Positions 1 through 64,000 of a stretch of 64,000 nucleotides of DNA are shown piece by piece (within the stretch, counting starts at the first letter, position 1; every line of letters begins with the position of its first letter). Origin of the DNA: Castor canadensis. Its lineage: Eukaryota; Chordata; Mammalia; Rodentia; Castoridae. The translations under genes were made by a program, and so were the position numbers. A model generated the notes under the pieces. The model saw only the letters and a program-made list of their open reading frames with translations, searched no databases and was not told where the DNA came from. The stretch spans positions 13,052,001 to 13,116,000 of the forward strand of contig NC_133401.1 in the NCBI RefSeq assembly GCF_047511655.1, given 5' to 3'.

Positions 1-484
1 GCGCCCCGCTCCAGCCAGAGCCTCTCCGGCGCGCCTGGCTCGTTTATTTACAGTCCCGGGAAGGGTTCCCTTCCCCCAATCTTCAGCGCTCAGGGCGCCC
101 CACCCTCTTTCCAGCGTGTCTTAACTGTTCTTATTGCTTAGTACTCAGTTTCTCTTTTTTTCCCGGGTGGAGGTCAGTCTGTCCAGGGGGCTATGCTGCT
201 CTGGCCCAGGCTTGTCTGTGGGGGAACCGCGGTACCACGAAGCTCACCTGGTCCGCGTCTTCCCAAGACGTATGGGCGCCGGCCACTGGCGGTCCCGGGG
301 GGCCTCCTCGGTTCTCCGTTTAACGTGAAGTGGAGATTCTCTGCGCCGGCTGGAGATGTGGAGGGGTCAAAGTTATGCCTTTTCTCGGTGATTATGCCTG
401 CAAAGTGTGTCTCCAGCGTCTCTCCAAGATTTCACTATAGGAGGCTCGCTTTCTGCTTCCTACCTCTAGCCGCCATCTTGGAAT
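1..484 (-). promoter_or_regulatory. Partial 5' UTR of the unit cut by the window edge
   Basis: This is the 5'-most 484 bp of another unit's L1 5' UTR, matching 2,781-3,264. It ends with the YY1-type site at 469-481 (minus strand CCAAGATGGCGGC). It is dense in CpG between about 220 and 350. An AATAAA hexamer reads on the minus strand at 43-48. The ORF2 stub of unit 1 is fused directly to its end. Confidence 0.9.
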
Positions 485-568
485 TCTCAAGCAGTGTCTT
501 TTGATGGGTGAGTTAAGTCCGTTAACATTAAGTGTTAGTACTGATAGGTATGTGGTGATTCCTGTCAT
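392..568 (-). pseudogene. Truncated L1 ORF2 start fused to the neighbouring 5' UTR (58-codon chimeric frame), repeated in every unit
   Basis: Fifty bases after the ORF1 stop, an ATG opens a frame beginning MTGITTYLSVLTLNVNGLNS. This is the conserved start of L1 ORF2p, ahead of the endonuclease domain. ORF2 similarity ends near codon 27 (KRHCL). The frame then reads through the 5' end of the adjacent unit and stops after 58 codons. No endonuclease, reverse transcriptase or Cys-rich domain follows. Equivalent start codons lie at 3348, 6127, 8907, 11686, 14465, 17246, 20026, 22805, 25584, 28364, 31143, 33923, 36703, 39483 and 42262. Whether the chimeric peptide is made is unknown. L1 ORF2 is normally translated inefficiently by reinitiation. 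Confidence 0.88.
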
Positions 569-618
569 TTAGTTGTCTTAGTTGTTTGAAGGTTTGATTG
601 TGTGTACCTAAGTTGAGG

Positions 619-1821
619 TTACTCTCTACTGTCTTGCTTTTTCTTTTCCTGTGGTTTGGTGCTGCTTGTCTTTTCATGGTTAAGTTGGGTGTCACTTTCT
701 GTGTGCAGGATCCCTTGCAGAATCTTTTGTAATGGTGGCTTTGTGGTCACATATTGTTTTAGTTTCTGCTTATCATGGAAGACTTTTATTGCTCCATCTA
801 TTTTGAATGATAGCTTTGCTGGGTAGAGTATCCTGGGGTTGAAGTTATTTTCATTCAGTGCCCGGAAGATCTCACCCCACGCTCTTCTTGCTTTTAATGT
901 TTCTGTTGAGAAGTCTGCTGTGATTTTGATGGGTTTACCTTTGTATGTTACTTGTTTTTTCTCTCTTGCAGCCTTCAATATTCTTTCCTTAGTTTCTGAA
1001 CTTGTTGTTTTAATGATGATATGTCGTGGAGTAGTTCTATTTTGATCTGGTCTGTTTGGTGTCCTGGAGGCCTCTTGCATCTGTATGGGAATATCTTTCT
1101 CTAGATTTGGGAAATTTTCCATTATTATTTTGTTGAATATATTACGCATTCCCTTCGCTTGCACCTCTTCTCCTTCTTCGATGCCCATGATTCTCAAGTT
1201 TGGTCTTTTGATGGAGTCGGTGAGTTCTTGCATTTTCTTTTCACAGGTCTTGAGTTGTTTAATTAATAGTACTTCGGTTTTTCCTTTAATTACCATTTCA
1301 TCTTCAAGTTCTGAGATTCTGTCTTCTGTTTGTTCTATTTTGCTGGATTGGCCTTCCGTTTTGTTTTGCAGTTCTGTTTCGTTCTTTTTTCTGAGGTTTT
1401 CCATATCCTGGCTGTTTTCTTCTTTATTGTTGTCTATTTTTGTCCTGAGTTCATTTATCCATTTATTCATTGTGTTCTCTCTTTCACTTTGGTGTTTATA
1501 CAGTGCTTCTATGGTTTCCTTTATTTCTTCTTTTGCTTTTTCAAATTCTCTATTGTTATTGTCTTGGAATTTCTTGAGTGTCTCCTGTACATTTTGGTTG
1601 ACCCTATCCAGTATCATCTCTATAAAATTCTCATTGAGTACTTGTAGTATGTCTTCTTTTAAATTATTCTTGTAGGCTTCATTTGGTCCTTTGGCATAGT
1701 TTATCTTCATTTTGTTGGAGTCTGGCTCTGAGTTTCTGTTCTCTTCATTCCCCTCTGGTTCCTGTACTAATTTTTTGCTGTGGGAAAACTGGTTTCCTTG
1801 TTTTTTCTGTCTTCCTGTCAT
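619..1821 (-). CDS. L1 ORF1: L1 ORF1 protein (ORF1p), unit 1, haplotype A, intact
   Basis: The 400-residue L1 ORF1p is a trimeric RNA-binding nucleic-acid chaperone that coats L1 RNA in cytoplasmic RNPs. I start it at the ATG at 1821 (MTGRQKK...), which gives a size near the mammalian family norm (human 338, mouse about 360-370). The frame is open for 56 more codons upstream to 1989, but that stretch is hydrophobic 5' UTR translation and unlikely to be used. Residues 1-45 are basic and polar. Residues ~50-204 are charged and heptad-like (coiled coil). The RRM starts at KRPNLRIMGI (205). The C-terminal domain carries TPRHIIIK (264-271), ARRAWGEIF (311-319) and YPAKLSF (333-339), all hallmark ORF1p motifs. 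The tail is lysine-rich. This copy has Asn89 and Ile232. Nothing is broken. Confidence 0.95.
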   Translation of the reverse strand: MTGRQKKQGNQFSHSKKLVQEPEGNEENRNSEPDSNKMKINYAKGPNEAYKNNLKEDILQVLNENFIEMILDRVNQNVQETLKKFQDNNNREFEKAKEEIKETIEALYKHQSERENTMNKWINELRTKIDNNKEENSQDMENLRKKNETELQNKTEGQSSKIEQTEDRISELEDEMVIKGKTEVLLIKQLKTCEKKMQELTDSIKRPNLRIMGIEEGEEVQAKGMRNIFNKIIMENFPNLEKDIPIQMQEASRTPNRPDQNRTTPRHIIIKTTSSETKERILKAAREKKQVTYKGKPIKITADFSTETLKARRAWGEIFRALNENNFNPRILYPAKLSFKIDGAIKVFHDKQKLKQYVTTKPPLQKILQGILHTESDTQLNHEKTSSTKPQEKKKQDSRE

Positions 1822-3264
1822 TGTCCTTGGTGTTGTTACTGTCCCTGTACTGTGTGTAATTAAGTATTTTCTAGCTTGTAATAATAACAATGGTAATATT
1901 GAGAATGGAAGAGTGAGCTGAGATGGAAAGCAAGAAGTTAAAGAAAAGGGGAAAACAAATATACAGACAAGAGGGAGAAAGCAGAACAAGGTATCAGACA
2001 GGAGAGTTTCAAAGGTATAAACAGGGAGTGTTAGTGTACTAATCGACAGTAAGCTGAACAGACAATAGAGAGACAGAGAGAGGATTGAAAATCAAAGATA
2101 AAAAAAATAAAAAATAAGTATATGAAAGTAATATCTATTTATAAAAATGAATTAAAATAAAATGGAAAATAGGAAATTAAAAAAAAAAAACCAAAAAACT
2201 TCCAAGTTTATATGCAATGCAATTTCAGTCTTAATAATTTGGATGTCCGTCTTAATCTCCAGTCCTGGAGTTGGTGCCTCAGATGTTGTTCTGTAGTTGT
2301 CTCATCAAAGGGGATGCATAAAGTAGAACAAAACTACACTCACACACACACAGAAGGAAAAAAAAAAAGCCCAAGTGTCCCCAGTTCAAATGCAATACAG
2401 TTTCAGTAAGTTTTTCAGCTTGCAGGTGTAATTCGGTTGTTCTCTCATCAAAGGTAGGGAGAAAAAGAAAAAAAAGCGTCTGGAGGCAGTTCTGAGAGTG
2501 GTATCTGCAACTGTGGTTTGCCTGCCTGCTGCTCTCAGCCTGTAGCTGGAGGCGTTATTTATGCAGATCTCTGGGGTGAGCTTAGCACTCACCTGGTCCC
2601 ACAGGCTTTGTTTGCTCAGAGTTCTCCTGTGCGGCGGCCTCTGCTACAGCCTTTCCCCTTTCCAAGCACTGGGAAAGGTGCCACTGCCCCGCGTTGTCAG
2701 GCCTGCGTGTTTATTTACAATTCACGTGGGAAGTGGGTCTTCCCTCCTCTCACAAGCGTCCCCGCTCCTGGTTGCTGGGCGCGCCCCGCTCCAGCCAGAG
2801 CCTCTCCGGCGCGCCTGGCTCGTTTATTTACAGTCCCGGGAAGGGTTCCCTTCCCCCAATCTTCAGCGCTCAGGGCGCCCCACCCTCTTTCCAGCGTGTC
2901 TTAACTGTTCTTATTGCTTAGTACTCAGTTTCTCTTTTTTTCCCGGGTGGAGGTCAGTCTGTCCAGGGGGCTATGCTGCTCTGGCCCAGGCTTGTCTGTG
3001 GGGGAACCGCGGTACCACGAAGCTCACCTGGTCCGCGTCTTCCCAAGACGTATGGGCGCCGGCCACTGGCGGTCCCGGGGGGCCTCCTCGGTTCTCCGTT
3101 TAACGTGAAGTGGAGATTCTCTGCGCCGGCTGGAGATGTGGAGGGGTCAAAGTTATGCCTTTTCTCGGTGATTATGCCTGCAAAGTGTGTCTCCAGCGTC
3201 TCTCCAAGATTTCACTATAGGAGGCTCGCTTTCTGCTTCCTACCTCTAGCCGCCATCTTGGAAT
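1822..3264 (-). promoter_or_regulatory. L1 5' UTR / internal promoter of unit 1 (representative of units 1-15)
   Basis: L1 5' UTRs carry an internal RNA polymerase II promoter. Reading from the 5' end (3,264), this one has a YY1-type site (3249-3261) and then a ~700 bp CpG-rich block with many CCGG, GCGC and CGCG words. The block includes a CACGTG E-box at 2723-2728 and two related subrepeats, each containing GTTTATTTACA (near 2709 and 2822). Further 3' are two degenerate copies of a ~85 bp element starting at 2206 and 2384 (178 bp apart), a short CA run (2340-2352), A-tracts and a purine-rich stretch to ORF1. YY1 binding at +10 to +25 of human L1 positions transcription start. The same arrangement here suggests 3,264 is close to the native L1 5' end. 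Activity cannot be read from sequence. Confidence 0.8.
3249..3261 (-). promoter_or_regulatory. YY1-type site at the 5' end of each L1 unit
   Basis: CCAAGATGGCGGC on the minus strand contains the YY1 core AAGATGGCGGC. Identical sites recur 3-15 bases inside each unit end: 469, 3249, 6028, 8808, 11587, 14366, 17147, 19927, 22706, 25485, 28265, 31044, 33824, 36604, 39384, 42163 and 45113 (left coordinates). In human L1 an equivalent site near the 5' terminus sets accurate initiation. Confidence 0.8.
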
Positions 3265-3398
3265 TCTCAAGCAGTGTCTTTTGATGGGTGAGTTAAGTCC
3301 GTTAACATTAAGTGTTAGTACTGATAGGTATGTGGTGATTCCTGTCATTTAGTTGTCTTAGTTGTTTGAAGGTTTGATTGTGTGTACCTAAGTTGAGG

Positions 3399-4601
3399 TT
3401 ACTCTCTACTGTCTTGCTTTTTCTTTTCCTGTGGTTTGGTGCTGCTTGTCTTTTCATGGTTAAGTTGGGTGTCACTTTCTGTGTGCAGGATCCCTTGCAG
3501 AATCTTTTGTAATGGTGGCTTTGTGGTCACATATTGTTTTAGTTTCTGCTTATCATGGAAGACTTTTATTGCTCCATCTATTTTGAATGATAGCTTTGCT
3601 GGGTAGAGTATCCTGGGGTTGAAGTTATTTTCATTCAGTGCCCGGAAGATCTCACCCCACGCTCTTCTTGCTTTTAATGTTTCTGTTGAGAAGTCTGCTG
3701 TGATTTTGATGGGTTTACCTTTGTATGTTACTTGTTTTTTCTCTCTTGCAGCCTTCAATATTCTTTCCTTAGTTTCTGAACTTGTTGTTTTAATGATGAT
3801 ATGTCGTGGAGTAGTTCTATTTTGATCTGGTCTGTTTGGTGTCCTGGAGGCCTCTTGCATCTGTATGGGAATATCTTTCTCTAGATTTGGGAAATTTTCC
3901 ATTATCATTTTGTTGAATATATTACGCATTCCCTTCGCTTGCACCTCTTCTCCTTCTTCGATGCCCATGATTCTCAAGTTTGGTCTTTTGATGGAGTCGG
4001 TGAGTTCTTGCATTTTCTTTTCACAGGTCTTGAGTTGTTTAATTAATAGTACTTCGGTTTTTCCTTTAATTACCATTTCATCTTCAAGTTCTGAGATTCT
4101 GTCTTCTGTTTGTTCTATTTTGCTGGATTGGCCTTCCGTTTTGTTTTGCAGTTCTGTTTCGTTCTTTTTTCTGAGGTTTTCCATATCCTGGCTGTTTTCT
4201 TCTTTATTGTTGTCTATTTTTGTCCTGAGTTCATTTATCCATTTATTCATTGTGTTCTCTCTTTCACTTTGGTGTTTATACAGTGCTTCTATGGTTTCCT
4301 TTATTTCTTCTTTTGCTTTTTCAAATTCTCTATTTTTATTGTCTTGGAATTTCTTGAGTGTCTCCTGTACATTTTGGTTGACCCTATCCAGTATCATCTC
4401 TATAAAATTCTCATTGAGTACTTGTAGTATGTCTTCTTTTAAATTATTCTTGTAGGCTTCATTTGGTCCTTTGGCATAGTTTATCTTCATTTTGTTGGAG
4501 TCTGGCTCTGAGTTTCTGTTCTCTTCATTCCCCTCTGGTTCCTGTACTAATTTTTTGCTGTGGGAAAACTGGTTTCCTTGTTTTTTCTGTCTTCCTGTCA
4601 T
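3399..4601 (-). CDS. L1 ORF1: L1 ORF1p, unit 2, haplotype A, intact
   Basis: A complete 400-codon ORF1 with the architecture described for unit 1. It differs from unit 1 by Lys89 instead of Asn89 and Met232 instead of Ile232, the latter in the RRM just before MENFPNL. The Lys89/Met232 combination is unique to this unit, as expected if exchange shuffles the two sites. Confidence 0.95.
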   Translation of the reverse strand: MTGRQKKQGNQFSHSKKLVQEPEGNEENRNSEPDSNKMKINYAKGPNEAYKNNLKEDILQVLNENFIEMILDRVNQNVQETLKKFQDNKNREFEKAKEEIKETIEALYKHQSERENTMNKWINELRTKIDNNKEENSQDMENLRKKNETELQNKTEGQSSKIEQTEDRISELEDEMVIKGKTEVLLIKQLKTCEKKMQELTDSIKRPNLRIMGIEEGEEVQAKGMRNIFNKMIMENFPNLEKDIPIQMQEASRTPNRPDQNRTTPRHIIIKTTSSETKERILKAAREKKQVTYKGKPIKITADFSTETLKARRAWGEIFRALNENNFNPRILYPAKLSFKIDGAIKVFHDKQKLKQYVTTKPPLQKILQGILHTESDTQLNHEKTSSTKPQEKKKQDSRE

Positions 4602-6177
4602 TGTCCTTGGTGTTGTTACTGTCCCTGTACTGTGTGTAATTAAGTATTTTCTAGCTTGTAATAATAACAATGGTAATATTGAGAATGGAAGAGTGAGCTG
4701 AGATGGAAAGCAAGAAGTTAAAGAAAAGGGGAAAACAAATATACAGACAAGAGGGAGAAAGCAGAACAAGGTATCAGACAGGAGAGTTTCAAAGGTATAA
4801 ACAGGGAGTGTTAGTGTACTAATCGACAGTAAGCTGAACAGACAATAGAGAGACAGAGAGAGGATTGAAAATCAAAGATAAAAAAAATAAAAAATAAGTA
4901 TATGAAAGTAATATCTATTTATAAAAATGAATTAAAATAAAATGGAAAATAGGAAATTAAAAAAAAAAACCAAAAAACTTCCAAGTTTATATGCAATGCA
5001 ATTTCAGTCTTAATAATTTGGATGTCCGTCTTAATCTCCAGTCCTGGAGTTGGTGCCTCAGATGTTGTTCTGTAGTTGTCTCATCAAAGGGGATGCATAA
5101 AGTAGAACAAAACTACACTCACACACACACAGAAGGAAAAAAAAAAAGCCCAAGTGTCCCCAGTTCAAATGCAATACAGTTTCAGTAAGTTTTTCAGCTT
5201 GCAGGTGTAATTCGGTTGTTCTCTCATCAAAGGTAGGGAGAAAAAGAAAAAAAAGCGTCTGGAGGCAGTTCTGAGAGTGGTATCTGCAACTGTGGTTTGC
5301 CTGCCTGCTGCTCTCAGCCTGTAGCTGGAGGCGTTATTTATGCAGATCTCTGGGGTGAGCTTAGCACTCACCTGGTCCCACAGGCTTTGTTTGCTCAGAG
5401 TTCTCCTGTGCGGCGGCCTCTGCTACAGCCTTTCCCCTTTCCAAGCACTGGGAAAGGTGCCACTGCCCCGCGTTGTCAGGCCTGCGTGTTTATTTACAGT
5501 TCACGTGGGAAGTGGGTCTTCCCTCCTCTCACAAGCATCCCCGCTCCTGGTTGCTGGGCGCGCCCCGCTCCAGCCAGAGCCTCTCCGGCGCGCCTGGCTC
5601 GTTTATTTACAGTCCCGGGAAGGGTTCCCTTCCCCCAATCTTCAGCGCTCAGGGCGCCCCACCCTCTTTCCAGCGTGTCTTAACTGTTCTTATTGCTTAG
5701 TACTCAGTTTCTCTTTTTTTCCCGGGTGGAGGTCAGTCTGTCCAGGGGGCTATGCTGCTCTGGCCCAGGCTTGTCTGTGGGGGAACCGCGGTACCACGAA
5801 GCTCACCTGGTCCGCGTCTTCCCAAGACGTATGGGCGCCGGCCACTGGCGGTCCCGGGGGGCCTCCTCGGTTCTCCGTTTAACGTGAAGTGGAGATTCTC
5901 TGCGCCGGCTGGAGATGTGGAGGGGTCAAAGTTATGCCTTTTCTCGGTGATTATGCCTGCAAAGTGTGTCTCCAGCGTCTCTCCAAGATTTCACTATAGG
6001 AGGCTCGCTTTCTGCTTCCTACCTCTAGCCGCCATCTTGGAATTCTCAAGCAGTGTCTTTTGATGGGTGAGTTAAGTCCGTTAACATTAAGTGTTAGTAC
6101 TGATAGGTATGTGGTGATTCCTGTCATTTAGTTGTCTTAGTTGTTTGAAGGTTTGATTGTGTGTACCTAAGTTGAGG

Positions 6178-7380
6178 TTACTCTCTACTGTCTTGCTTTT
6201 TCTTTTCCTGTGGTTTGGTGCTGCTTGTCTTTTCATGGTTAAGTTGGGTGTCACTTTCTGTGTGCAGGATCCCTTGCAGAATCTTTTGTAATGGTGGCTT
6301 TGTGGTCACATATTGTTTTAGTTTCTGCTTATCATGGAAGACTTTTATTGCTCCATCTATTTTGAATGATAGCTTTGCTGGGTAGAGTATCCTGGGGTTG
6401 AAGTTATTTTCATTCAGTGCCCGGAAGATCTCACCCCACGCTCTTCTTGCTTTTAATGTTTCTGTTGAGAAGTCTGCTGTGATTTTGATGGGTTTACCTT
6501 TGTATGTTACTTGTTTTTTCTCTCTTGCAGCCTTCAATATTCTTTCCTTAGTTTCTGAACTTGTTGTTTTAATGATGATATGTCGTGGAGTAGTTCTATT
6601 TTGATCTGGTCTGTTTGGTGTCCTGGAGGCCTCTTGCATCTGTATGGGAATATCTTTCTCTAGATTTGGGAAATTTTCCATTATTATTTTGTTGAATATA
6701 TTACGCATTCCCTTCGCTTGCACCTCTTCTCCTTCTTCGATGCCCATGATTCTCAAGTTTGGTCTTTTGATGGAGTCGGTGAGTTCTTGCATTTTCTTTT
6801 CACAGGTCTTGAGTTGTTTAATTAATAGTACTTCGGTTTTTCCTTTAATTACCATTTCATCTTCAAGTTCTGAGATTCTGTCTTCTGTTTGTTCTATTTT
6901 GCTGGATTGGCCTTCCGTTTTGTTTTGCAGTTCTGTTTCGTTCTTTTTTCTGAGGTTTTCCATATCCTGGCTGTTTTCTTCTTTATTGTTGTCTATTTTT
7001 GTCCTGAGTTCATTTATCCATTTATTCATTGTGTTCTCTCTTTCACTTTGGTGTTTATACAGTGCTTCTATGGTTTCCTTTATTTCTTCTTTTGCTTTTT
7101 CAAATTCTCTATTTTTATTGTCTTGGAATTTCTTGAGTGTCTCCTGTACATTTTGGTTGACCCTATCCAGTATCATCTCTATAAAATTCTCATTGAGTAC
7201 TTGTAGTATGTCTTCTTTTAAATTATTCTTGTAGGCTTCATTTGGTCCTTTGGCATAGTTTATCTTCATTTTGTTGGAGTCTGGCTCTGAGTTTCTGTTC
7301 TCTTCATTCCCCTCTGGTTCCTGTACTAATTTTTTGCTGTGGGAAAACTGGTTTCCTTGTTTTTTCTGTCTTCCTGTCAT
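6178..7380 (-). CDS. L1 ORF1: L1 ORF1p, unit 3, haplotype A, intact
   Basis: Complete ORF1 with Lys89 and Ile232. The 5' UTR of this unit has a 12-A run after the CA tract (about 7916-7927). Only unit 14 shares that run length, which links the two units. Confidence 0.95.
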   Translation of the reverse strand: MTGRQKKQGNQFSHSKKLVQEPEGNEENRNSEPDSNKMKINYAKGPNEAYKNNLKEDILQVLNENFIEMILDRVNQNVQETLKKFQDNKNREFEKAKEEIKETIEALYKHQSERENTMNKWINELRTKIDNNKEENSQDMENLRKKNETELQNKTEGQSSKIEQTEDRISELEDEMVIKGKTEVLLIKQLKTCEKKMQELTDSIKRPNLRIMGIEEGEEVQAKGMRNIFNKIIMENFPNLEKDIPIQMQEASRTPNRPDQNRTTPRHIIIKTTSSETKERILKAAREKKQVTYKGKPIKITADFSTETLKARRAWGEIFRALNENNFNPRILYPAKLSFKIDGAIKVFHDKQKLKQYVTTKPPLQKILQGILHTESDTQLNHEKTSSTKPQEKKKQDSRE

Positions 7381-8957
7381 TGTCCTTGGTGTTGTTACTG
7401 TCCCTGTACTGTGTGTAATTAAGTATTTTCTAGCTTGTAATAATAACAATGGTAATATTGAGAATGGAAGAGTGAGCTGAGATGGAAAGCAAGAAGTTAA
7501 AGAAAAGGGGAAAACAAATATACAGACAAGAGGGAGAAAGCAGAACAAGGTATCAGACAGGAGAGTTTCAAAGGTATAAACAGGGAGTGTTAGTGTACTA
7601 ATCGACAGTAAGCTGAACAGACAATAGAGAGACAGAGAGAGGATTGAAAATCAAAGATAAAAAAAATAAAAAATAAGTATATGAAAGTAATATCTATTTA
7701 TAAAAATGAATTAAAATAAAATGGAAAATAGGAAATTAAAAAAAAAAACCAAAAAACTTCCAAGTTTATATGCAATGCAATTTCAGTCTTAATAATTTGG
7801 ATGTCCGTCTTAATCTCCAGTCCTGGAGTTGGTGCCTCAGATGTTGTTCTGTAGTTGTCTCATCAAAGGGGATGCATAAAGTAGAACAAAACTACACTCA
7901 CACACACACAGAAGGAAAAAAAAAAAAGCCCAAGTGTCCCCAGTTCAAATGCAATACAGTTTCAGTAAGTTTTTCAGCTTGCAGGTGTAATTCGGTTGTT
8001 CTCTCATCAAAGGTAGGGAGAAAAAGAAAAAAAAGCGTCTGGAGGCAGTTCTGAGAGTGGTATCTGCAACTGTGGTTTGCCTGCCTGCTGCTCTCAGCCT
8101 GTAGCTGGAGGCGTTATTTATGCAGATCTCTGGGGTGAGCTTAGCACTCACCTGGTCCCACAGGCTTTGTTTGCTCAGAGTTCTCCTGTGCGGCGGCCTC
8201 TGCTACAGCCTTTCCCCTTTCCAAGCACTGGGAAAGGTGCCACTGCCCCGCGTTGTCAGGCCTGCGTGTTTATTTACAGTTCACGTGGGAAGTGGGTCTT
8301 CCCTCCTCTCACAAGCGTCCCCGCTCCTGGTTGCTGGGCGCGCCCCGCTCCAGCCAGAGCCTCTCCGGCGCGCCTGGCTCGTTTATTTACAGTCCCGGGA
8401 AGGGTTCCCTTCCCCCAATCTTCAGCGCTCAGGGCGCCCCACCCTCTTTCCAGCGTGTCTTAACTGTTCTTATTGCTTAGTACTCAGTTTCTCTTTTTTT
8501 CCCGGGTGGAGGTCAGTCTGTCCAGGGGGCTATGCTGCTCTGGCCCAGGCTTGTCTGTGGGGGAACCGCGGTACCACGAAGCTCACCTGGTCCGCGTCTT
8601 CCCAAGACGTATGGGCGCCGGCCACTGGCGGTCCCGGGGGGCCTCCTCGGTTCTCCGTTTAACGTGAAGTGGAGATTCTCTGCGCCGGCTGGAGATGTGG
8701 AGGGGTCAAAGTTATGCCTTTTCTCGGTGATTATGCCTGCAAAGTGTGTCTCCAGCGTCTCTCCAAGATTTCACTATAGGAGGCTCGCTTTCTGCTTCCT
8801 ACCTCTAGCCGCCATCTTGGAATTCTCAAGCAGTGTCTTTTGATGGGTGAGTTAAGTCCGTTAACATTAAGTGTTAGTACTGATAGGTATGTGGTGATTC
8901 CTGTCATTTAGTTGTCTTAGTTGTTTGAAGGTTTGATTGTGTGTACCTAAGTTGAGG

Positions 8958-10160
8958 TTACTCTCTACTGTCTTGCTTTTTCTTTTCCTGTGGTTTGGTG
9001 CTGCTTGTCTTTTCATGGTTAAGTTGGGTGTCACTTTCTGTGTGCAGGATCCCTTGCAGAATCTTTTGTAATGGTGGCTTTGTGGTCACATATTGTTTTA
9101 GTTTCTGCTTATCATGGAAGACTTTTATTGCTCCATCTATTTTGAATGATAGCTTTGCTGGGTAGAGTATCCTGGGGTTGAAGTTATTTTCATTCAGTGC
9201 CCGGAAGATCTCACCCCACGCTCTTCTTGCTTTTAATGTTTCTGTTGAGAAGTCTGCTGTGATTTTGATGGGTTTACCTTTGTATGTTACTTGTTTTTTC
9301 TCTCTTGCAGCCTTCAATATTCTTTCCTTAGTTTCTGAACTTGTTGTTTTAATGATGATATGTCGTGGAGTAGTTCTATTTTGATCTGGTCTGTTTGGTG
9401 TCCTGGAGGCCTCTTGCATCTGTATGGGAATATCTTTCTCTAGATTTGGGAAATTTTCCATTATTATTTTGTTGAATATATTACGCATTCCCTTCGCTTG
9501 CACCTCTTCTCCTTCTTCGATGCCCATGATTCTCAAGTTTGGTCTTTTGATGGAGTCGGTGAGTTCTTGCATTTTCTTTTCACAGGTCTTGAGTTGTTTA
9601 ATTAATAGTACTTCGGTTTTTCCTTTAATTACCATTTCATCTTCAAGTTCTGAGATTCTGTCTTCTGTTTGTTCTATTTTGCTGGATTGGCCTTCCGTTT
9701 TGTTTTGCAGTTCTGTTTCGTTCTTTTTTCTGAGGTTTTCCATATCCTGGCTGTTTTCTTCTTTATTGTTGTCTATTTTTGTCCTGAGTTCATTTATCCA
9801 TTTATTCATTGTGTTCTCTCTTTCACTTTGGTGTTTATACAGTGCTTCTATGGTTTCCTTTATTTCTTCTTTTGCTTTTTCAAATTCTCTATTTTTATTG
9901 TCTTGGAATTTCTTGAGTGTCTCCTGTACATTTTGGTTGACCCTATCCAGTATCATCTCTATAAAATTCTCATTGAGTACTTGTAGTATGTCTTCTTTTA
10001 AATTATTCTTGTAGGCTTCATTTGGTCCTTTGGCATAGTTTATCTTCATTTTGTTGGAGTCTGGCTCTGAGTTTCTGTTCTCTTCATTCCCCTCTGGTTC
10101 CTGTACTAATTTTTTGCTGTGGGAAAACTGGTTTCCTTGTTTTTTCTGTCTTCCTGTCAT
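8958..10160 (-). CDS. L1 ORF1: L1 ORF1p, unit 4, haplotype A, intact
   Basis: Complete ORF1 with Lys89 and Ile232, the same protein as units 3 and 15. It lies directly left of the B-type unit 5, just as unit 15 lies left of the B-type unit 16. Confidence 0.95.
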   Translation of the reverse strand: MTGRQKKQGNQFSHSKKLVQEPEGNEENRNSEPDSNKMKINYAKGPNEAYKNNLKEDILQVLNENFIEMILDRVNQNVQETLKKFQDNKNREFEKAKEEIKETIEALYKHQSERENTMNKWINELRTKIDNNKEENSQDMENLRKKNETELQNKTEGQSSKIEQTEDRISELEDEMVIKGKTEVLLIKQLKTCEKKMQELTDSIKRPNLRIMGIEEGEEVQAKGMRNIFNKIIMENFPNLEKDIPIQMQEASRTPNRPDQNRTTPRHIIIKTTSSETKERILKAAREKKQVTYKGKPIKITADFSTETLKARRAWGEIFRALNENNFNPRILYPAKLSFKIDGAIKVFHDKQKLKQYVTTKPPLQKILQGILHTESDTQLNHEKTSSTKPQEKKKQDSRE

Positions 10161-11736
10161 TGTCCTTGGTGTTGTTACTGTCCCTGTACTGTGTGTAATT
10201 AAGTATTTTCTAGCTTGTAATAATAACAATGGTAATATTGAGAATGGAAGAGTGAGCTGAGATGGAAAGCAAGAAGTTAAAGAAAAGGGGAAAACAAATA
10301 TACAGACAAGAGGGAGAAAGCAGAACAAGGTATCAGACAGGAGAGTTTCAAAGGTATAAACAGGGAGTGTTAGTGTACTAATCGACAGTAAGCTGAACAG
10401 ACAATAGAGAGACAGAGAGAGGATTGAAAATCAAAGATAAAAAAAATAAAAAATAAGTATATGAAAGTAATATCTATTTATAAAAATGAATTAAAATAAA
10501 ATGGAAAATAGGAAATTAAAAAAAAAAACCAAAAAACTTCCAAGTTTATATGCAATGCAATTTCAGTCTTAATAATTTGGATGTCCGTCTTAATCTCCAG
10601 TCCTGGAGTTGGTGCCTCAGATGTTGTTCTGTAGTTGTCTCATCAAAGGGGATGCATAAAGTAGAACAAAACTACACTCACACACACACAGAAGGAAAAA
10701 AAAAAAGCCCAAGTGTCCCCAGTTCAAATGCAATACAGTTTCAGTAAGTTTTTCAGCTTGCAGGTGTAATTCGGTTGTTCTCTCATCAAAGGTAGGGAGA
10801 AAAAGAAAAAAAAGCGTCTGGAGGCAGTTCTGAGAGTGGTATCTGCAACTGTGGTTTGCCTGCCTGCTGCTCTCAGCCTGTAGCTGGAGGCGTTATTTAT
10901 GCAGATCTCTGGGGTGAGCTTAGCACTCACCTGGTCCCACAGGCTTTGTTTGCTCAGAGTTCTCCTGTGCGGCGGCCTCTGCTACAGCCTTTCCCCTTTC
11001 CAAGCACTGGGAAAGGTGCCACTGCCCCGCGTTGTCAGGCCTGCGTGTTTATTTACAGTTCACGTGGGAAGTGGGTCTTCCCTCCTCTCACAAGCGTCCC
11101 CGCTCCTGGTTGCTGGGCGCGCCCCGCTCCAGCCAGAGCCTCTCCGGCGCGCCTGGCTCGTTTATTTACAGTCCCGGGAAGGGTTCCCTTCCCCCAATCT
11201 TCAGCGCTCAGGGCGCCCCACCCTCTTTCCAGCGTGTCTTAACTGTTCTTATTGCTTAGTACTCAGTTTCTCTTTTTTTCCCGGGTGGAGGTCAGTCTGT
11301 CCAGGGGGCTATGCTGCTCTGGCCCAGGCTTGTCTGTGGGGGAACCGCGGTACCACGAAGCTCACCTGGTCCGCGTCTTCCCAAGACGTATGGGCGCCGG
11401 CCACTGGCGGTCCCGGGGGGCCTCCTCGGTTCTCCGTTTAACGTGAAGTGGAGATTCTCTGCGCCGGCTGGAGATGTGGAGGGGTCAAAGTTATGCCTTT
11501 TCTCGGTGATTATGCCTGCAAAGTGTGTCTCCAGCGTCTCTCCAAGATTTCACTATAGGAGGCTCGCTTTCTGCTTCCTACCTCTAGCCGCCATCTTGGA
11601 ATTCTCAAGCAGTGTCTTTTGATGGGTGAGTTAAGTCCGTTAACATTAAGTGTTAGTACTGATAGGTATGTGGTGATTCCTGTCATTTAGTTGTCTTAGT
11701 TGTTTGAAGGTTTGATTGTGTGTACCTAAGTTGAGG

Positions 11737-12939
11737 TTACTCTCTACTGTCTTGCTTTTTCTTTTCCTGTGGTTTGGTGCTGCTTGTCTTTTCATGGTTA
11801 AGTTGGGTGTCACTTTCTGTGTGCAGGATCCCTTGCAGAATCTTTTGTAATGGTGGCTTTGTGGTCACATATTGTTTTAGTTTCTGCTTATCATGGAAGA
11901 CTTTTATTGCTCCATCTATTTTGAATGATAGCTTTGCTGGGTAGAGTATCCTGGGGTTGAAGTTATTTTCATTCAGTGCCCGGAAGATCTCACCCCACGC
12001 TCTTCTTGCTTTTAATGTTTCTGTTGAGAAGTCTGCTGTGATTTTGATGGGTTTACCTTTGTATGTTACTTGTTTTTTCTCTCTTGCAGCCTTCAATATT
12101 CTTTCCTTAGTTTCTGAACTTGTTGTTTTAATGATGATATGTCGTGGAGTAGTTCTATTTTGATCTGGTCTGTTTGGTGTCCTGGAGGCCTCTTGCATCT
12201 GTATGGGAATATCTTTCTCTAGATTTGGGAAATTTTCCATTATTATTTTGTTGAATATATTACGCATTCCCTTCGCTTGCACCTCTTCTCCTTCTTCGAT
12301 GCCCATGATTCTCAAGTTTGGTCTTTTGATGGAGTCGGTGAGTTCTTGCATTTTCTTTTCACAGGTCTTGAGTTGTTTAATTAATAGTACTTCGGTTTTT
12401 CCTTTAATTACCATTTCATCTTCAAGTTCTGAGATTCTGTCTTCTGTTTGTTCTATTTTGCTGGATTGGCCTTCCGTTTTGTTTTGCAGTTCTCTTTTGT
12501 TCTTTTTTCTGAGGTTTTCCATATCCTGGGTGGTTTCTTCTTTATTGTTGTCTATTTTTGTCCTGAGTTCATTTATCCGTTTATTCATTGTGTTCTCTGT
12601 TTCACTTTGGTTTTTATGCAATGCTTCTATGGTTTCCTTTATTTCTTCTTTTGCTTTTTCAAATTCTCTATTTTTGTTGTCTTGGAATTTCTTGAGTGTC
12701 TTCTGTACATTTTGGTTGACCCTATCCAGTATCATCTCTATAAAATTCTCATTGAGTACCTGTAGTATTTCTTCTTTTAAATTATTCTTGTGGGCTTCAT
12801 TGGGTCCTTTGGCATAGTTTATCTTCATTTTTTTGGCGTCTGGATCTGAGTATCTGTTCTCTTCATTCCCCTCTGGTTCCTGTACTAATTTTTTGCTGTG
12901 GGGAAACTGGTTTCCTTGTTTTTTCTGTCTTCCCGTCAT
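11737..12939 (-). CDS. L1 ORF1: L1 ORF1p, unit 5, haplotype B, intact
   Basis: Complete 400-codon ORF1 of the second haplotype. Relative to unit 1 it carries S13P, N30Y, E32D, S35A, N36K, Y50H, D57E, E80K, N89K, Y108H, H110N, R114T, W121R, N136T, S137T, E148K and T149R. All changes fall in the N-terminal region and coiled coil; residues 150-400 are unchanged. The protein matches unit 16. Just upstream of the ATG the DNA reverts to array type, so a recombination breakpoint lies near 12,940-12,950. Confidence 0.95.
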   Translation of the reverse strand: MTGRQKKQGNQFPHSKKLVQEPEGNEENRYSDPDAKKMKINYAKGPNEAHKNNLKEEILQVLNENFIEMILDRVNQNVQKTLKKFQDNKNREFEKAKEEIKETIEALHKNQSETENTMNKRINELRTKIDNNKEETTQDMENLRKKNKRELQNKTEGQSSKIEQTEDRISELEDEMVIKGKTEVLLIKQLKTCEKKMQELTDSIKRPNLRIMGIEEGEEVQAKGMRNIFNKIIMENFPNLEKDIPIQMQEASRTPNRPDQNRTTPRHIIIKTTSSETKERILKAAREKKQVTYKGKPIKITADFSTETLKARRAWGEIFRALNENNFNPRILYPAKLSFKIDGAIKVFHDKQKLKQYVTTKPPLQKILQGILHTESDTQLNHEKTSSTKPQEKKKQDSRE

Positions 12940-14515
12940 TGTCCTTGGTGTTGTTACTGTCCCTGTACTGTGTGTAATTAAGTATTTTCTAGCTTGTAAT
13001 AATAACAATGGTAATATTGAGAATGGAAGAGTGAGCTGAGATGGAAAGCAAGAAGTTAAAGAAAAGGGGAAAACAAATATACAGACAAGAGGGAGAAAGC
13101 AGAACAAGGTATCAGACAGGAGAGTTTCAAAGGTATAAACAGGGAGTGTTAGTGTACTAATCGACAGTAAGCTGAACAGACAATAGAGAGACAGAGAGAG
13201 GATTGAAAATCAAAGATAAAAAAAATAAAAAATAAGTATATGAAAGTAATATCTATTTATAAAAATGAATTAAAATAAAATGGAAAATAGGAAATTAAAA
13301 AAAAAAAACCAAAAAACTTCCAAGTTTATATGCAATGCAATTTCAGTCTTAATAATTTGGATGTCCGTCTTAATCTCCAGTCCTGGAGTTGGTGCCTCAG
13401 ATGTTGTTCTGTAGTTGTCTCATCAAAGGGGATGCATAAAGTAGAACAAAACTACACTCACACACACACAGAAGGAAAAAAAAAAGCCCAAGTGTCCCCA
13501 GTTCAAATGCAATACAGTTTCAGTAAGTTTTTCAGCTTGCAGGTGTAATTCGGTTGTTCTCTCATCAAAGGTAGGGAGAAAAAGAAAAAAAAGCGTCTGG
13601 AGGCAGTTCTGAGAGTGGTATCTGCAACTGTGGTTTGCCTGCCTGCTGCTCTCAGCCTGTAGCTGGAGGCGTTATTTATGCAGATCTCTGGGGTGAGCTT
13701 AGCACTCACCTGGTCCCACAGGCTTTGTTTGCTCAGAGTTCTCCTGTGCGGCGGCCTCTGCTACAGCCTTTCCCCTTTCCAAGCACTGGGAAAGGTGCCA
13801 CTGCCCCGCGTTGTCAGGCCTGCGTGTTTATTTACAGTTCACGTGGGAAGTGGGTCTTCCCTCCTCTCACAAGCGTCCCCGCTCCTGGTTGCTGGGCGCG
13901 CCCCGCTCCAGCCAGAGCCTCTCCGGCGCGCCTGGCTCGTTTATTTACAGTCCCGGGAAGGGTTCCCTTCCCCCAATCTTCAGCGCTCAGGGCGCCCCAC
14001 CCTCTTTCCAGCGTGTCTTAACTGTTCTTATTGCTTAGTACTCAGTTTCTCTTTTTTTCCCGGGTGGAGGTCAGTCTGTCCAGGGGGCTATGCTGCTCTG
14101 GCCCAGGCTTGTCTGTGGGGGAACCGCGGTACCACGAAGCTCACCTGGTCCGCGTCTTCCCAAGACGTATGGGCGCCGGCCACTGGCGGTCCCGGGGGGC
14201 CTCCTCGGTTCTCCGTTTAACGTGAAGTGGAGATTCTCTGCGCCGGCTGGAGATGTGGAGGGGTCAAAGTTATGCCTTTTCTCGGTGATTATGCCTGCAA
14301 AGTGTGTCTCCAGCGTCTCTCCAAGATTTCACTATAGGAGGCTCGCTTTCTGCTTCCTACCTCTAGCCGCCATCTTGGAATTCTCAAGCAGTGTCTTTTG
14401 ATGGGTGAGTTAAGTCCGTTAACATTAAGTGTTAGTACTGATAGGTATGTGGTGATTCCTGTCATTTAGTTGTCTTAGTTGTTTGAAGGTTTGATTGTGT
14501 GTACCTAAGTTGAGG

Positions 14516-15718
14516 TTACTCTCTACTGTCTTGCTTTTTCTTTTCCTGTGGTTTGGTGCTGCTTGTCTTTTCATGGTTAAGTTGGGTGTCACTTTCTGTG
14601 TGCAGGATCCCTTGCAGAATCTTTTGTAATGGTGGCTTTGTGGTCACATATTGTTTTAGTTTCTGCTTATCATGGAAGACTTTTATTGCTCCATCTATTT
14701 TGAATGATAGCTTTGCTGGGTAGAGTATCCTGGGGTTGAAGTTATTTTCATTCAGTGCCCGGAAGATCTCACCCCACGCTCTTCTTGCTTTTAATGTTTC
14801 TGTTGAGAAGTCTGCTGTGATTTTGATGGGTTTACCTTTGTATGTTACTTGTTTTTTCTCTCTTGCAGCCTTCAATATTCTTTCCTTAGTTTCTGAACTT
14901 GTTGTTTTAATGATGATATGTCGTGGAGTAGTTCTATTTTGATCTGGTCTGTTTGGTGTCCTGGAGGCCTCTTGCATCTGTATGGGAATATCTTTCTCTA
15001 GATTTGGGAAATTTTCCATTATTATTTTGTTGAATATATTACGCATTCCCTTCGCTTGCACCTCTTCTCCTTCTTCGATGCCCATGATTCTCAAGTTTGG
15101 TCTTTTGATGGAGTCGGTGAGTTCTTGCATTTTCTTTTCACAGGTCTTGAGTTGTTTAATTAATAGTACTTCGGTTTTTCCTTTAATTACCATTTCATCT
15201 TCAAGTTCTGAGATTCTGTCTTCTGTTTGTTCTATTTTGCTGGATTGGCCTTCCGTTTTGTTTTGCAGTTCTGTTTCGTTCTTTTTTCTGAGGTTTTCCA
15301 TATCCTGGCTGTTTTCTTCTTTATTGTTGTCTATTTTTGTCCTGAGTTCATTTATCCATTTATTCATTGTGTTCTCTCTTTCACTTTGGTGTTTATACAG
15401 TGCTTCTATGGTTTCCTTTATTTCTTCTTTTGCTTTTTCAAATTCTCTATTGTTATTGTCTTGGAATTTCTTGAGTGTCTCCTGTACATTTTGGTTGACC
15501 CTATCCAGTATCATCTCTATAAAATTCTCATTGAGTACTTGTAGTATGTCTTCTTTTAAATTATTCTTGTAGGCTTCATTTGGTCCTTTGGCATAGTTTA
15601 TCTTCATTTTGTTGGAGTCTGGCTCTGAGTTTCTGTTCTCTTCATTCCCCTCTGGTTCCTGTACTAATTTTTTGCTGTGGGAAAACTGGTTTCCTTGTTT
15701 TTTCTGTCTTCCTGTCAT
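14516..15718 (-). CDS. L1 ORF1: L1 ORF1p, unit 6, haplotype A, intact
   Basis: Complete ORF1 with Asn89 and Ile232, the same protein as units 1, 7 and 13. Its 5' UTR shares a private G-to-A change (TTTCAATCTT near 16,121) with unit 7 only, so units 6 and 7 are a recent duplicate pair. Confidence 0.95.
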   Translation of the reverse strand: MTGRQKKQGNQFSHSKKLVQEPEGNEENRNSEPDSNKMKINYAKGPNEAYKNNLKEDILQVLNENFIEMILDRVNQNVQETLKKFQDNNNREFEKAKEEIKETIEALYKHQSERENTMNKWINELRTKIDNNKEENSQDMENLRKKNETELQNKTEGQSSKIEQTEDRISELEDEMVIKGKTEVLLIKQLKTCEKKMQELTDSIKRPNLRIMGIEEGEEVQAKGMRNIFNKIIMENFPNLEKDIPIQMQEASRTPNRPDQNRTTPRHIIIKTTSSETKERILKAAREKKQVTYKGKPIKITADFSTETLKARRAWGEIFRALNENNFNPRILYPAKLSFKIDGAIKVFHDKQKLKQYVTTKPPLQKILQGILHTESDTQLNHEKTSSTKPQEKKKQDSRE

Positions 15719-17296
15719 TGTCCTTGGTGTTGTTACTGTCCCTGTACTGTGTGTAATTAAGTATTTTCTAGCTTGTAATAATAACAATGGTAATATTGAG
15801 AATGGAAGAGTGAGCTGAGATGGAAAGCAAGAAGTTAAAGAAAAGGGGAAAACAAATATACAGACAAGAGGGAGAAAGCAGAACAAGGTATCAGACAGGA
15901 GAGTTTCAAAGGTATAAACAGGGAGTGTTAGTGTACTAATCGACAGTAAGCTGAACAGACAATAGAGAGACAGAGAGAGGATTGAAAATCAAAGATAAAA
16001 AAAATAAAAAATAAGTATATGAAAGTAATATCTATTTATAAAAATGAATTAAAATAAAATGGAAAATAGGAAATTAAAAAAAAAAAAACCAAAAAACTTC
16101 CAAGTTTATATGCAATGCAATTTCAATCTTAATAATTTGGATGTCCGTCTTAATCTCCAGTCCTGGAGTTGGTGCCTCAGATGTTGTTCTGTAGTTGTCT
16201 CATCAAAGGGGATGCATAAAGTAGAACAAAACTACACTCACACACACACAGAAGGAAAAAAAAAAAGCCCAAGTGTCCCCAGTTCAAATGCAATACAGTT
16301 TCAGTAAGTTTTTCAGCTTGCAGGTGTAATTCGGTTGTTCTCTCATCAAAGGTAGGGAGAAAAAGAAAAAAAAGCGTCTGGAGGCAGTTCTGAGAGTGGT
16401 ATCTGCAACTGTGGTTTGCCTGCCTGCTGCTCTCAGCCTGTAGCTGGAGGCGTTATTTATGCAGATCTCTGGGGTGAGCTTAGCACTCACCTGGTCCCAC
16501 AGGCTTTGTTTGCTCAGAGTTCTCCTGTGCGGCGGCCTCTGCTACAGCCTTTCCCCTTTCCAAGCACTGGGAAAGGTGCCACTGCCCCGCGTTGTCAGGC
16601 CTGCGTGTTTATTTACAGTTCACGTGGGAAGTGGGTCTTCCCTCCTCTCACAAGCGTCCCCGCTCCTGGTTGCTGGGCGCGCCCCGCTCCAGCCAGAGCC
16701 TCTCCGGCGCGCCTGGCTCGTTTATTTACAGTCCCGGGAAGGGTTCCCTTCCCCCAATCTTCAGCGCTCAGGGCGCCCCACCCTCTTTCCAGCGTGTCTT
16801 AACTGTTCTTATTGCTTAGTACTCAGTTTCTCTTTTTTTCCCGGGTGGAGGTCAGTCTGTCCAGGGGGCTATGCTGCTCTGGCCCAGGCTTGTCTGTGGG
16901 GGAACCGCGGTACCACGAAGCTCACCTGGTCCGCGTCTTCCCAAGACGTATGGGCGCCGGCCACTGGCGGTCCCGGGGGGCCTCCTCGGTTCTCCGTTTA
17001 ACGTGAAGTGGAGATTCTCTGCGCCGGCTGGAGATGTGGAGGGGTCAAAGTTATGCCTTTTCTCGGTGATTATGCCTGCAAAGTGTGTCTCCAGCGTCTC
17101 TCCAAGATTTCACTATAGGAGGCTCGCTTTCTGCTTCCTACCTCTAGCCGCCATCTTGGAATTCTCAAGCAGTGTCTTTTGATGGGTGAGTTAAGTCCGT
17201 TAACATTAAGTGTTAGTACTGATAGGTATGTGGTGATTCCTGTCATTTAGTTGTCTTAGTTGTTTGAAGGTTTGATTGTGTGTACCTAAGTTGAGG

Positions 17297-18499
17297 TTAC
17301 TCTCTACTGTCTTGCTTTTTCTTTTCCTGTGGTTTGGTGCTGCTTGTCTTTTCATGGTTAAGTTGGGTGTCACTTTCTGTGTGCAGGATCCCTTGCAGAA
17401 TCTTTTGTAATGGTGGCTTTGTGGTCACATATTGTTTTAGTTTCTGCTTATCATGGAAGACTTTTATTGCTCCATCTATTTTGAATGATAGCTTTGCTGG
17501 GTAGAGTATCCTGGGGTTGAAGTTATTTTCATTCAGTGCCCGGAAGATCTCACCCCACGCTCTTCTTGCTTTTAATGTTTCTGTTGAGAAGTCTGCTGTG
17601 ATTTTGATGGGTTTACCTTTGTATGTTACTTGTTTTTTCTCTCTTGCAGCCTTCAATATTCTTTCCTTAGTTTCTGAACTTGTTGTTTTAATGATGATAT
17701 GTCGTGGAGTAGTTCTATTTTGATCTGGTCTGTTTGGTGTCCTGGAGGCCTCTTGCATCTGTATGGGAATATCTTTCTCTAGATTTGGGAAATTTTCCAT
17801 TATTATTTTGTTGAATATATTACGCATTCCCTTCGCTTGCACCTCTTCTCCTTCTTCGATGCCCATGATTCTCAAGTTTGGTCTTTTGATGGAGTCGGTG
17901 AGTTCTTGCATTTTCTTTTCACAGGTCTTGAGTTGTTTAATTAATAGTACTTCGGTTTTTCCTTTAATTACCATTTCATCTTCAAGTTCTGAGATTCTGT
18001 CTTCTGTTTGTTCTATTTTGCTGGATTGGCCTTCCGTTTTGTTTTGCAGTTCTGTTTCGTTCTTTTTTCTGAGGTTTTCCATATCCTGGCTGTTTTCTTC
18101 TTTATTGTTGTCTATTTTTGTCCTGAGTTCATTTATCCATTTATTCATTGTGTTCTCTCTTTCACTTTGGTGTTTATACAGTGCTTCTATGGTTTCCTTT
18201 ATTTCTTCTTTTGCTTTTTCAAATTCTCTATTGTTATTGTCTTGGAATTTCTTGAGTGTCTCCTGTACATTTTGGTTGACCCTATCCAGTATCATCTCTA
18301 TAAAATTCTCATTGAGTACTTGTAGTATGTCTTCTTTTAAATTATTCTTGTAGGCTTCATTTGGTCCTTTGGCATAGTTTATCTTCATTTTGTTGGAGTC
18401 TGGCTCTGAGTTTCTGTTCTCTTCATTCCCCTCTGGTTCCTGTACTAATTTTTTGCTGTGGGAAAACTGGTTTCCTTGTTTTTTCTGTCTTCCTGTCAT
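17297..18499 (-). CDS. L1 ORF1: L1 ORF1p, unit 7, haplotype A, intact
   Basis: Complete ORF1 with Asn89 and Ile232. It is the partner of unit 6 by the shared 5' UTR variant (near 18,901). Confidence 0.95.
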   Translation of the reverse strand: MTGRQKKQGNQFSHSKKLVQEPEGNEENRNSEPDSNKMKINYAKGPNEAYKNNLKEDILQVLNENFIEMILDRVNQNVQETLKKFQDNNNREFEKAKEEIKETIEALYKHQSERENTMNKWINELRTKIDNNKEENSQDMENLRKKNETELQNKTEGQSSKIEQTEDRISELEDEMVIKGKTEVLLIKQLKTCEKKMQELTDSIKRPNLRIMGIEEGEEVQAKGMRNIFNKIIMENFPNLEKDIPIQMQEASRTPNRPDQNRTTPRHIIIKTTSSETKERILKAAREKKQVTYKGKPIKITADFSTETLKARRAWGEIFRALNENNFNPRILYPAKLSFKIDGAIKVFHDKQKLKQYVTTKPPLQKILQGILHTESDTQLNHEKTSSTKPQEKKKQDSRE

Positions 18500-20076
18500 T
18501 GTCCTTGGTGTTGTTACTGTCCCTGTACTGTGTGTAATTAAGTATTTTCTAGCTTGTAATAATAACAATGGTAATATTGAGAATGGAAGAGTGAGCTGAG
18601 ATGGAAAGCAAGAAGTTAAAGAAAAGGGGAAAACAAATATACAGACAAGAGGGAGAAAGCAGAACAAGGTATCAGACAGGAGAGTTTCAAAGGTATAAAC
18701 AGGGAGTGTTAGTGTACTAATCGACAGTAAGCTGAACAGACAATAGAGAGACAGAGAGAGGATTGAAAATCAAAGATAAAAAAAATAAAAAATAAGTATA
18801 TGAAAGTAATATCTATTTATAAAAATGAATTAAAATAAAATGGAAAATAGGAAATTAAAAAAAAAAAACCAAAAAACTTCCAAGTTTATATGCAATGCAA
18901 TTTCAATCTTAATAATTTGGATGTCCGTCTTAATCTCCAGTCCTGGAGTTGGTGCCTCAGATGTTGTTCTGTAGTTGTCTCATCAAAGGGGATGCATAAA
19001 GTAGAACAAAACTACACTCACACACACACAGAAGGAAAAAAAAAAAGCCCAAGTGTCCCCAGTTCAAATGCAATACAGTTTCAGTAAGTTTTTCAGCTTG
19101 CAGGTGTAATTCGGTTGTTCTCTCATCAAAGGTAGGGAGAAAAAGAAAAAAAAGCGTCTGGAGGCAGTTCTGAGAGTGGTATCTGCAACTGTGGTTTGCC
19201 TGCCTGCTGCTCTCAGCCTGTAGCTGGAGGCGTTATTTATGCAGATCTCTGGGGTGAGCTTAGCACTCACCTGGTCCCACAGGCTTTGTTTGCTCAGAGT
19301 TCTCCTGTGCGGCGGCCTCTGCTACAGCCTTTCCCCTTTCCAAGCACTGGGAAAGGTGCCACTGCCCCGCGTTGTCAGGCCTGCGTGTTTATTTACAGTT
19401 CACGTGGGAAGTGGGTCTTCCCTCCTCTCACAAGCGTCCCCGCTCCTGGTTGCTGGGCGCGCCCCGCTCCAGCCAGAGCCTCTCCGGCGCGCCTGGCTCG
19501 TTTATTTACAGTCCCGGGAAGGGTTCCCTTCCCCCAATCTTCAGCGCTCAGGGCGCCCCACCCTCTTTCCAGCGTGTCTTAACTGTTCTTATTGCTTAGT
19601 ACTCAGTTTCTCTTTTTTTCCCGGGTGGAGGTCAGTCTGTCCAGGGGGCTATGCTGCTCTGGCCCAGGCTTGTCTGTGGGGGAACCGCGGTACCACGAAG
19701 CTCACCTGGTCCGCGTCTTCCCAAGACGTATGGGCGCCGGCCACTGGCGGTCCCGGGGGGCCTCCTCGGTTCTCCGTTTAACGTGAAGTGGAGATTCTCT
19801 GCGCCGGCTGGAGATGTGGAGGGGTCAAAGTTATGCCTTTTCTCGGTGATTATGCCTGCAAAGTGTGTCTCCAGCGTCTCTCCAAGATTTCACTATAGGA
19901 GGCTCGCTTTCTGCTTCCTACCTCTAGCCGCCATCTTGGAATTCTCAAGCAGTGTCTTTTGATGGGTGAGTTAAGTCCGTTAACATTAAGTGTTAGTACT
20001 GATAGGTATGTGGTGATTCCTGTCATTTAGTTGTCTTAGTTGTTTGAAGGTTTGATTGTGTGTACCTAAGTTGAGG

Positions 20077-21279
20077 TTACTCTCTACTGTCTTGCTTTTT
20101 CTTTTCCTGTGGTTTGGTGCTGCTTGTCTTTTCATGGTTAAGTTGGGTGTCACTTTCTGTGTGCAGGATCCCTTGCAGAATCTTTTGTAATGGTGGCTTT
20201 GTGGTCACATATTGTTTTAGTTTCTGCTTATCATGGAAGACTTTTATTGCTCCATCTATTTTGAATGATAGCTTTGCTGGGTAGAGTATCCTGGGGTTGA
20301 AGTTATTTTCATTCAGTGCCCGGAAGATCTCACCCCACGCTCTTCTTGCTTTTAATGTTTCTGTTGAGAAGTCTGCTGTGATTTTGATGGGTTTACCTTT
20401 GTATGTTACTTGTTTTTTCTCTCTTGCAGCCTTCAATATTCTTTCCTTAGTTTCTGAACTTGTTGTTTTAATGATGATATGTCGTGGAGTAGTTCTATTT
20501 TGATCTGGTCTGTTTGGTGTCCTGGAGGCCTCTTGCATCTGTATGGGAATATCTTTCTCTAGATTTGGGAAATTTTCCATTATTATTTTGTTGAATATAT
20601 TACGCATTCCCTTCGCTTGCACCTCTTCTCCTTCTTCGATGCCCATGATTCTCAAGTTTGGTCTTTTGATGGAGTCGGTGAGTTCTTGCATTTTCTTTTC
20701 ACAGGTCTTGAGTTGTTTAATTAATAGTACTTCGGTTTTTCCTTTAATTACCATTTCATCTTCAAGTTCTGAGATTCTGTCTTCTGTTTGTTCTATTTTG
20801 CTGGATTGGCCTTCCGTTTTGTTTTGCAGTTCTGTTTCGTTCTTTTTTCTGAGGTTTTCCATATCCTGGCTGTTTTCTTCTTTATTGTTGTCTATTTTTG
20901 TCCTGAGTTCATTTATCCGTTTATTCATTGTGTTCTCTGTTTCACTTTGGTTTTTATGCAATGCTTCTATGGTTTCCTTTATTTCTTCTTTTGCTTTTTC
21001 AAATTCTCTATTTTTGTTGTCTTGGAATTTCTTGAGTGTCTCCTGTACATTTTGGTTGACCCTATCCAGTATCATCTCTATAAAATTCTCATTGAGTACT
21101 TGTAGTATGTCTTCTTTTAAATTATTCTTGTAGGCTTCATTTGGTCCTTTGGCATAGTTTATCTTCATTTTGTTGGAGTCTGGCTCTGAGTTTCTGTTCT
21201 CTTCATTCCCCTCTGGTTCCTGTACTAATTTTTTGCTGTGGGAAAACTGGTTTCCTTGTTTTTTCTGTCTTCCTGTCAT
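20077..21279 (-). CDS. L1 ORF1: L1 ORF1p, unit 8, A/B mosaic, intact
   Basis: Complete ORF1 that is haplotype A except for a short B segment giving His108, Asn110, Thr114 and Arg121. The B markers span 20,919-21,016. A markers resume by about 20,873 on one side and 21,042 on the other. This is the signature of a conversion tract of roughly 100-170 bp inside the coiled-coil coding region. Confidence 0.95.
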   Translation of the reverse strand: MTGRQKKQGNQFSHSKKLVQEPEGNEENRNSEPDSNKMKINYAKGPNEAYKNNLKEDILQVLNENFIEMILDRVNQNVQETLKKFQDNKNREFEKAKEEIKETIEALHKNQSETENTMNKRINELRTKIDNNKEENSQDMENLRKKNETELQNKTEGQSSKIEQTEDRISELEDEMVIKGKTEVLLIKQLKTCEKKMQELTDSIKRPNLRIMGIEEGEEVQAKGMRNIFNKIIMENFPNLEKDIPIQMQEASRTPNRPDQNRTTPRHIIIKTTSSETKERILKAAREKKQVTYKGKPIKITADFSTETLKARRAWGEIFRALNENNFNPRILYPAKLSFKIDGAIKVFHDKQKLKQYVTTKPPLQKILQGILHTESDTQLNHEKTSSTKPQEKKKQDSRE

Positions 21280-22855
21280 TGTCCTTGGTGTTGTTACTGT
21301 CCCTGTACTGTGTGTAATTAAGTATTTTCTAGCTTGTAATAATAACAATGGTAATATTGAGAATGGAAGAGTGAGCTGAGATGGAAAGCAAGAAGTTAAA
21401 GAAAAGGGGAAAACAAATATACAGACAAGAGGGAGAAAGCAGAACAAGGTATCAGACAGGAGAGTTTCAAAGGTATAAACAGGGAGTGTTAGTGTACTAA
21501 TCGACAGTAAGCTGAACAGACAATAGAGAGACAGAGAGAGGATTGAAAATCAAAGATAAAAAAAATAAAAAATAAGTATATGAAAGTAATATCTATTTAT
21601 AAAAATGAATTAAAATAAAATGGAAAATAGGAAATTAAAAAAAAAAAACCAAAAAACTTCCAAGTTTATATGCAATGCAATTTCAGTCTTAATAATTTGG
21701 ATGTCCGTCTTAATCTCCAGTCCTGGAGTTGGTGCCTCAGATGTTGTTCTGTAGTTGTCTCATCAAAGGGGATGCATAAAGTAGAACAAAACTACACTCA
21801 CACACACACAGAAGGAAAAAAAAAAGCCCAAGTGTCCCCAGTTCAAATGCAATACAGTTTCAGTAAGTTTTTCAGCTTGCAGGTGTAATTCGGTTGTTCT
21901 CTCATCAAAGGTAGGGAGAAAAAGAAAAAAAAGCGTCTGGAGGCAGTTCTGAGAGTGGTATCTGCAACTGTGGTTTGCCTGCCTGCTGCTCTCAGCCTGT
22001 AGCTGGAGGCGTTATTTATGCAGATCTCTGGGGTGAGCTTAGCACTCACCTGGTCCCACAGGCTTTGTTTGCTCAGAGTTCTCCTGTGCGGCGGCCTCTG
22101 CTACAGCCTTTCCCCTTTCCAAGCACTGGGAAAGGTGCCACTGCCCCGCGTTGTCAGGCCTGCGTGTTTATTTACAGTTCACGTGGGAAGTGGGTCTTCC
22201 CTCCTCTCACAAGCGTCCCCGCTCCTGGTTGCTGGGCGCGCCCCGCTCCAGCCAGAGCCTCTCCGGCGCGCCTGGCTCGTTTATTTACAGTCCCGGGAAG
22301 GGTTCCCTTCCCCCAATCTTCAGCGCTCAGGGCGCCCCACCCTCTTTCCAGCGTGTCTTAACTGTTCTTATTGCTTAGTACTCAGTTTCTCTTTTTTTCC
22401 CGGGTGGAGGTCAGTCTGTCCAGGGGGCTATGCTGCTCTGGCCCAGGCTTGTCTGTGGGGGAACCGCGGTACCACGAAGCTCACCTGGTCCGCGTCTTCC
22501 CAAGACGTATGGGCGCCGGCCACTGGCGGTCCCGGGGGGCCTCCTCGGTTCTCCGTTTAACGTGAAGTGGAGATTCTCTGCGCCGGCTGGAGATGTGGAG
22601 GGGTCAAAGTTATGCCTTTTCTCGGTGATTATGCCTGCAAAGTGTGTCTCCAGCGTCTCTCCAAGATTTCACTATAGGAGGCTCGCTTTCTGCTTCCTAC
22701 CTCTAGCCGCCATCTTGGAATTCTCAAGCAGTGTCTTTTGATGGGTGAGTTAAGTCCGTTAACATTAAGTGTTAGTACTGATAGGTATGTGGTGATTCCT
22801 GTCATTTAGTTGTCTTAGTTGTTTGAAGGTTTGATTGTGTGTACCTAAGTTGAGG

Positions 22856-24058
22856 TTACTCTCTACTGTCTTGCTTTTTCTTTTCCTGTGGTTTGGTGCT
22901 GCTTGTCTTTTCATGGTTAAGTTGGGTGTCACTTTCTGTGTGCAGGATCCCTTGCAGAATCTTTTGTAATGGTGGCTTTGTGGTCACATATTGTTTTAGT
23001 TTCTGCTTATCATGGAAGACTTTTATTGCTCCATCTATTTTGAATGATAGCTTTGCTGGGTAGAGTATCCTGGGGTTGAAGTTATTTTCATTCAGTGCCC
23101 GGAAGATCTCACCCCACGCTCTTCTTGCTTTTAATGTTTCTGTTGAGAAGTCTGCTGTGATTTTGATGGGTTTACCTTTGTATGTTACTTGTTTTTTCTC
23201 TCTTGCAGCCTTCAATATTCTTTCCTTAGTTTCTGAACTTGTTGTTTTAATGATGATATGTCGTGGAGTAGTTCTATTTTGATCTGGTCTGTTTGGTGTC
23301 CTGGAGGCCTCTTGCATCTGTATGGGAATATCTTTCTCTAGATTTGGGAAATTTTCCATTATTATTTTGTTGAATATATTACGCATTCCCTTCGCTTGCA
23401 CCTCTTCTCCTTCTTCGATGCCCATGATTCTCAAGTTTGGTCTTTTGATGGAGTCGGTGAGTTCTTGCATTTTCTTTTCACAGGTCTTGAGTTGTTTAAT
23501 TAATAGTACTTCGGTTTTTCCTTTAATTACCATTTCATCTTCAAGTTCTGAGATTCTGTCTTCTGTTTGTTCTATTTTGCTGGATTGGCCTTCCGTTTTG
23601 TTTTGCAGTTCTGTTTCGTTCTTTTTTCTGAGGTTTTCCATATCCTGGCTGTTTTCTTCTTTATTGTTGTCTATTTTTGTCCTGAGTTCATTTATCCGTT
23701 TATTCATTGTGTTCTCTGTTTCACTTTGGTTTTTATGCAATGCTTCTATGGTTTCCTTTATTTCTTCTTTTGCTTTTTCAAATTCTCTATTTTTGTTGTC
23801 TTGGAATTTCTTGAGTGTCTCCTGTACATTTTGGTTGACCCTATCCAGTATCATCTCTATAAAATTCTCATTGAGTACTTGTAGTATGTCTTCTTTTAAA
23901 TTATTCTTGTAGGCTTCATTTGGTCCTTTGGCATAGTTTATCTTCATTTTGTTGGAGTCTGGCTCTGAGTTTCTGTTCTCTTCATTCCCCTCTGGTTCCT
24001 GTACTAATTTTTTGCTGTGGGAAAACTGGTTTCCTTGTTTTTTCTGTCTTCCTGTCAT
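22856..24058 (-). CDS. L1 ORF1: L1 ORF1p, unit 9, A/B mosaic, intact
   Basis: Complete ORF1 with the same protein and the same B tract (23,698-23,795) as unit 8. The conversion therefore predates the duplication that made units 8 and 9, or was copied between them. Confidence 0.95.
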   Translation of the reverse strand: MTGRQKKQGNQFSHSKKLVQEPEGNEENRNSEPDSNKMKINYAKGPNEAYKNNLKEDILQVLNENFIEMILDRVNQNVQETLKKFQDNKNREFEKAKEEIKETIEALHKNQSETENTMNKRINELRTKIDNNKEENSQDMENLRKKNETELQNKTEGQSSKIEQTEDRISELEDEMVIKGKTEVLLIKQLKTCEKKMQELTDSIKRPNLRIMGIEEGEEVQAKGMRNIFNKIIMENFPNLEKDIPIQMQEASRTPNRPDQNRTTPRHIIIKTTSSETKERILKAAREKKQVTYKGKPIKITADFSTETLKARRAWGEIFRALNENNFNPRILYPAKLSFKIDGAIKVFHDKQKLKQYVTTKPPLQKILQGILHTESDTQLNHEKTSSTKPQEKKKQDSRE

Positions 24059-25634
24059 TGTCCTTGGTGTTGTTACTGTCCCTGTACTGTGTGTAATTAA
24101 GTATTTTCTAGCTTGTAATAATAACAATGGTAATATTGAGAATGGAAGAGTGAGCTGAGATGGAAAGCAAGAAGTTAAAGAAAAGGGGAAAACAAATATA
24201 CAGACAAGAGGGAGAAAGCAGAACAAGGTATCAGACAGGAGAGTTTCAAAGGTATAAACAGGGAGTGTTAGTGTACTAATCGACAGTAAGCTGAACAGAC
24301 AATAGAGAGACAGAGAGAGGATTGAAAATCAAAGATAAAAAAAATAAAAAATAAGTATATGAAAGTAATATCTATTTATAAAAATGAATTAAAATAAAAT
24401 GGAAAATAGGAAATTAAAAAAAAAAAACCAAAAAACTTCCAAGTTTATATGCAATGCAATTTCAGTCTTAATAATTTGGATGTCCGTCTTAATCTCCAGT
24501 CCTGGAGTTGGTGCCTCAGATGTTGTTCTGTAGTTGTCTCATCAAAGGGGATGCATAAAGTAGAACAAAACTACACTCACACACACACAGAAGGAAAAAA
24601 AAAAGCCCAAGTGTCCCCAGTTCAAATGCAATACAGTTTCAGTAAGTTTTTCAGCTTGCAGGTGTAATTCGGTTGTTCTCTCATCAAAGGTAGGGAGAAA
24701 AAGAAAAAAAAGCGTCTGGAGGCAGTTCTGAGAGTGGTATCTGCAACTGTGGTTTGCCTGCCTGCTGCTCTCAGCCTGTAGCTGGAGGCGTTATTTATGC
24801 AGATCTCTGGGGTGAGCTTAGCACTCACCTGGTCCCACAGGCTTTGTTTGCTCAGAGTTCTCCTGTGCGGCGGCCTCTGCTACAGCCTTTCCCCTTTCCA
24901 AGCACTGGGAAAGGTGCCACTGCCCCGCGTTGTCAGGCCTGCGTGTTTATTTACAGTTCACGTGGGAAGTGGGTCTTCCCTCCTCTCACAAGCGTCCCCG
25001 CTCCTGGTTGCTGGGCGCGCCCCGCTCCAGCCAGAGCCTCTCCGGCGCGCCTGGCTCGTTTATTTACAGTCCCGGGAAGGGTTCCCTTCCCCCAATCTTC
25101 AGCGCTCAGGGCGCCCCACCCTCTTTCCAGCGTGTCTTAACTGTTCTTATTGCTTAGTACTCAGTTTCTCTTTTTTTCCCGGGTGGAGGTCAGTCTGTCC
25201 AGGGGGCTATGCTGCTCTGGCCCAGGCTTGTCTGTGGGGGAACCGCGGTACCACGAAGCTCACCTGGTCCGCGTCTTCCCAAGACGTATGGGCGCCGGCC
25301 ACTGGCGGTCCCGGGGGGCCTCCTCGGTTCTCCGTTTAACGTGAAGTGGAGATTCTCTGCGCCGGCTGGAGATGTGGAGGGGTCAAAGTTATGCCTTTTC
25401 TCGGTGATTATGCCTGCAAAGTGTGTCTCCAGCGTCTCTCCAAGATTTCACTATAGGAGGCTCGCTTTCTGCTTCCTACCTCTAGCCGCCATCTTGGAAT
25501 TCTCAAGCAGTGTCTTTTGATGGGTGAGTTAAGTCCGTTAACATTAAGTGTTAGTACTGATAGGTATGTGGTGATTCCTGTCATTTAGTTGTCTTAGTTG
25601 TTTGAAGGTTTGATTGTGTGTACCTAAGTTGAGG

Positions 25635-26837
25635 TTACTCTCTACTGTCTTGCTTTTTCTTTTCCTGTGGTTTGGTGCTGCTTGTCTTTTCATGGTTAAG
25701 TTGGGTGTCACTTTCTGTGTGCAGGATCCCTTGCAGAATCTTTTGTAATGGTGGCTTTGTGGTCACATATTGTTTTAGTTTCTGCTTATCATGGAAGACT
25801 TTTATTGCTCCATCTATTTTGAATGATAGCTTTGCTGGGTAGAGTATCCTGGGGTTGAAGTTATTTTCATTCAGTGCCCGGAAGATCTCACCCCACGCTC
25901 TTCTTGCTTTTAATGTTTCTGTTGAGAAGTCTGCTGTGATTTTGATGGGTTTACCTTTGTATGTTACTTGTTTTTTCTCTCTTGCAGCCTTCAATATTCT
26001 TTCCTTAGTTTCTGAACTTGTTGTTTTAATGATGATATGTCGTGGAGTAGTTCTATTTTGATCTGGTCTGTTTGGTGTCCTGGAGGCCTCTTGCATCTGT
26101 ATGGGAATATCTTTCTCTAGATTTGGGAAATTTTCCATTATCATTTTGTTGAATATATTACGCATTCCCTTCGCTTGCACCTCTTCTCCTTCTTCGATGC
26201 CCATGATTCTCAAGTTTGGTCTTTTGATGGAGTCGGTGAGTTCTTGCATTTTCTTTTCACAGGTCTTGAGTTGTTTAATTAATAGTACTTCGGTTTTTCC
26301 TTTAATTACCATTTCATCTTCAAGTTCTGAGATTCTGTCTTCTGTTTGTTCTATTTTGCTGGATTGGCCTTCCGTTTTGTTTTGCAGTTCTGTTTCGTTC
26401 TTTTTTCTGAGGTTTTCCATATCCTGGCTGTTTTCTTCTTTATTGTTGTCTATTTTTGTCCTGAGTTCATTTATCCATTTATTCATTGTGTTCTCTCTTT
26501 CACTTTGGTGTTTATACAGTGCTTCTATGGTTTCCTTTATTTCTTCTTTTGCTTTTTCAAATTCTCTATTGTTATTGTCTTGGAATTTCTTGAGTGTCTC
26601 CTGTACATTTTGGTTGACCCTATCCAGTATCATCTCTATAAAATTCTCATTGAGTACTTGTAGTATGTCTTCTTTTAAATTATTCTTGTAGGCTTCATTT
26701 GGTCCTTTGGCATAGTTTATCTTCATTTTGTTGGAGTCTGGCTCTGAGTTTCTGTTCTCTTCATTCCCCTCTGGTTCCTGTACTAATTTTTTGCTGTGGG
26801 AAAACTGGTTTCCTTGTTTTTTCTGTCTTCCTGTCAT
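25635..26837 (-). CDS. L1 ORF1: L1 ORF1p, unit 10, haplotype A, intact
   Basis: Complete ORF1 with Asn89 and Met232, shared with units 11 and 12. A private A-to-T change (GTTGTTTCTG near 26,853) lies upstream of the start codon and does not alter ORF1p. Confidence 0.95.
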   Translation of the reverse strand: MTGRQKKQGNQFSHSKKLVQEPEGNEENRNSEPDSNKMKINYAKGPNEAYKNNLKEDILQVLNENFIEMILDRVNQNVQETLKKFQDNNNREFEKAKEEIKETIEALYKHQSERENTMNKWINELRTKIDNNKEENSQDMENLRKKNETELQNKTEGQSSKIEQTEDRISELEDEMVIKGKTEVLLIKQLKTCEKKMQELTDSIKRPNLRIMGIEEGEEVQAKGMRNIFNKMIMENFPNLEKDIPIQMQEASRTPNRPDQNRTTPRHIIIKTTSSETKERILKAAREKKQVTYKGKPIKITADFSTETLKARRAWGEIFRALNENNFNPRILYPAKLSFKIDGAIKVFHDKQKLKQYVTTKPPLQKILQGILHTESDTQLNHEKTSSTKPQEKKKQDSRE

Positions 26838-28414
26838 TGTCCTTGGTGTTGTTTCTGTCCCTGTACTGTGTGTAATTAAGTATTTTCTAGCTTGTAATAA
26901 TAACAATGGTAATATTGAGAATGGAAGAGTGAGCTGAGATGGAAAGCAAGAAGTTAAAGAAAAGGGGAAAACAAATATACAGACAAGAGGGAGAAAGCAG
27001 AACAAGGTATCAGACAGGAGAGTTTCAAAGGTATAAACAGGGAGTGTTAGTGTACTAATCGACAGTAAGCTGAACAGACAATAGAGAGACAGAGAGAGGA
27101 TTGAAAATCAAAGATAAAAAAAATAAAAAATAAGTATATGAAAGTAATATCTATTTATAAAAATGAATTAAAATGAAATGGAAAATAGGAAATTAAAAAA
27201 AAAAAACCAAAAAACTTCCAAGTTTATATGCAATGCAATTTCAGTCTTAATAATTTGGATGTCCGTCTTAATCTCCAGTCCTGGAGTTGGTGCCTCAGAT
27301 GTTGTTCTGTAGTTGTCTCATCAAAGGGGATGCATAAAGTAGAACAAAACTACACTCACACACACACAGAAGGAAAAAAAAAAAGCCCAAGTGTCCCCAG
27401 TTCAAATGCAATACAGTTTCAGTAAGTTTTTCAGCTTGCAGGTGTAATTCGGTTGTTCTCTCATCAAAGGTAGGGAGAAAAAGAAAAAAAAGCGTCTGGA
27501 GGCAGTTCTGAGAGTGGTATCTGCAACTGTGGTTTGCCTGCCTGCTGCTCTCAGCCTGTAGCTGGAGGCGTTATTTATGCAGATCTCTGGGGTGAGCTTA
27601 GCACTCACCTGGTCCCACAGGCTTTGTTTGCTCAGAGTTCTCCTGTGCGGCGGCCTCTGCTACAGCCTTTCCCCTTTCCAAGCACTGGGAAAGGTGCCAC
27701 TGCCCCGCGTTGTCAGGCCTGCGTGTTTATTTACAGTTCACGTGGGAAGTGGGTCTTCCCTCCTCTCACAAGCGTCCCCGCTCCTGGTTGCTGGGCGCGC
27801 CCCGCTCCAGCCAGAGCCTCTCCGGCGCGCCTGGCTCGTTTATTTACAGTCCCGGGAAGGGTTCCCTTCCCCCAATCTTCAGCGCTCAGGGCGCCCCACC
27901 CTCTTTCCAGCGTGTCTTAACTGTTCTTATTGCTTAGTACTCAGTTTCTCTTTTTTTCCCGGGTGGAGGTCAGTCTGTCCAGGGGGCTATGCTGCTCTGG
28001 CCCAGGCTTGTCTGTGGGGGAACCGCGGTACCACGAAGCTCACCTGGTCCGCGTCTTCCCAAGACGTATGGGCGCCGGCCACTGGCGGTCCCGGGGGGCC
28101 TCCTCGGTTCTCCGTTTAACGTGAAGTGGAGATTCTCTGCGCCGGCTGGAGATGTGGAGGGGTCAAAGTTATGCCTTTTCTCGGTGATTATGCCTGCAAA
28201 GTGTGTCTCCAGCGTCTCTCCAAGATTTCACTATAGGAGGCTCGCTTTCTGCTTCCTACCTCTAGCCGCCATCTTGGAATTCTCAAGCAGTGTCTTTTGA
28301 TGGGTGAGTTAAGTCCGTTAACATTAAGTGTTAGTACTGATAGGTATGTGGTGATTCCTGTCATTTAGTTGTCTTAGTTGTTTGAAGGTTTGATTGTGTG
28401 TACCTAAGTTGAGG

Positions 28415-29617
28415 TTACTCTCTACTGTCTTGCTTTTTCTTTTCCTGTGGTTTGGTGCTGCTTGTCTTTTCATGGTTAAGTTGGGTGTCACTTTCTGTGT
28501 GCAGGATCCCTTGCAGAATCTTTTGTAATGGTGGCTTTGTGGTCACATATTGTTTTAGTTTCTGCTTATCATGGAAGACTTTTATTGCTCCATCTATTTT
28601 GAATGATAGCTTTGCTGGGTAGAGTATCCTGGGGTTGAAGTTATTTTCATTCAGTGCCCGGAAGATCTCACCCCACGCTCTTCTTGCTTTTAATGTTTCT
28701 GTTGAGAAGTCTGCTGTGATTTTGATGGGTTTACCTTTGTATGTTACTTGTTTTTTCTCTCTTGCAGCCTTCAATATTCTTTCCTTAGTTTCTGAACTTG
28801 TTGTTTTAATGATGATATGTCGTGGAGTAGTTCTATTTTGATCTGGTCTGTTTGGTGTCCTGGAGGCCTCTTGCATCTGTATGGGAATATCTTTCTCTAG
28901 ATTTGGGAAATTTTCCATTATCATTTTGTTGAATATATTACGCATTCCCTTCGCTTGCACCTCTTCTCCTTCTTCGATGCCCATGATTCTCAAGTTTGGT
29001 CTTTTGATGGAGTCGGTGAGTTCTTGCATTTTCTTTTCACAGGTCTTGAGTTGTTTAATTAATAGTACTTCGGTTTTTCCTTTAATTACCATTTCATCTT
29101 CAAGTTCTGAGATTCTGTCTTCTGTTTGTTCTATTTTGCTGGATTGGCCTTCCGTTTTGTTTTGCAGTTCTGTTTCGTTCTTTTTTCTGAGGTTTTCCAT
29201 ATCCTGGCTGTTTTCTTCTTTATTGTTGTCTATTTTTGTCCTGAGTTCATTTATCCATTTATTCATTGTGTTCTCTCTTTCACTTTGGTGTTTATACAGT
29301 GCTTCTATGGTTTCCTTTATTTCTTCTTTTGCTTTTTCAAATTCTCTATTGTTATTGTCTTGGAATTTCTTGAGTGTCTCCTGTACATTTTGGTTGACCC
29401 TATCCAGTATCATCTCTATAAAATTCTCATTGAGTACTTGTAGTATGTCTTCTTTTAAATTATTCTTGTAGGCTTCATTTGGTCCTTTGGCATAGTTTAT
29501 CTTCATTTTGTTGGAGTCTGGCTCTGAGTTTCTGTTCTCTTCATTCCCCTCTGGTTCCTGTACTAATTTTTTGCTGTGGGAAAACTGGTTTCCTTGTTTT
29601 TTCTGTCTTCCTGTCAT
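28415..29617 (-). CDS. L1 ORF1: L1 ORF1p, unit 11, haplotype A, intact
   Basis: Complete ORF1 with Asn89 and Met232. A private A-to-C change lies in the 5' UTR (ATAAACCGGG, ~29,819), creating a new CpG. Confidence 0.95.
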   Translation of the reverse strand: MTGRQKKQGNQFSHSKKLVQEPEGNEENRNSEPDSNKMKINYAKGPNEAYKNNLKEDILQVLNENFIEMILDRVNQNVQETLKKFQDNNNREFEKAKEEIKETIEALYKHQSERENTMNKWINELRTKIDNNKEENSQDMENLRKKNETELQNKTEGQSSKIEQTEDRISELEDEMVIKGKTEVLLIKQLKTCEKKMQELTDSIKRPNLRIMGIEEGEEVQAKGMRNIFNKMIMENFPNLEKDIPIQMQEASRTPNRPDQNRTTPRHIIIKTTSSETKERILKAAREKKQVTYKGKPIKITADFSTETLKARRAWGEIFRALNENNFNPRILYPAKLSFKIDGAIKVFHDKQKLKQYVTTKPPLQKILQGILHTESDTQLNHEKTSSTKPQEKKKQDSRE

Positions 29618-31193
29618 TGTCCTTGGTGTTGTTACTGTCCCTGTACTGTGTGTAATTAAGTATTTTCTAGCTTGTAATAATAACAATGGTAATATTGAGA
29701 ATGGAAGAGTGAGCTGAGATGGAAAGCAAGAAGTTAAAGAAAAGGGGAAAACAAATATACAGACAAGAGGGAGAAAGCAGAACAAGGTATCAGACAGGAG
29801 AGTTTCAAAGGTATAAACCGGGAGTGTTAGTGTACTAATCGACAGTAAGCTGAACAGACAATAGAGAGACAGAGAGAGGATTGAAAATCAAAGATAAAAA
29901 AAATAAAAAATAAGTATATGAAAGTAATATCTATTTATAAAAATGAATTAAAATAAAATGGAAAATAGGAAATTAAAAAAAAAAACCAAAAAACTTCCAA
30001 GTTTATATGCAATGCAATTTCAGTCTTAATAATTTGGATGTCCGTCTTAATCTCCAGTCCTGGAGTTGGTGCCTCAGATGTTGTTCTGTAGTTGTCTCAT
30101 CAAAGGGGATGCATAAAGTAGAACAAAACTACACTCACACACACACAGAAGGAAAAAAAAAAAGCCCAAGTGTCCCCAGTTCAAATGCAATACAGTTTCA
30201 GTAAGTTTTTCAGCTTGCAGGTGTAATTCGGTTGTTCTCTCATCAAAGGTAGGGAGAAAAAGAAAAAAAAGCGTCTGGAGGCAGTTCTGAGAGTGGTATC
30301 TGCAACTGTGGTTTGCCTGCCTGCTGCTCTCAGCCTGTAGCTGGAGGCGTTATTTATGCAGATCTCTGGGGTGAGCTTAGCACTCACCTGGTCCCACAGG
30401 CTTTGTTTGCTCAGAGTTCTCCTGTGCGGCGGCCTCTGCTACAGCCTTTCCCCTTTCCAAGCACTGGGAAAGGTGCCACTGCCCCGCGTTGTCAGGCCTG
30501 CGTGTTTATTTACAGTTCACGTGGGAAGTGGGTCTTCCCTCCTCTCACAAGCGTCCCCGCTCCTGGTTGCTGGGCGCGCCCCGCTCCAGCCAGAGCCTCT
30601 CCGGCGCGCCTGGCTCGTTTATTTACAGTCCCGGGAAGGGTTCCCTTCCCCCAATCTTCAGCGCTCAGGGCGCCCCACCCTCTTTCCAGCGTGTCTTAAC
30701 TGTTCTTATTGCTTAGTACTCAGTTTCTCTTTTTTTCCCGGGTGGAGGTCAGTCTGTCCAGGGGGCTATGCTGCTCTGGCCCAGGCTTGTCTGTGGGGGA
30801 ACCGCGGTACCACGAAGCTCACCTGGTCCGCGTCTTCCCAAGACGTATGGGCGCCGGCCACTGGCGGTCCCGGGGGGCCTCCTCGGTTCTCCGTTTAACG
30901 TGAAGTGGAGATTCTCTGCGCCGGCTGGAGATGTGGAGGGGTCAAAGTTATGCCTTTTCTCGGTGATTATGCCTGCAAAGTGTGTCTCCAGCGTCTCTCC
31001 AAGATTTCACTATAGGAGGCTCGCTTTCTGCTTCCTACCTCTAGCCGCCATCTTGGAATTCTCAAGCAGTGTCTTTTGATGGGTGAGTTAAGTCCGTTAA
31101 CATTAAGTGTTAGTACTGATAGGTATGTGGTGATTCCTGTCATTTAGTTGTCTTAGTTGTTTGAAGGTTTGATTGTGTGTACCTAAGTTGAGG

Positions 31194-32396
31194 TTACTCT
31201 CTACTGTCTTGCTTTTTCTTTTCCTGTGGTTTGGTGCTGCTTGTCTTTTCATGGTTAAGTTGGGTGTCACTTTCTGTGTGCAGGATCCCTTGCAGAATCT
31301 TTTGTAATGGTGGCTTTGTGGTCACATATTGTTTTAGTTTCTGCTTATCATGGAAGACTTTTATTGCTCCATCTATTTTGAATGATAGCTTTGCTGGGTA
31401 GAGTATCCTGGGGTTGAAGTTATTTTCATTCAGTGCCCGGAAGATCTCACCCCACGCTCTTCTTGCTTTTAATGTTTCTGTTGAGAAGTCTGCTGTGATT
31501 TTGATGGGTTTACCTTTGTATGTTACTTGTTTTTTCTCTCTTGCAGCCTTCAATATTCTTTCCTTAGTTTCTGAACTTGTTGTTTTAATGATGATATGTC
31601 GTGGAGTAGTTCTATTTTGATCTGGTCTGTTTGGTGTCCTGGAGGCCTCTTGCATCTGTATGGGAATATCTTTCTCTAGATTTGGGAAATTTTCCATTAT
31701 CATTTTGTTGAATATATTACGCATTCCCTTCGCTTGCACCTCTTCTCCTTCTTCGATGCCCATGATTCTCAAGTTTGGTCTTTTGATGGAGTCGGTGAGT
31801 TCTTGCATTTTCTTTTCACAGGTCTTGAGTTGTTTAATTAATAGTACTTCGGTTTTTCCTTTAATTACCATTTCATCTTCAAGTTCTGAGATTCTGTCTT
31901 CTGTTTGTTCTATTTTGCTGGATTGGCCTTCCGTTTTGTTTTGCAGTTCTGTTTCGTTCTTTTTTCTGAGGTTTTCCATATCCTGGCTGTTTTCTTCTTT
32001 ATTGTTGTCTATTTTTGTCCTGAGTTCATTTATCCATTTATTCATTGTGTTCTCTCTTTCACTTTGGTGTTTATACAGTGCTTCTATGGTTTCCTTTATT
32101 TCTTCTTTTGCTTTTTCAAATTCTCTATTGTTATTGTCTTGGAATTTCTTGAGTGTCTCCTGTACATTTTGGTTGACCCTATCCAGTATCATCTCTATAA
32201 AATTCTCATTGAGTACTTGTAGTATGTCTTCTTTTAAATTATTCTTGTAGGCTTCATTTGGTCCTTTGGCATAGTTTATCTTCATTTTGTTGGAGTCTGG
32301 CTCTGAGTTTCTGTTCTCTTCATTCCCCTCTGGTTCCTGTACTAATTTTTTGCTGTGGGAAAACTGGTTTCCTTGTTTTTTCTGTCTTCCTGTCAT
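31194..32396 (-). CDS. L1 ORF1: L1 ORF1p, unit 12, haplotype A, intact
   Basis: Complete ORF1 with Asn89 and Met232, last of the run of three Met232 units (10-12). Confidence 0.95.
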   Translation of the reverse strand: MTGRQKKQGNQFSHSKKLVQEPEGNEENRNSEPDSNKMKINYAKGPNEAYKNNLKEDILQVLNENFIEMILDRVNQNVQETLKKFQDNNNREFEKAKEEIKETIEALYKHQSERENTMNKWINELRTKIDNNKEENSQDMENLRKKNETELQNKTEGQSSKIEQTEDRISELEDEMVIKGKTEVLLIKQLKTCEKKMQELTDSIKRPNLRIMGIEEGEEVQAKGMRNIFNKMIMENFPNLEKDIPIQMQEASRTPNRPDQNRTTPRHIIIKTTSSETKERILKAAREKKQVTYKGKPIKITADFSTETLKARRAWGEIFRALNENNFNPRILYPAKLSFKIDGAIKVFHDKQKLKQYVTTKPPLQKILQGILHTESDTQLNHEKTSSTKPQEKKKQDSRE

Positions 32397-33973
32397 TGTC
32401 CTTGGTGTTGTTACTGTCCCTGTACTGTGTGTAATTAAGTATTTTCTAGCTTGTAATAATAACAATGGTAATATTGAGAATGGAAGAGTGAGCTGAGATG
32501 GAAAGCAAGAAGTTAAAGAAAAGGGGAAAACAAATATACAGACAAGAGGGAGAAAGCAGAACAAGGTATCAGACAGGAGAGTTTCAAAGGTATAAACAGG
32601 GAGTGTTAGTGTACTAATCGACAGTAAGCTGAACAGACAATAGAGAGACAGAGAGAGGATTGAAAATCAAAGATAAAAAAAATAAAAAATAAGTATATGA
32701 AAGTAATATCTATTTATAAAAATGAATTAAAATAAAATGGAAAATAGGAAATTAAAAAAAAAAAACCAAAAAACTTCCAAGTTTATATGCAATGCAATTT
32801 CAGTCTTAATAATTTGGATGTCCGTCTTAATCTCCAGTCCTGGAGTTGGTGCCTCAGATGTTGTTCTGTAGTTGTCTCATCAAAGGGGATGCATAAAGTA
32901 GAACAAAACTACACTCACACACACACAGAAGGAAAAAAAAAAAGCCCAAGTGTCCCCAGTTCAAATGCAATACAGTTTCAGTAAGTTTTTCAGCTTGCAG
33001 GTGTAATTCGGTTGTTCTCTCATCAAAGGTAGGGAGAAAAAGAAAAAAAAGCGTCTGGAGGCAGTTCTGAGAGTGGTATCTGCAACTGTGGTTTGCCTGC
33101 CTGCTGCTCTCAGCCTGTAGCTGGAGGCGTTATTTATGCAGATCTCTGGGGTGAGCTTAGCACTCACCTGGTCCCACAGGCTTTGTTTGCTCAGAGTTCT
33201 CCTGTGCGGCGGCCTCTGCTACAGCCTTTCCCCTTTCCAAGCACTGGGAAAGGTGCCACTGCCCCGCGTTGTCAGGCCTGCGTGTTTATTTACAGTTCAC
33301 GTGGGAAGTGGGTCTTCCCTCCTCTCACAAGCGTCCCCGCTCCTGGTTGCTGGGCGCGCCCCGCTCCAGCCAGAGCCTCTCCGGCGCGCCTGGCTCGTTT
33401 ATTTACAGTCCCGGGAAGGGTTCCCTTCCCCCAATCTTCAGCGCTCAGGGCGCCCCACCCTCTTTCCAGCGTGTCTTAACTGTTCTTATTGCTTAGTACT
33501 CAGTTTCTCTTTTTTTCCCGGGTGGAGGTCAGTCTGTCCAGGGGGCTATGCTGCTCTGGCCCAGGCTTGTCTGTGGGGGAACCGCGGTACCACGAAGCTC
33601 ACCTGGTCCGCGTCTTCCCAAGACGTATGGGCGCCGGCCACTGGCGGTCCCGGGGGGCCTCCTCGGTTCTCCGTTTAACGTGAAGTGGAGATTCTCTGCG
33701 CCGGCTGGAGATGTGGAGGGGTCAAAGTTATGCCTTTTCTCGGTGATTATGCCTGCAAAGTGTGTCTCCAGCGTCTCTCCAAGATTTCACTATAGGAGGC
33801 TCGCTTTCTGCTTCCTACCTCTAGCCGCCATCTTGGAATTCTCAAGCAGTGTCTTTTGATGGGTGAGTTAAGTCCGTTAACATTAAGTGTTAGTACTGAT
33901 AGGTATGTGGTGATTCCTGTCATTTAGTTGTCTTAGTTGTTTGAAGGTTTGATTGTGTGTACCTAAGTTGAGG

Positions 33974-35176
33974 TTACTCTCTACTGTCTTGCTTTTTCTT
34001 TTCCTGTGGTTTGGTGCTGCTTGTCTTTTCATGGTTAAGTTGGGTGTCACTTTCTGTGTGCAGGATCCCTTGCAGAATCTTTTGTAATGGTGGCTTTGTG
34101 GTCACATATTGTTTTAGTTTCTGCTTATCATGGAAGACTTTTATTGCTCCATCTATTTTGAATGATAGCTTTGCTGGGTAGAGTATCCTGGGGTTGAAGT
34201 TATTTTCATTCAGTGCCCGGAAGATCTCACCCCACGCTCTTCTTGCTTTTAATGTTTCTGTTGAGAAGTCTGCTGTGATTTTGATGGGTTTACCTTTGTA
34301 TGTTACTTGTTTTTTCTCTCTTGCAGCCTTCAATATTCTTTCCTTAGTTTCTGAACTTGTTGTTTTAATGATGATATGTCGTGGAGTAGTTCTATTTTGA
34401 TCTGGTCTGTTTGGTGTCCTGGAGGCCTCTTGCATCTGTATGGGAATATCTTTCTCTAGATTTGGGAAATTTTCCATTATTATTTTGTTGAATATATTAC
34501 GCATTCCCTTCGCTTGCACCTCTTCTCCTTCTTCGATGCCCATGATTCTCAAGTTTGGTCTTTTGATGGAGTCGGTGAGTTCTTGCATTTTCTTTTCACA
34601 GGTCTTGAGTTGTTTAATTAATAGTACTTCGGTTTTTCCTTTAATTACCATTTCATCTTCAAGTTCTGAGATTCTGTCTTCTGTTTGTTCTATTTTGCTG
34701 GATTGGCCTTCCGTTTTGTTTTGCAGTTCTGTTTCGTTCTTTTTTCTGAGGTTTTCCATATCCTGGCTGTTTTCTTCTTTATTGTTGTCTATTTTTGTCC
34801 TGAGTTCATTTATCCATTTATTCATTGTGTTCTCTCTTTCACTTTGGTGTTTATACAGTGCTTCTATGGTTTCCTTTATTTCTTCTTTTGCTTTTTCAAA
34901 TTCTCTATTGTTATTGTCTTGGAATTTCTTGAGTGTCTCCTGTACATTTTGGTTGACCCTATCCAGTATCATCTCTATAAAATTCTCATTGAGTACTTGT
35001 AGTATGTCTTCTTTTAAATTATTCTTGTAGGCTTCATTTGGTCCTTTGGCATAGTTTATCTTCATTTTGTTGGAGTCTGGCTCTGAGTTTCTGTTCTCTT
35101 CATTCCCCTCTGGTTCCTGTACTAATTTTTTGCTGTGGGAAAACTGGTTTCCTTGTTTTTTCTGTCTTCCTGTCAT
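33974..35176 (-). CDS. L1 ORF1: L1 ORF1p, unit 13, haplotype A, intact
   Basis: Complete ORF1 with Asn89 and Ile232. It lies between the Met232 run (units 10-12) and the Lys89 run (units 14-15). Confidence 0.95.
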   Translation of the reverse strand: MTGRQKKQGNQFSHSKKLVQEPEGNEENRNSEPDSNKMKINYAKGPNEAYKNNLKEDILQVLNENFIEMILDRVNQNVQETLKKFQDNNNREFEKAKEEIKETIEALYKHQSERENTMNKWINELRTKIDNNKEENSQDMENLRKKNETELQNKTEGQSSKIEQTEDRISELEDEMVIKGKTEVLLIKQLKTCEKKMQELTDSIKRPNLRIMGIEEGEEVQAKGMRNIFNKIIMENFPNLEKDIPIQMQEASRTPNRPDQNRTTPRHIIIKTTSSETKERILKAAREKKQVTYKGKPIKITADFSTETLKARRAWGEIFRALNENNFNPRILYPAKLSFKIDGAIKVFHDKQKLKQYVTTKPPLQKILQGILHTESDTQLNHEKTSSTKPQEKKKQDSRE

Positions 35177-36753
35177 TGTCCTTGGTGTTGTTACTGTCCC
35201 TGTACTGTGTGTAATTAAGTATTTTCTAGCTTGTAATAATAACAATGGTAATATTGAGAATGGAAGAGTGAGCTGAGATGGAAAGCAAGAAGTTAAAGAA
35301 AAGGGGAAAACAAATATACAGACAAGAGGGAGAAAGCAGAACAAGGTATCAGACAGGAGAGTTTCAAAGGTATAAACAGGGAGTGTTAGTGTACTAATCG
35401 ACAGTAAGCTGAACAGACAATAGAGAGACAGAGAGAGGATTGAAAATCAAAGATAAAAAAAATAAAAAATAAGTATATGAAAGTAATATCTATTTATAAA
35501 AATGAATTAAAATAAAATGGAAAATAGGAAATTAAAAAAAAAAAACCAAAAAACTTCCAAGTTTATATGCAATGCAATTTCAGTCTTAATAATTTGGATG
35601 TCCGTCTTAATCTCCAGTCCTGGAGTTGGTGCCTCAGATGTTGTTCTGTAGTTGTCTCATCAAAGGGGATGCATAAAGTAGAACAAAACTACACTCACAC
35701 ACACACAGAAGGAAAAAAAAAAAGCCCAAGTGTCCCCAGTTCAAATGCAATACAGTTTCAGTAAGTTTTTCAGCTTGCAGGTGTAATTCGGTTGTTCTCT
35801 CATCAAAGGTAGGGAGAAAAAGAAAAAAAAGCGTCTGGAGGCAGTTCTGAGAGTGGTATCTGCAACTGTGGTTTGCCTGCCTGCTGCTCTCAGCCTGTAG
35901 CTGGAGGCGTTATTTATGCAGATCTCTGGGGTGAGCTTAGCACTCACCTGGTCCCACAGGCTTTGTTTGCTCAGAGTTCTCCTGTGCGGCGGCCTCTGCT
36001 ACAGCCTTTCCCCTTTCCAAGCACTGGGAAAGGTGCCACTGCCCCGCGTTGTCAGGCCTGCGTGTTTATTTACAGTTCACGTGGGAAGTGGGTCTTCCCT
36101 CCTCTCACAAGCGTCCCCGCTCCTGGTTGCTGGGCGCGCCCCGCTCCAGCCAGAGCCTCTCCGGCGCGCCTGGCTCGTTTATTTACAGTCCCGGGAAGGG
36201 TTCCCTTCCCCCAATCTTCAGCGCTCAGGGCGCCCCACCCTCTTTCCAGCGTGTCTTAACTGTTCTTATTGCTTAGTACTCAGTTTCTCTTTTTTTCCCG
36301 GGTGGAGGTCAGTCTGTCCAGGGGGCTATGCTGCTCTGGCCCAGGCTTGTCTGTGGGGGAACCGCGGTACCACGAAGCTCACCTGGTCCGCGTCTTCCCA
36401 AGACGTATGGGCGCCGGCCACTGGCGGTCCCGGGGGGCCTCCTCGGTTCTCCGTTTAACGTGAAGTGGAGATTCTCTGCGCCGGCTGGAGATGTGGAGGG
36501 GTCAAAGTTATGCCTTTTCTCGGTGATTATGCCTGCAAAGTGTGTCTCCAGCGTCTCTCCAAGATTTCACTATAGGAGGCTCGCTTTCTGCTTCCTACCT
36601 CTAGCCGCCATCTTGGAATTCTCAAGCAGTGTCTTTTGATGGGTGAGTTAAGTCCGTTAACATTAAGTGTTAGTACTGATAGGTATGTGGTGATTCCTGT
36701 CATTTAGTTGTCTTAGTTGTTTGAAGGTTTGATTGTGTGTACCTAAGTTGAGG

Positions 36754-37956
36754 TTACTCTCTACTGTCTTGCTTTTTCTTTTCCTGTGGTTTGGTGCTGC
36801 TTGTCTTTTCATGGTTAAGTTGGGTGTCACTTTCTGTGTGCAGGATCCCTTGCAGAATCTTTTGTAATGGTGGCTTTGTGGTCACATATTGTTTTAGTTT
36901 CTGCTTATCATGGAAGACTTTTATTGCTCCATCTATTTTGAATGATAGCTTTGCTGGGTAGAGTATCCTGGGGTTGAAGTTATTTTCATTCAGTGCCCGG
37001 AAGATCTCACCCCACGCTCTTCTTGCTTTTAATGTTTCTGTTGAGAAGTCTGCTGTGATTTTGATGGGTTTACCTTTGTATGTTACTTGTTTTTTCTCTC
37101 TTGCAGCCTTCAATATTCTTTCCTTAGTTTCTGAACTTGTTGTTTTAATGATGATATGTCGTGGAGTAGTTCTATTTTGATCTGGTCTGTTTGGTGTCCT
37201 GGAGGCCTCTTGCATCTGTATGGGAATATCTTTCTCTAGATTTGGGAAATTTTCCATTATTATTTTGTTGAATATATTACGCATTCCCTTCGCTTGCACC
37301 TCTTCTCCTTCTTCGATGCCCATGATTCTCAAGTTTGGTCTTTTGATGGAGTCGGTGAGTTCTTGCATTTTCTTTTCACAGGTCTTGAGTTGTTTAATTA
37401 ATAGTACTTCGGTTTTTCCTTTAATTACCATTTCATCTTCAAGTTCTGAGATTCTGTCTTCTGTTTGTTCTATTTTGCTGGATTGGCCTTCCGTTTTGTT
37501 TTGCAGTTCTGTTTCGTTCTTTTTTCTGAGGTTTTCCATATCCTGGCTGTTTTCTTCTTTATTGTTGTCTATTTTTATCCTGAGTTCATTTATCCATTTA
37601 TTCATTGTGTTCTCTCTTTCACTTTGGTGTTTATACAGTGCTTCTATGGTTTCCTTTATTTCTTCTTTTGCTTTTTCAAATTCTCTATTTTTATTGTCTT
37701 GGAATTTCTTGAGTGTCTCCTGTACATTTTGGTTGACCCTATCCAGTATCATCTCTATAAAATTCTCATTGAGTACTTGTAGTATGTCTTCTTTTAAATT
37801 ATTCTTGTAGGCTTCATTTGGTCCTTTGGCATAGTTTATCTTCATTTTGTTGGAGTCTGGCTCTGAGTTTCTGTTCTCTTCATTCCCCTCTGGTTCCTGT
37901 ACTAATTTTTTGCTGTGGGAAAACTGGTTTCCTTGTTTTTTCTGTCTTCCTGTCAT
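36754..37956 (-). CDS. L1 ORF1: L1 ORF1p, unit 14, haplotype A, intact
   Basis: Complete ORF1 with Lys89 and Ile232 and a private T127I in the coiled coil (ATCCTGAG near 37,577). It shares the 12-A run with unit 3. Confidence 0.95.
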   Translation of the reverse strand: MTGRQKKQGNQFSHSKKLVQEPEGNEENRNSEPDSNKMKINYAKGPNEAYKNNLKEDILQVLNENFIEMILDRVNQNVQETLKKFQDNKNREFEKAKEEIKETIEALYKHQSERENTMNKWINELRIKIDNNKEENSQDMENLRKKNETELQNKTEGQSSKIEQTEDRISELEDEMVIKGKTEVLLIKQLKTCEKKMQELTDSIKRPNLRIMGIEEGEEVQAKGMRNIFNKIIMENFPNLEKDIPIQMQEASRTPNRPDQNRTTPRHIIIKTTSSETKERILKAAREKKQVTYKGKPIKITADFSTETLKARRAWGEIFRALNENNFNPRILYPAKLSFKIDGAIKVFHDKQKLKQYVTTKPPLQKILQGILHTESDTQLNHEKTSSTKPQEKKKQDSRE

Positions 37957-39533
37957 TGTCCTTGGTGTTGTTACTGTCCCTGTACTGTGTGTAATTAAGT
38001 ATTTTCTAGCTTGTAATAATAACAATGGTAATATTGAGAATGGAAGAGTGAGCTGAGATGGAAAGCAAGAAGTTAAAGAAAAGGGGAAAACAAATATACA
38101 GACAAGAGGGAGAAAGCAGAACAAGGTATCAGACAGGAGAGTTTCAAAGGTATAAACAGGGAGTGTTAGTGTACTAATCGACAGTAAGCTGAACAGACAA
38201 TAGAGAGACAGAGAGAGGATTGAAAATCAAAGATAAAAAAAATAAAAAATAAGTATATGAAAGTAATATCTATTTATAAAAATGAATTAAAATAAAATGG
38301 AAAATAGGAAATTAAAAAAAAAAACCAAAAAACTTCCAAGTTTATATGCAATGCAATTTCAGTCTTAATAATTTGGATGTCCGTCTTAATCTCCAGTCCT
38401 GGAGTTGGTGCCTCAGATGTTGTTCTGTAGTTGTCTCATCAAAGGGGATGCATAAAGTAGAACAAAACTACACTCACACACACACAGAAGGAAAAAAAAA
38501 AAAGCCCAAGTGTCCCCAGTTCAAATGCAATACAGTTTCAGTAAGTTTTTCAGCTTGCAGGTGTAATTCGGTTGTTCTCTCATCAAAGGTAGGGAGAAAA
38601 AGAAAAAAAAGCGTCTGGAGGCAGTTCTGAGAGTGGTATCTGCAACTGTGGTTTGCCTGCCTGCTGCTCTCAGCCTGTAGCTGGAGGCGTTATTTATGCA
38701 GATCTCTGGGGTGAGCTTAGCACTCACCTGGTCCCACAGGCTTTGTTTGCTCAGAGTTCTCCTGTGCGGCGGCCTCTGCTACAGCCTTTCCCCTTTCCAA
38801 GCACTGGGAAAGGTGCCACTGCCCCGCGTTGTCAGGCCTGCGTGTTTATTTACAGTTCACGTGGGAAGTGGGTCTTCCCTCCTCTCACAAGCGTCCCCGC
38901 TCCTGGTTGCTGGGCGCGCCCCGCTCCAGCCAGAGCCTCTCCGGCGCGCCTGGCTCGTTTATTTACAGTCCCGGGAAGGGTTCCCTTCCCCCAATCTTCA
39001 GCGCTCAGGGCGCCCCACCCTCTTTCCAGCGTGTCTTAACTGTTCTTATTGCTTAGTACTCAGTTTCTCTTTTTTTCCCGGGTGGAGGTCAGTCTGTCCA
39101 GGGGGCTATGCTGCTCTGGCCCAGGCTTGTCTGTGGGGGAACCGCGGTACCACGAAGCTCACCTGGTCCGCGTCTTCCCAAGACGTATGGGCGCCGGCCA
39201 CTGGCGGTCCCGGGGGGCCTCCTCGGTTCTCCGTTTAACGTGAAGTGGAGATTCTCTGCGCCGGCTGGAGATGTGGAGGGGTCAAAGTTATGCCTTTTCT
39301 CGGTGATTATGCCTGCAAAGTGTGTCTCCAGCGTCTCTCCAAGATTTCACTATAGGAGGCTCGCTTTCTGCTTCCTACCTCTAGCCGCCATCTTGGAATT
39401 CTCAAGCAGTGTCTTTTGATGGGTGAGTTAAGTCCGTTAACATTAAGTGTTAGTACTGATAGGTATGTGGTGATTCCTGTCATTTAGTTGTCTTAGTTGT
39501 TTGAAGGTTTGATTGTGTGTACCTAAGTTGAGG

Positions 39534-40736
39534 TTACTCTCTACTGTCTTGCTTTTTCTTTTCCTGTGGTTTGGTGCTGCTTGTCTTTTCATGGTTAAGT
39601 TGGGTGTCACTTTCTGTGTGCAGGATCCCTTGCAGAATCTTTTGTAATGGTGGCTTTGTGGTCACATATTGTTTTAGTTTCTGCTTATCATGGAAGACTT
39701 TTATTGCTCCATCTATTTTGAATGATAGCTTTGCTGGGTAGAGTATCCTGGGGTTGAAGTTATTTTCATTCAGTGCCCGGAAGATCTCACCCCACGCTCT
39801 TCTTGCTTTTAATGTTTCTGTTGAGAAGTCTGCTGTGATTTTGATGGGTTTACCTTTGTATGTTACTTGTTTTTTCTCTCTTGCAGCCTTCAATATTCTT
39901 TCCTTAGTTTCTGAACTTGTTGTTTTAATGATGATATGTCGTGGAGTAGTTCTATTTTGATCTGGTCTGTTTGGTGTCCTGGAGGCCTCTTGCATCTGTA
40001 TGGGAATATCTTTCTCTAGATTTGGGAAATTTTCCATTATTATTTTGTTGAATATATTACGCATTCCCTTCGCTTGCACCTCTTCTCCTTCTTCGATGCC
40101 CATGATTCTCAAGTTTGGTCTTTTGATGGAGTCGGTGAGTTCTTGCATTTTCTTTTCACAGGTCTTGAGTTGTTTAATTAATAGTACTTCGGTTTTTCCT
40201 TTAATTACCATTTCATCTTCAAGTTCTGAGATTCTGTCTTCTGTTTGTTCTATTTTGCTGGATTGGCCTTCCGTTTTGTTTTGCAGTTCTGTTTCGTTCT
40301 TTTTTCTGAGGTTTTCCATATCCTGGCTGTTTTCTTCTTTATTGTTGTCTATTTTTGTCCTGAGTTCATTTATCCATTTATTCATTGTGTTCTCTCTTTC
40401 ACTTTGGTGTTTATACAGTGCTTCTATGGTTTCCTTTATTTCTTCTTTTGCTTTTTCAAATTCTCTATTTTTATTGTCTTGGAATTTCTTGAGTGTCTCC
40501 TGTACATTTTGGTTGACCCTATCCAGTATCATCTCTATAAAATTCTCATTGAGTACTTGTAGTATGTCTTCTTTTAAATTATTCTTGTAGGCTTCATTTG
40601 GTCCTTTGGCATAGTTTATCTTCATTTTGTTGGAGTCTGGCTCTGAGTTTCTGTTCTCTTCATTCCCCTCTGGTTCCTGTACTAATTTTTTGCTGTGGGA
40701 AAACTGGTTTCCTTGTTTTTTCTGTCTTCCTGTCAT
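39534..40736 (-). CDS. L1 ORF1: L1 ORF1p, unit 15, haplotype A, intact
   Basis: Complete ORF1 with Lys89 and Ile232, the same protein as units 3 and 4. It is the last unit with an array-type CpG-rich 5' UTR. Confidence 0.95.
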   Translation of the reverse strand: MTGRQKKQGNQFSHSKKLVQEPEGNEENRNSEPDSNKMKINYAKGPNEAYKNNLKEDILQVLNENFIEMILDRVNQNVQETLKKFQDNKNREFEKAKEEIKETIEALYKHQSERENTMNKWINELRTKIDNNKEENSQDMENLRKKNETELQNKTEGQSSKIEQTEDRISELEDEMVIKGKTEVLLIKQLKTCEKKMQELTDSIKRPNLRIMGIEEGEEVQAKGMRNIFNKIIMENFPNLEKDIPIQMQEASRTPNRPDQNRTTPRHIIIKTTSSETKERILKAAREKKQVTYKGKPIKITADFSTETLKARRAWGEIFRALNENNFNPRILYPAKLSFKIDGAIKVFHDKQKLKQYVTTKPPLQKILQGILHTESDTQLNHEKTSSTKPQEKKKQDSRE

Positions 40737-42312
40737 TGTCCTTGGTGTTGTTACTGTCCCTGTACTGTGTGTAATTAAGTATTTTCTAGCTTGTAATAAT
40801 AACAATGGTAATATTGAGAATGGAAGAGTGAGCTGAGATGGAAAGCAAGAAGTTAAAGAAAAGGGGAAAACAAATATACAGACAAGAGGGAGAAAGCAGA
40901 ACAAGGTATCAGACAGGAGAGTTTCAAAGGTATAAACAGGGAGTGTTAGTGTACTAATCGACAGTAAGCTGAACAGACAATAGAGAGACAGAGAGAGGAT
41001 TGAAAATCAAAGATAAAAAAAATAAAAAATAAGTATATGAAAGTAATATCTATTTATAAAAATGAATTAAAATAAAATGGAAAATAGGAAATTAAAAAAA
41101 AAAACCAAAAAACTTCCAAGTTTATATGCAATGCAATTTCAGTCTTAATAATTTGGATGTCCGTCTTAATCTCCAGTCCTGGAGTTGGTGCCTCAGATGT
41201 TGTTCTGTAGTTGTCTCATCAAAGGGGATGCATAAAGTAGAACAAAACTACACTCACACACACACAGAAGGAAAAAAAAAAAGCCCAAGTGTCCCCAGTT
41301 CAAATGCAATACAGTTTCAGTAAGTTTTTCAGCTTGCAGGTGTAATTCGGTTGTTCTCTCATCAAAGGTAGGGAGAAAAAGAAAAAAAAGCGTCTGGAGG
41401 CAGTTCTGAGAGTGGTATCTGCAACTGTGGTTTGCCTGCCTGCTGCTCTCAGCCTGTAGCTGGAGGCGTTATTTATGCAGATCTCTGGGGTGAGCTTAGC
41501 ACTCACCTGGTCCCACAGGCTTTGTTTGCTCAGAGTTCTCCTGTGCGGCGGCCTCTGCTACAGCCTTTCCCCTTTCCAAGCACTGGGAAAGGTGCCACTG
41601 CCCCGCGTTGTCAGGCCTGCGTGTTTATTTACAGTTCACGTGGGAAGTGGGTCTTCCCTCCTCTCACAAGCGTCCCCGCTCCTGGTTGCTGGGCGCGCCC
41701 CGCTCCAGCCAGAGCCTCTCCGGCGCGCCTGGCTCGTTTATTTACAGTCCCGGGAAGGGTTCCCTTCCCCCAATCTTCAGCGCTCAGGGCGCCCCACCCT
41801 CTTTCCAGCGTGTCTTAACTGTTCTTATTGCTTAGTACTCAGTTTCTCTTTTTTTCCCGGGTGGAGGTCAGTCTGTCCAGGGGGCTATGCTGCTCTGGCC
41901 CAGGCTTGTCTGTGGGGGAACCGCGGTACCACGAAGCTCACCTGGTCCGCGTCTTCCCAAGACGTATGGGCGCCGGCCACTGGCGGTCCCGGGGGGCCTC
42001 CTCGGTTCTCCGTTTAACGTGAAGTGGAGATTCTCTGCGCCGGCTGGAGATGTGGAGGGGTCAAAGTTATGCCTTTTCTCGGTGATTATGCCTGCAAAGT
42101 GTGTCTCCAGCGTCTCTCCAAGATTTCACTATAGGAGGCTCGCTTTCTGCTTCCTACCTCTAGCCGCCATCTTGGAATTCTCAAGCAGTGTCTTTTGATG
42201 GGTGAGTTAAGTCCGTTAACATTAAGTGTTAGTACTGATAGGTATGTGGTGATTCCTGTCATTTAGTTGTCTTAGTTGTTTGAAGGTTTGATTGTGTGTA
42301 CCTAAGTTGAGG

Positions 42313-43515
42313 TTACTCTCTACTGTCTTGCTTTTTCTTTTCCTGTGGTTTGGTGCTGCTTGTCTTTTCATGGTTAAGTTGGGTGTCACTTTCTGTGTGC
42401 AGGATCCCTTGCAGAATCTTTTGTAATGGTGGCTTTGTGGTCACATATTGTTTTAGTTTCTGCTTATCATGGAAGACTTTTATTGCTCCATCTATTTTGA
42501 ATGATAGCTTTGCTGGGTAGAGTATCCTGGGGTTGAAGTTATTTTCATTCAGTGCCCGGAAGATCTCACCCCACGCTCTTCTTGCTTTTAATGTTTCTGT
42601 TGAGAAGTCTGCTGTGATTTTGATGGGTTTACCTTTGTATGTTACTTGTTTTTTCTCTCTTGCAGCCTTCAATATTCTTTCCTTAGTTTCTGAACTTGTT
42701 GTTTTAATGATGATATGTCGTGGAGTAGTTCTATTTTGATCTGGTCTGTTTGGTGTCCTGGAGGCCTCTTGCATCTGTATGGGAATATCTTTCTCTAGAT
42801 TTGGGAAATTTTCCATTATTATTTTGTTGAATATATTACGCATTCCCTTCGCTTGCACCTCTTCTCCTTCTTCGATGCCCATGATTCTCAAGTTTGGTCT
42901 TTTGATGGAGTCGGTGAGTTCTTGCATTTTCTTTTCACAGGTCTTGAGTTGTTTAATTAATAGTACTTCGGTTTTTCCTTTAATTACCATTTCATCTTCA
43001 AGTTCTGAGATTCTGTCTTCTGTTTGTTCTATTTTGCTGGATTGGCCTTCCGTTTTGTTTTGCAGTTCTCTTTTGTTCTTTTTTCTGAGGTTTTCCATAT
43101 CCTGGGTGGTTTCTTCTTTATTGTTGTCTATTTTTGTCCTGAGTTCATTTATCCGTTTATTCATTGTGTTCTCTGTTTCACTTTGGTTTTTATGCAATGC
43201 TTCTATGGTTTCCTTTATTTCTTCTTTTGCTTTTTCAAATTCTCTATTTTTGTTGTCTTGGAATTTCTTGAGTGTCTTCTGTACATTTTGGTTGACCCTA
43301 TCCAGTATCATCTCTATAAAATTCTCATTGAGTACCTGTAGTATTTCTTCTTTTAAATTATTCTTGTGGGCTTCATTGGGTCCTTTGGCATAGTTTATCT
43401 TCATTTTTTTGGCGTCTGGATCTGAGTATCTGTTCTCTTCATTCCCCTCTGGTTCCTGTACTAATTTTTTGCTGTGGGGAAACTGGTTTCCTTGTTTTTT
43501 CTGTCTTCCCGTCAT
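42313..43515 (-). CDS. L1 ORF1: L1 ORF1p, unit 16 (array edge), haplotype B, intact
   Basis: Complete 400-codon ORF1 with the full set of B residues listed for unit 5. Upstream of its ATG the sequence departs from all other units, and the open frame extends only 23 codons (to 43,584) instead of 56. The ORF1 is intact even though its own 5' UTR is diverged, so ORF1 seems homogenised or preserved independently of the flank. Confidence 0.95.
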   Translation of the reverse strand: MTGRQKKQGNQFPHSKKLVQEPEGNEENRYSDPDAKKMKINYAKGPNEAHKNNLKEEILQVLNENFIEMILDRVNQNVQKTLKKFQDNKNREFEKAKEEIKETIEALHKNQSETENTMNKRINELRTKIDNNKEETTQDMENLRKKNKRELQNKTEGQSSKIEQTEDRISELEDEMVIKGKTEVLLIKQLKTCEKKMQELTDSIKRPNLRIMGIEEGEEVQAKGMRNIFNKIIMENFPNLEKDIPIQMQEASRTPNRPDQNRTTPRHIIIKTTSSETKERILKAAREKKQVTYKGKPIKITADFSTETLKARRAWGEIFRALNENNFNPRILYPAKLSFKIDGAIKVFHDKQKLKQYVTTKPPLQKILQGILHTESDTQLNHEKTSSTKPQEKKKQDSRE

Positions 43516-45128
43516 TGTCTTTGGTGTTGTTACTGTCCCTGTACTGTGTGCAATTAAGTATTTTCTAGCTTGTAATAATAACAATGGTAATATTTAGAAT
43601 AGAAGTGTGAACTGAGATGGAAAGCAAGAAGTTAACGAAATGGGAAAAACAAATACACAGACTAGAAGGAGAAAACAGAGCAAGGTATCAGATAAGAAGG
43701 TTTCAAGGGTATAAACAGGGAGTGTTAGTGTACTAATTGACAGTAATCTGAACAGTCATTAGAGATTGGGATAGGATTGAAAATCAAAAATAAAAAAAAG
43801 ATAAGAATAAAAATAAAAAATAAGTAAATGAAAGAAAAATCTATATATAAAAATGTATTAAAATAAAATGAAAAAATAGAAAATTTTAAAAAACCAAAAA
43901 ACAAAAAATCCTCCAAGTTCAAATGCAATGAAGTTTCAGTCTTAATAATTTGGGTGTCTGTCTCAGTCTCCAATCCTGGAGATGGTGCCTCAGAAGTTGT
44001 TCTGTAGTTGTCTCATCAAAAGGGATGCATAAAGTAGAACAAAACTACACATACACACACAAAAAAAAAAAAAACACCAAGTGTCCCATGTTCAAATGCA
44101 ATACAGTTTCAGTAAGTTTTTCAGCTTACAGTTGTAATTTGGTTGTTCTCTCATCAAAGGTCGGGAGACAAAGAAAAAAAAAGTCTGGAGACAGTTCTGA
44201 GAATGGTATCTGCAGCTGTGGCTTGCCTGCCCATTGCTGTCACCCTGCTGTTGCTGGAGGCATTATTTATGCAGACCTCTGGGGTGAGCTTAGCACTCAC
44301 CTGGCCCTGCAGGTGTTGTTTACCCAGAGTTTTCCTGTGAGCCTCTGCTACAAGCTTTCCCCTTTCCAAGCACTGGGAAAAGTGACACTGCACCCGCATT
44401 CTCAGACCTGCGTGTTTATTTACAGTTCATGTGGGAAGTGGATCTTCCCCCCTCTCCTGTGCAGTTTTCCTCCCACCGCCACTTTTACAAGCTTTCCTGC
44501 TCCTGATTACAGGGCAGTGCTGCTGCTCCTGCCAGCCGCCATCTTTTTTTACAGTTCACGTGGGAAGTGGGTCTTCCCTCCTCTCCTGTGGAATTTTCCT
44601 CCCTCCACCACTCTCACCAGCTTTCCCGCTCCTGGTTGCTGGGTGCGCCCCTGCTCCCACCAGAGCCTCTCCTGCCCGCCTGGCTTGTTTATTTACATTC
44701 CCAGGAAGGATTCCCTTCCCCCAATCTTCAGAGCTCAGGGCGCCCCACCCTCTTTCCCGCGTGTCTTTATTGCTCTTATTGCTTATTACTGAGTTTCTCT
44801 TTTTTTCCCTGGGTGGGGGTCAGTCTGTCCAGGGGGCTATGCTGCTGGGGTCCAGGCTTGTCTGTGGGAGTACCACGGTACCACGAAGCTCACCTGGTTC
44901 ACGTCTTCCCAAGCCTTCTGGGTACCGGTGACTGGTGGCCCGGGGGCCCTCCTGGTTTCTCCGTTTAATGTGAAGTGGAGATTCTCTGTGCCGGCTGGAA
45001 GTGTGGAGGGGTCAAAGTATGCCTCTTCTCAGTGATTATGTCTGCATAGTGTGTCTCCAGTGTCCCTCCAAGATTTCACTGTAGGAGACTCGCTTTCTGC
45101 TTCCTCCCTCTAGCCGCCATCTTGGAAT
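43516..45128 (-). promoter_or_regulatory. Diverged 5' UTR of the terminal unit 16
   Basis: This 1,613 bp region is colinear with the array 5' UTR but has many substitutions and is ~170 bp longer. Most CpGs of the array version are TG or CA here, for example around 44,870-44,950. It has three GTTTATTTACA-type subrepeats (near 44,416, 44,545 and 44,688) where array units have two. A second YY1-type core (minus AAGATGGCGGC) sits internally at 44,535-44,545, besides the terminal one at 45,113-45,125. An E-box survives at 44,557-44,562. It ends at the same base as the internal unit junctions, then meets unrelated flank. This is probably the natural 5' end of the founding L1. Confidence 0.8.
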
Positions 45129-46963
45129 CCCTCTAGTTAGTGGTTTTATCTTTTGACTGACTTAGTTGTTAGCTAGGTTTATGTGCTATTTTTGTCCCTA
45201 TTCTGGAGGTGTAAATTAGCAATATCAAACTCACAGGTTCAATGCCAGACCAGTTGTTTGTCTATTACATATAAAACCACTTTGTGGTTATATAAACAGT
45301 GTAAGCTGGAGAGGGGGATTAATAGTTGTTTGACTACAGACAGAAACTTGTGTAATTGGTAAAGGTGTCAATAAAAGTGGAGGCAGAAAGGGGGATGTGG
45401 GGGAAGAGATATGGGGGCTGCTGGATTTTCTGGCCCTTGCATGTGTTTGGGTATATTTCTGCTGTTGTAGTGGAGGGTGCTTGTGTCAGGGATTTCAGGG
45501 GGTTAAGGGTGTGTATGGTGGTACAGTAGACTACTCAGTGGGTGATGAGTGTGTAGGAGGGGGGAGTAGTGTGGTGATAGGTTGGGGAAGGATAGAAAGG
45601 AGATGCAAAGGCAGGGAGAGAGTGGATGAGAAGGGATAGAAAGAGTAGTTGGGAGGGAGAACAATGGATTGTTGCAGAAGAAAAGGAGGGAAAGTGAAGG
45701 GGTAAGGGGAGGGATAAGAAAATAGAGATGCTAAAGTTAATAATACAGAAAAATACAGGTATAGCAATAACAAAAGTTCAGTCTGCTCAGTAAAATTTCT
45801 GGACTTATTCCTTTGGTGTCCAATCCTGGTATTGGTGCTTAGTATTCTGGGCTTTGTGGGGAATGGTTCTTCCCCTCTTGTCAGACAGCTTGGGGAGGAG
45901 ATAGCTGGAGAATTTTTTCTTTTCTTTTTCCACTGCCCTTGGTCTTATGGGCCATCCATTACAAGCAGGAGCCCTGAAGTTGTCTCACCAGGTGACTGGT
46001 TTATGAGCAGTATTTGGTTCCTTCTGTCCACAGGGCAGGTTGCAATTGGGATCTGAAGTAACTCACTGCAAGTTCATGCAAGGTGGTTAAATATGTTGTT
46101 GTTTTCACCAGGTGGCAACTGTGTTGCCCTACAGCTTCAATTCTTGCTGGTCAGCTACTCCCCTAGCAAGGTGTGGCAATTCAGTTTTCAGTAATGCCCT
46201 CAGTCCTATGAGACTAGCTCAGCGATCCTTATGGCCCTGCTTTGGGAGGTTGGCTTGTCGCCTCACCTCTGCTCTCAGCCTTTGTTACTTTACCATCTTT
46301 GTTCACTGAGAGTTCAGCTCCTTGCACCACCCCCGTTCTCCAGGTTCAGCATTCCACCTCACCCCTGCTGTCCATGTTAGATTGCAATTCACTATTTATG
46401 CTTTTCAGTTTTGTTGGGAGGGTTTCAATCTGCCAAGGGGATGCACTGGATTATGTTCCCAGGGTGTGGGTAGAGGAGTCATGTGTGGTGCATGTTGTTC
46501 ACTTGTTGGGTCTGCAGATTTACTCAGGCAGCTTTGAAACCAGCCAGTGGGGAGAAATGTCATGCTGCTTTTCTCAAAGCAGACACTTCCTGAGACTGGG
46601 CTCAGCACTGCGGAGTTAGGGGTCCAGGATGTTGCAGAATTAGATTCTGCTTGATGATCTATCTTCTGCTTATTGAAAGAAAAAAAATCTTTAAAGGGAG
46701 AAATGACCAGGAGGGTCACTTTCCCCAGGGCAGACATGCCCTGGTTGTACCATACTGGGATTTTCCCAGCTGTTAGGTGCAATTAAAGGCTGTTTTAAGG
46801 GCCAGTCCTTCAATTTTATGTGCACCTAATGTGTTGGTGGTTATTATTTTGGCAAGAAGCAATCATAATTATCCAAGTGTAGCTCCCATATCTCCAGGTG
46901 GTTCCTAGAGTCACAGAGCTCAGGAATTCTGATTCCCTACCCTAACCACCATCTTGGATCCTG
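45129..46963 (-). mobile_element. Probable 5' UTR of an older related L1
   Basis: Near the right end, minus-strand CCAAGATGGTGG (46,946-46,957) resembles the YY1-type 5' terminus of the array L1. At 45,815-45,845 the words GTGTCCAATCCTGG and TTGGTGC match the array 5' UTR element (GATGTCCGTCTT...CCTGGAGTTGGTGCCTC) in order. Purine-rich sequence (45,580-45,740) lies in the position expected on the ORF1 side. No ORF1 reading frame is visible. The boundary at 45,129 is where the young unit 16 abuts it. The stretch 45,129-45,570 is assigned only by continuity. Confidence 0.55.
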
Positions 46964-46969
46964 TCAAAA

Positions 46970-47615
46970 ATTTGTTTTGTTTATGTTCTTGATGCCAGCC
47001 ATCCAAACAGGTGTGAGGGGAAATCTTACCATGGATTTGCCTTGCAAATGGCTGGAGATGTTGAGCATTTCTTCTTGTGTTTTGGGGATATTTGAACTTC
47101 TTCCATTGAAAAAGCTCTGTTCAGTTCATTTGCCCATTTCTTCACTGGGTCATTGGTTTTTTTGGGAGTTTAGTTTCTCAAACTCCCTGTGTATTCCTTT
47201 GTCAGATGTATAGGCTGCAAAGTTTTTCTCCTATTCTGTGAGCAGTTTCTTCACTCTAGTGACCATTTCTTTTCTTGTGCAGAGCTTTTTAATTTCAAGC
47301 AGTCCCATTGTTAGTCCTTTCCCTTAGTTGCTAAGCCATTTGAGTTCTATTTAGGAATTCATTTCCCCATCCTTTTAATTCCAGCATATTCCCTGCTTTT
47401 TCCTTCAGTAGGTTCAAAGTTTCAGGTCTTTTTTAAGATCTTTATTTCACTTTGAGTTGCTATTTGTACAGGGTGAAAACCATGGATCTTGTTTCAGTTT
47501 TCTGCATGCAGATATCCAGTTTTCCCAGGATATTTGTTGAAGAGGCTGTCTTTTCTCCACTATGTGTTTTGGGTTCTTTGTTCAAAAATCCATTGACTGT
47601 ATCTGTGTCCTTTTA
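46970..47615 (-). mobile_element. L1 ORF2 fragment (antisense), copy 1
   Basis: On the minus strand this is the L1 ORF2 segment between the reverse transcriptase and the C-terminus. On the plus strand it reads as the usual TTCTTGATGCCAGCCATCC...GTGTGAGG...ATGGATTTGCCTTGC series found in antisense L1. It is frame-broken and ends near the L1 word TCAAAAATCCATTGACTGTA. Confidence 0.75.
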
Positions 47616-48640
47616 GTTGGGGCTTTCTGAAAGAGAGGACTGGATGGTGGTTGAATTCTGGAGTGGTTTTTTTTTTCTCTACATAGGGGAGTAGTGACTC
47701 CACAGTAAACCTTTCCACTTCTTGTTCTCAAGATGCTGATGGTATCCTCTGTTCCACATAGAGAGCTCCTAAAGCTATCACAGCTGTTAAGCTGTAGCCT
47801 TGAAATTATAGTAACATCAAATGAGGATCAAGTACTCGTACTGTTCCAATATCTTTACTTGTCTATTGGAGCAAAGATGGATTTTCATGGTCCTGGAAGA
47901 CTAATGGTAGTAAGGGTGATGATGGGAGGGAAACAGGGAGGATATCTTTAGTAGATAATATGTCCAACTGCTGTTGTTGAAGTATTTATTTTTACTTTCA
48001 ATTATACTCATGTTTGTTTTGTGTATTTTCAGTTTCTGTTGTTTTGTGCACATATGTTAATACTAATTATGTTTTTAATGAATGAACATTTTATTAGCAT
48101 GTAATGTGCTTCATTTTATTTTATAATCACTGCTTACTGAATATTATTTGGTTGTTATGAGTATACCCACTTCTATACTCTTTTTGTTACTGTCTGCAAG
48201 TATTATGCATTTATGCTTTACCATGAAATGTTAAACCCTTGTAATAGCTGTTTTGAATTTCTAAGTGGAAGTGAATTCTTTATGTCATTTGTTAAAGATT
48301 CATCACTGTCTTGGATTCCCAATACAAGAAGAATTACAAACCAATGATAAAGATAAAATATTTGGTTTGGTAATGGCTTTTATACTCTTTCAAAGGAATC
48401 ATTTACTTTTACATATGCACATTAAAAATAAATGGAGCTAAAACATAAAGTGTGAGATATATCTCAATATAACCCAGTAAGAGTAATGATTAAAGGCATA
48501 AAGTAAAACAATCAGTGCATACTTTGAAACTTCTTTAAACTGGAAATCAATGCATGGGGTTTCATCAAAATGTTACATGCTATATTAGTGTGAAAATTTG
48601 AAATAAATGTATAAGTTAAAATATATCTCATTCTGTATAC
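47616..48640. other. Unclassified AT-rich sequence shared by both duplication copies
   Basis: No credible gene, RNA or known repeat is visible. It contains the marker CCTCTGTTCCACATAGAG (near 47,745), which recurs near 61,069. It may be an unrecognised L1 3' UTR or older repeat. Open frames here are short and differ between the two copies. Confidence 0.5.
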
Positions 48641-48910
48641 TCTTAAAAAAATGAAAGACAGGAATGTAAAACATATCCTGTGAGGAGGTGGGTACTAGTG
48701 AAAGGGTGAATGGAGAAGATGAAGGATGGTGAATATGGTCATGGTTGTATGACAATAAACCTGTTAAAATGCTTTTTTTAAGGGGGTGGAGAAGGGGAAG
48801 GGGAATAATGCAGGGGATGAAGCTTGACTAGGTACACTGTGAGCATGTATGGAAATGTCAGAATGAAACACCCCAGAACAATAAATATATGCTAATAAAA
48901 GTGTTTTTAA
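48641..48910 (+). mobile_element. L1 3' UTR fragment, sense
   Basis: The G/A-rich stretch ending in CAATAAATATATGCTAATAAAA (48,879-48,900), with a following short T/A run, resembles a L1 3' terminus with polyadenylation signals. The partner lies at about 61,985-62,225, where the AATAAA-rich end is also present. Confidence 0.55.
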
Positions 48911-48934
48911 AATTCCCAATCCATGAGTAAACCA

Positions 48935-49602
48935 TTGCAATCTTTTGCTCATAGGATTAACATACAGAATATATTAAGAGCCATGAAATTAAACGTGAAA
49001 AGTACAAATAATCCTATTAATAAATGGGCAAATAAATTGAACAGACACTTCTCAAAAGAAGAACAAATGGCTAATAAATACATGAGGAATATTTAACATT
49101 CGTCACCTTAAAGAAAATGCAAATTGAAACAACACTTAAATTCCATCTCACCTCAATCAGATGGACTGTCATCAAGGAAAGTCATGCCAAAAAATTCTGG
49201 GATGAATGTGGTGGAATAGGAACCCTTATCCACTGTTGGTAAGAGTGTAAATTAGTGAAGCCACCGTGGAAATCAGTATGGAAGTGTTTCACAAAAGTAA
49301 AAATAGAATTAAGATAACTTTGCTGTACCACTGTTGAGCATTTATCCAAATGAATGTAAGTCACCTGCACACCCACATTTATTGTAGCTTTATTCACAAC
49401 AGCCAAGCTACAGAATGCTCTTAGTTGCTCAGCATATGTTGAATGGAAAAATAACATATGGTGTATTATTCTTCCTTAAAGAAGAATGAAATTACATTGT
49501 TTGTAGGAAAATGGATAGAAGTGGAAATCATCATGTTGCAAGAGATATAACAGTTTAAAAGAGACAAATATTCTATTTTCCTCCTATGTGGAATCTAGTA
49601 AT
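48935..49602 (+). mobile_element. 3' end of L1 ORF2, sense, decayed
   Basis: Plus-strand sequence follows the ORF2 C-terminal order: AATGGGCAAATAAATTGAACAG (49,022 on; ORF2p WAK-MNRHFSKE-like), CTTCTCAAAAGAAGAAC, AATGCAAATTGAAACAAC, the CCCTTATCCACTGTTGGTAAG block (GTLLHCWW in intact L1) and TTTATTGTAGCTTTATTCACAAC. Stops and frameshifts interrupt it. It runs into the GGT repeat immediately after GGAATCTAGTAAT, a site shared with the partner copy. Confidence 0.8.
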
Positions 49603-49754
49603 GGGGTGATGGTTGTGGTGGTGGGGGTAGTGGTGGGGGTGGTTGTGTTGGTGGTGGAGGCAGTGGTGTGGTGGTTGTGGTGGGGGTTGTGGTAGTGGTG
49701 GTGGTGGTGGTGGTAGTAGTGGTGGTAATAGCAGCAGCATCAGTAGTAGTAGTT
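49603..49754 (+). repeat. Imperfect (GGT)n microsatellite, copy 1
   Basis: About 150 bp of GGT/GTG units with GTT and GAT interruptions, ending in AGC and AGT trinucleotides. It sits between the L1 ORF2 end and its 3' UTR. The partner tract is much longer. Confidence 0.95.
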
Positions 49755-50335
49755 ATATAACATGATTATGGAAAATGACTCTTTGGTGAGAAGAACCACC
49801 AACAAGGGAGTGGGGTAAAGGTGAATATGATGCTATGAATGTGATCACTTACCTCATGAATACATATGAAAACAGCGTAACAAAACACACTAAAAATGAG
49901 TTAAACTGGGTGGGTAATTAAAGTAAAAAAGAGGGGGTAAATTTGAGCAAAACCCATCATATGTGTGGATATATTACAATGGAGTCCCTTTGTATGCTAA
50001 AAATGAGTAAGATTCTCAAAACAGTGAATTTTTCCTTTGGACTTACAGCAAATATTATAGTGTTATGAACTAGTAGAGGAGTCATACCTGTGCATAAAAA
50101 TCCAATTCCTTTCATCCATTTAAGTATTATATGGATAATATACACTCCATCCATGGCTCAGTAGATATTTGGGTTTTGTGACATACAGGGTTAGGAGATA
50201 AGTCAGAGAAAGCATGGGTACTGCAAAATAATTTAGTAGTTAGCTGTAAAATGCCATTTTCCTTTGAGTGGATCCATTAGTTGTCCAATGTTTGTACTTG
50301 AAGCCCAAGTAAAGTAAACCTGTGAAACCCAATGA
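49755..50335 (+). mobile_element. Probable L1 3' UTR, sense, copy 1
   Basis: This follows the ORF2 end in the same orientation and matches 63,389-64,000. Shared markers are GAGAAGAACCA, GGTGAATATGATGCTATG and GTGATCACTTACCTCATG. There is no poly(A) tail at the right end, so the true 3' end is lost or not recognised. Confidence 0.55.
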
Positions 50336-51045
50336 CAATCCACATGGAAGTAAGGAGACAGAGACTTAGGAACAAGATATTGACATGTCAGGAGCTAATG
50401 TCAGGTTACCTTACAGGGTGACAGATTGGGCCCCTGGAACAATCTTGCATTCTAATTTAGTGACCGGAGGCCATGCCTCTAGCCATGCAGGTAAGGGAGC
50501 AGAAAATTCAGGTGACCCAAGTACCATTACAACTACTGGAATCTGAAAGGCCACTCTAAAAGAATAAGAAAGGAGGAAAATTCTATGCTCAGAAACTCCA
50601 ACACTAATGTAACTCCACACCCACAGGTACTATGGTTATCACTGAAGCCAGAGCAGAAATGGCACCACATCTACCAAGCCCTTTCCTGTCTACTTTCTGA
50701 TGGAAAAGAAGTCTCATTAACTAGGCATAGGGAAGTGTCCATGGAGACAATGAACTTCCTGCCCTAAGTAGTTTCTCTTAGTTGCCATGAGTTTGCACAG
50801 CAGCTGTCCCCATGTCCTTATCATGGGATGTTCTGTCAAAGGGTCATTCAACGTGTGCTTTGTGTATTTATATACCTGAGGTCATGGCTCTGAGTTGGTG
50901 AACCTAGGAATGAATCAATCAGCCATGAGAAGAGTTACTGCAAAATAAATGAGGTATCTGAGGTCAATTTAGAAAGTATTATAGTGGTGAAGATCCCCAA
51001 AGGAATGGCCAGAGCACAAATAAGTTTGGAAGGATCAGACCTAGT
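50336..51045. other. Unclassified flank of the P450 pseudogene locus
   Basis: No gene was recognised. It continues beyond the L1 insertion at 54,946, because the 11 bp target-site duplication rejoins the two sides. A seven-codon resemblance to the C-terminus of CYP2 proteins at 50,747-50,767 is treated separately as a weak lead. Confidence 0.4.
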
Positions 51046-51056
51046 CAGGCACTTCT
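51046..51056. repeat. Target-site duplication, left copy (L1)
   Basis: CAGGCACTTCT is repeated at 54,935-54,945 on the far side of the L1. The left copy is followed at once by a T-rich tract, which is the L1 poly(A) tail seen in antisense. Confidence 0.85.
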
Positions 51057-54000
51057 TTTTCTTTTTTTTTTTTAAATTCATTTATTTACATGTGCATACA
51101 TTGTTTGGGTCATTTCTCCCCCTTGTCCCCCACCCCCCATCCTCTACCTCTCCCCCCTTGCTTCCAGGCAGAACCTGTTCTGCCCTTATCTCTAATTTTG
51201 TTAAAGAGAAGAAATAAACATAATAAGAAAGACAAAGCGGTTTTGTTAATCGAGTTAAGGGTAGCTATAAAGAGATATTGCTAGCATTGCTTCCATGCAC
51301 AAATGTGTTATAACCCAAGTTGATTCATCTCTAACTGATCTTTACACTAGTTACTGTTCCCCTTCTTGTGTTGACCTCTGTTGTTTTAAGGTTTCTGTAG
51401 TAGTTCCTCTGGAGTGGGGATATCAAATGCTTTCATGTTTTGGGTTTACTATCTATCCCCATACCTCCCATATGTGCTCTTCCCTTATCATGTGACCCAA
51501 GTTCAATGACACTGCTGTATTTGCCCTAGATCTAAAGTCCACATATGAGGGAGAACATATGATTTTTGGTCTTCTGAGCCTGGCTGACCTCACTCAGAAT
51601 AATGTTCCATCCATTTACTTGCAAATGATAGGATTTCATTCTTTTTCATGGCTGAGTAAAATTCCATTGTGTATAAATACCACATTTTCTTGATTCATTC
51701 ATCAGTAGTATGGCATCTTGGTCCTTGGTTGTTTCCATAACTTGACTATTGTGAATAGCACTGCAATAAACATGGGTGTGCAGGTGCCTTTGGAGTAGCC
51801 TGTGTTGCATTCTTTTGAGTATATCCCCAGGAGTGGGATTGCTGGATCATATGGCAGATCTATGTTTAGATTTTTAGAAGCCTCCAAAATTTTTTCCAGA
51901 GTGGTTGCACTAGCTTGCATTCCGACCAGCAGTGTGCAAGGGTTCCTTTTTCCCCGCATCCTCACCACCACCTGTCAGTGGTGGTGTTTTTAATGATGCC
52001 TATTCTAACAGGGGTGAGGTGGCATCTTAGTGTGGTTTTGGGTTTTTTGGGGGTTTTTTTTGTTTTGTTTTGTTTTTCTATCACATTCTCTTTATTTTCT
52101 GCAGTAAAATATACTGCTACCAAATAAGTCGTTACAAAGATGCTGTTTTTCTAAATAAATAATAAAATGGGCACAGCTCACCAATACATAGTAGCAAAAT
52201 AATTCCTAAGAATGCTATGAAAAGCAAGATAAATATCTTTTGGACAACAAAATGGGGGAATCACATTTAAATTATTTCAGAAACAGGCTATAACCATTAT
52301 TGCACAACTAATAAGCACTGAAACACCATATCAAGCTGTAGAAACTCAAATAAAAGAATTAGATAATTCTGAATATTCTGCTAAATTCTTTTTGAAGAAT
52401 TTACCCACCAAAGAATCAGGTTTCATATTTTAACTACAAAACAGGAAACTCCAGTGCTATCTGGAAGATGTCCTCTGCTATGTTTAAAAACCTTGTATTT
52501 CATTGGAATTTGGAAAGAATGGAGAGTGACTTTTATCTTGTTCTTGCAAAGGAATTGGACAGTTTCTTTTCTATTTCTTCAAACACAGGGAATTAAAAAA
52601 AAAAACTTTAACCTGAAAATACTTTGCTGAACCACCTTCCACTTGTCTGTTTTCAAATAAAGTCCAAATTTAGGAGTCAAGGCCAATAGTCAGCTCTTGT
52701 GCTCTGGACTTAAACAATATCACAGGTATGAGTAAAAAAAAAAAAACATGAACTGGTTACTGTCAGGCTTGAATATTGCCCACGGTGTTCCCATGAGGAG
52801 GGGAAAGTAGGCAAAGATATTCTAGGTGGAGGATTTTTTTTTCCAATTAACAGTAGACCAACTGCCTCAAGTATGGTAATTTTAACACTATATTCCCAGT
52901 GGTTTATCTCCTCAATAAACAGTCTGTATAGTTAATAAACAGCTCTTGTTTTTCCTTAGGGAATATCATGGAGCTTTTGTCACAGATCTGACCATAACGC
53001 TACTTTAATACGTTGGCAAAAGCTTAAACAGTTTTTGGATACATTTCCAATTTGATGGAAAGCATTTATAGTCAATTGAATTTTAATATAACGAATAGGA
53101 GAAAGGGAGTAGTTTCAACTCAAGTCTCATCCATACTTTCTTAGAAAGCACAGATCAATGATATCTAATGAAAAATATGTTTACAGTAGTATCTTCCAGA
53201 TTAAAAAATAAAAGGCATAGAAAGAATACAGGCTGCTCCTAAACAAGTTTGGGACCTAGTGACTCACCAACACACTATCAGAGATAACCCCTAGCCCTAT
53301 CCTAGCCGCAATATTTCCACTATTGTGTCTTATCTTTTCCCGAAGTCAATCTTACTGAATAATCATCACTGGTCCTATGAAACTAGTGGAATCTTTCAAC
53401 ATAAACATCCATGGATGAGGAGTGTAGGCTTTGTACAAGTCACATCATTGAGTCGCCCAGTGTCTGCAGAGTGCTATAAGCCTGTCTACAGTTCCTTGCT
53501 CACCCATCATCCCTTCCCTGACACTATCACTGACCAAACTGCATTTACCTTAGTAATAGCACCCCTATACAGAGCTTACTTGTATTAGTGGAACACAGTG
53601 CATTTGCCCACATACCCTTCATTCATCAAGTCAACTTTTGGGGAGTAGCATAGTATGTGTGAATTAAATGCTGCCCCCTCCCCGCAGAAGAACCTGAATT
53701 TTCAGGATTTCTGGTCGTGTTTTTTTAAAATATTTTTTATTTTGCACTAGTGGTAATGTCAGATGAGTAATAGAGGCCAGATGTCATGGAGAATGAACAG
53801 TAATGTACACTCCCTATGTCTAAAATAGCAGGCTAGAAGGCAGTCTATCTTTTCTCCAAAGGCCCTTGTCCTGGTTGCTGAGAAGCAAACCCAGCAGCAT
53901 ATTCTACAGTTAAGCTACACTGCCTGGAAGAACACCAAGCACTTCATACCTCTTAGTGTGGTTTTGATTTGCACTTCAGATGGTGAGCCTTTTTTCGTGT

Positions 54001-54934
54001 GTGTTTTGGCCATTTGAATTTCTTCTTTTGAGAAAGTACTGTTTAGTTCAGTAGCTCATTTCTTTATTGGTTCATTGATTTTGGGAGAGTTTAGTTCCTT
54101 AATTTCCCTGTATATTCTGGTCATCAGTCCTTTGTCTGATGTATAGCTGGCAAATATTTTCTCCCACTCTGTGGGTAGCCTTTTCAGTTTAGAGACCATT
54201 TCTTTTGTTGTGCAGAAGCTTTTTAATTTTATGAAGTCCTATTGGTCCATTCTTTCTCTTAGTTGCTGGGCTGCTGGGGTTCTATTGAGAAAGTCCTTGC
54301 CTATACCTATTACTTCCAGAATGCTTCCTGCTCCTTCCTGTACAGACTTCAGGTCTGATTTAAGGTCTTTGATCCATTTTGAGTTGATACTAGTACGGGG
54401 TGATAAACATGGACCTAGTTTCAGTTTCTTGCAGACAGATAACCACTTTTCCCAGCAACATTTCTTGAAGAGGCTGTCTTTTCTCCATCACATATTTTTG
54501 GCACCTTTGTCAAAAACAAGGTGGGTATAGTTCATGGATCATATCTGGGTCCTCTACTCTGTTCCACTGGTCTTCAAGTCTGTTTTTGTGCCAGTACCAT
54601 GCTGTTTTTATTGCTATTGCTTTGTAATGTAGTTTGAAGTCAGGTATTGTGATACCTCCCTCATTGCTCTTTTTGCTGAGTATTGCCTTGGCTATTTGTT
54701 GTTTCTTTTGTTTACAAATGAACTTTAGGGTAGATTTTTCAATTTCTGTGATGAATGTCTTTGGGATTTTGATGGGAATTGCATTAAACATGTAGATTGC
54801 TTTTGGTAGTATAGCCATTTTTACTATGTTTATTCTACCAATCCATGAGCATTGGAGATCTTTCCATCTTCTGTAGTCTTCTTCAAACTCTTTTTTAAGG
54901 GTTTGTAGTTCTCCTTGTAGAAGTCATTCACATC
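51057..54934 (-). mobile_element. 5'-truncated L1 insertion, itself interrupted by a retrocopy
   Basis: On the minus strand this runs from mid-ORF2 (54,934) to a poly(A) tail (T-run at 51,057-51,073), flanked by an 11 bp duplication. ORF2p remnants are clear. The frame at 54,510-54,818 encodes [20 protein letters not shown] and [14 protein letters not shown]...TAWYWHKNR, from the segment after the reverse transcriptase. The 51,840-51,971 region encodes DLPYDPAIPLLGIYSKE near the C-terminus. The 3' UTR occupies ~51,074-51,600. Removing the 1.9 kb insert leaves about 1.95 kb of L1, so it is a dead, truncated copy. Confidence 0.88.
52025..53966 (-). pseudogene. Poly(A)-tailed retrocopy of an unidentified mRNA, nested in the L1
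   Basis: A 16 bp duplication, TCTTAGTGTGGTTTTG (52,025-52,040 and 53,951-53,966), brackets 1,910 bp that interrupts the L1 sequence cleanly. On the minus strand the insert ends in an A-rich tail (T/G-rich at 52,041-52,077), with AATAAA at 52,091-52,096 shortly before it. These are the marks of L1-mediated retroposition of a polyadenylated transcript. No meaningful reading frame is present and the sequence is AT-rich, so it is probably a 3' UTR from a 5'-truncated copy. I do not recognise the parent gene. Confidence 0.85.
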
Positions 54935-54945
54935 CAGGCACTTCT
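54935..54945. repeat. Target-site duplication, right copy (L1)
   Basis: CAGGCACTTCT, matching 51,046-51,056, marks the 5' (truncated) end of the minus-strand L1. Confidence 0.85.
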
Positions 54946-56384
54946 CAAGTACTATGTCTTCTCAGGTCATGATTTCTGGGTCCTTGCATGTCTTTCCAAT
55001 TCATTTCTCTTGCAAAGTTCCCAAGAGGGTTCTGGTGGAGGGATATCCTGGATTCATCCAGCTCAATCACTTCCTTAGCATCTGACTGGGATTGTTCATG
55101 TCCTATAGATGCATATCTGGGGCAGACATCCAGAAATAGGTGAAGACAGAAAAACAGAAAGCTAAGTGGATAATAAGTGTATGAGAAACTTGAATTGCAG
55201 CTACTTCGTGAATCTTCTCTGAGTCTAGGATCAAGAAGGTAGTGTAAAGAGTTTTCATCTGCAATACTAATGCTTACCAGTCATAAGTCTCCCTAGAATA
55301 GTTACAGATAGGGACTCTGAAAAAATCACAACTGCTATGACTTTCAAAGGTGCCTGAGTTGCTGTAAATTTACCAGTAATTCTTTTTGATGGGTGTTGTG
55401 TCCCTCGTTTAACCCATATACAAAATGGGGAAAAATGATAATGAAATAATCCTGAGAATCTCCATAGTAAGCCAGTTGGGCTCCGTATAAATTACACCCC
55501 TTAGGAAAGCTGGATTTTTATAACGTTGGTGATTGATATTGCTATTTTTCCAATTCCTGGGTGCCCCTTAGAGAACTCTGACCCAAAGTTTCTCTAGTTC
55601 TGTCCAAAGTTCAACTGAAATGGGACTGGAGTCTTCCACTATTTTCCCATCCAAACATGGCAAGTGGAGGTTCTGTGTGGCATAGTGCCCATCCTGACTT
55701 CACTTTGAGACTCTCATGGGCACCCTGGACATGAAGACACAGTAAGAGAGGGGATAAAGCCAAGCAAGTCAACACCTGGACTCAGGTACAGACTCCAGGA
55801 TATTGTTGGGCTTACCAATATACTCCTCCCAGGAACTCCACACCCATAAATGTGAGCTCTTCTCATCTCAAGACCCTCAAATCTACAACTCCAGAATGCT
55901 TCCTCATATGTTGCTGAAAGTGTTCTTCCTCACTGAAAGACTCCAAAATTCACATCCATACATTCTGGCTTATTCCAATAAAATCCAGGACTTTCAATTC
56001 TGTTTTTGTCTCTCCAATCCACATCTATCAGGATTCTTCTCAGTGTAAGAGTCTAAACACAAACCTCAGGTAGCAGTCAAGTGTATATTTCAGCATCTTA
56101 TTGTCTGCAGTTGTTCTCCTGCATACATAAACCCAGAGTCCTCAGACACCTCTCTTCCACTTCTGTGAATTAAGACTGAGCTTTTACTGTCTGTGGATCT
56201 TCCCAGAGGTTCTTCCTCTCTTCCTGTGTTTAGGTTTTATAACCTAAGCAGGGTGGGTATCGACAGATAAAATTGGAAGAGGCAATGAAACACTTGTATA
56301 ATCAGAATCAAAGGCATCTTGCATCCCTCAGAATTTAAAGTCAAATGGCTCAGGTGTCATATTTCTGTCATCTTCACTGCTAAC
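54946..56384 (+). other. 5' flank of the CYP2A-like pseudogene, no gene seen
   Basis: About 1.4 kb directly upstream of the pseudogene start codon, continuous with 50,336-51,045 before the L1 insertion. The last bases before the ATG (CTGTCATCTTCACTGCTAAC) are where a CYP2A 5' UTR and promoter would lie. I could not identify a convincing TATA element, and no open frame looks like a gene. Confidence 0.5.
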
Positions 56385-56992
56385 ATGCTAGCCTAAGGGC
56401 TGCTTCAAATGTCTTTATTGGCCTTCTTGAGTGTCATGATGTTGATACCTATCTGACTGCAGATGAATCTCTGGAAGAAGCTGCCACCAGGACAGACCTC
56501 ATTGCAATTCATTGAGAACTACCTGCAGTTGAAAACAAAGCAGATGTAAAACCACCTTATGAAGATGTCACTGGATGGACAATATGTAGATTGAGGTTGC
56601 AAGGGGTTTACAAATTTTGACTGGAGCTTTGAGGAAGGATGTTCACCAGAATGAGTCAGAGTTTTATAAATGGGGGCTTTTGAAGGTACAGGAACAAGAT
56701 TCTAGGCAAGAATGCCCAACTCTTGGGATGTACAATTCCCAAGCTGGGGAGAAATGCATTCAGTACCTCACTTGTGGGTTCTATCCTAATTCAGGCAATG
56801 TTCCCTCTAACCTCTTCCACACCCATCAGAACAGAGACCACTATGGCCCCATTTTCACTGTCCACTTGGGACCTTGCCAGGTCATGGTGCTGTGTGGATA
56901 TGATGCAGTGAAGGAGGCTCCATTGGATCAGGCTGAGGAATTTGGCAGGTGAGGGGAGCATTCCACCTTTGAATGATTCCCTAAAGGCTATG
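56385..56992 (+). pseudogene. CYP2A: Cytochrome P450 family 2 (CYP2A-like) pseudogene, exons 1-2
   Basis: CYP2A enzymes are ER-anchored mono-oxygenases. Exon 1 (56,385-56,564) is exactly 180 bp. It starts M-L-A-stop-G-L-L and keeps the membrane-anchor pattern LLAFLSVMML, the proline hinge KLPPGQTSLQFIENYLQL and KQM-stop-NHLMK. Intron 1 is 265 bp. Exon 2 (56,830-56,992) is exactly 163 bp, with YGPIFTVHLGP, VLCGYDAVKEA, LDQAEEF and a final KGY. The acceptor CATCAG and the exon 2 donor GTGAAG are kept, but the exon 1 donor is AT instead of GT. Stop codons replace codons 4, 24, 55, 101 and 109; there is no indel in 343 coding bases. Introns show it is a duplicated gene, not a retrocopy. The heme-binding exons are absent. 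Confidence 0.9.
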
Positions 56993-57659
56993 GTGAAGAG
57001 GATACTATGTGTGGTATGTAACCAGGGACGTAAGGTGGCTTTATTCAACCATTATTTCCCCCACAACTCAACCGTTCACTTGAGGTTGGGCAAAGTCATT
57101 TTTTTTGGTGTTCTCTCCACATCTCTCTTCATCATTGCTTCTCCCTATTTTTATATCTGTCCTGTCTCAGATATTCTGTGTCTTGTGTCTCCCTGTCCCT
57201 CTCTGTCTACCTTTTGTCTCTCACTGGAAATTTCTTCATTCCCTAGATGTATTCATCTCTTAGAACCCCTTGAGGTTTCCCTCTTGGCATCCTGTTCCTG
57301 TATTTTCACCTGATGTTTTTCTCCTTTTGTCATCATCAGTTTCTGTGCTTTCCCTTGTTTATTTCTCTCCCTCTCTTCCATCTCACACTTCTTCAGAGTC
57401 TCACATAAAATCTACTTCAGTGTTCCCTTGAATCCACCCAACAATCCCTATTTTCTCCAGACCTACTGTCTCTGTCTATTTATCATTTCTTCTTCATGTC
57501 AGTTCAGAACTTTTGACATTTTTGTAACTTCTGTCATGTTTCCAAAATCTCTCTAACCTCTTCTTTGCCTTTCACTCTTCCTTTTTTCCTCCTTCCATCA
57601 TTATAGTGGTTATATATTCTGGTCTTTGTGCAAGTATCTCTCATCCTTGTCTATGATTT
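56993..57659 (+). other. Remnant of CYP2A-like intron 2
   Basis: Pyrimidine-rich sequence directly after the exon 2 donor. No match to P450 exon 3 (a 150 bp exon in this family) was found before L1 sequence begins. It is consistent with an intron truncated by later L1 insertion or deletion. Confidence 0.5.
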
Positions 57660-59310
57660 CATTTGGTTTGGTATATTCCTGTACTTTATATGGCTGGATC
57701 ATGTCAGAGCTTTTGAGAAACCACCACACTGTTTTCTTTAGTAGCTGTACTAGTTAGAATAGATCCAACACTGTATAAGTGCTCTGTTTGCTCCACTCCC
57801 CTGCATTTGATTTTTTTGTTTTGTCTTGTTTTTTGAAGATAATCTATACTTTTTTCCAGAGTGGCTGTGCTAATTTACAGTCCCACGAACAGTGTGTGAT
57901 GGTTAATTTCTCTCTCCTCTCTCTCTATCTCTGGATTTTGAACTCAGGGCTCCACACTTGGTGGGCAGGTGATCTTACCACTTGAACCACTCTGCCAGGC
58001 CCAAGCCTTACTTTCACCCCATTCTTGCCAAAATTTGCTGCTGTTTGTTTCCTTGATGACTGCCATTGTGGCAGGGTTGAACAGCATTCTCACCAGTGTA
58101 TGACTCACATTTCTTATTGGCTAAAGATAGTCTATATTTTTGTGTATTTACTGCCCATCTGTACTTCTTCTTTTGAGAACTGTCCATTCAATGGATTTGC
58201 TATTATTAGTAGCATCGTTTGTTCTTTTGGTGTTTAATTTCTTGAGTTCTTTCTATATCTCATCTCAGAGGAATAGATGGGAAAGAGTCTCTTTCATTCT
58301 GTAGGCTGTCTCACCACTCTGAAAATTGTATCCTTTGATATGCAGAAGGTTTTGGTTTGATGAAATTTAATTGGCTGATTATTACTATTATTTACAGATC
58401 TATTGATTTCTATTCTGAATGTTATTGTCTCTGACTAATCTTGAAGTGTTTTCTCTATGTTCTCCTCTAGTAATTTCAAAGTTTTAAAGTCTGACAGAGT
58501 TTGAATTTGTTTTTACATAGTGACATATATGAATCTAGTTTCAGCCTTCTACATGTGAATATCCAGTTTTTCTGGGTTCTCTACTGTATTCCATTGTTCC
58601 ATCTGTGGATTCTTGTACTATGTGGTTTCAACCACATGGCTTCAAATTAAGCTACAGAACCATAGTAACTAAAACAGCTTTTTCCCTGCAGCATTGCTGT
58701 TTTGCTCAGTATTGCTTTGGCTATTCATCATCGGGATTTGGATGGGGATTGCATTCAATCTCCAGATCACTTTTGGTAATATGGCCATTTTCACAATAGG
58801 AATTCTGATTATCAATGAGTGCAGGAAGTATTTCCACCTTCCAGTGTGTTCTTCAATTCTTTCTCAAATGATTTGTACTTTTCATAGAGGGTTTTCACCT
58901 CTGTGCATGGGGTTATATCTAGGGTTTTGGGTGGGTTTTTTTCCTTTGTTTTATTGTTATTTATTGTTTGTTTGAGGACATTATGCCTGGAATATTTTCC
59001 CAAATTCTTGTTATCCATGTTCTTGGTACATAGAAAAGATAATGATTTTGTATCAGTAGATTTTGTTATCTGCAGTTTTATGTAGATTTTGGATCCTGCT
59101 AAGTTGCTAAAAATTTTTAGCAGATGTAAGAGGAATCTTACAAATAGGAATAATTTGACTTCTTCTTTTCCTGTTTATATTCCTTTTATTTTGTTTTATT
59201 TTGCCCTAACCCAGAATTCAAGCAAAAGTAGGAAGAAGGGACACCAGAGACATATTTTTTATTTTAGATGTTTTCTATCAGTATTCCTCCCATGAGTGCA
59301 ATTTTGGCTA
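57660..59310 (-). mobile_element. Old L1 ORF2 fragments, antisense
   Basis: Several pieces of minus-strand L1 ORF2 run in consistent order. Plus-strand markers are CCACCACACTGTTTTC near 57,720, a second partial copy of the same site near 57,855 (CCAGAGTGGCTGTGC), TTCCTTGATGACTGCCATT near 58,050 and GGATTGCATTCAATCT near 58,748. All frames are broken, and divergence is higher than for the 51-55 kb L1. A SINE interrupts it at ~57,930. Confidence 0.75.
57929..58003 (-). mobile_element. tRNA-like SINE fragment
   Basis: On the minus strand GGCAGAGTGGTTCAAGTGG resembles a Pol III A box (TGGCAGAGTGG), and GAGTTCAAAATCC, ~45 bases on, resembles a B box. The sequence between is tRNA-like. L1 sequence flanks both sides. 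The wording recalls SINEs I associate with castorid and heteromyid rodents, but I could not search for this. Confidence 0.6.
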
Positions 59311-60945
59311 CAGATTTTTTTAATTGTTCTGCTGGGGGTACATTGCAGCATTTACAAAAGTTCTTACAACATATCAAATGTATCATACTTGAATTCACCC
59401 CCTCCATCATTCTTTATCCTACCTCCCCCATTCCTGGGATAATTTCAACAAGTCCTGTTTTTCCATTCACATACATGTGTACACACTAAGTACACCATAT
59501 TCACCCTCCCATACCCTTTTCCTACATCTTCCCCACTCCCACTGGTAAAAATTCCCTGGACAGAAATTGTTCAGCTTGCCTGTTCTCTGATTTTGTAAAA
59601 AAAAAAATTTTTTTGTTTGTTTGATATACCTATACAGGGAATTTCCTTGTGACATTTCCATGTATATATATGTATTATAACCTGGATTGGATCATCTCCT
59701 CTATTTTTCACCTTTCTACCTCATCATTCTCCTTCTTATGTTGAATTCAATGTTTCAAAAGTCTGTATTCATTCCATATAGAAAGTACATCAACCATATC
59801 ATCTTCTTAATTTTGTTCTTTTACCCTCCTTCTCTTGTATGTAACCTTCCTTTAGTGTTACCCGTTTTTCATAATATTGCCTGTATTTGTATTGTGTCTA
59901 TTTTCCACATATGAGAGAAGACGTGCAGACTTTGGCTTTCTGAACCTGCCTAGCTTCATTTAAGATGATGATCCCTAGTAACATCCATTTAACTGCAAAC
60001 AACAAAACTTCATTCTTCTTTATGGTTGAATACAATTCCATTGTACCACATTTTCTTAATGCTTTCTTCAGTAGTGGGGCATCTTTACTTTTTCCATAGC
60101 TAAGCTATTGTGAATAATGCTGCAATAAACACAGGTATGCAGGTGCCTTTATTGTAACATGACTTATATTCCTCTAGGTATATCCCTAGGAGTGGTATTG
60201 CTAGTAATATGGCAGTTCTATTTTCATTTTTTGAGGATCCTCCATACTGTTTTCCATAGTGATTGTACTAATTTACATTCCGCATATTTTTTGTTGTTTG
60301 CGTTCTTGATGACGGCCATTCTAACAGGAGTGAGGAGGAATCTTACTGTGGATTTGTTTTGCATTTCTTTTATGGCCAGGGATGTTGGGCATTTCTTCAT
60401 GTGTTTTGGGGCTATTTGGACTTCTTCCATCGAAAACGTTCTGTTCAGTTCATTGGGTCATTGATTTTTTGGGAGATTAGTTTCTGGAACTCCCTGTATA
60501 TTCTGGTTAGTATTCCCTTGTCAGATCTACAGCCTGCAAAGATTTTCTCCTATTCTTTGGGGAACTTCTTCACTCTGGTGACCATTTCTTTTCTTGTGCA
60601 GAAGCTTTTTAATTTCATGTAGTCCCAGTCTTCAGTCCCTTCTCTTAGTTGCTAAACCATCTGAGTTCTATTTAGGAATTCATTTCCCCATCCTTTTAAT
60701 TCCAGCATATTCCCTGCTCTTTCCTGTATGAGGTTCAAAGTTTCAGGTCTTTATTAAGGTCTTTATTTCACTTTGAGTTGCTATTTGTACAGGGTGAAAA
60801 CCATGGCTCTTGTTTCAGTTTTCTCCATACAGATATCCAGTTTTCCCAGCAACATTTGCTGAAGAGGCTTTCATTTCTCCACTACATATTTGGGCTCCTT
60901 TGTCAAAAATCAGTTAACTGTAACTGTGTCCCATTAGTTGGAGTT
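59311..60945 (-). mobile_element. L1 3' half (ORF2 C-terminus and 3' UTR), antisense
   Basis: The minus-strand L1 3' UTR lies at ~59,311-59,940, starting beside a T-run at 59,312-59,320. ORF2 sequence follows to ~60,945. The minus-strand frame at 60,224-60,430 includes MKKCPTSLAIKEMQ and STVRFLLTPVRMAVIK, matching the ORF2p order KKCS-SLAIREMQ...YHLTPVRMA. It is decayed. The part after 60,286 belongs to the duplicated block, while the 3' UTR part has no partner in copy 1. Confidence 0.8.
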
Positions 60946-61984
60946 TTCTGAAAGATTATAGATGATTGAGTGGTAGTTGAACTCTGGAGTGTATTCTTGT
61001 CTTTAGATGGGGTAGTACTAACTTAATAGTAAGCCCTTCAGCTTCTTCTTCTCAAGTTGCTGAATGGTACCCTCTGTTCCACATAGAGCAAGGAGGCCAA
61101 GTTGCTAATGCTATCAGAGCTGTTAAGCTTTAGCCTTGAAATACAGTAATATCAAATGAGGACCAATTACTGGTACAGTTCCAATATCTTCAGTTGTCTA
61201 TTGGAACAAAGATGGATTTTCATGGTCCTGGAAGAGTAATGGTAGTAAGGGTGAGGATGGGAAGGAGACAGGGAGGATATCTTTAGTAGATAATATGTCC
61301 AACTGCTGTTGTTGAAGTATTTATTTTTACTTTCCATTTTACTCATGTTTCTTTTGTGTATTTTCCATTTCTGCTGTTTTGTGCATGTATGTTAATACTA
61401 ATTGTGTTTTTGATAAATGAACATTTTATTAGTATGCAATATGGTTCATTTTACTTTATAATCATTGCTTACTGAATATCATTTGTTTGCTAGGGGTACA
61501 CCCACTTCTGTACTCTTTTGGCACTATTTGCAAGCATTATGCATTTATGATTTACCATGAAATGTTAAACCCTTGCAATAGCTGTTTTGAATTTCTAAGT
61601 GGAAATGACTTTTTATGTAATTTGTTAATGATTTACCACTGTATTGGATTCTCAATGAAAGAAGAATTACAAACAAATGATGAAGTTAAAACTATTTGGT
61701 TTGGTAATGGCTTTTATACTCTTTTAAAGGAATCATTTACTTTTACATATGCACATTAAAAATAAATGGAGCTAAAACATAAAGTGTGAGACATATATCA
61801 ATATAACCCAGTAAGAGTAATGATTAAAGGTATAAAGTAAAACAATCAGTGCATACTTTGAAACTTCTTTAAACTAGAAATCAATGCATGAGGTTTCATA
61901 AAAATGTCACATGCTATATTAGTGTGAAAATTTGAAATAAATGTATAAGCTAAAATATATCTCATTCTGTATACTCTTTTAAAA
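60946..61984. other. Unclassified sequence, partner of 47,616-48,640
   Basis: AT-rich with no gene recognised. It is close in sequence to copy 1 across its length, which marks the duplication outside recognised L1. Confidence 0.5.
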
Positions 61985-62963
61985 AATGAAAGACAGGAAT
62001 GCAAAACATATCCTGTGAGGAGGTGGATACTAGTGAGAGGGTGAATGGAGAAGATGAAGGACGGTGAATATGGTCATGGTTGTATGACAACAGAACCTGC
62101 TAAAATTCTTTTTAGAAGAGGGTGGAGAAGGGGAGTGGGTGAAGCTCACCAAGGTACATTGTAAGCATGTATGGGAATGTCAGAATGAAACACCCTGGAA
62201 CAATAAATATATGCTAATAAAATTCCCAATCCATGAGTAAACCACTACAATCTTTTCCTCACAGGATTAACATCCAGAATATATTAAGAGTCATGAAATT
62301 AAACGTGAAAAGAACAAATAATTAATAATTAATTATTTTTCCAATTAATAAATGGGCAAATAAGTTGAACAGACATTTCTCAAAAGAAGTACAAATGACC
62401 AACAAATACATGTGGTGTATTCAGCATTCTTCAGTTTAAAGAAAATGCAAATCAAAACAACACTTAAATTCCATCTCACTTCAATCAGATTGGCTCTCAT
62501 CAAAGAAAGTCATGACAAAAAATTCTGGGATGGATGTGGTGGAGTAGGAACCCTTATCCACTGTTGGTAAGAGTGTAAACTAGTGAAGCCACTATGGAAA
62601 TCAGTATGGAAGTGTTTCACAAAAGTAAAAATAGAATTTTCACTAGAATAGAATGAATAATAATGAATAAATAGAATAGAATGCTGTACCACTGTTGACC
62701 ATATATCTAAATGAATATAAGTCACCTGCACATCCACGTTTATTGTAGCTCTATTCACAACAGCCAAGCTATGAAATTCCCTTAGTTGTTCAACATTTGT
62801 TAAATAGAAAAAAATATAGTATATTACTCTTCCTTATAAGAAGAAAGAAATTACATTGTTTGTAGGAAAATGGATAGAAGTGGAAATCAGATTGTTGCTT
62901 GAGATATACCAGGTTCAAAAAGACAAATTTTCCATGTTTTCCTCATATGTGGAATCTAGTAAT
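61985..62963 (+). mobile_element. L1 3' UTR piece and decayed ORF2 3' end, sense, copy 2
   Basis: Partner of 48,641-49,602. The 3'-UTR-like end is at ~62,170-62,222 (CAATAAATATATGCTAATAAAA). ORF2 C-terminal sequence then follows, including CCCTTATCCACTGTTGGTAAG (62,548 on) and TTTATTGTAGCTCTATTCACAAC. Reading frames are broken. Confidence 0.75.
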
Positions 62964-63388
62964 AGGTGATGGTTGTGGTGGTGATGGTGGTAGTGGTGGT
63001 GGTGGTGGTTGCGGTGGTGGTGGTGATGGTGGTGGTGGTGATGGTGGTGGTGGTTGTAGAGGTGGTGGTATGGTGGTGGTGGTTGTGGTGGTGGTGGCAG
63101 TGGTTGTGGTGGTGGTGGTGGTGGTGGTATGGTGGTGGTATGGTGGTGGTGGAGGTGATGGTGTGGTGGTGGTGGTGGTATGGCGGTGGTATGGTGGTGG
63201 TGGAGGTTATGATGGTGGTGGTAGTGGTTGTGGTGGTGGTGGTGGTATGGCGGTGGTATGGTGGTGGTGGAGGTGATGATGTGGTGGTGGTGATGGTTGT
63301 GGTTTTGGTGATGGTTGTGGTGGTGGTGATGGTTGTGGTGGTGGTTGTGGTGGTGGTTGTGGTGATACTAGCAGCAGCAGTAGCAGTT
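62964..63388 (+). repeat. Expanded imperfect (GGT)n tract, copy 2
   Basis: About 400 bp of GGT/GTG trinucleotides with GAT, GTT and ATG interruptions and longer internal repeats such as TATGGCGGTGGTATGG. It ends in AGCAGCAGCAGTAGCAG as copy 1 does. Long open frames over this tract encode only Val/Gly or Thr/His runs and are not genes. Confidence 0.95.
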
Positions 63389-64000
63389 ATATGACATGAT
63401 TGTGGAAAGTGACTCTGGTGAGAAGAACCAGCAGCAAGGGAGTGGGGAAAATGTGAATATGATGCTATGAATGTGATCACTTACCTCATGTATACGTAAG
63501 AAAATAGCATAACAAAACACACTAAAAATGAGTTGAACTGGGAAGGTAATTAAAGTGAAAAAAGGGGGTGAAATTGAACAAAACACATTATGTACTTATA
63601 TGGAAATATCACAATGGAGCCCCTTTGTACAATTAATTTATGAAAGAAAAGAATAAAAATTTCAAAACCGTAAATTTTTCCCTAATCAACTTAGACTTAT
63701 AGTTAAAGCATGTATAATAGTGTTATGAACAAGGGAAGGAGTCATACCTGGGCACAAAATCCTTATTCCTTTCATCCATTTAAGTGTTACATGGATGACT
63801 ATACATTCTTTTCTGAGATACCATGGCTCAGTGGAGATTTGCGTTTCTCGATATACAGCGTTAGGAGACAAGTCAGTGAAAGCATGGGTACTGCAAGATC
63901 ACTTAGCACTTAGCTGTGAAATATCTTTCTCCCTTGAGTGGATCCTTTTGTTATCCAAGGCTTCTATATGAAGTATAAGTAAAATAACCCTTTATTCTCC
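63389..64000 (+). mobile_element. Probable L1 3' UTR, sense, copy 2
   Basis: Partner of 49,755-50,335 with the same markers (GAGAAGAACCAGCAGCAAGGG, ATGATGCTATGAATGTGATC). No coding sequence is seen. Confidence 0.55.

Follow-up and report, generated by a model that had tools for sequence, protein, structure and literature searches.

A macrosatellite made of L1 5' halves in Castor canadensis and its probable origin by nested insertion and unequal exchange

Structure of the array and its surroundings

The window analyzed in this study, a 64,000-nucleotide stretch of the Castor canadensis genome, opens inside a long tandem array whose units derive from an L1 5' half. Alignment of the repeat unit to the window placed 16 head-to-tail units and one partial unit on the minus strand of positions 1-45128, and no copies were found elsewhere in the window. 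The count of 16 is a lower bound, because the window start falls within the partial unit and the array continues past it. Units are numbered here from the edge (u0) toward the window start (u16). The main features are as follows.

1..45128, minus strand: L1 5'-half macrosatellite, consisting of edge unit u0, complete internal units u1 to u15, and partial unit u16
39400..42178, minus strand: u1, representative of the internal units, 2779 bp long (5' UTR, ORF1, ORF2 stub)
40737..42178, minus strand: 5' UTR of u1
39534..40736, minus strand: ORF1 of u1, 400 aa, in the form typical of the array
42179..45128, minus strand: u0, the outermost unit, 2950 bp, with its own divergent 5' UTR
42313..43515, minus strand: ORF1 of u0, 400 aa, encoding the same protein as ORF1 of u11
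42179..42262, minus strand: ORF2 stub with 28 native codons, too short for an endonuclease or reverse transcriptase domain

On the sense strand, the consensus unit comprises a 5' UTR (1-1443), ORF1 (1444-2646), a 50-bp spacer, and the start of ORF2 (2697-2780), which runs directly into the 5' UTR of the next unit; the unit is composed of L1-type sequence only. The 400-codon ORFs on the minus strand (n=16) follow one another at intervals of 2779-2781 bp. The start of ORF2 was likewise found 16 times, as was the ORF2-to-5'UTR junction, which is identical in all 16 cases. These observations bear out the first-pass annotation, which had described at least 16 head-to-tail units of ~2.78 kb. Its array bounds of 1..45128 hold at the right end (45128) and fail at the left, where the window begins inside u16. 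Its picture of sixteen alike units also needs amendment: u1-u15 are complete and near-identical, with pairwise differences at 0-26 positions per ~2780 bp, and the sixteenth, u0, is an edge unit with a distinctly different 5' UTR. With kilobase-sized units arranged head to tail at high identity (15 full internal units), the array is a macrosatellite. Its unit is an L1 derivative and not an autonomous L1; an ORF2 with endonuclease and reverse transcriptase, a 3' UTR, and a poly(A) are all missing from it. The absence of both enzymatic domains had been correctly noted, since only the 28 native ORF2 codons are present; the stub frame stays open for 30 more codons within the 5' UTR of the next unit. 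Rfam at gathering thresholds gave 0 matches, as did an exact search of viral contigs with the first 22 bases of the unit.

An intact ORF1 in each unit had likewise been proposed, and ORF1 (400 aa) is indeed open to its expected stop in 16/16 copies, which encode 7 distinct protein forms. Both L1 ORF1p domains were detected in the single copy scanned, at 619-1821 (Pfam PF02994, 6.8e-28, and PF17490, 1.8e-23), so that this copy has the RRM-like and C-terminal dsRBD-like domains of an L1 ORF1p; it also matched LINE-1 ORF1p in PDB 2yko (6.5e-62), with the alignment extending over residues 160-383. Among the best 120 of 619 protein matches, the closest organism-named one is from Castor canadensis (82% identity over 63% of the query), the others with organism names are three Cnephaeus nilssonii (bat) proteins (40-45%), and metagenome proteins reach up to 91% identity over shorter stretches. 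A pattern search with ORF1 returned 5 stretches in viral contigs and 11 in prokaryote genome contigs, none of which encodes a relative; this is expected because the sequence is mammalian.

Several features lie beyond the array. The stretches 46971-49734 and 60288-63100 are ~84% alike over ~2.8 kb, and further similarity (77%) links 49605-50321 and 63238-63991, near GGT-rich simple repeats; together these similar flanking stretches may reflect an old, local duplication event adjacent to the array. A cytochrome P450 fragment at 56590-56952 on the plus strand (Pfam p450, 8.7e-07; best PDB match P450 2A13, 4.3e-12) suggests that the array may be located near a CYP2A-type gene or pseudogene. An L1 ORF2 fragment was also identified at 54510-54923 on the minus strand (PDB LINE-1 ORF2p match, 1.2e-51). 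The ORFs at 51702-51974, 46869-47213, and 60129-60464 resemble further L1 ORF2 remnants by eye only, and a Pfam scan of 51702-51974 and 60129-60464 found nothing.

The edge unit and the founding junction

Unit u0 starts at 45128 beside a non-array flank, and this flank (45129-46970) has no second copy in the window. In the 5' UTR of u0, 152 of 1429 aligned bases (10.6%; 9.3% at non-CpG sites) deviate from the array consensus, and there are 13 indel events. CpGs number 43 in the array 5' UTR and 19 in that of u0, with 16 common to both, and 16 of the 26 CpG losses listed in u0 are CG>CA or CG>TG. Because of this divergence and the mostly CG>CA/TG losses, the u0 5' UTR looks older than the array 5' UTR, as judged from CpG loss without an outgroup. 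Farther inward the difference shrinks: the N-terminal half of u0 ORF1 differs from the consensus at 21 of 447 bases (4.7%), up to unit position 1890, and the last 890 bp of u0 show 0 differences. Thus, the inner part of u0 has been homogenized with the array interior, while the outer part was not. A simple old-element account leaves unexplained why the divergence of the ORF1 N-half is lower than that of the 5' UTR.

The u0 5' UTR also contains a 121-bp internal duplication (82% alike; 44415-44663), where internal units appear to be single-copy, and a 255-codon ORF runs antisense to it on the plus strand (44025-44792). Neither this 255-aa ORF nor an antisense ORF of 204 aa (found twice, one copy scanned) matched a Pfam family at E <= 0.001. 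Both were discounted, being probably chance frames.

Two target-site-like sequences mark the places where a 5' UTR begins.

42179..42196, minus strand: target-site-like AAAAGACACTGCTTGAGA, directly upstream of the u1 5' end, the same at 16/16 junctions
45129..45147, minus strand: target-site-like AAAACCACTAACTAGAGGG, in the flank directly upstream of the u0 5' end

The unit junction joins ORF2 codon 28 to the first base of the L1, which is the same base at which u0 meets the flank; the canonical 5' end of this L1 family is deduced from u0 and the array only, and no other family copies that could fix it were present in the window, the viral contigs, or the prokaryote contigs. At the junction, TC is followed by the 18 nt of AAAAGACACTGCTTGAGA, which begin with AAAA after the C, and the endonuclease-like site TC/AAAA (slash at the boundary) falls between ORF2 codons 22 and 23. 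In the u0 flank, AT is followed by the 19 nt of AAAACCACTAACTAGAGGG, which begin with AAAA after the T and whose first 17 bases occur a single time in the window. We take both sequences to resemble an L1 endonuclease site followed by a target-site duplication of the usual length. They look like an endonuclease-like site plus a target-site-like sequence, with modest statistical weight: [CT]AAAA would start 12-20 nt before a randomly chosen point with a probability of 0.138 in the ORF1-to-stub sequence and 0.022 in the flank. For the unit junction alone, the chance is thus 14%, and this match was noticed first and tested afterwards.

In our assessment, this young macrosatellite of L1 5' halves probably arose through nested insertion of an L1 in the same orientation, followed by unequal exchange. 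In the first step, a younger full-length L1 would have entered an older, like-oriented L1 whose 5' end is at 45128, integrating by target-primed reverse transcription at the endonuclease-like TC/AAAA of the older ORF2. Such an insertion would leave two adjacent direct copies, each 2.78 kb long and without a spacer between them, of the 5' UTR, ORF1, and the ORF2 start. That the u0 5' UTR is poorer in CpGs is consistent with a younger L1 having entered an older host element. Recombination between two separate L1s was rejected as the origin of the junction; the unit would then hold intervening DNA, and there is none. Nested insertion has also been put forward for the CRM tandem repeats of maize, in passages of PMC3648361.

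Two other founding events were weighed against this one. The founding dimer could have arisen from one retrotransposition with template jumping, in which the reverse transcriptase passed from the 5' end of one L1 RNA into ORF2 of another, and unequal exchange followed. This event would likewise give the exact L1 5' end at the junction without a spacer; it is nevertheless rather unlikely here, as the older-looking u0 5' UTR, with its 19 CpGs against 43, suggests two insertions at different times. DNA-level tandem duplication, by microhomology joining or replication template switching, is a plausible general route to tandem repeats. A chance join between ORF2 codon 28 and the L1 5' end could have been made in this way before unequal exchange set in, and the exchange signatures described below fit this route equally well. 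We consider it improbable at this locus, however, for the breakpoint would need a chance hit on the exact L1 5'-end base seen at u0.

These readings differ in what they predict for the 3' end of the array. If nested insertion is true, that end should consist of a full ORF2, a 3' UTR, and a poly(A), followed by AAAAGACACTGCTTGA and the remainder of a second ORF2, that of the older L1. Under template jumping, a single poly(A) and a duplicated AAAACCACTAACTAGA would be expected instead, and a chance DNA duplication predicts neither a second poly(A) nor an ORF2 duplication there. It is often difficult to retrace how satellites arose from transposons; the present array is young, and its founding junction can still be read. 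With an edge unit that still carries a different, older-looking 5' UTR, the locus may offer one satellite-forming route with exact predictions for its far end.

Exchange among units and possible function

Variation among the internal units centers on three stretches.

11603..14381, minus strand: u11, an array-type 5' UTR joined to a u0-type ORF1
19943..25500, minus strand: u8 and u7, identical neighbors
7002..12943, minus strand: 5942-bp stretch with an exact copy at 37578-43519, at a distance of 11 units, a candidate crossover-fossil block

Units u1-u15 show 34 variable columns, including 30 SNVs, and 21 of the 30 belong to a haplotype common to u11 and u0. The other 9 SNVs in the 15 units, 3 of them within ORF1, amount to a diversity of 0.072%, which indicates that the present units are recent copies. 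There are 11 distinct SNV haplotypes among the 15 units, and no higher-order repeat was seen in their order (A B C D E F G G H H I A A J K). Inflation of one or two units to 16 by the assembly is hardly credible in view of these 11 haplotypes. The longest exact repeats over lags 1-14, at 5942 and 4326 bp, can moreover be spanned by ordinary long reads, and the flank that anchors the edge unit is single-copy within the window.

Traces of exchange are seen directly in the unit sequences. Units u11 and u0 end in an identical stretch of 1341 bp, and their agreement ceases sharply at unit position ~1438; u7 and u8 carry 6 of the 21 u0/u11-type SNVs (unit 1707-1804) as a short mosaic tract in ORF1. 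The 5942-bp block consists of the u11 tail, u12, and the first 1822 bp of u13; only 2 differences separate u0tail-u1-u2 from u11tail-u12-u13, and a rare extra T at 896 is found in u2 and u13 only. When the unit order was shuffled and the best of 11 lags taken, the 2-difference match was equaled in 66 of 20000 trials, for a lag-11 block that had been chosen after its 5.9-kb exact repeat was seen. Beyond u13 the shift is not clean (u14 vs u3, 4 differences; u15 vs u4, 2), and whole-unit pairs differ on average hardly more at lag 12 (2.0) than at lag 11 (1.8), both means being low partly because those pairs avoid u7, u8, and u11. One crossover at an 11-unit offset, joining the 5' UTR of a unit to the ORF1 of u0, may have produced u11 and the 5942-bp block; given the u14/u15 mismatches and the similarly low mean at lag 12, later events must be assumed.

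In the second step of the nested-insertion model, unequal crossing over between the two founding copies, and later between units, would have raised the number to at least 16. Conversion and repeated exchange would hold the interior uniform, and the outer part of the edge unit would have escaped them. The units cannot move themselves because they have no endonuclease, reverse transcriptase, or 3' UTR; this and the exchange signatures support the earlier claim of spread by DNA recombination. The accompanying statement that retrotransposition was not involved is not supported for the whole history, since the founding junction resembles a retrotransposition product, with a full-length L1 5' end after a target-site-like ORF2 sequence. 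As a third step, the array most likely persists as a neutral or selfish by-product.

In principle, every unit might be transcribed from its own start and yield ORF1p. In the consensus 5' UTR, unit position 6 carries a YY1-like AAGATGGCGGC and the first 900 bp have a CpG o/e of 0.6; 16/16 ORF1 copies are intact, with both conserved domains in the single copy scanned. It is nonetheless very unlikely that the array is a maintained, expressed cluster of ORF1p-only genes, serving as a trans-acting or inhibitory source of ORF1p or as a decoy for L1 repressors. The intactness of ORF1 follows from recent homogenization, after which few mutations have yet arisen (9 SNVs apart from the u0/u11 haplotype, with 3 in ORF1), and only about 5% (0.054) of random ORF1 substitutions yield a stop; intact ORF1s would thus be expected from youth alone and are not evidence of use. 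Between the u0/u11 and consensus ORF1, 16 codons differ nonsynonymously and 5 synonymously, which speaks against strong constraint; the NG86 estimates over the first 450 bp (dN 0.044, dS 0.069, dN/dS about 0.64) do not separate constraint from drift. Furthermore, the 4 upstream ATGs of the consensus 5' UTR, its splice-donor-like sites at 235 and 670, and the AATAAA hexamers located upstream of and within ORF1 could each stop a productive ORF1 message.

A transcript that began in the preceding unit could terminate at the hexamers of the 5' UTR (unit positions 437 and 550), or the unit's own transcript could be cut short there, presuming that AATAAA acts as a poly(A) signal here, and that AAGATGGCGGC is a YY1 site, both roles being putative. 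As a marker of transcript ends the hexamer was discarded: it has little meaning alone in an A-rich sequence with five more inside ORF1 (1705, 1740, 1798, 1837, 2475). No evidence of selection or function was found in the array sequence, and the roles proposed in the first-pass annotation, among them an ORF1p factory, a decoy, and a small-RNA source, gained no support from it. It is highly improbable that a self-amplified promoter-plus-ORF1 cluster makes germline ORF1p without ORF2p and so acts in trans as an L1-derived brake on, or helper of, active L1s. The locus may still be a natural experiment, in which one site brings together an L1 5' UTR and ORF1 in 16 or more copies, without ORF2.

Comparison with known systems

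HAL1 half-LINEs are L1 derivatives with ORF1 and without reverse transcriptase; they are dispersed, were moved in trans, and have a 3' UTR and a tail. The array units share the possession of ORF1 without reverse transcriptase, but they are tandem and have neither 3' UTR nor tail, so that the units in the window do not represent dispersed, tailed copies of the HAL1 kind.

L1-derived satellites are already known, from the 3' part of L1 in cetaceans and from ORF2 in Phodopus and Phoca, according to passages of PMC9659126. The common cetacean satellite (Kapitonov et al. 1998, cited in PMC9659126) is, like the present array, a mammalian L1-derived unit; its source is the 3'-terminal portion of L1, whereas the array consists of 5' UTR and ORF1. 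PROsat of Phodopus and Pvc20 of Phoca are L1-associated tandem or simple repeats in mammals, one of them a rodent, and unlike the array they are related to ORF2 segments, as described in the same passages (PMC9659126). Sections of a 2025 review name the untranslated regions of LINEs as a source of satellites and discuss unequal exchange and nested insertions (PMC12628747). In the parts of the beaver draft genome paper concerned, LINE1 and satellites account for 13.52% and 0.03% of the assembly, respectively (PMC5295618), and an L1 origin is not mentioned in the relevant text on marten macrosatellites (PMC9957230). Among the matches listed in a search of open-licence papers with narrow terms, no report was found of an array that keeps the L1 5' UTR and an intact ORF1; within that scope, an array of promoter plus ORF1 is a new form of L1-derived satellite.

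Similar to the array, CRM1TR and CRM4TR of maize are tandem repeats from a retrotransposon segment with a proposed nested insertion, and conversion was proposed as their main homogenizer; they differ in stemming from the LTR-UTR junction region of an LTR retrotransposon and in lying at the centromere or pericentromere, as far as the passages cited go (PMC3648361). The D4Z4 repeat (DUX4) resembles the array in that each of its 3.3-kb tandem units contains a retrogene ORF. In D4Z4, that ORF is a host retrogene and not an L1 gene, and passages of the literature present repression and a role in disease as established for it (PMC8122249, PMC3616921).
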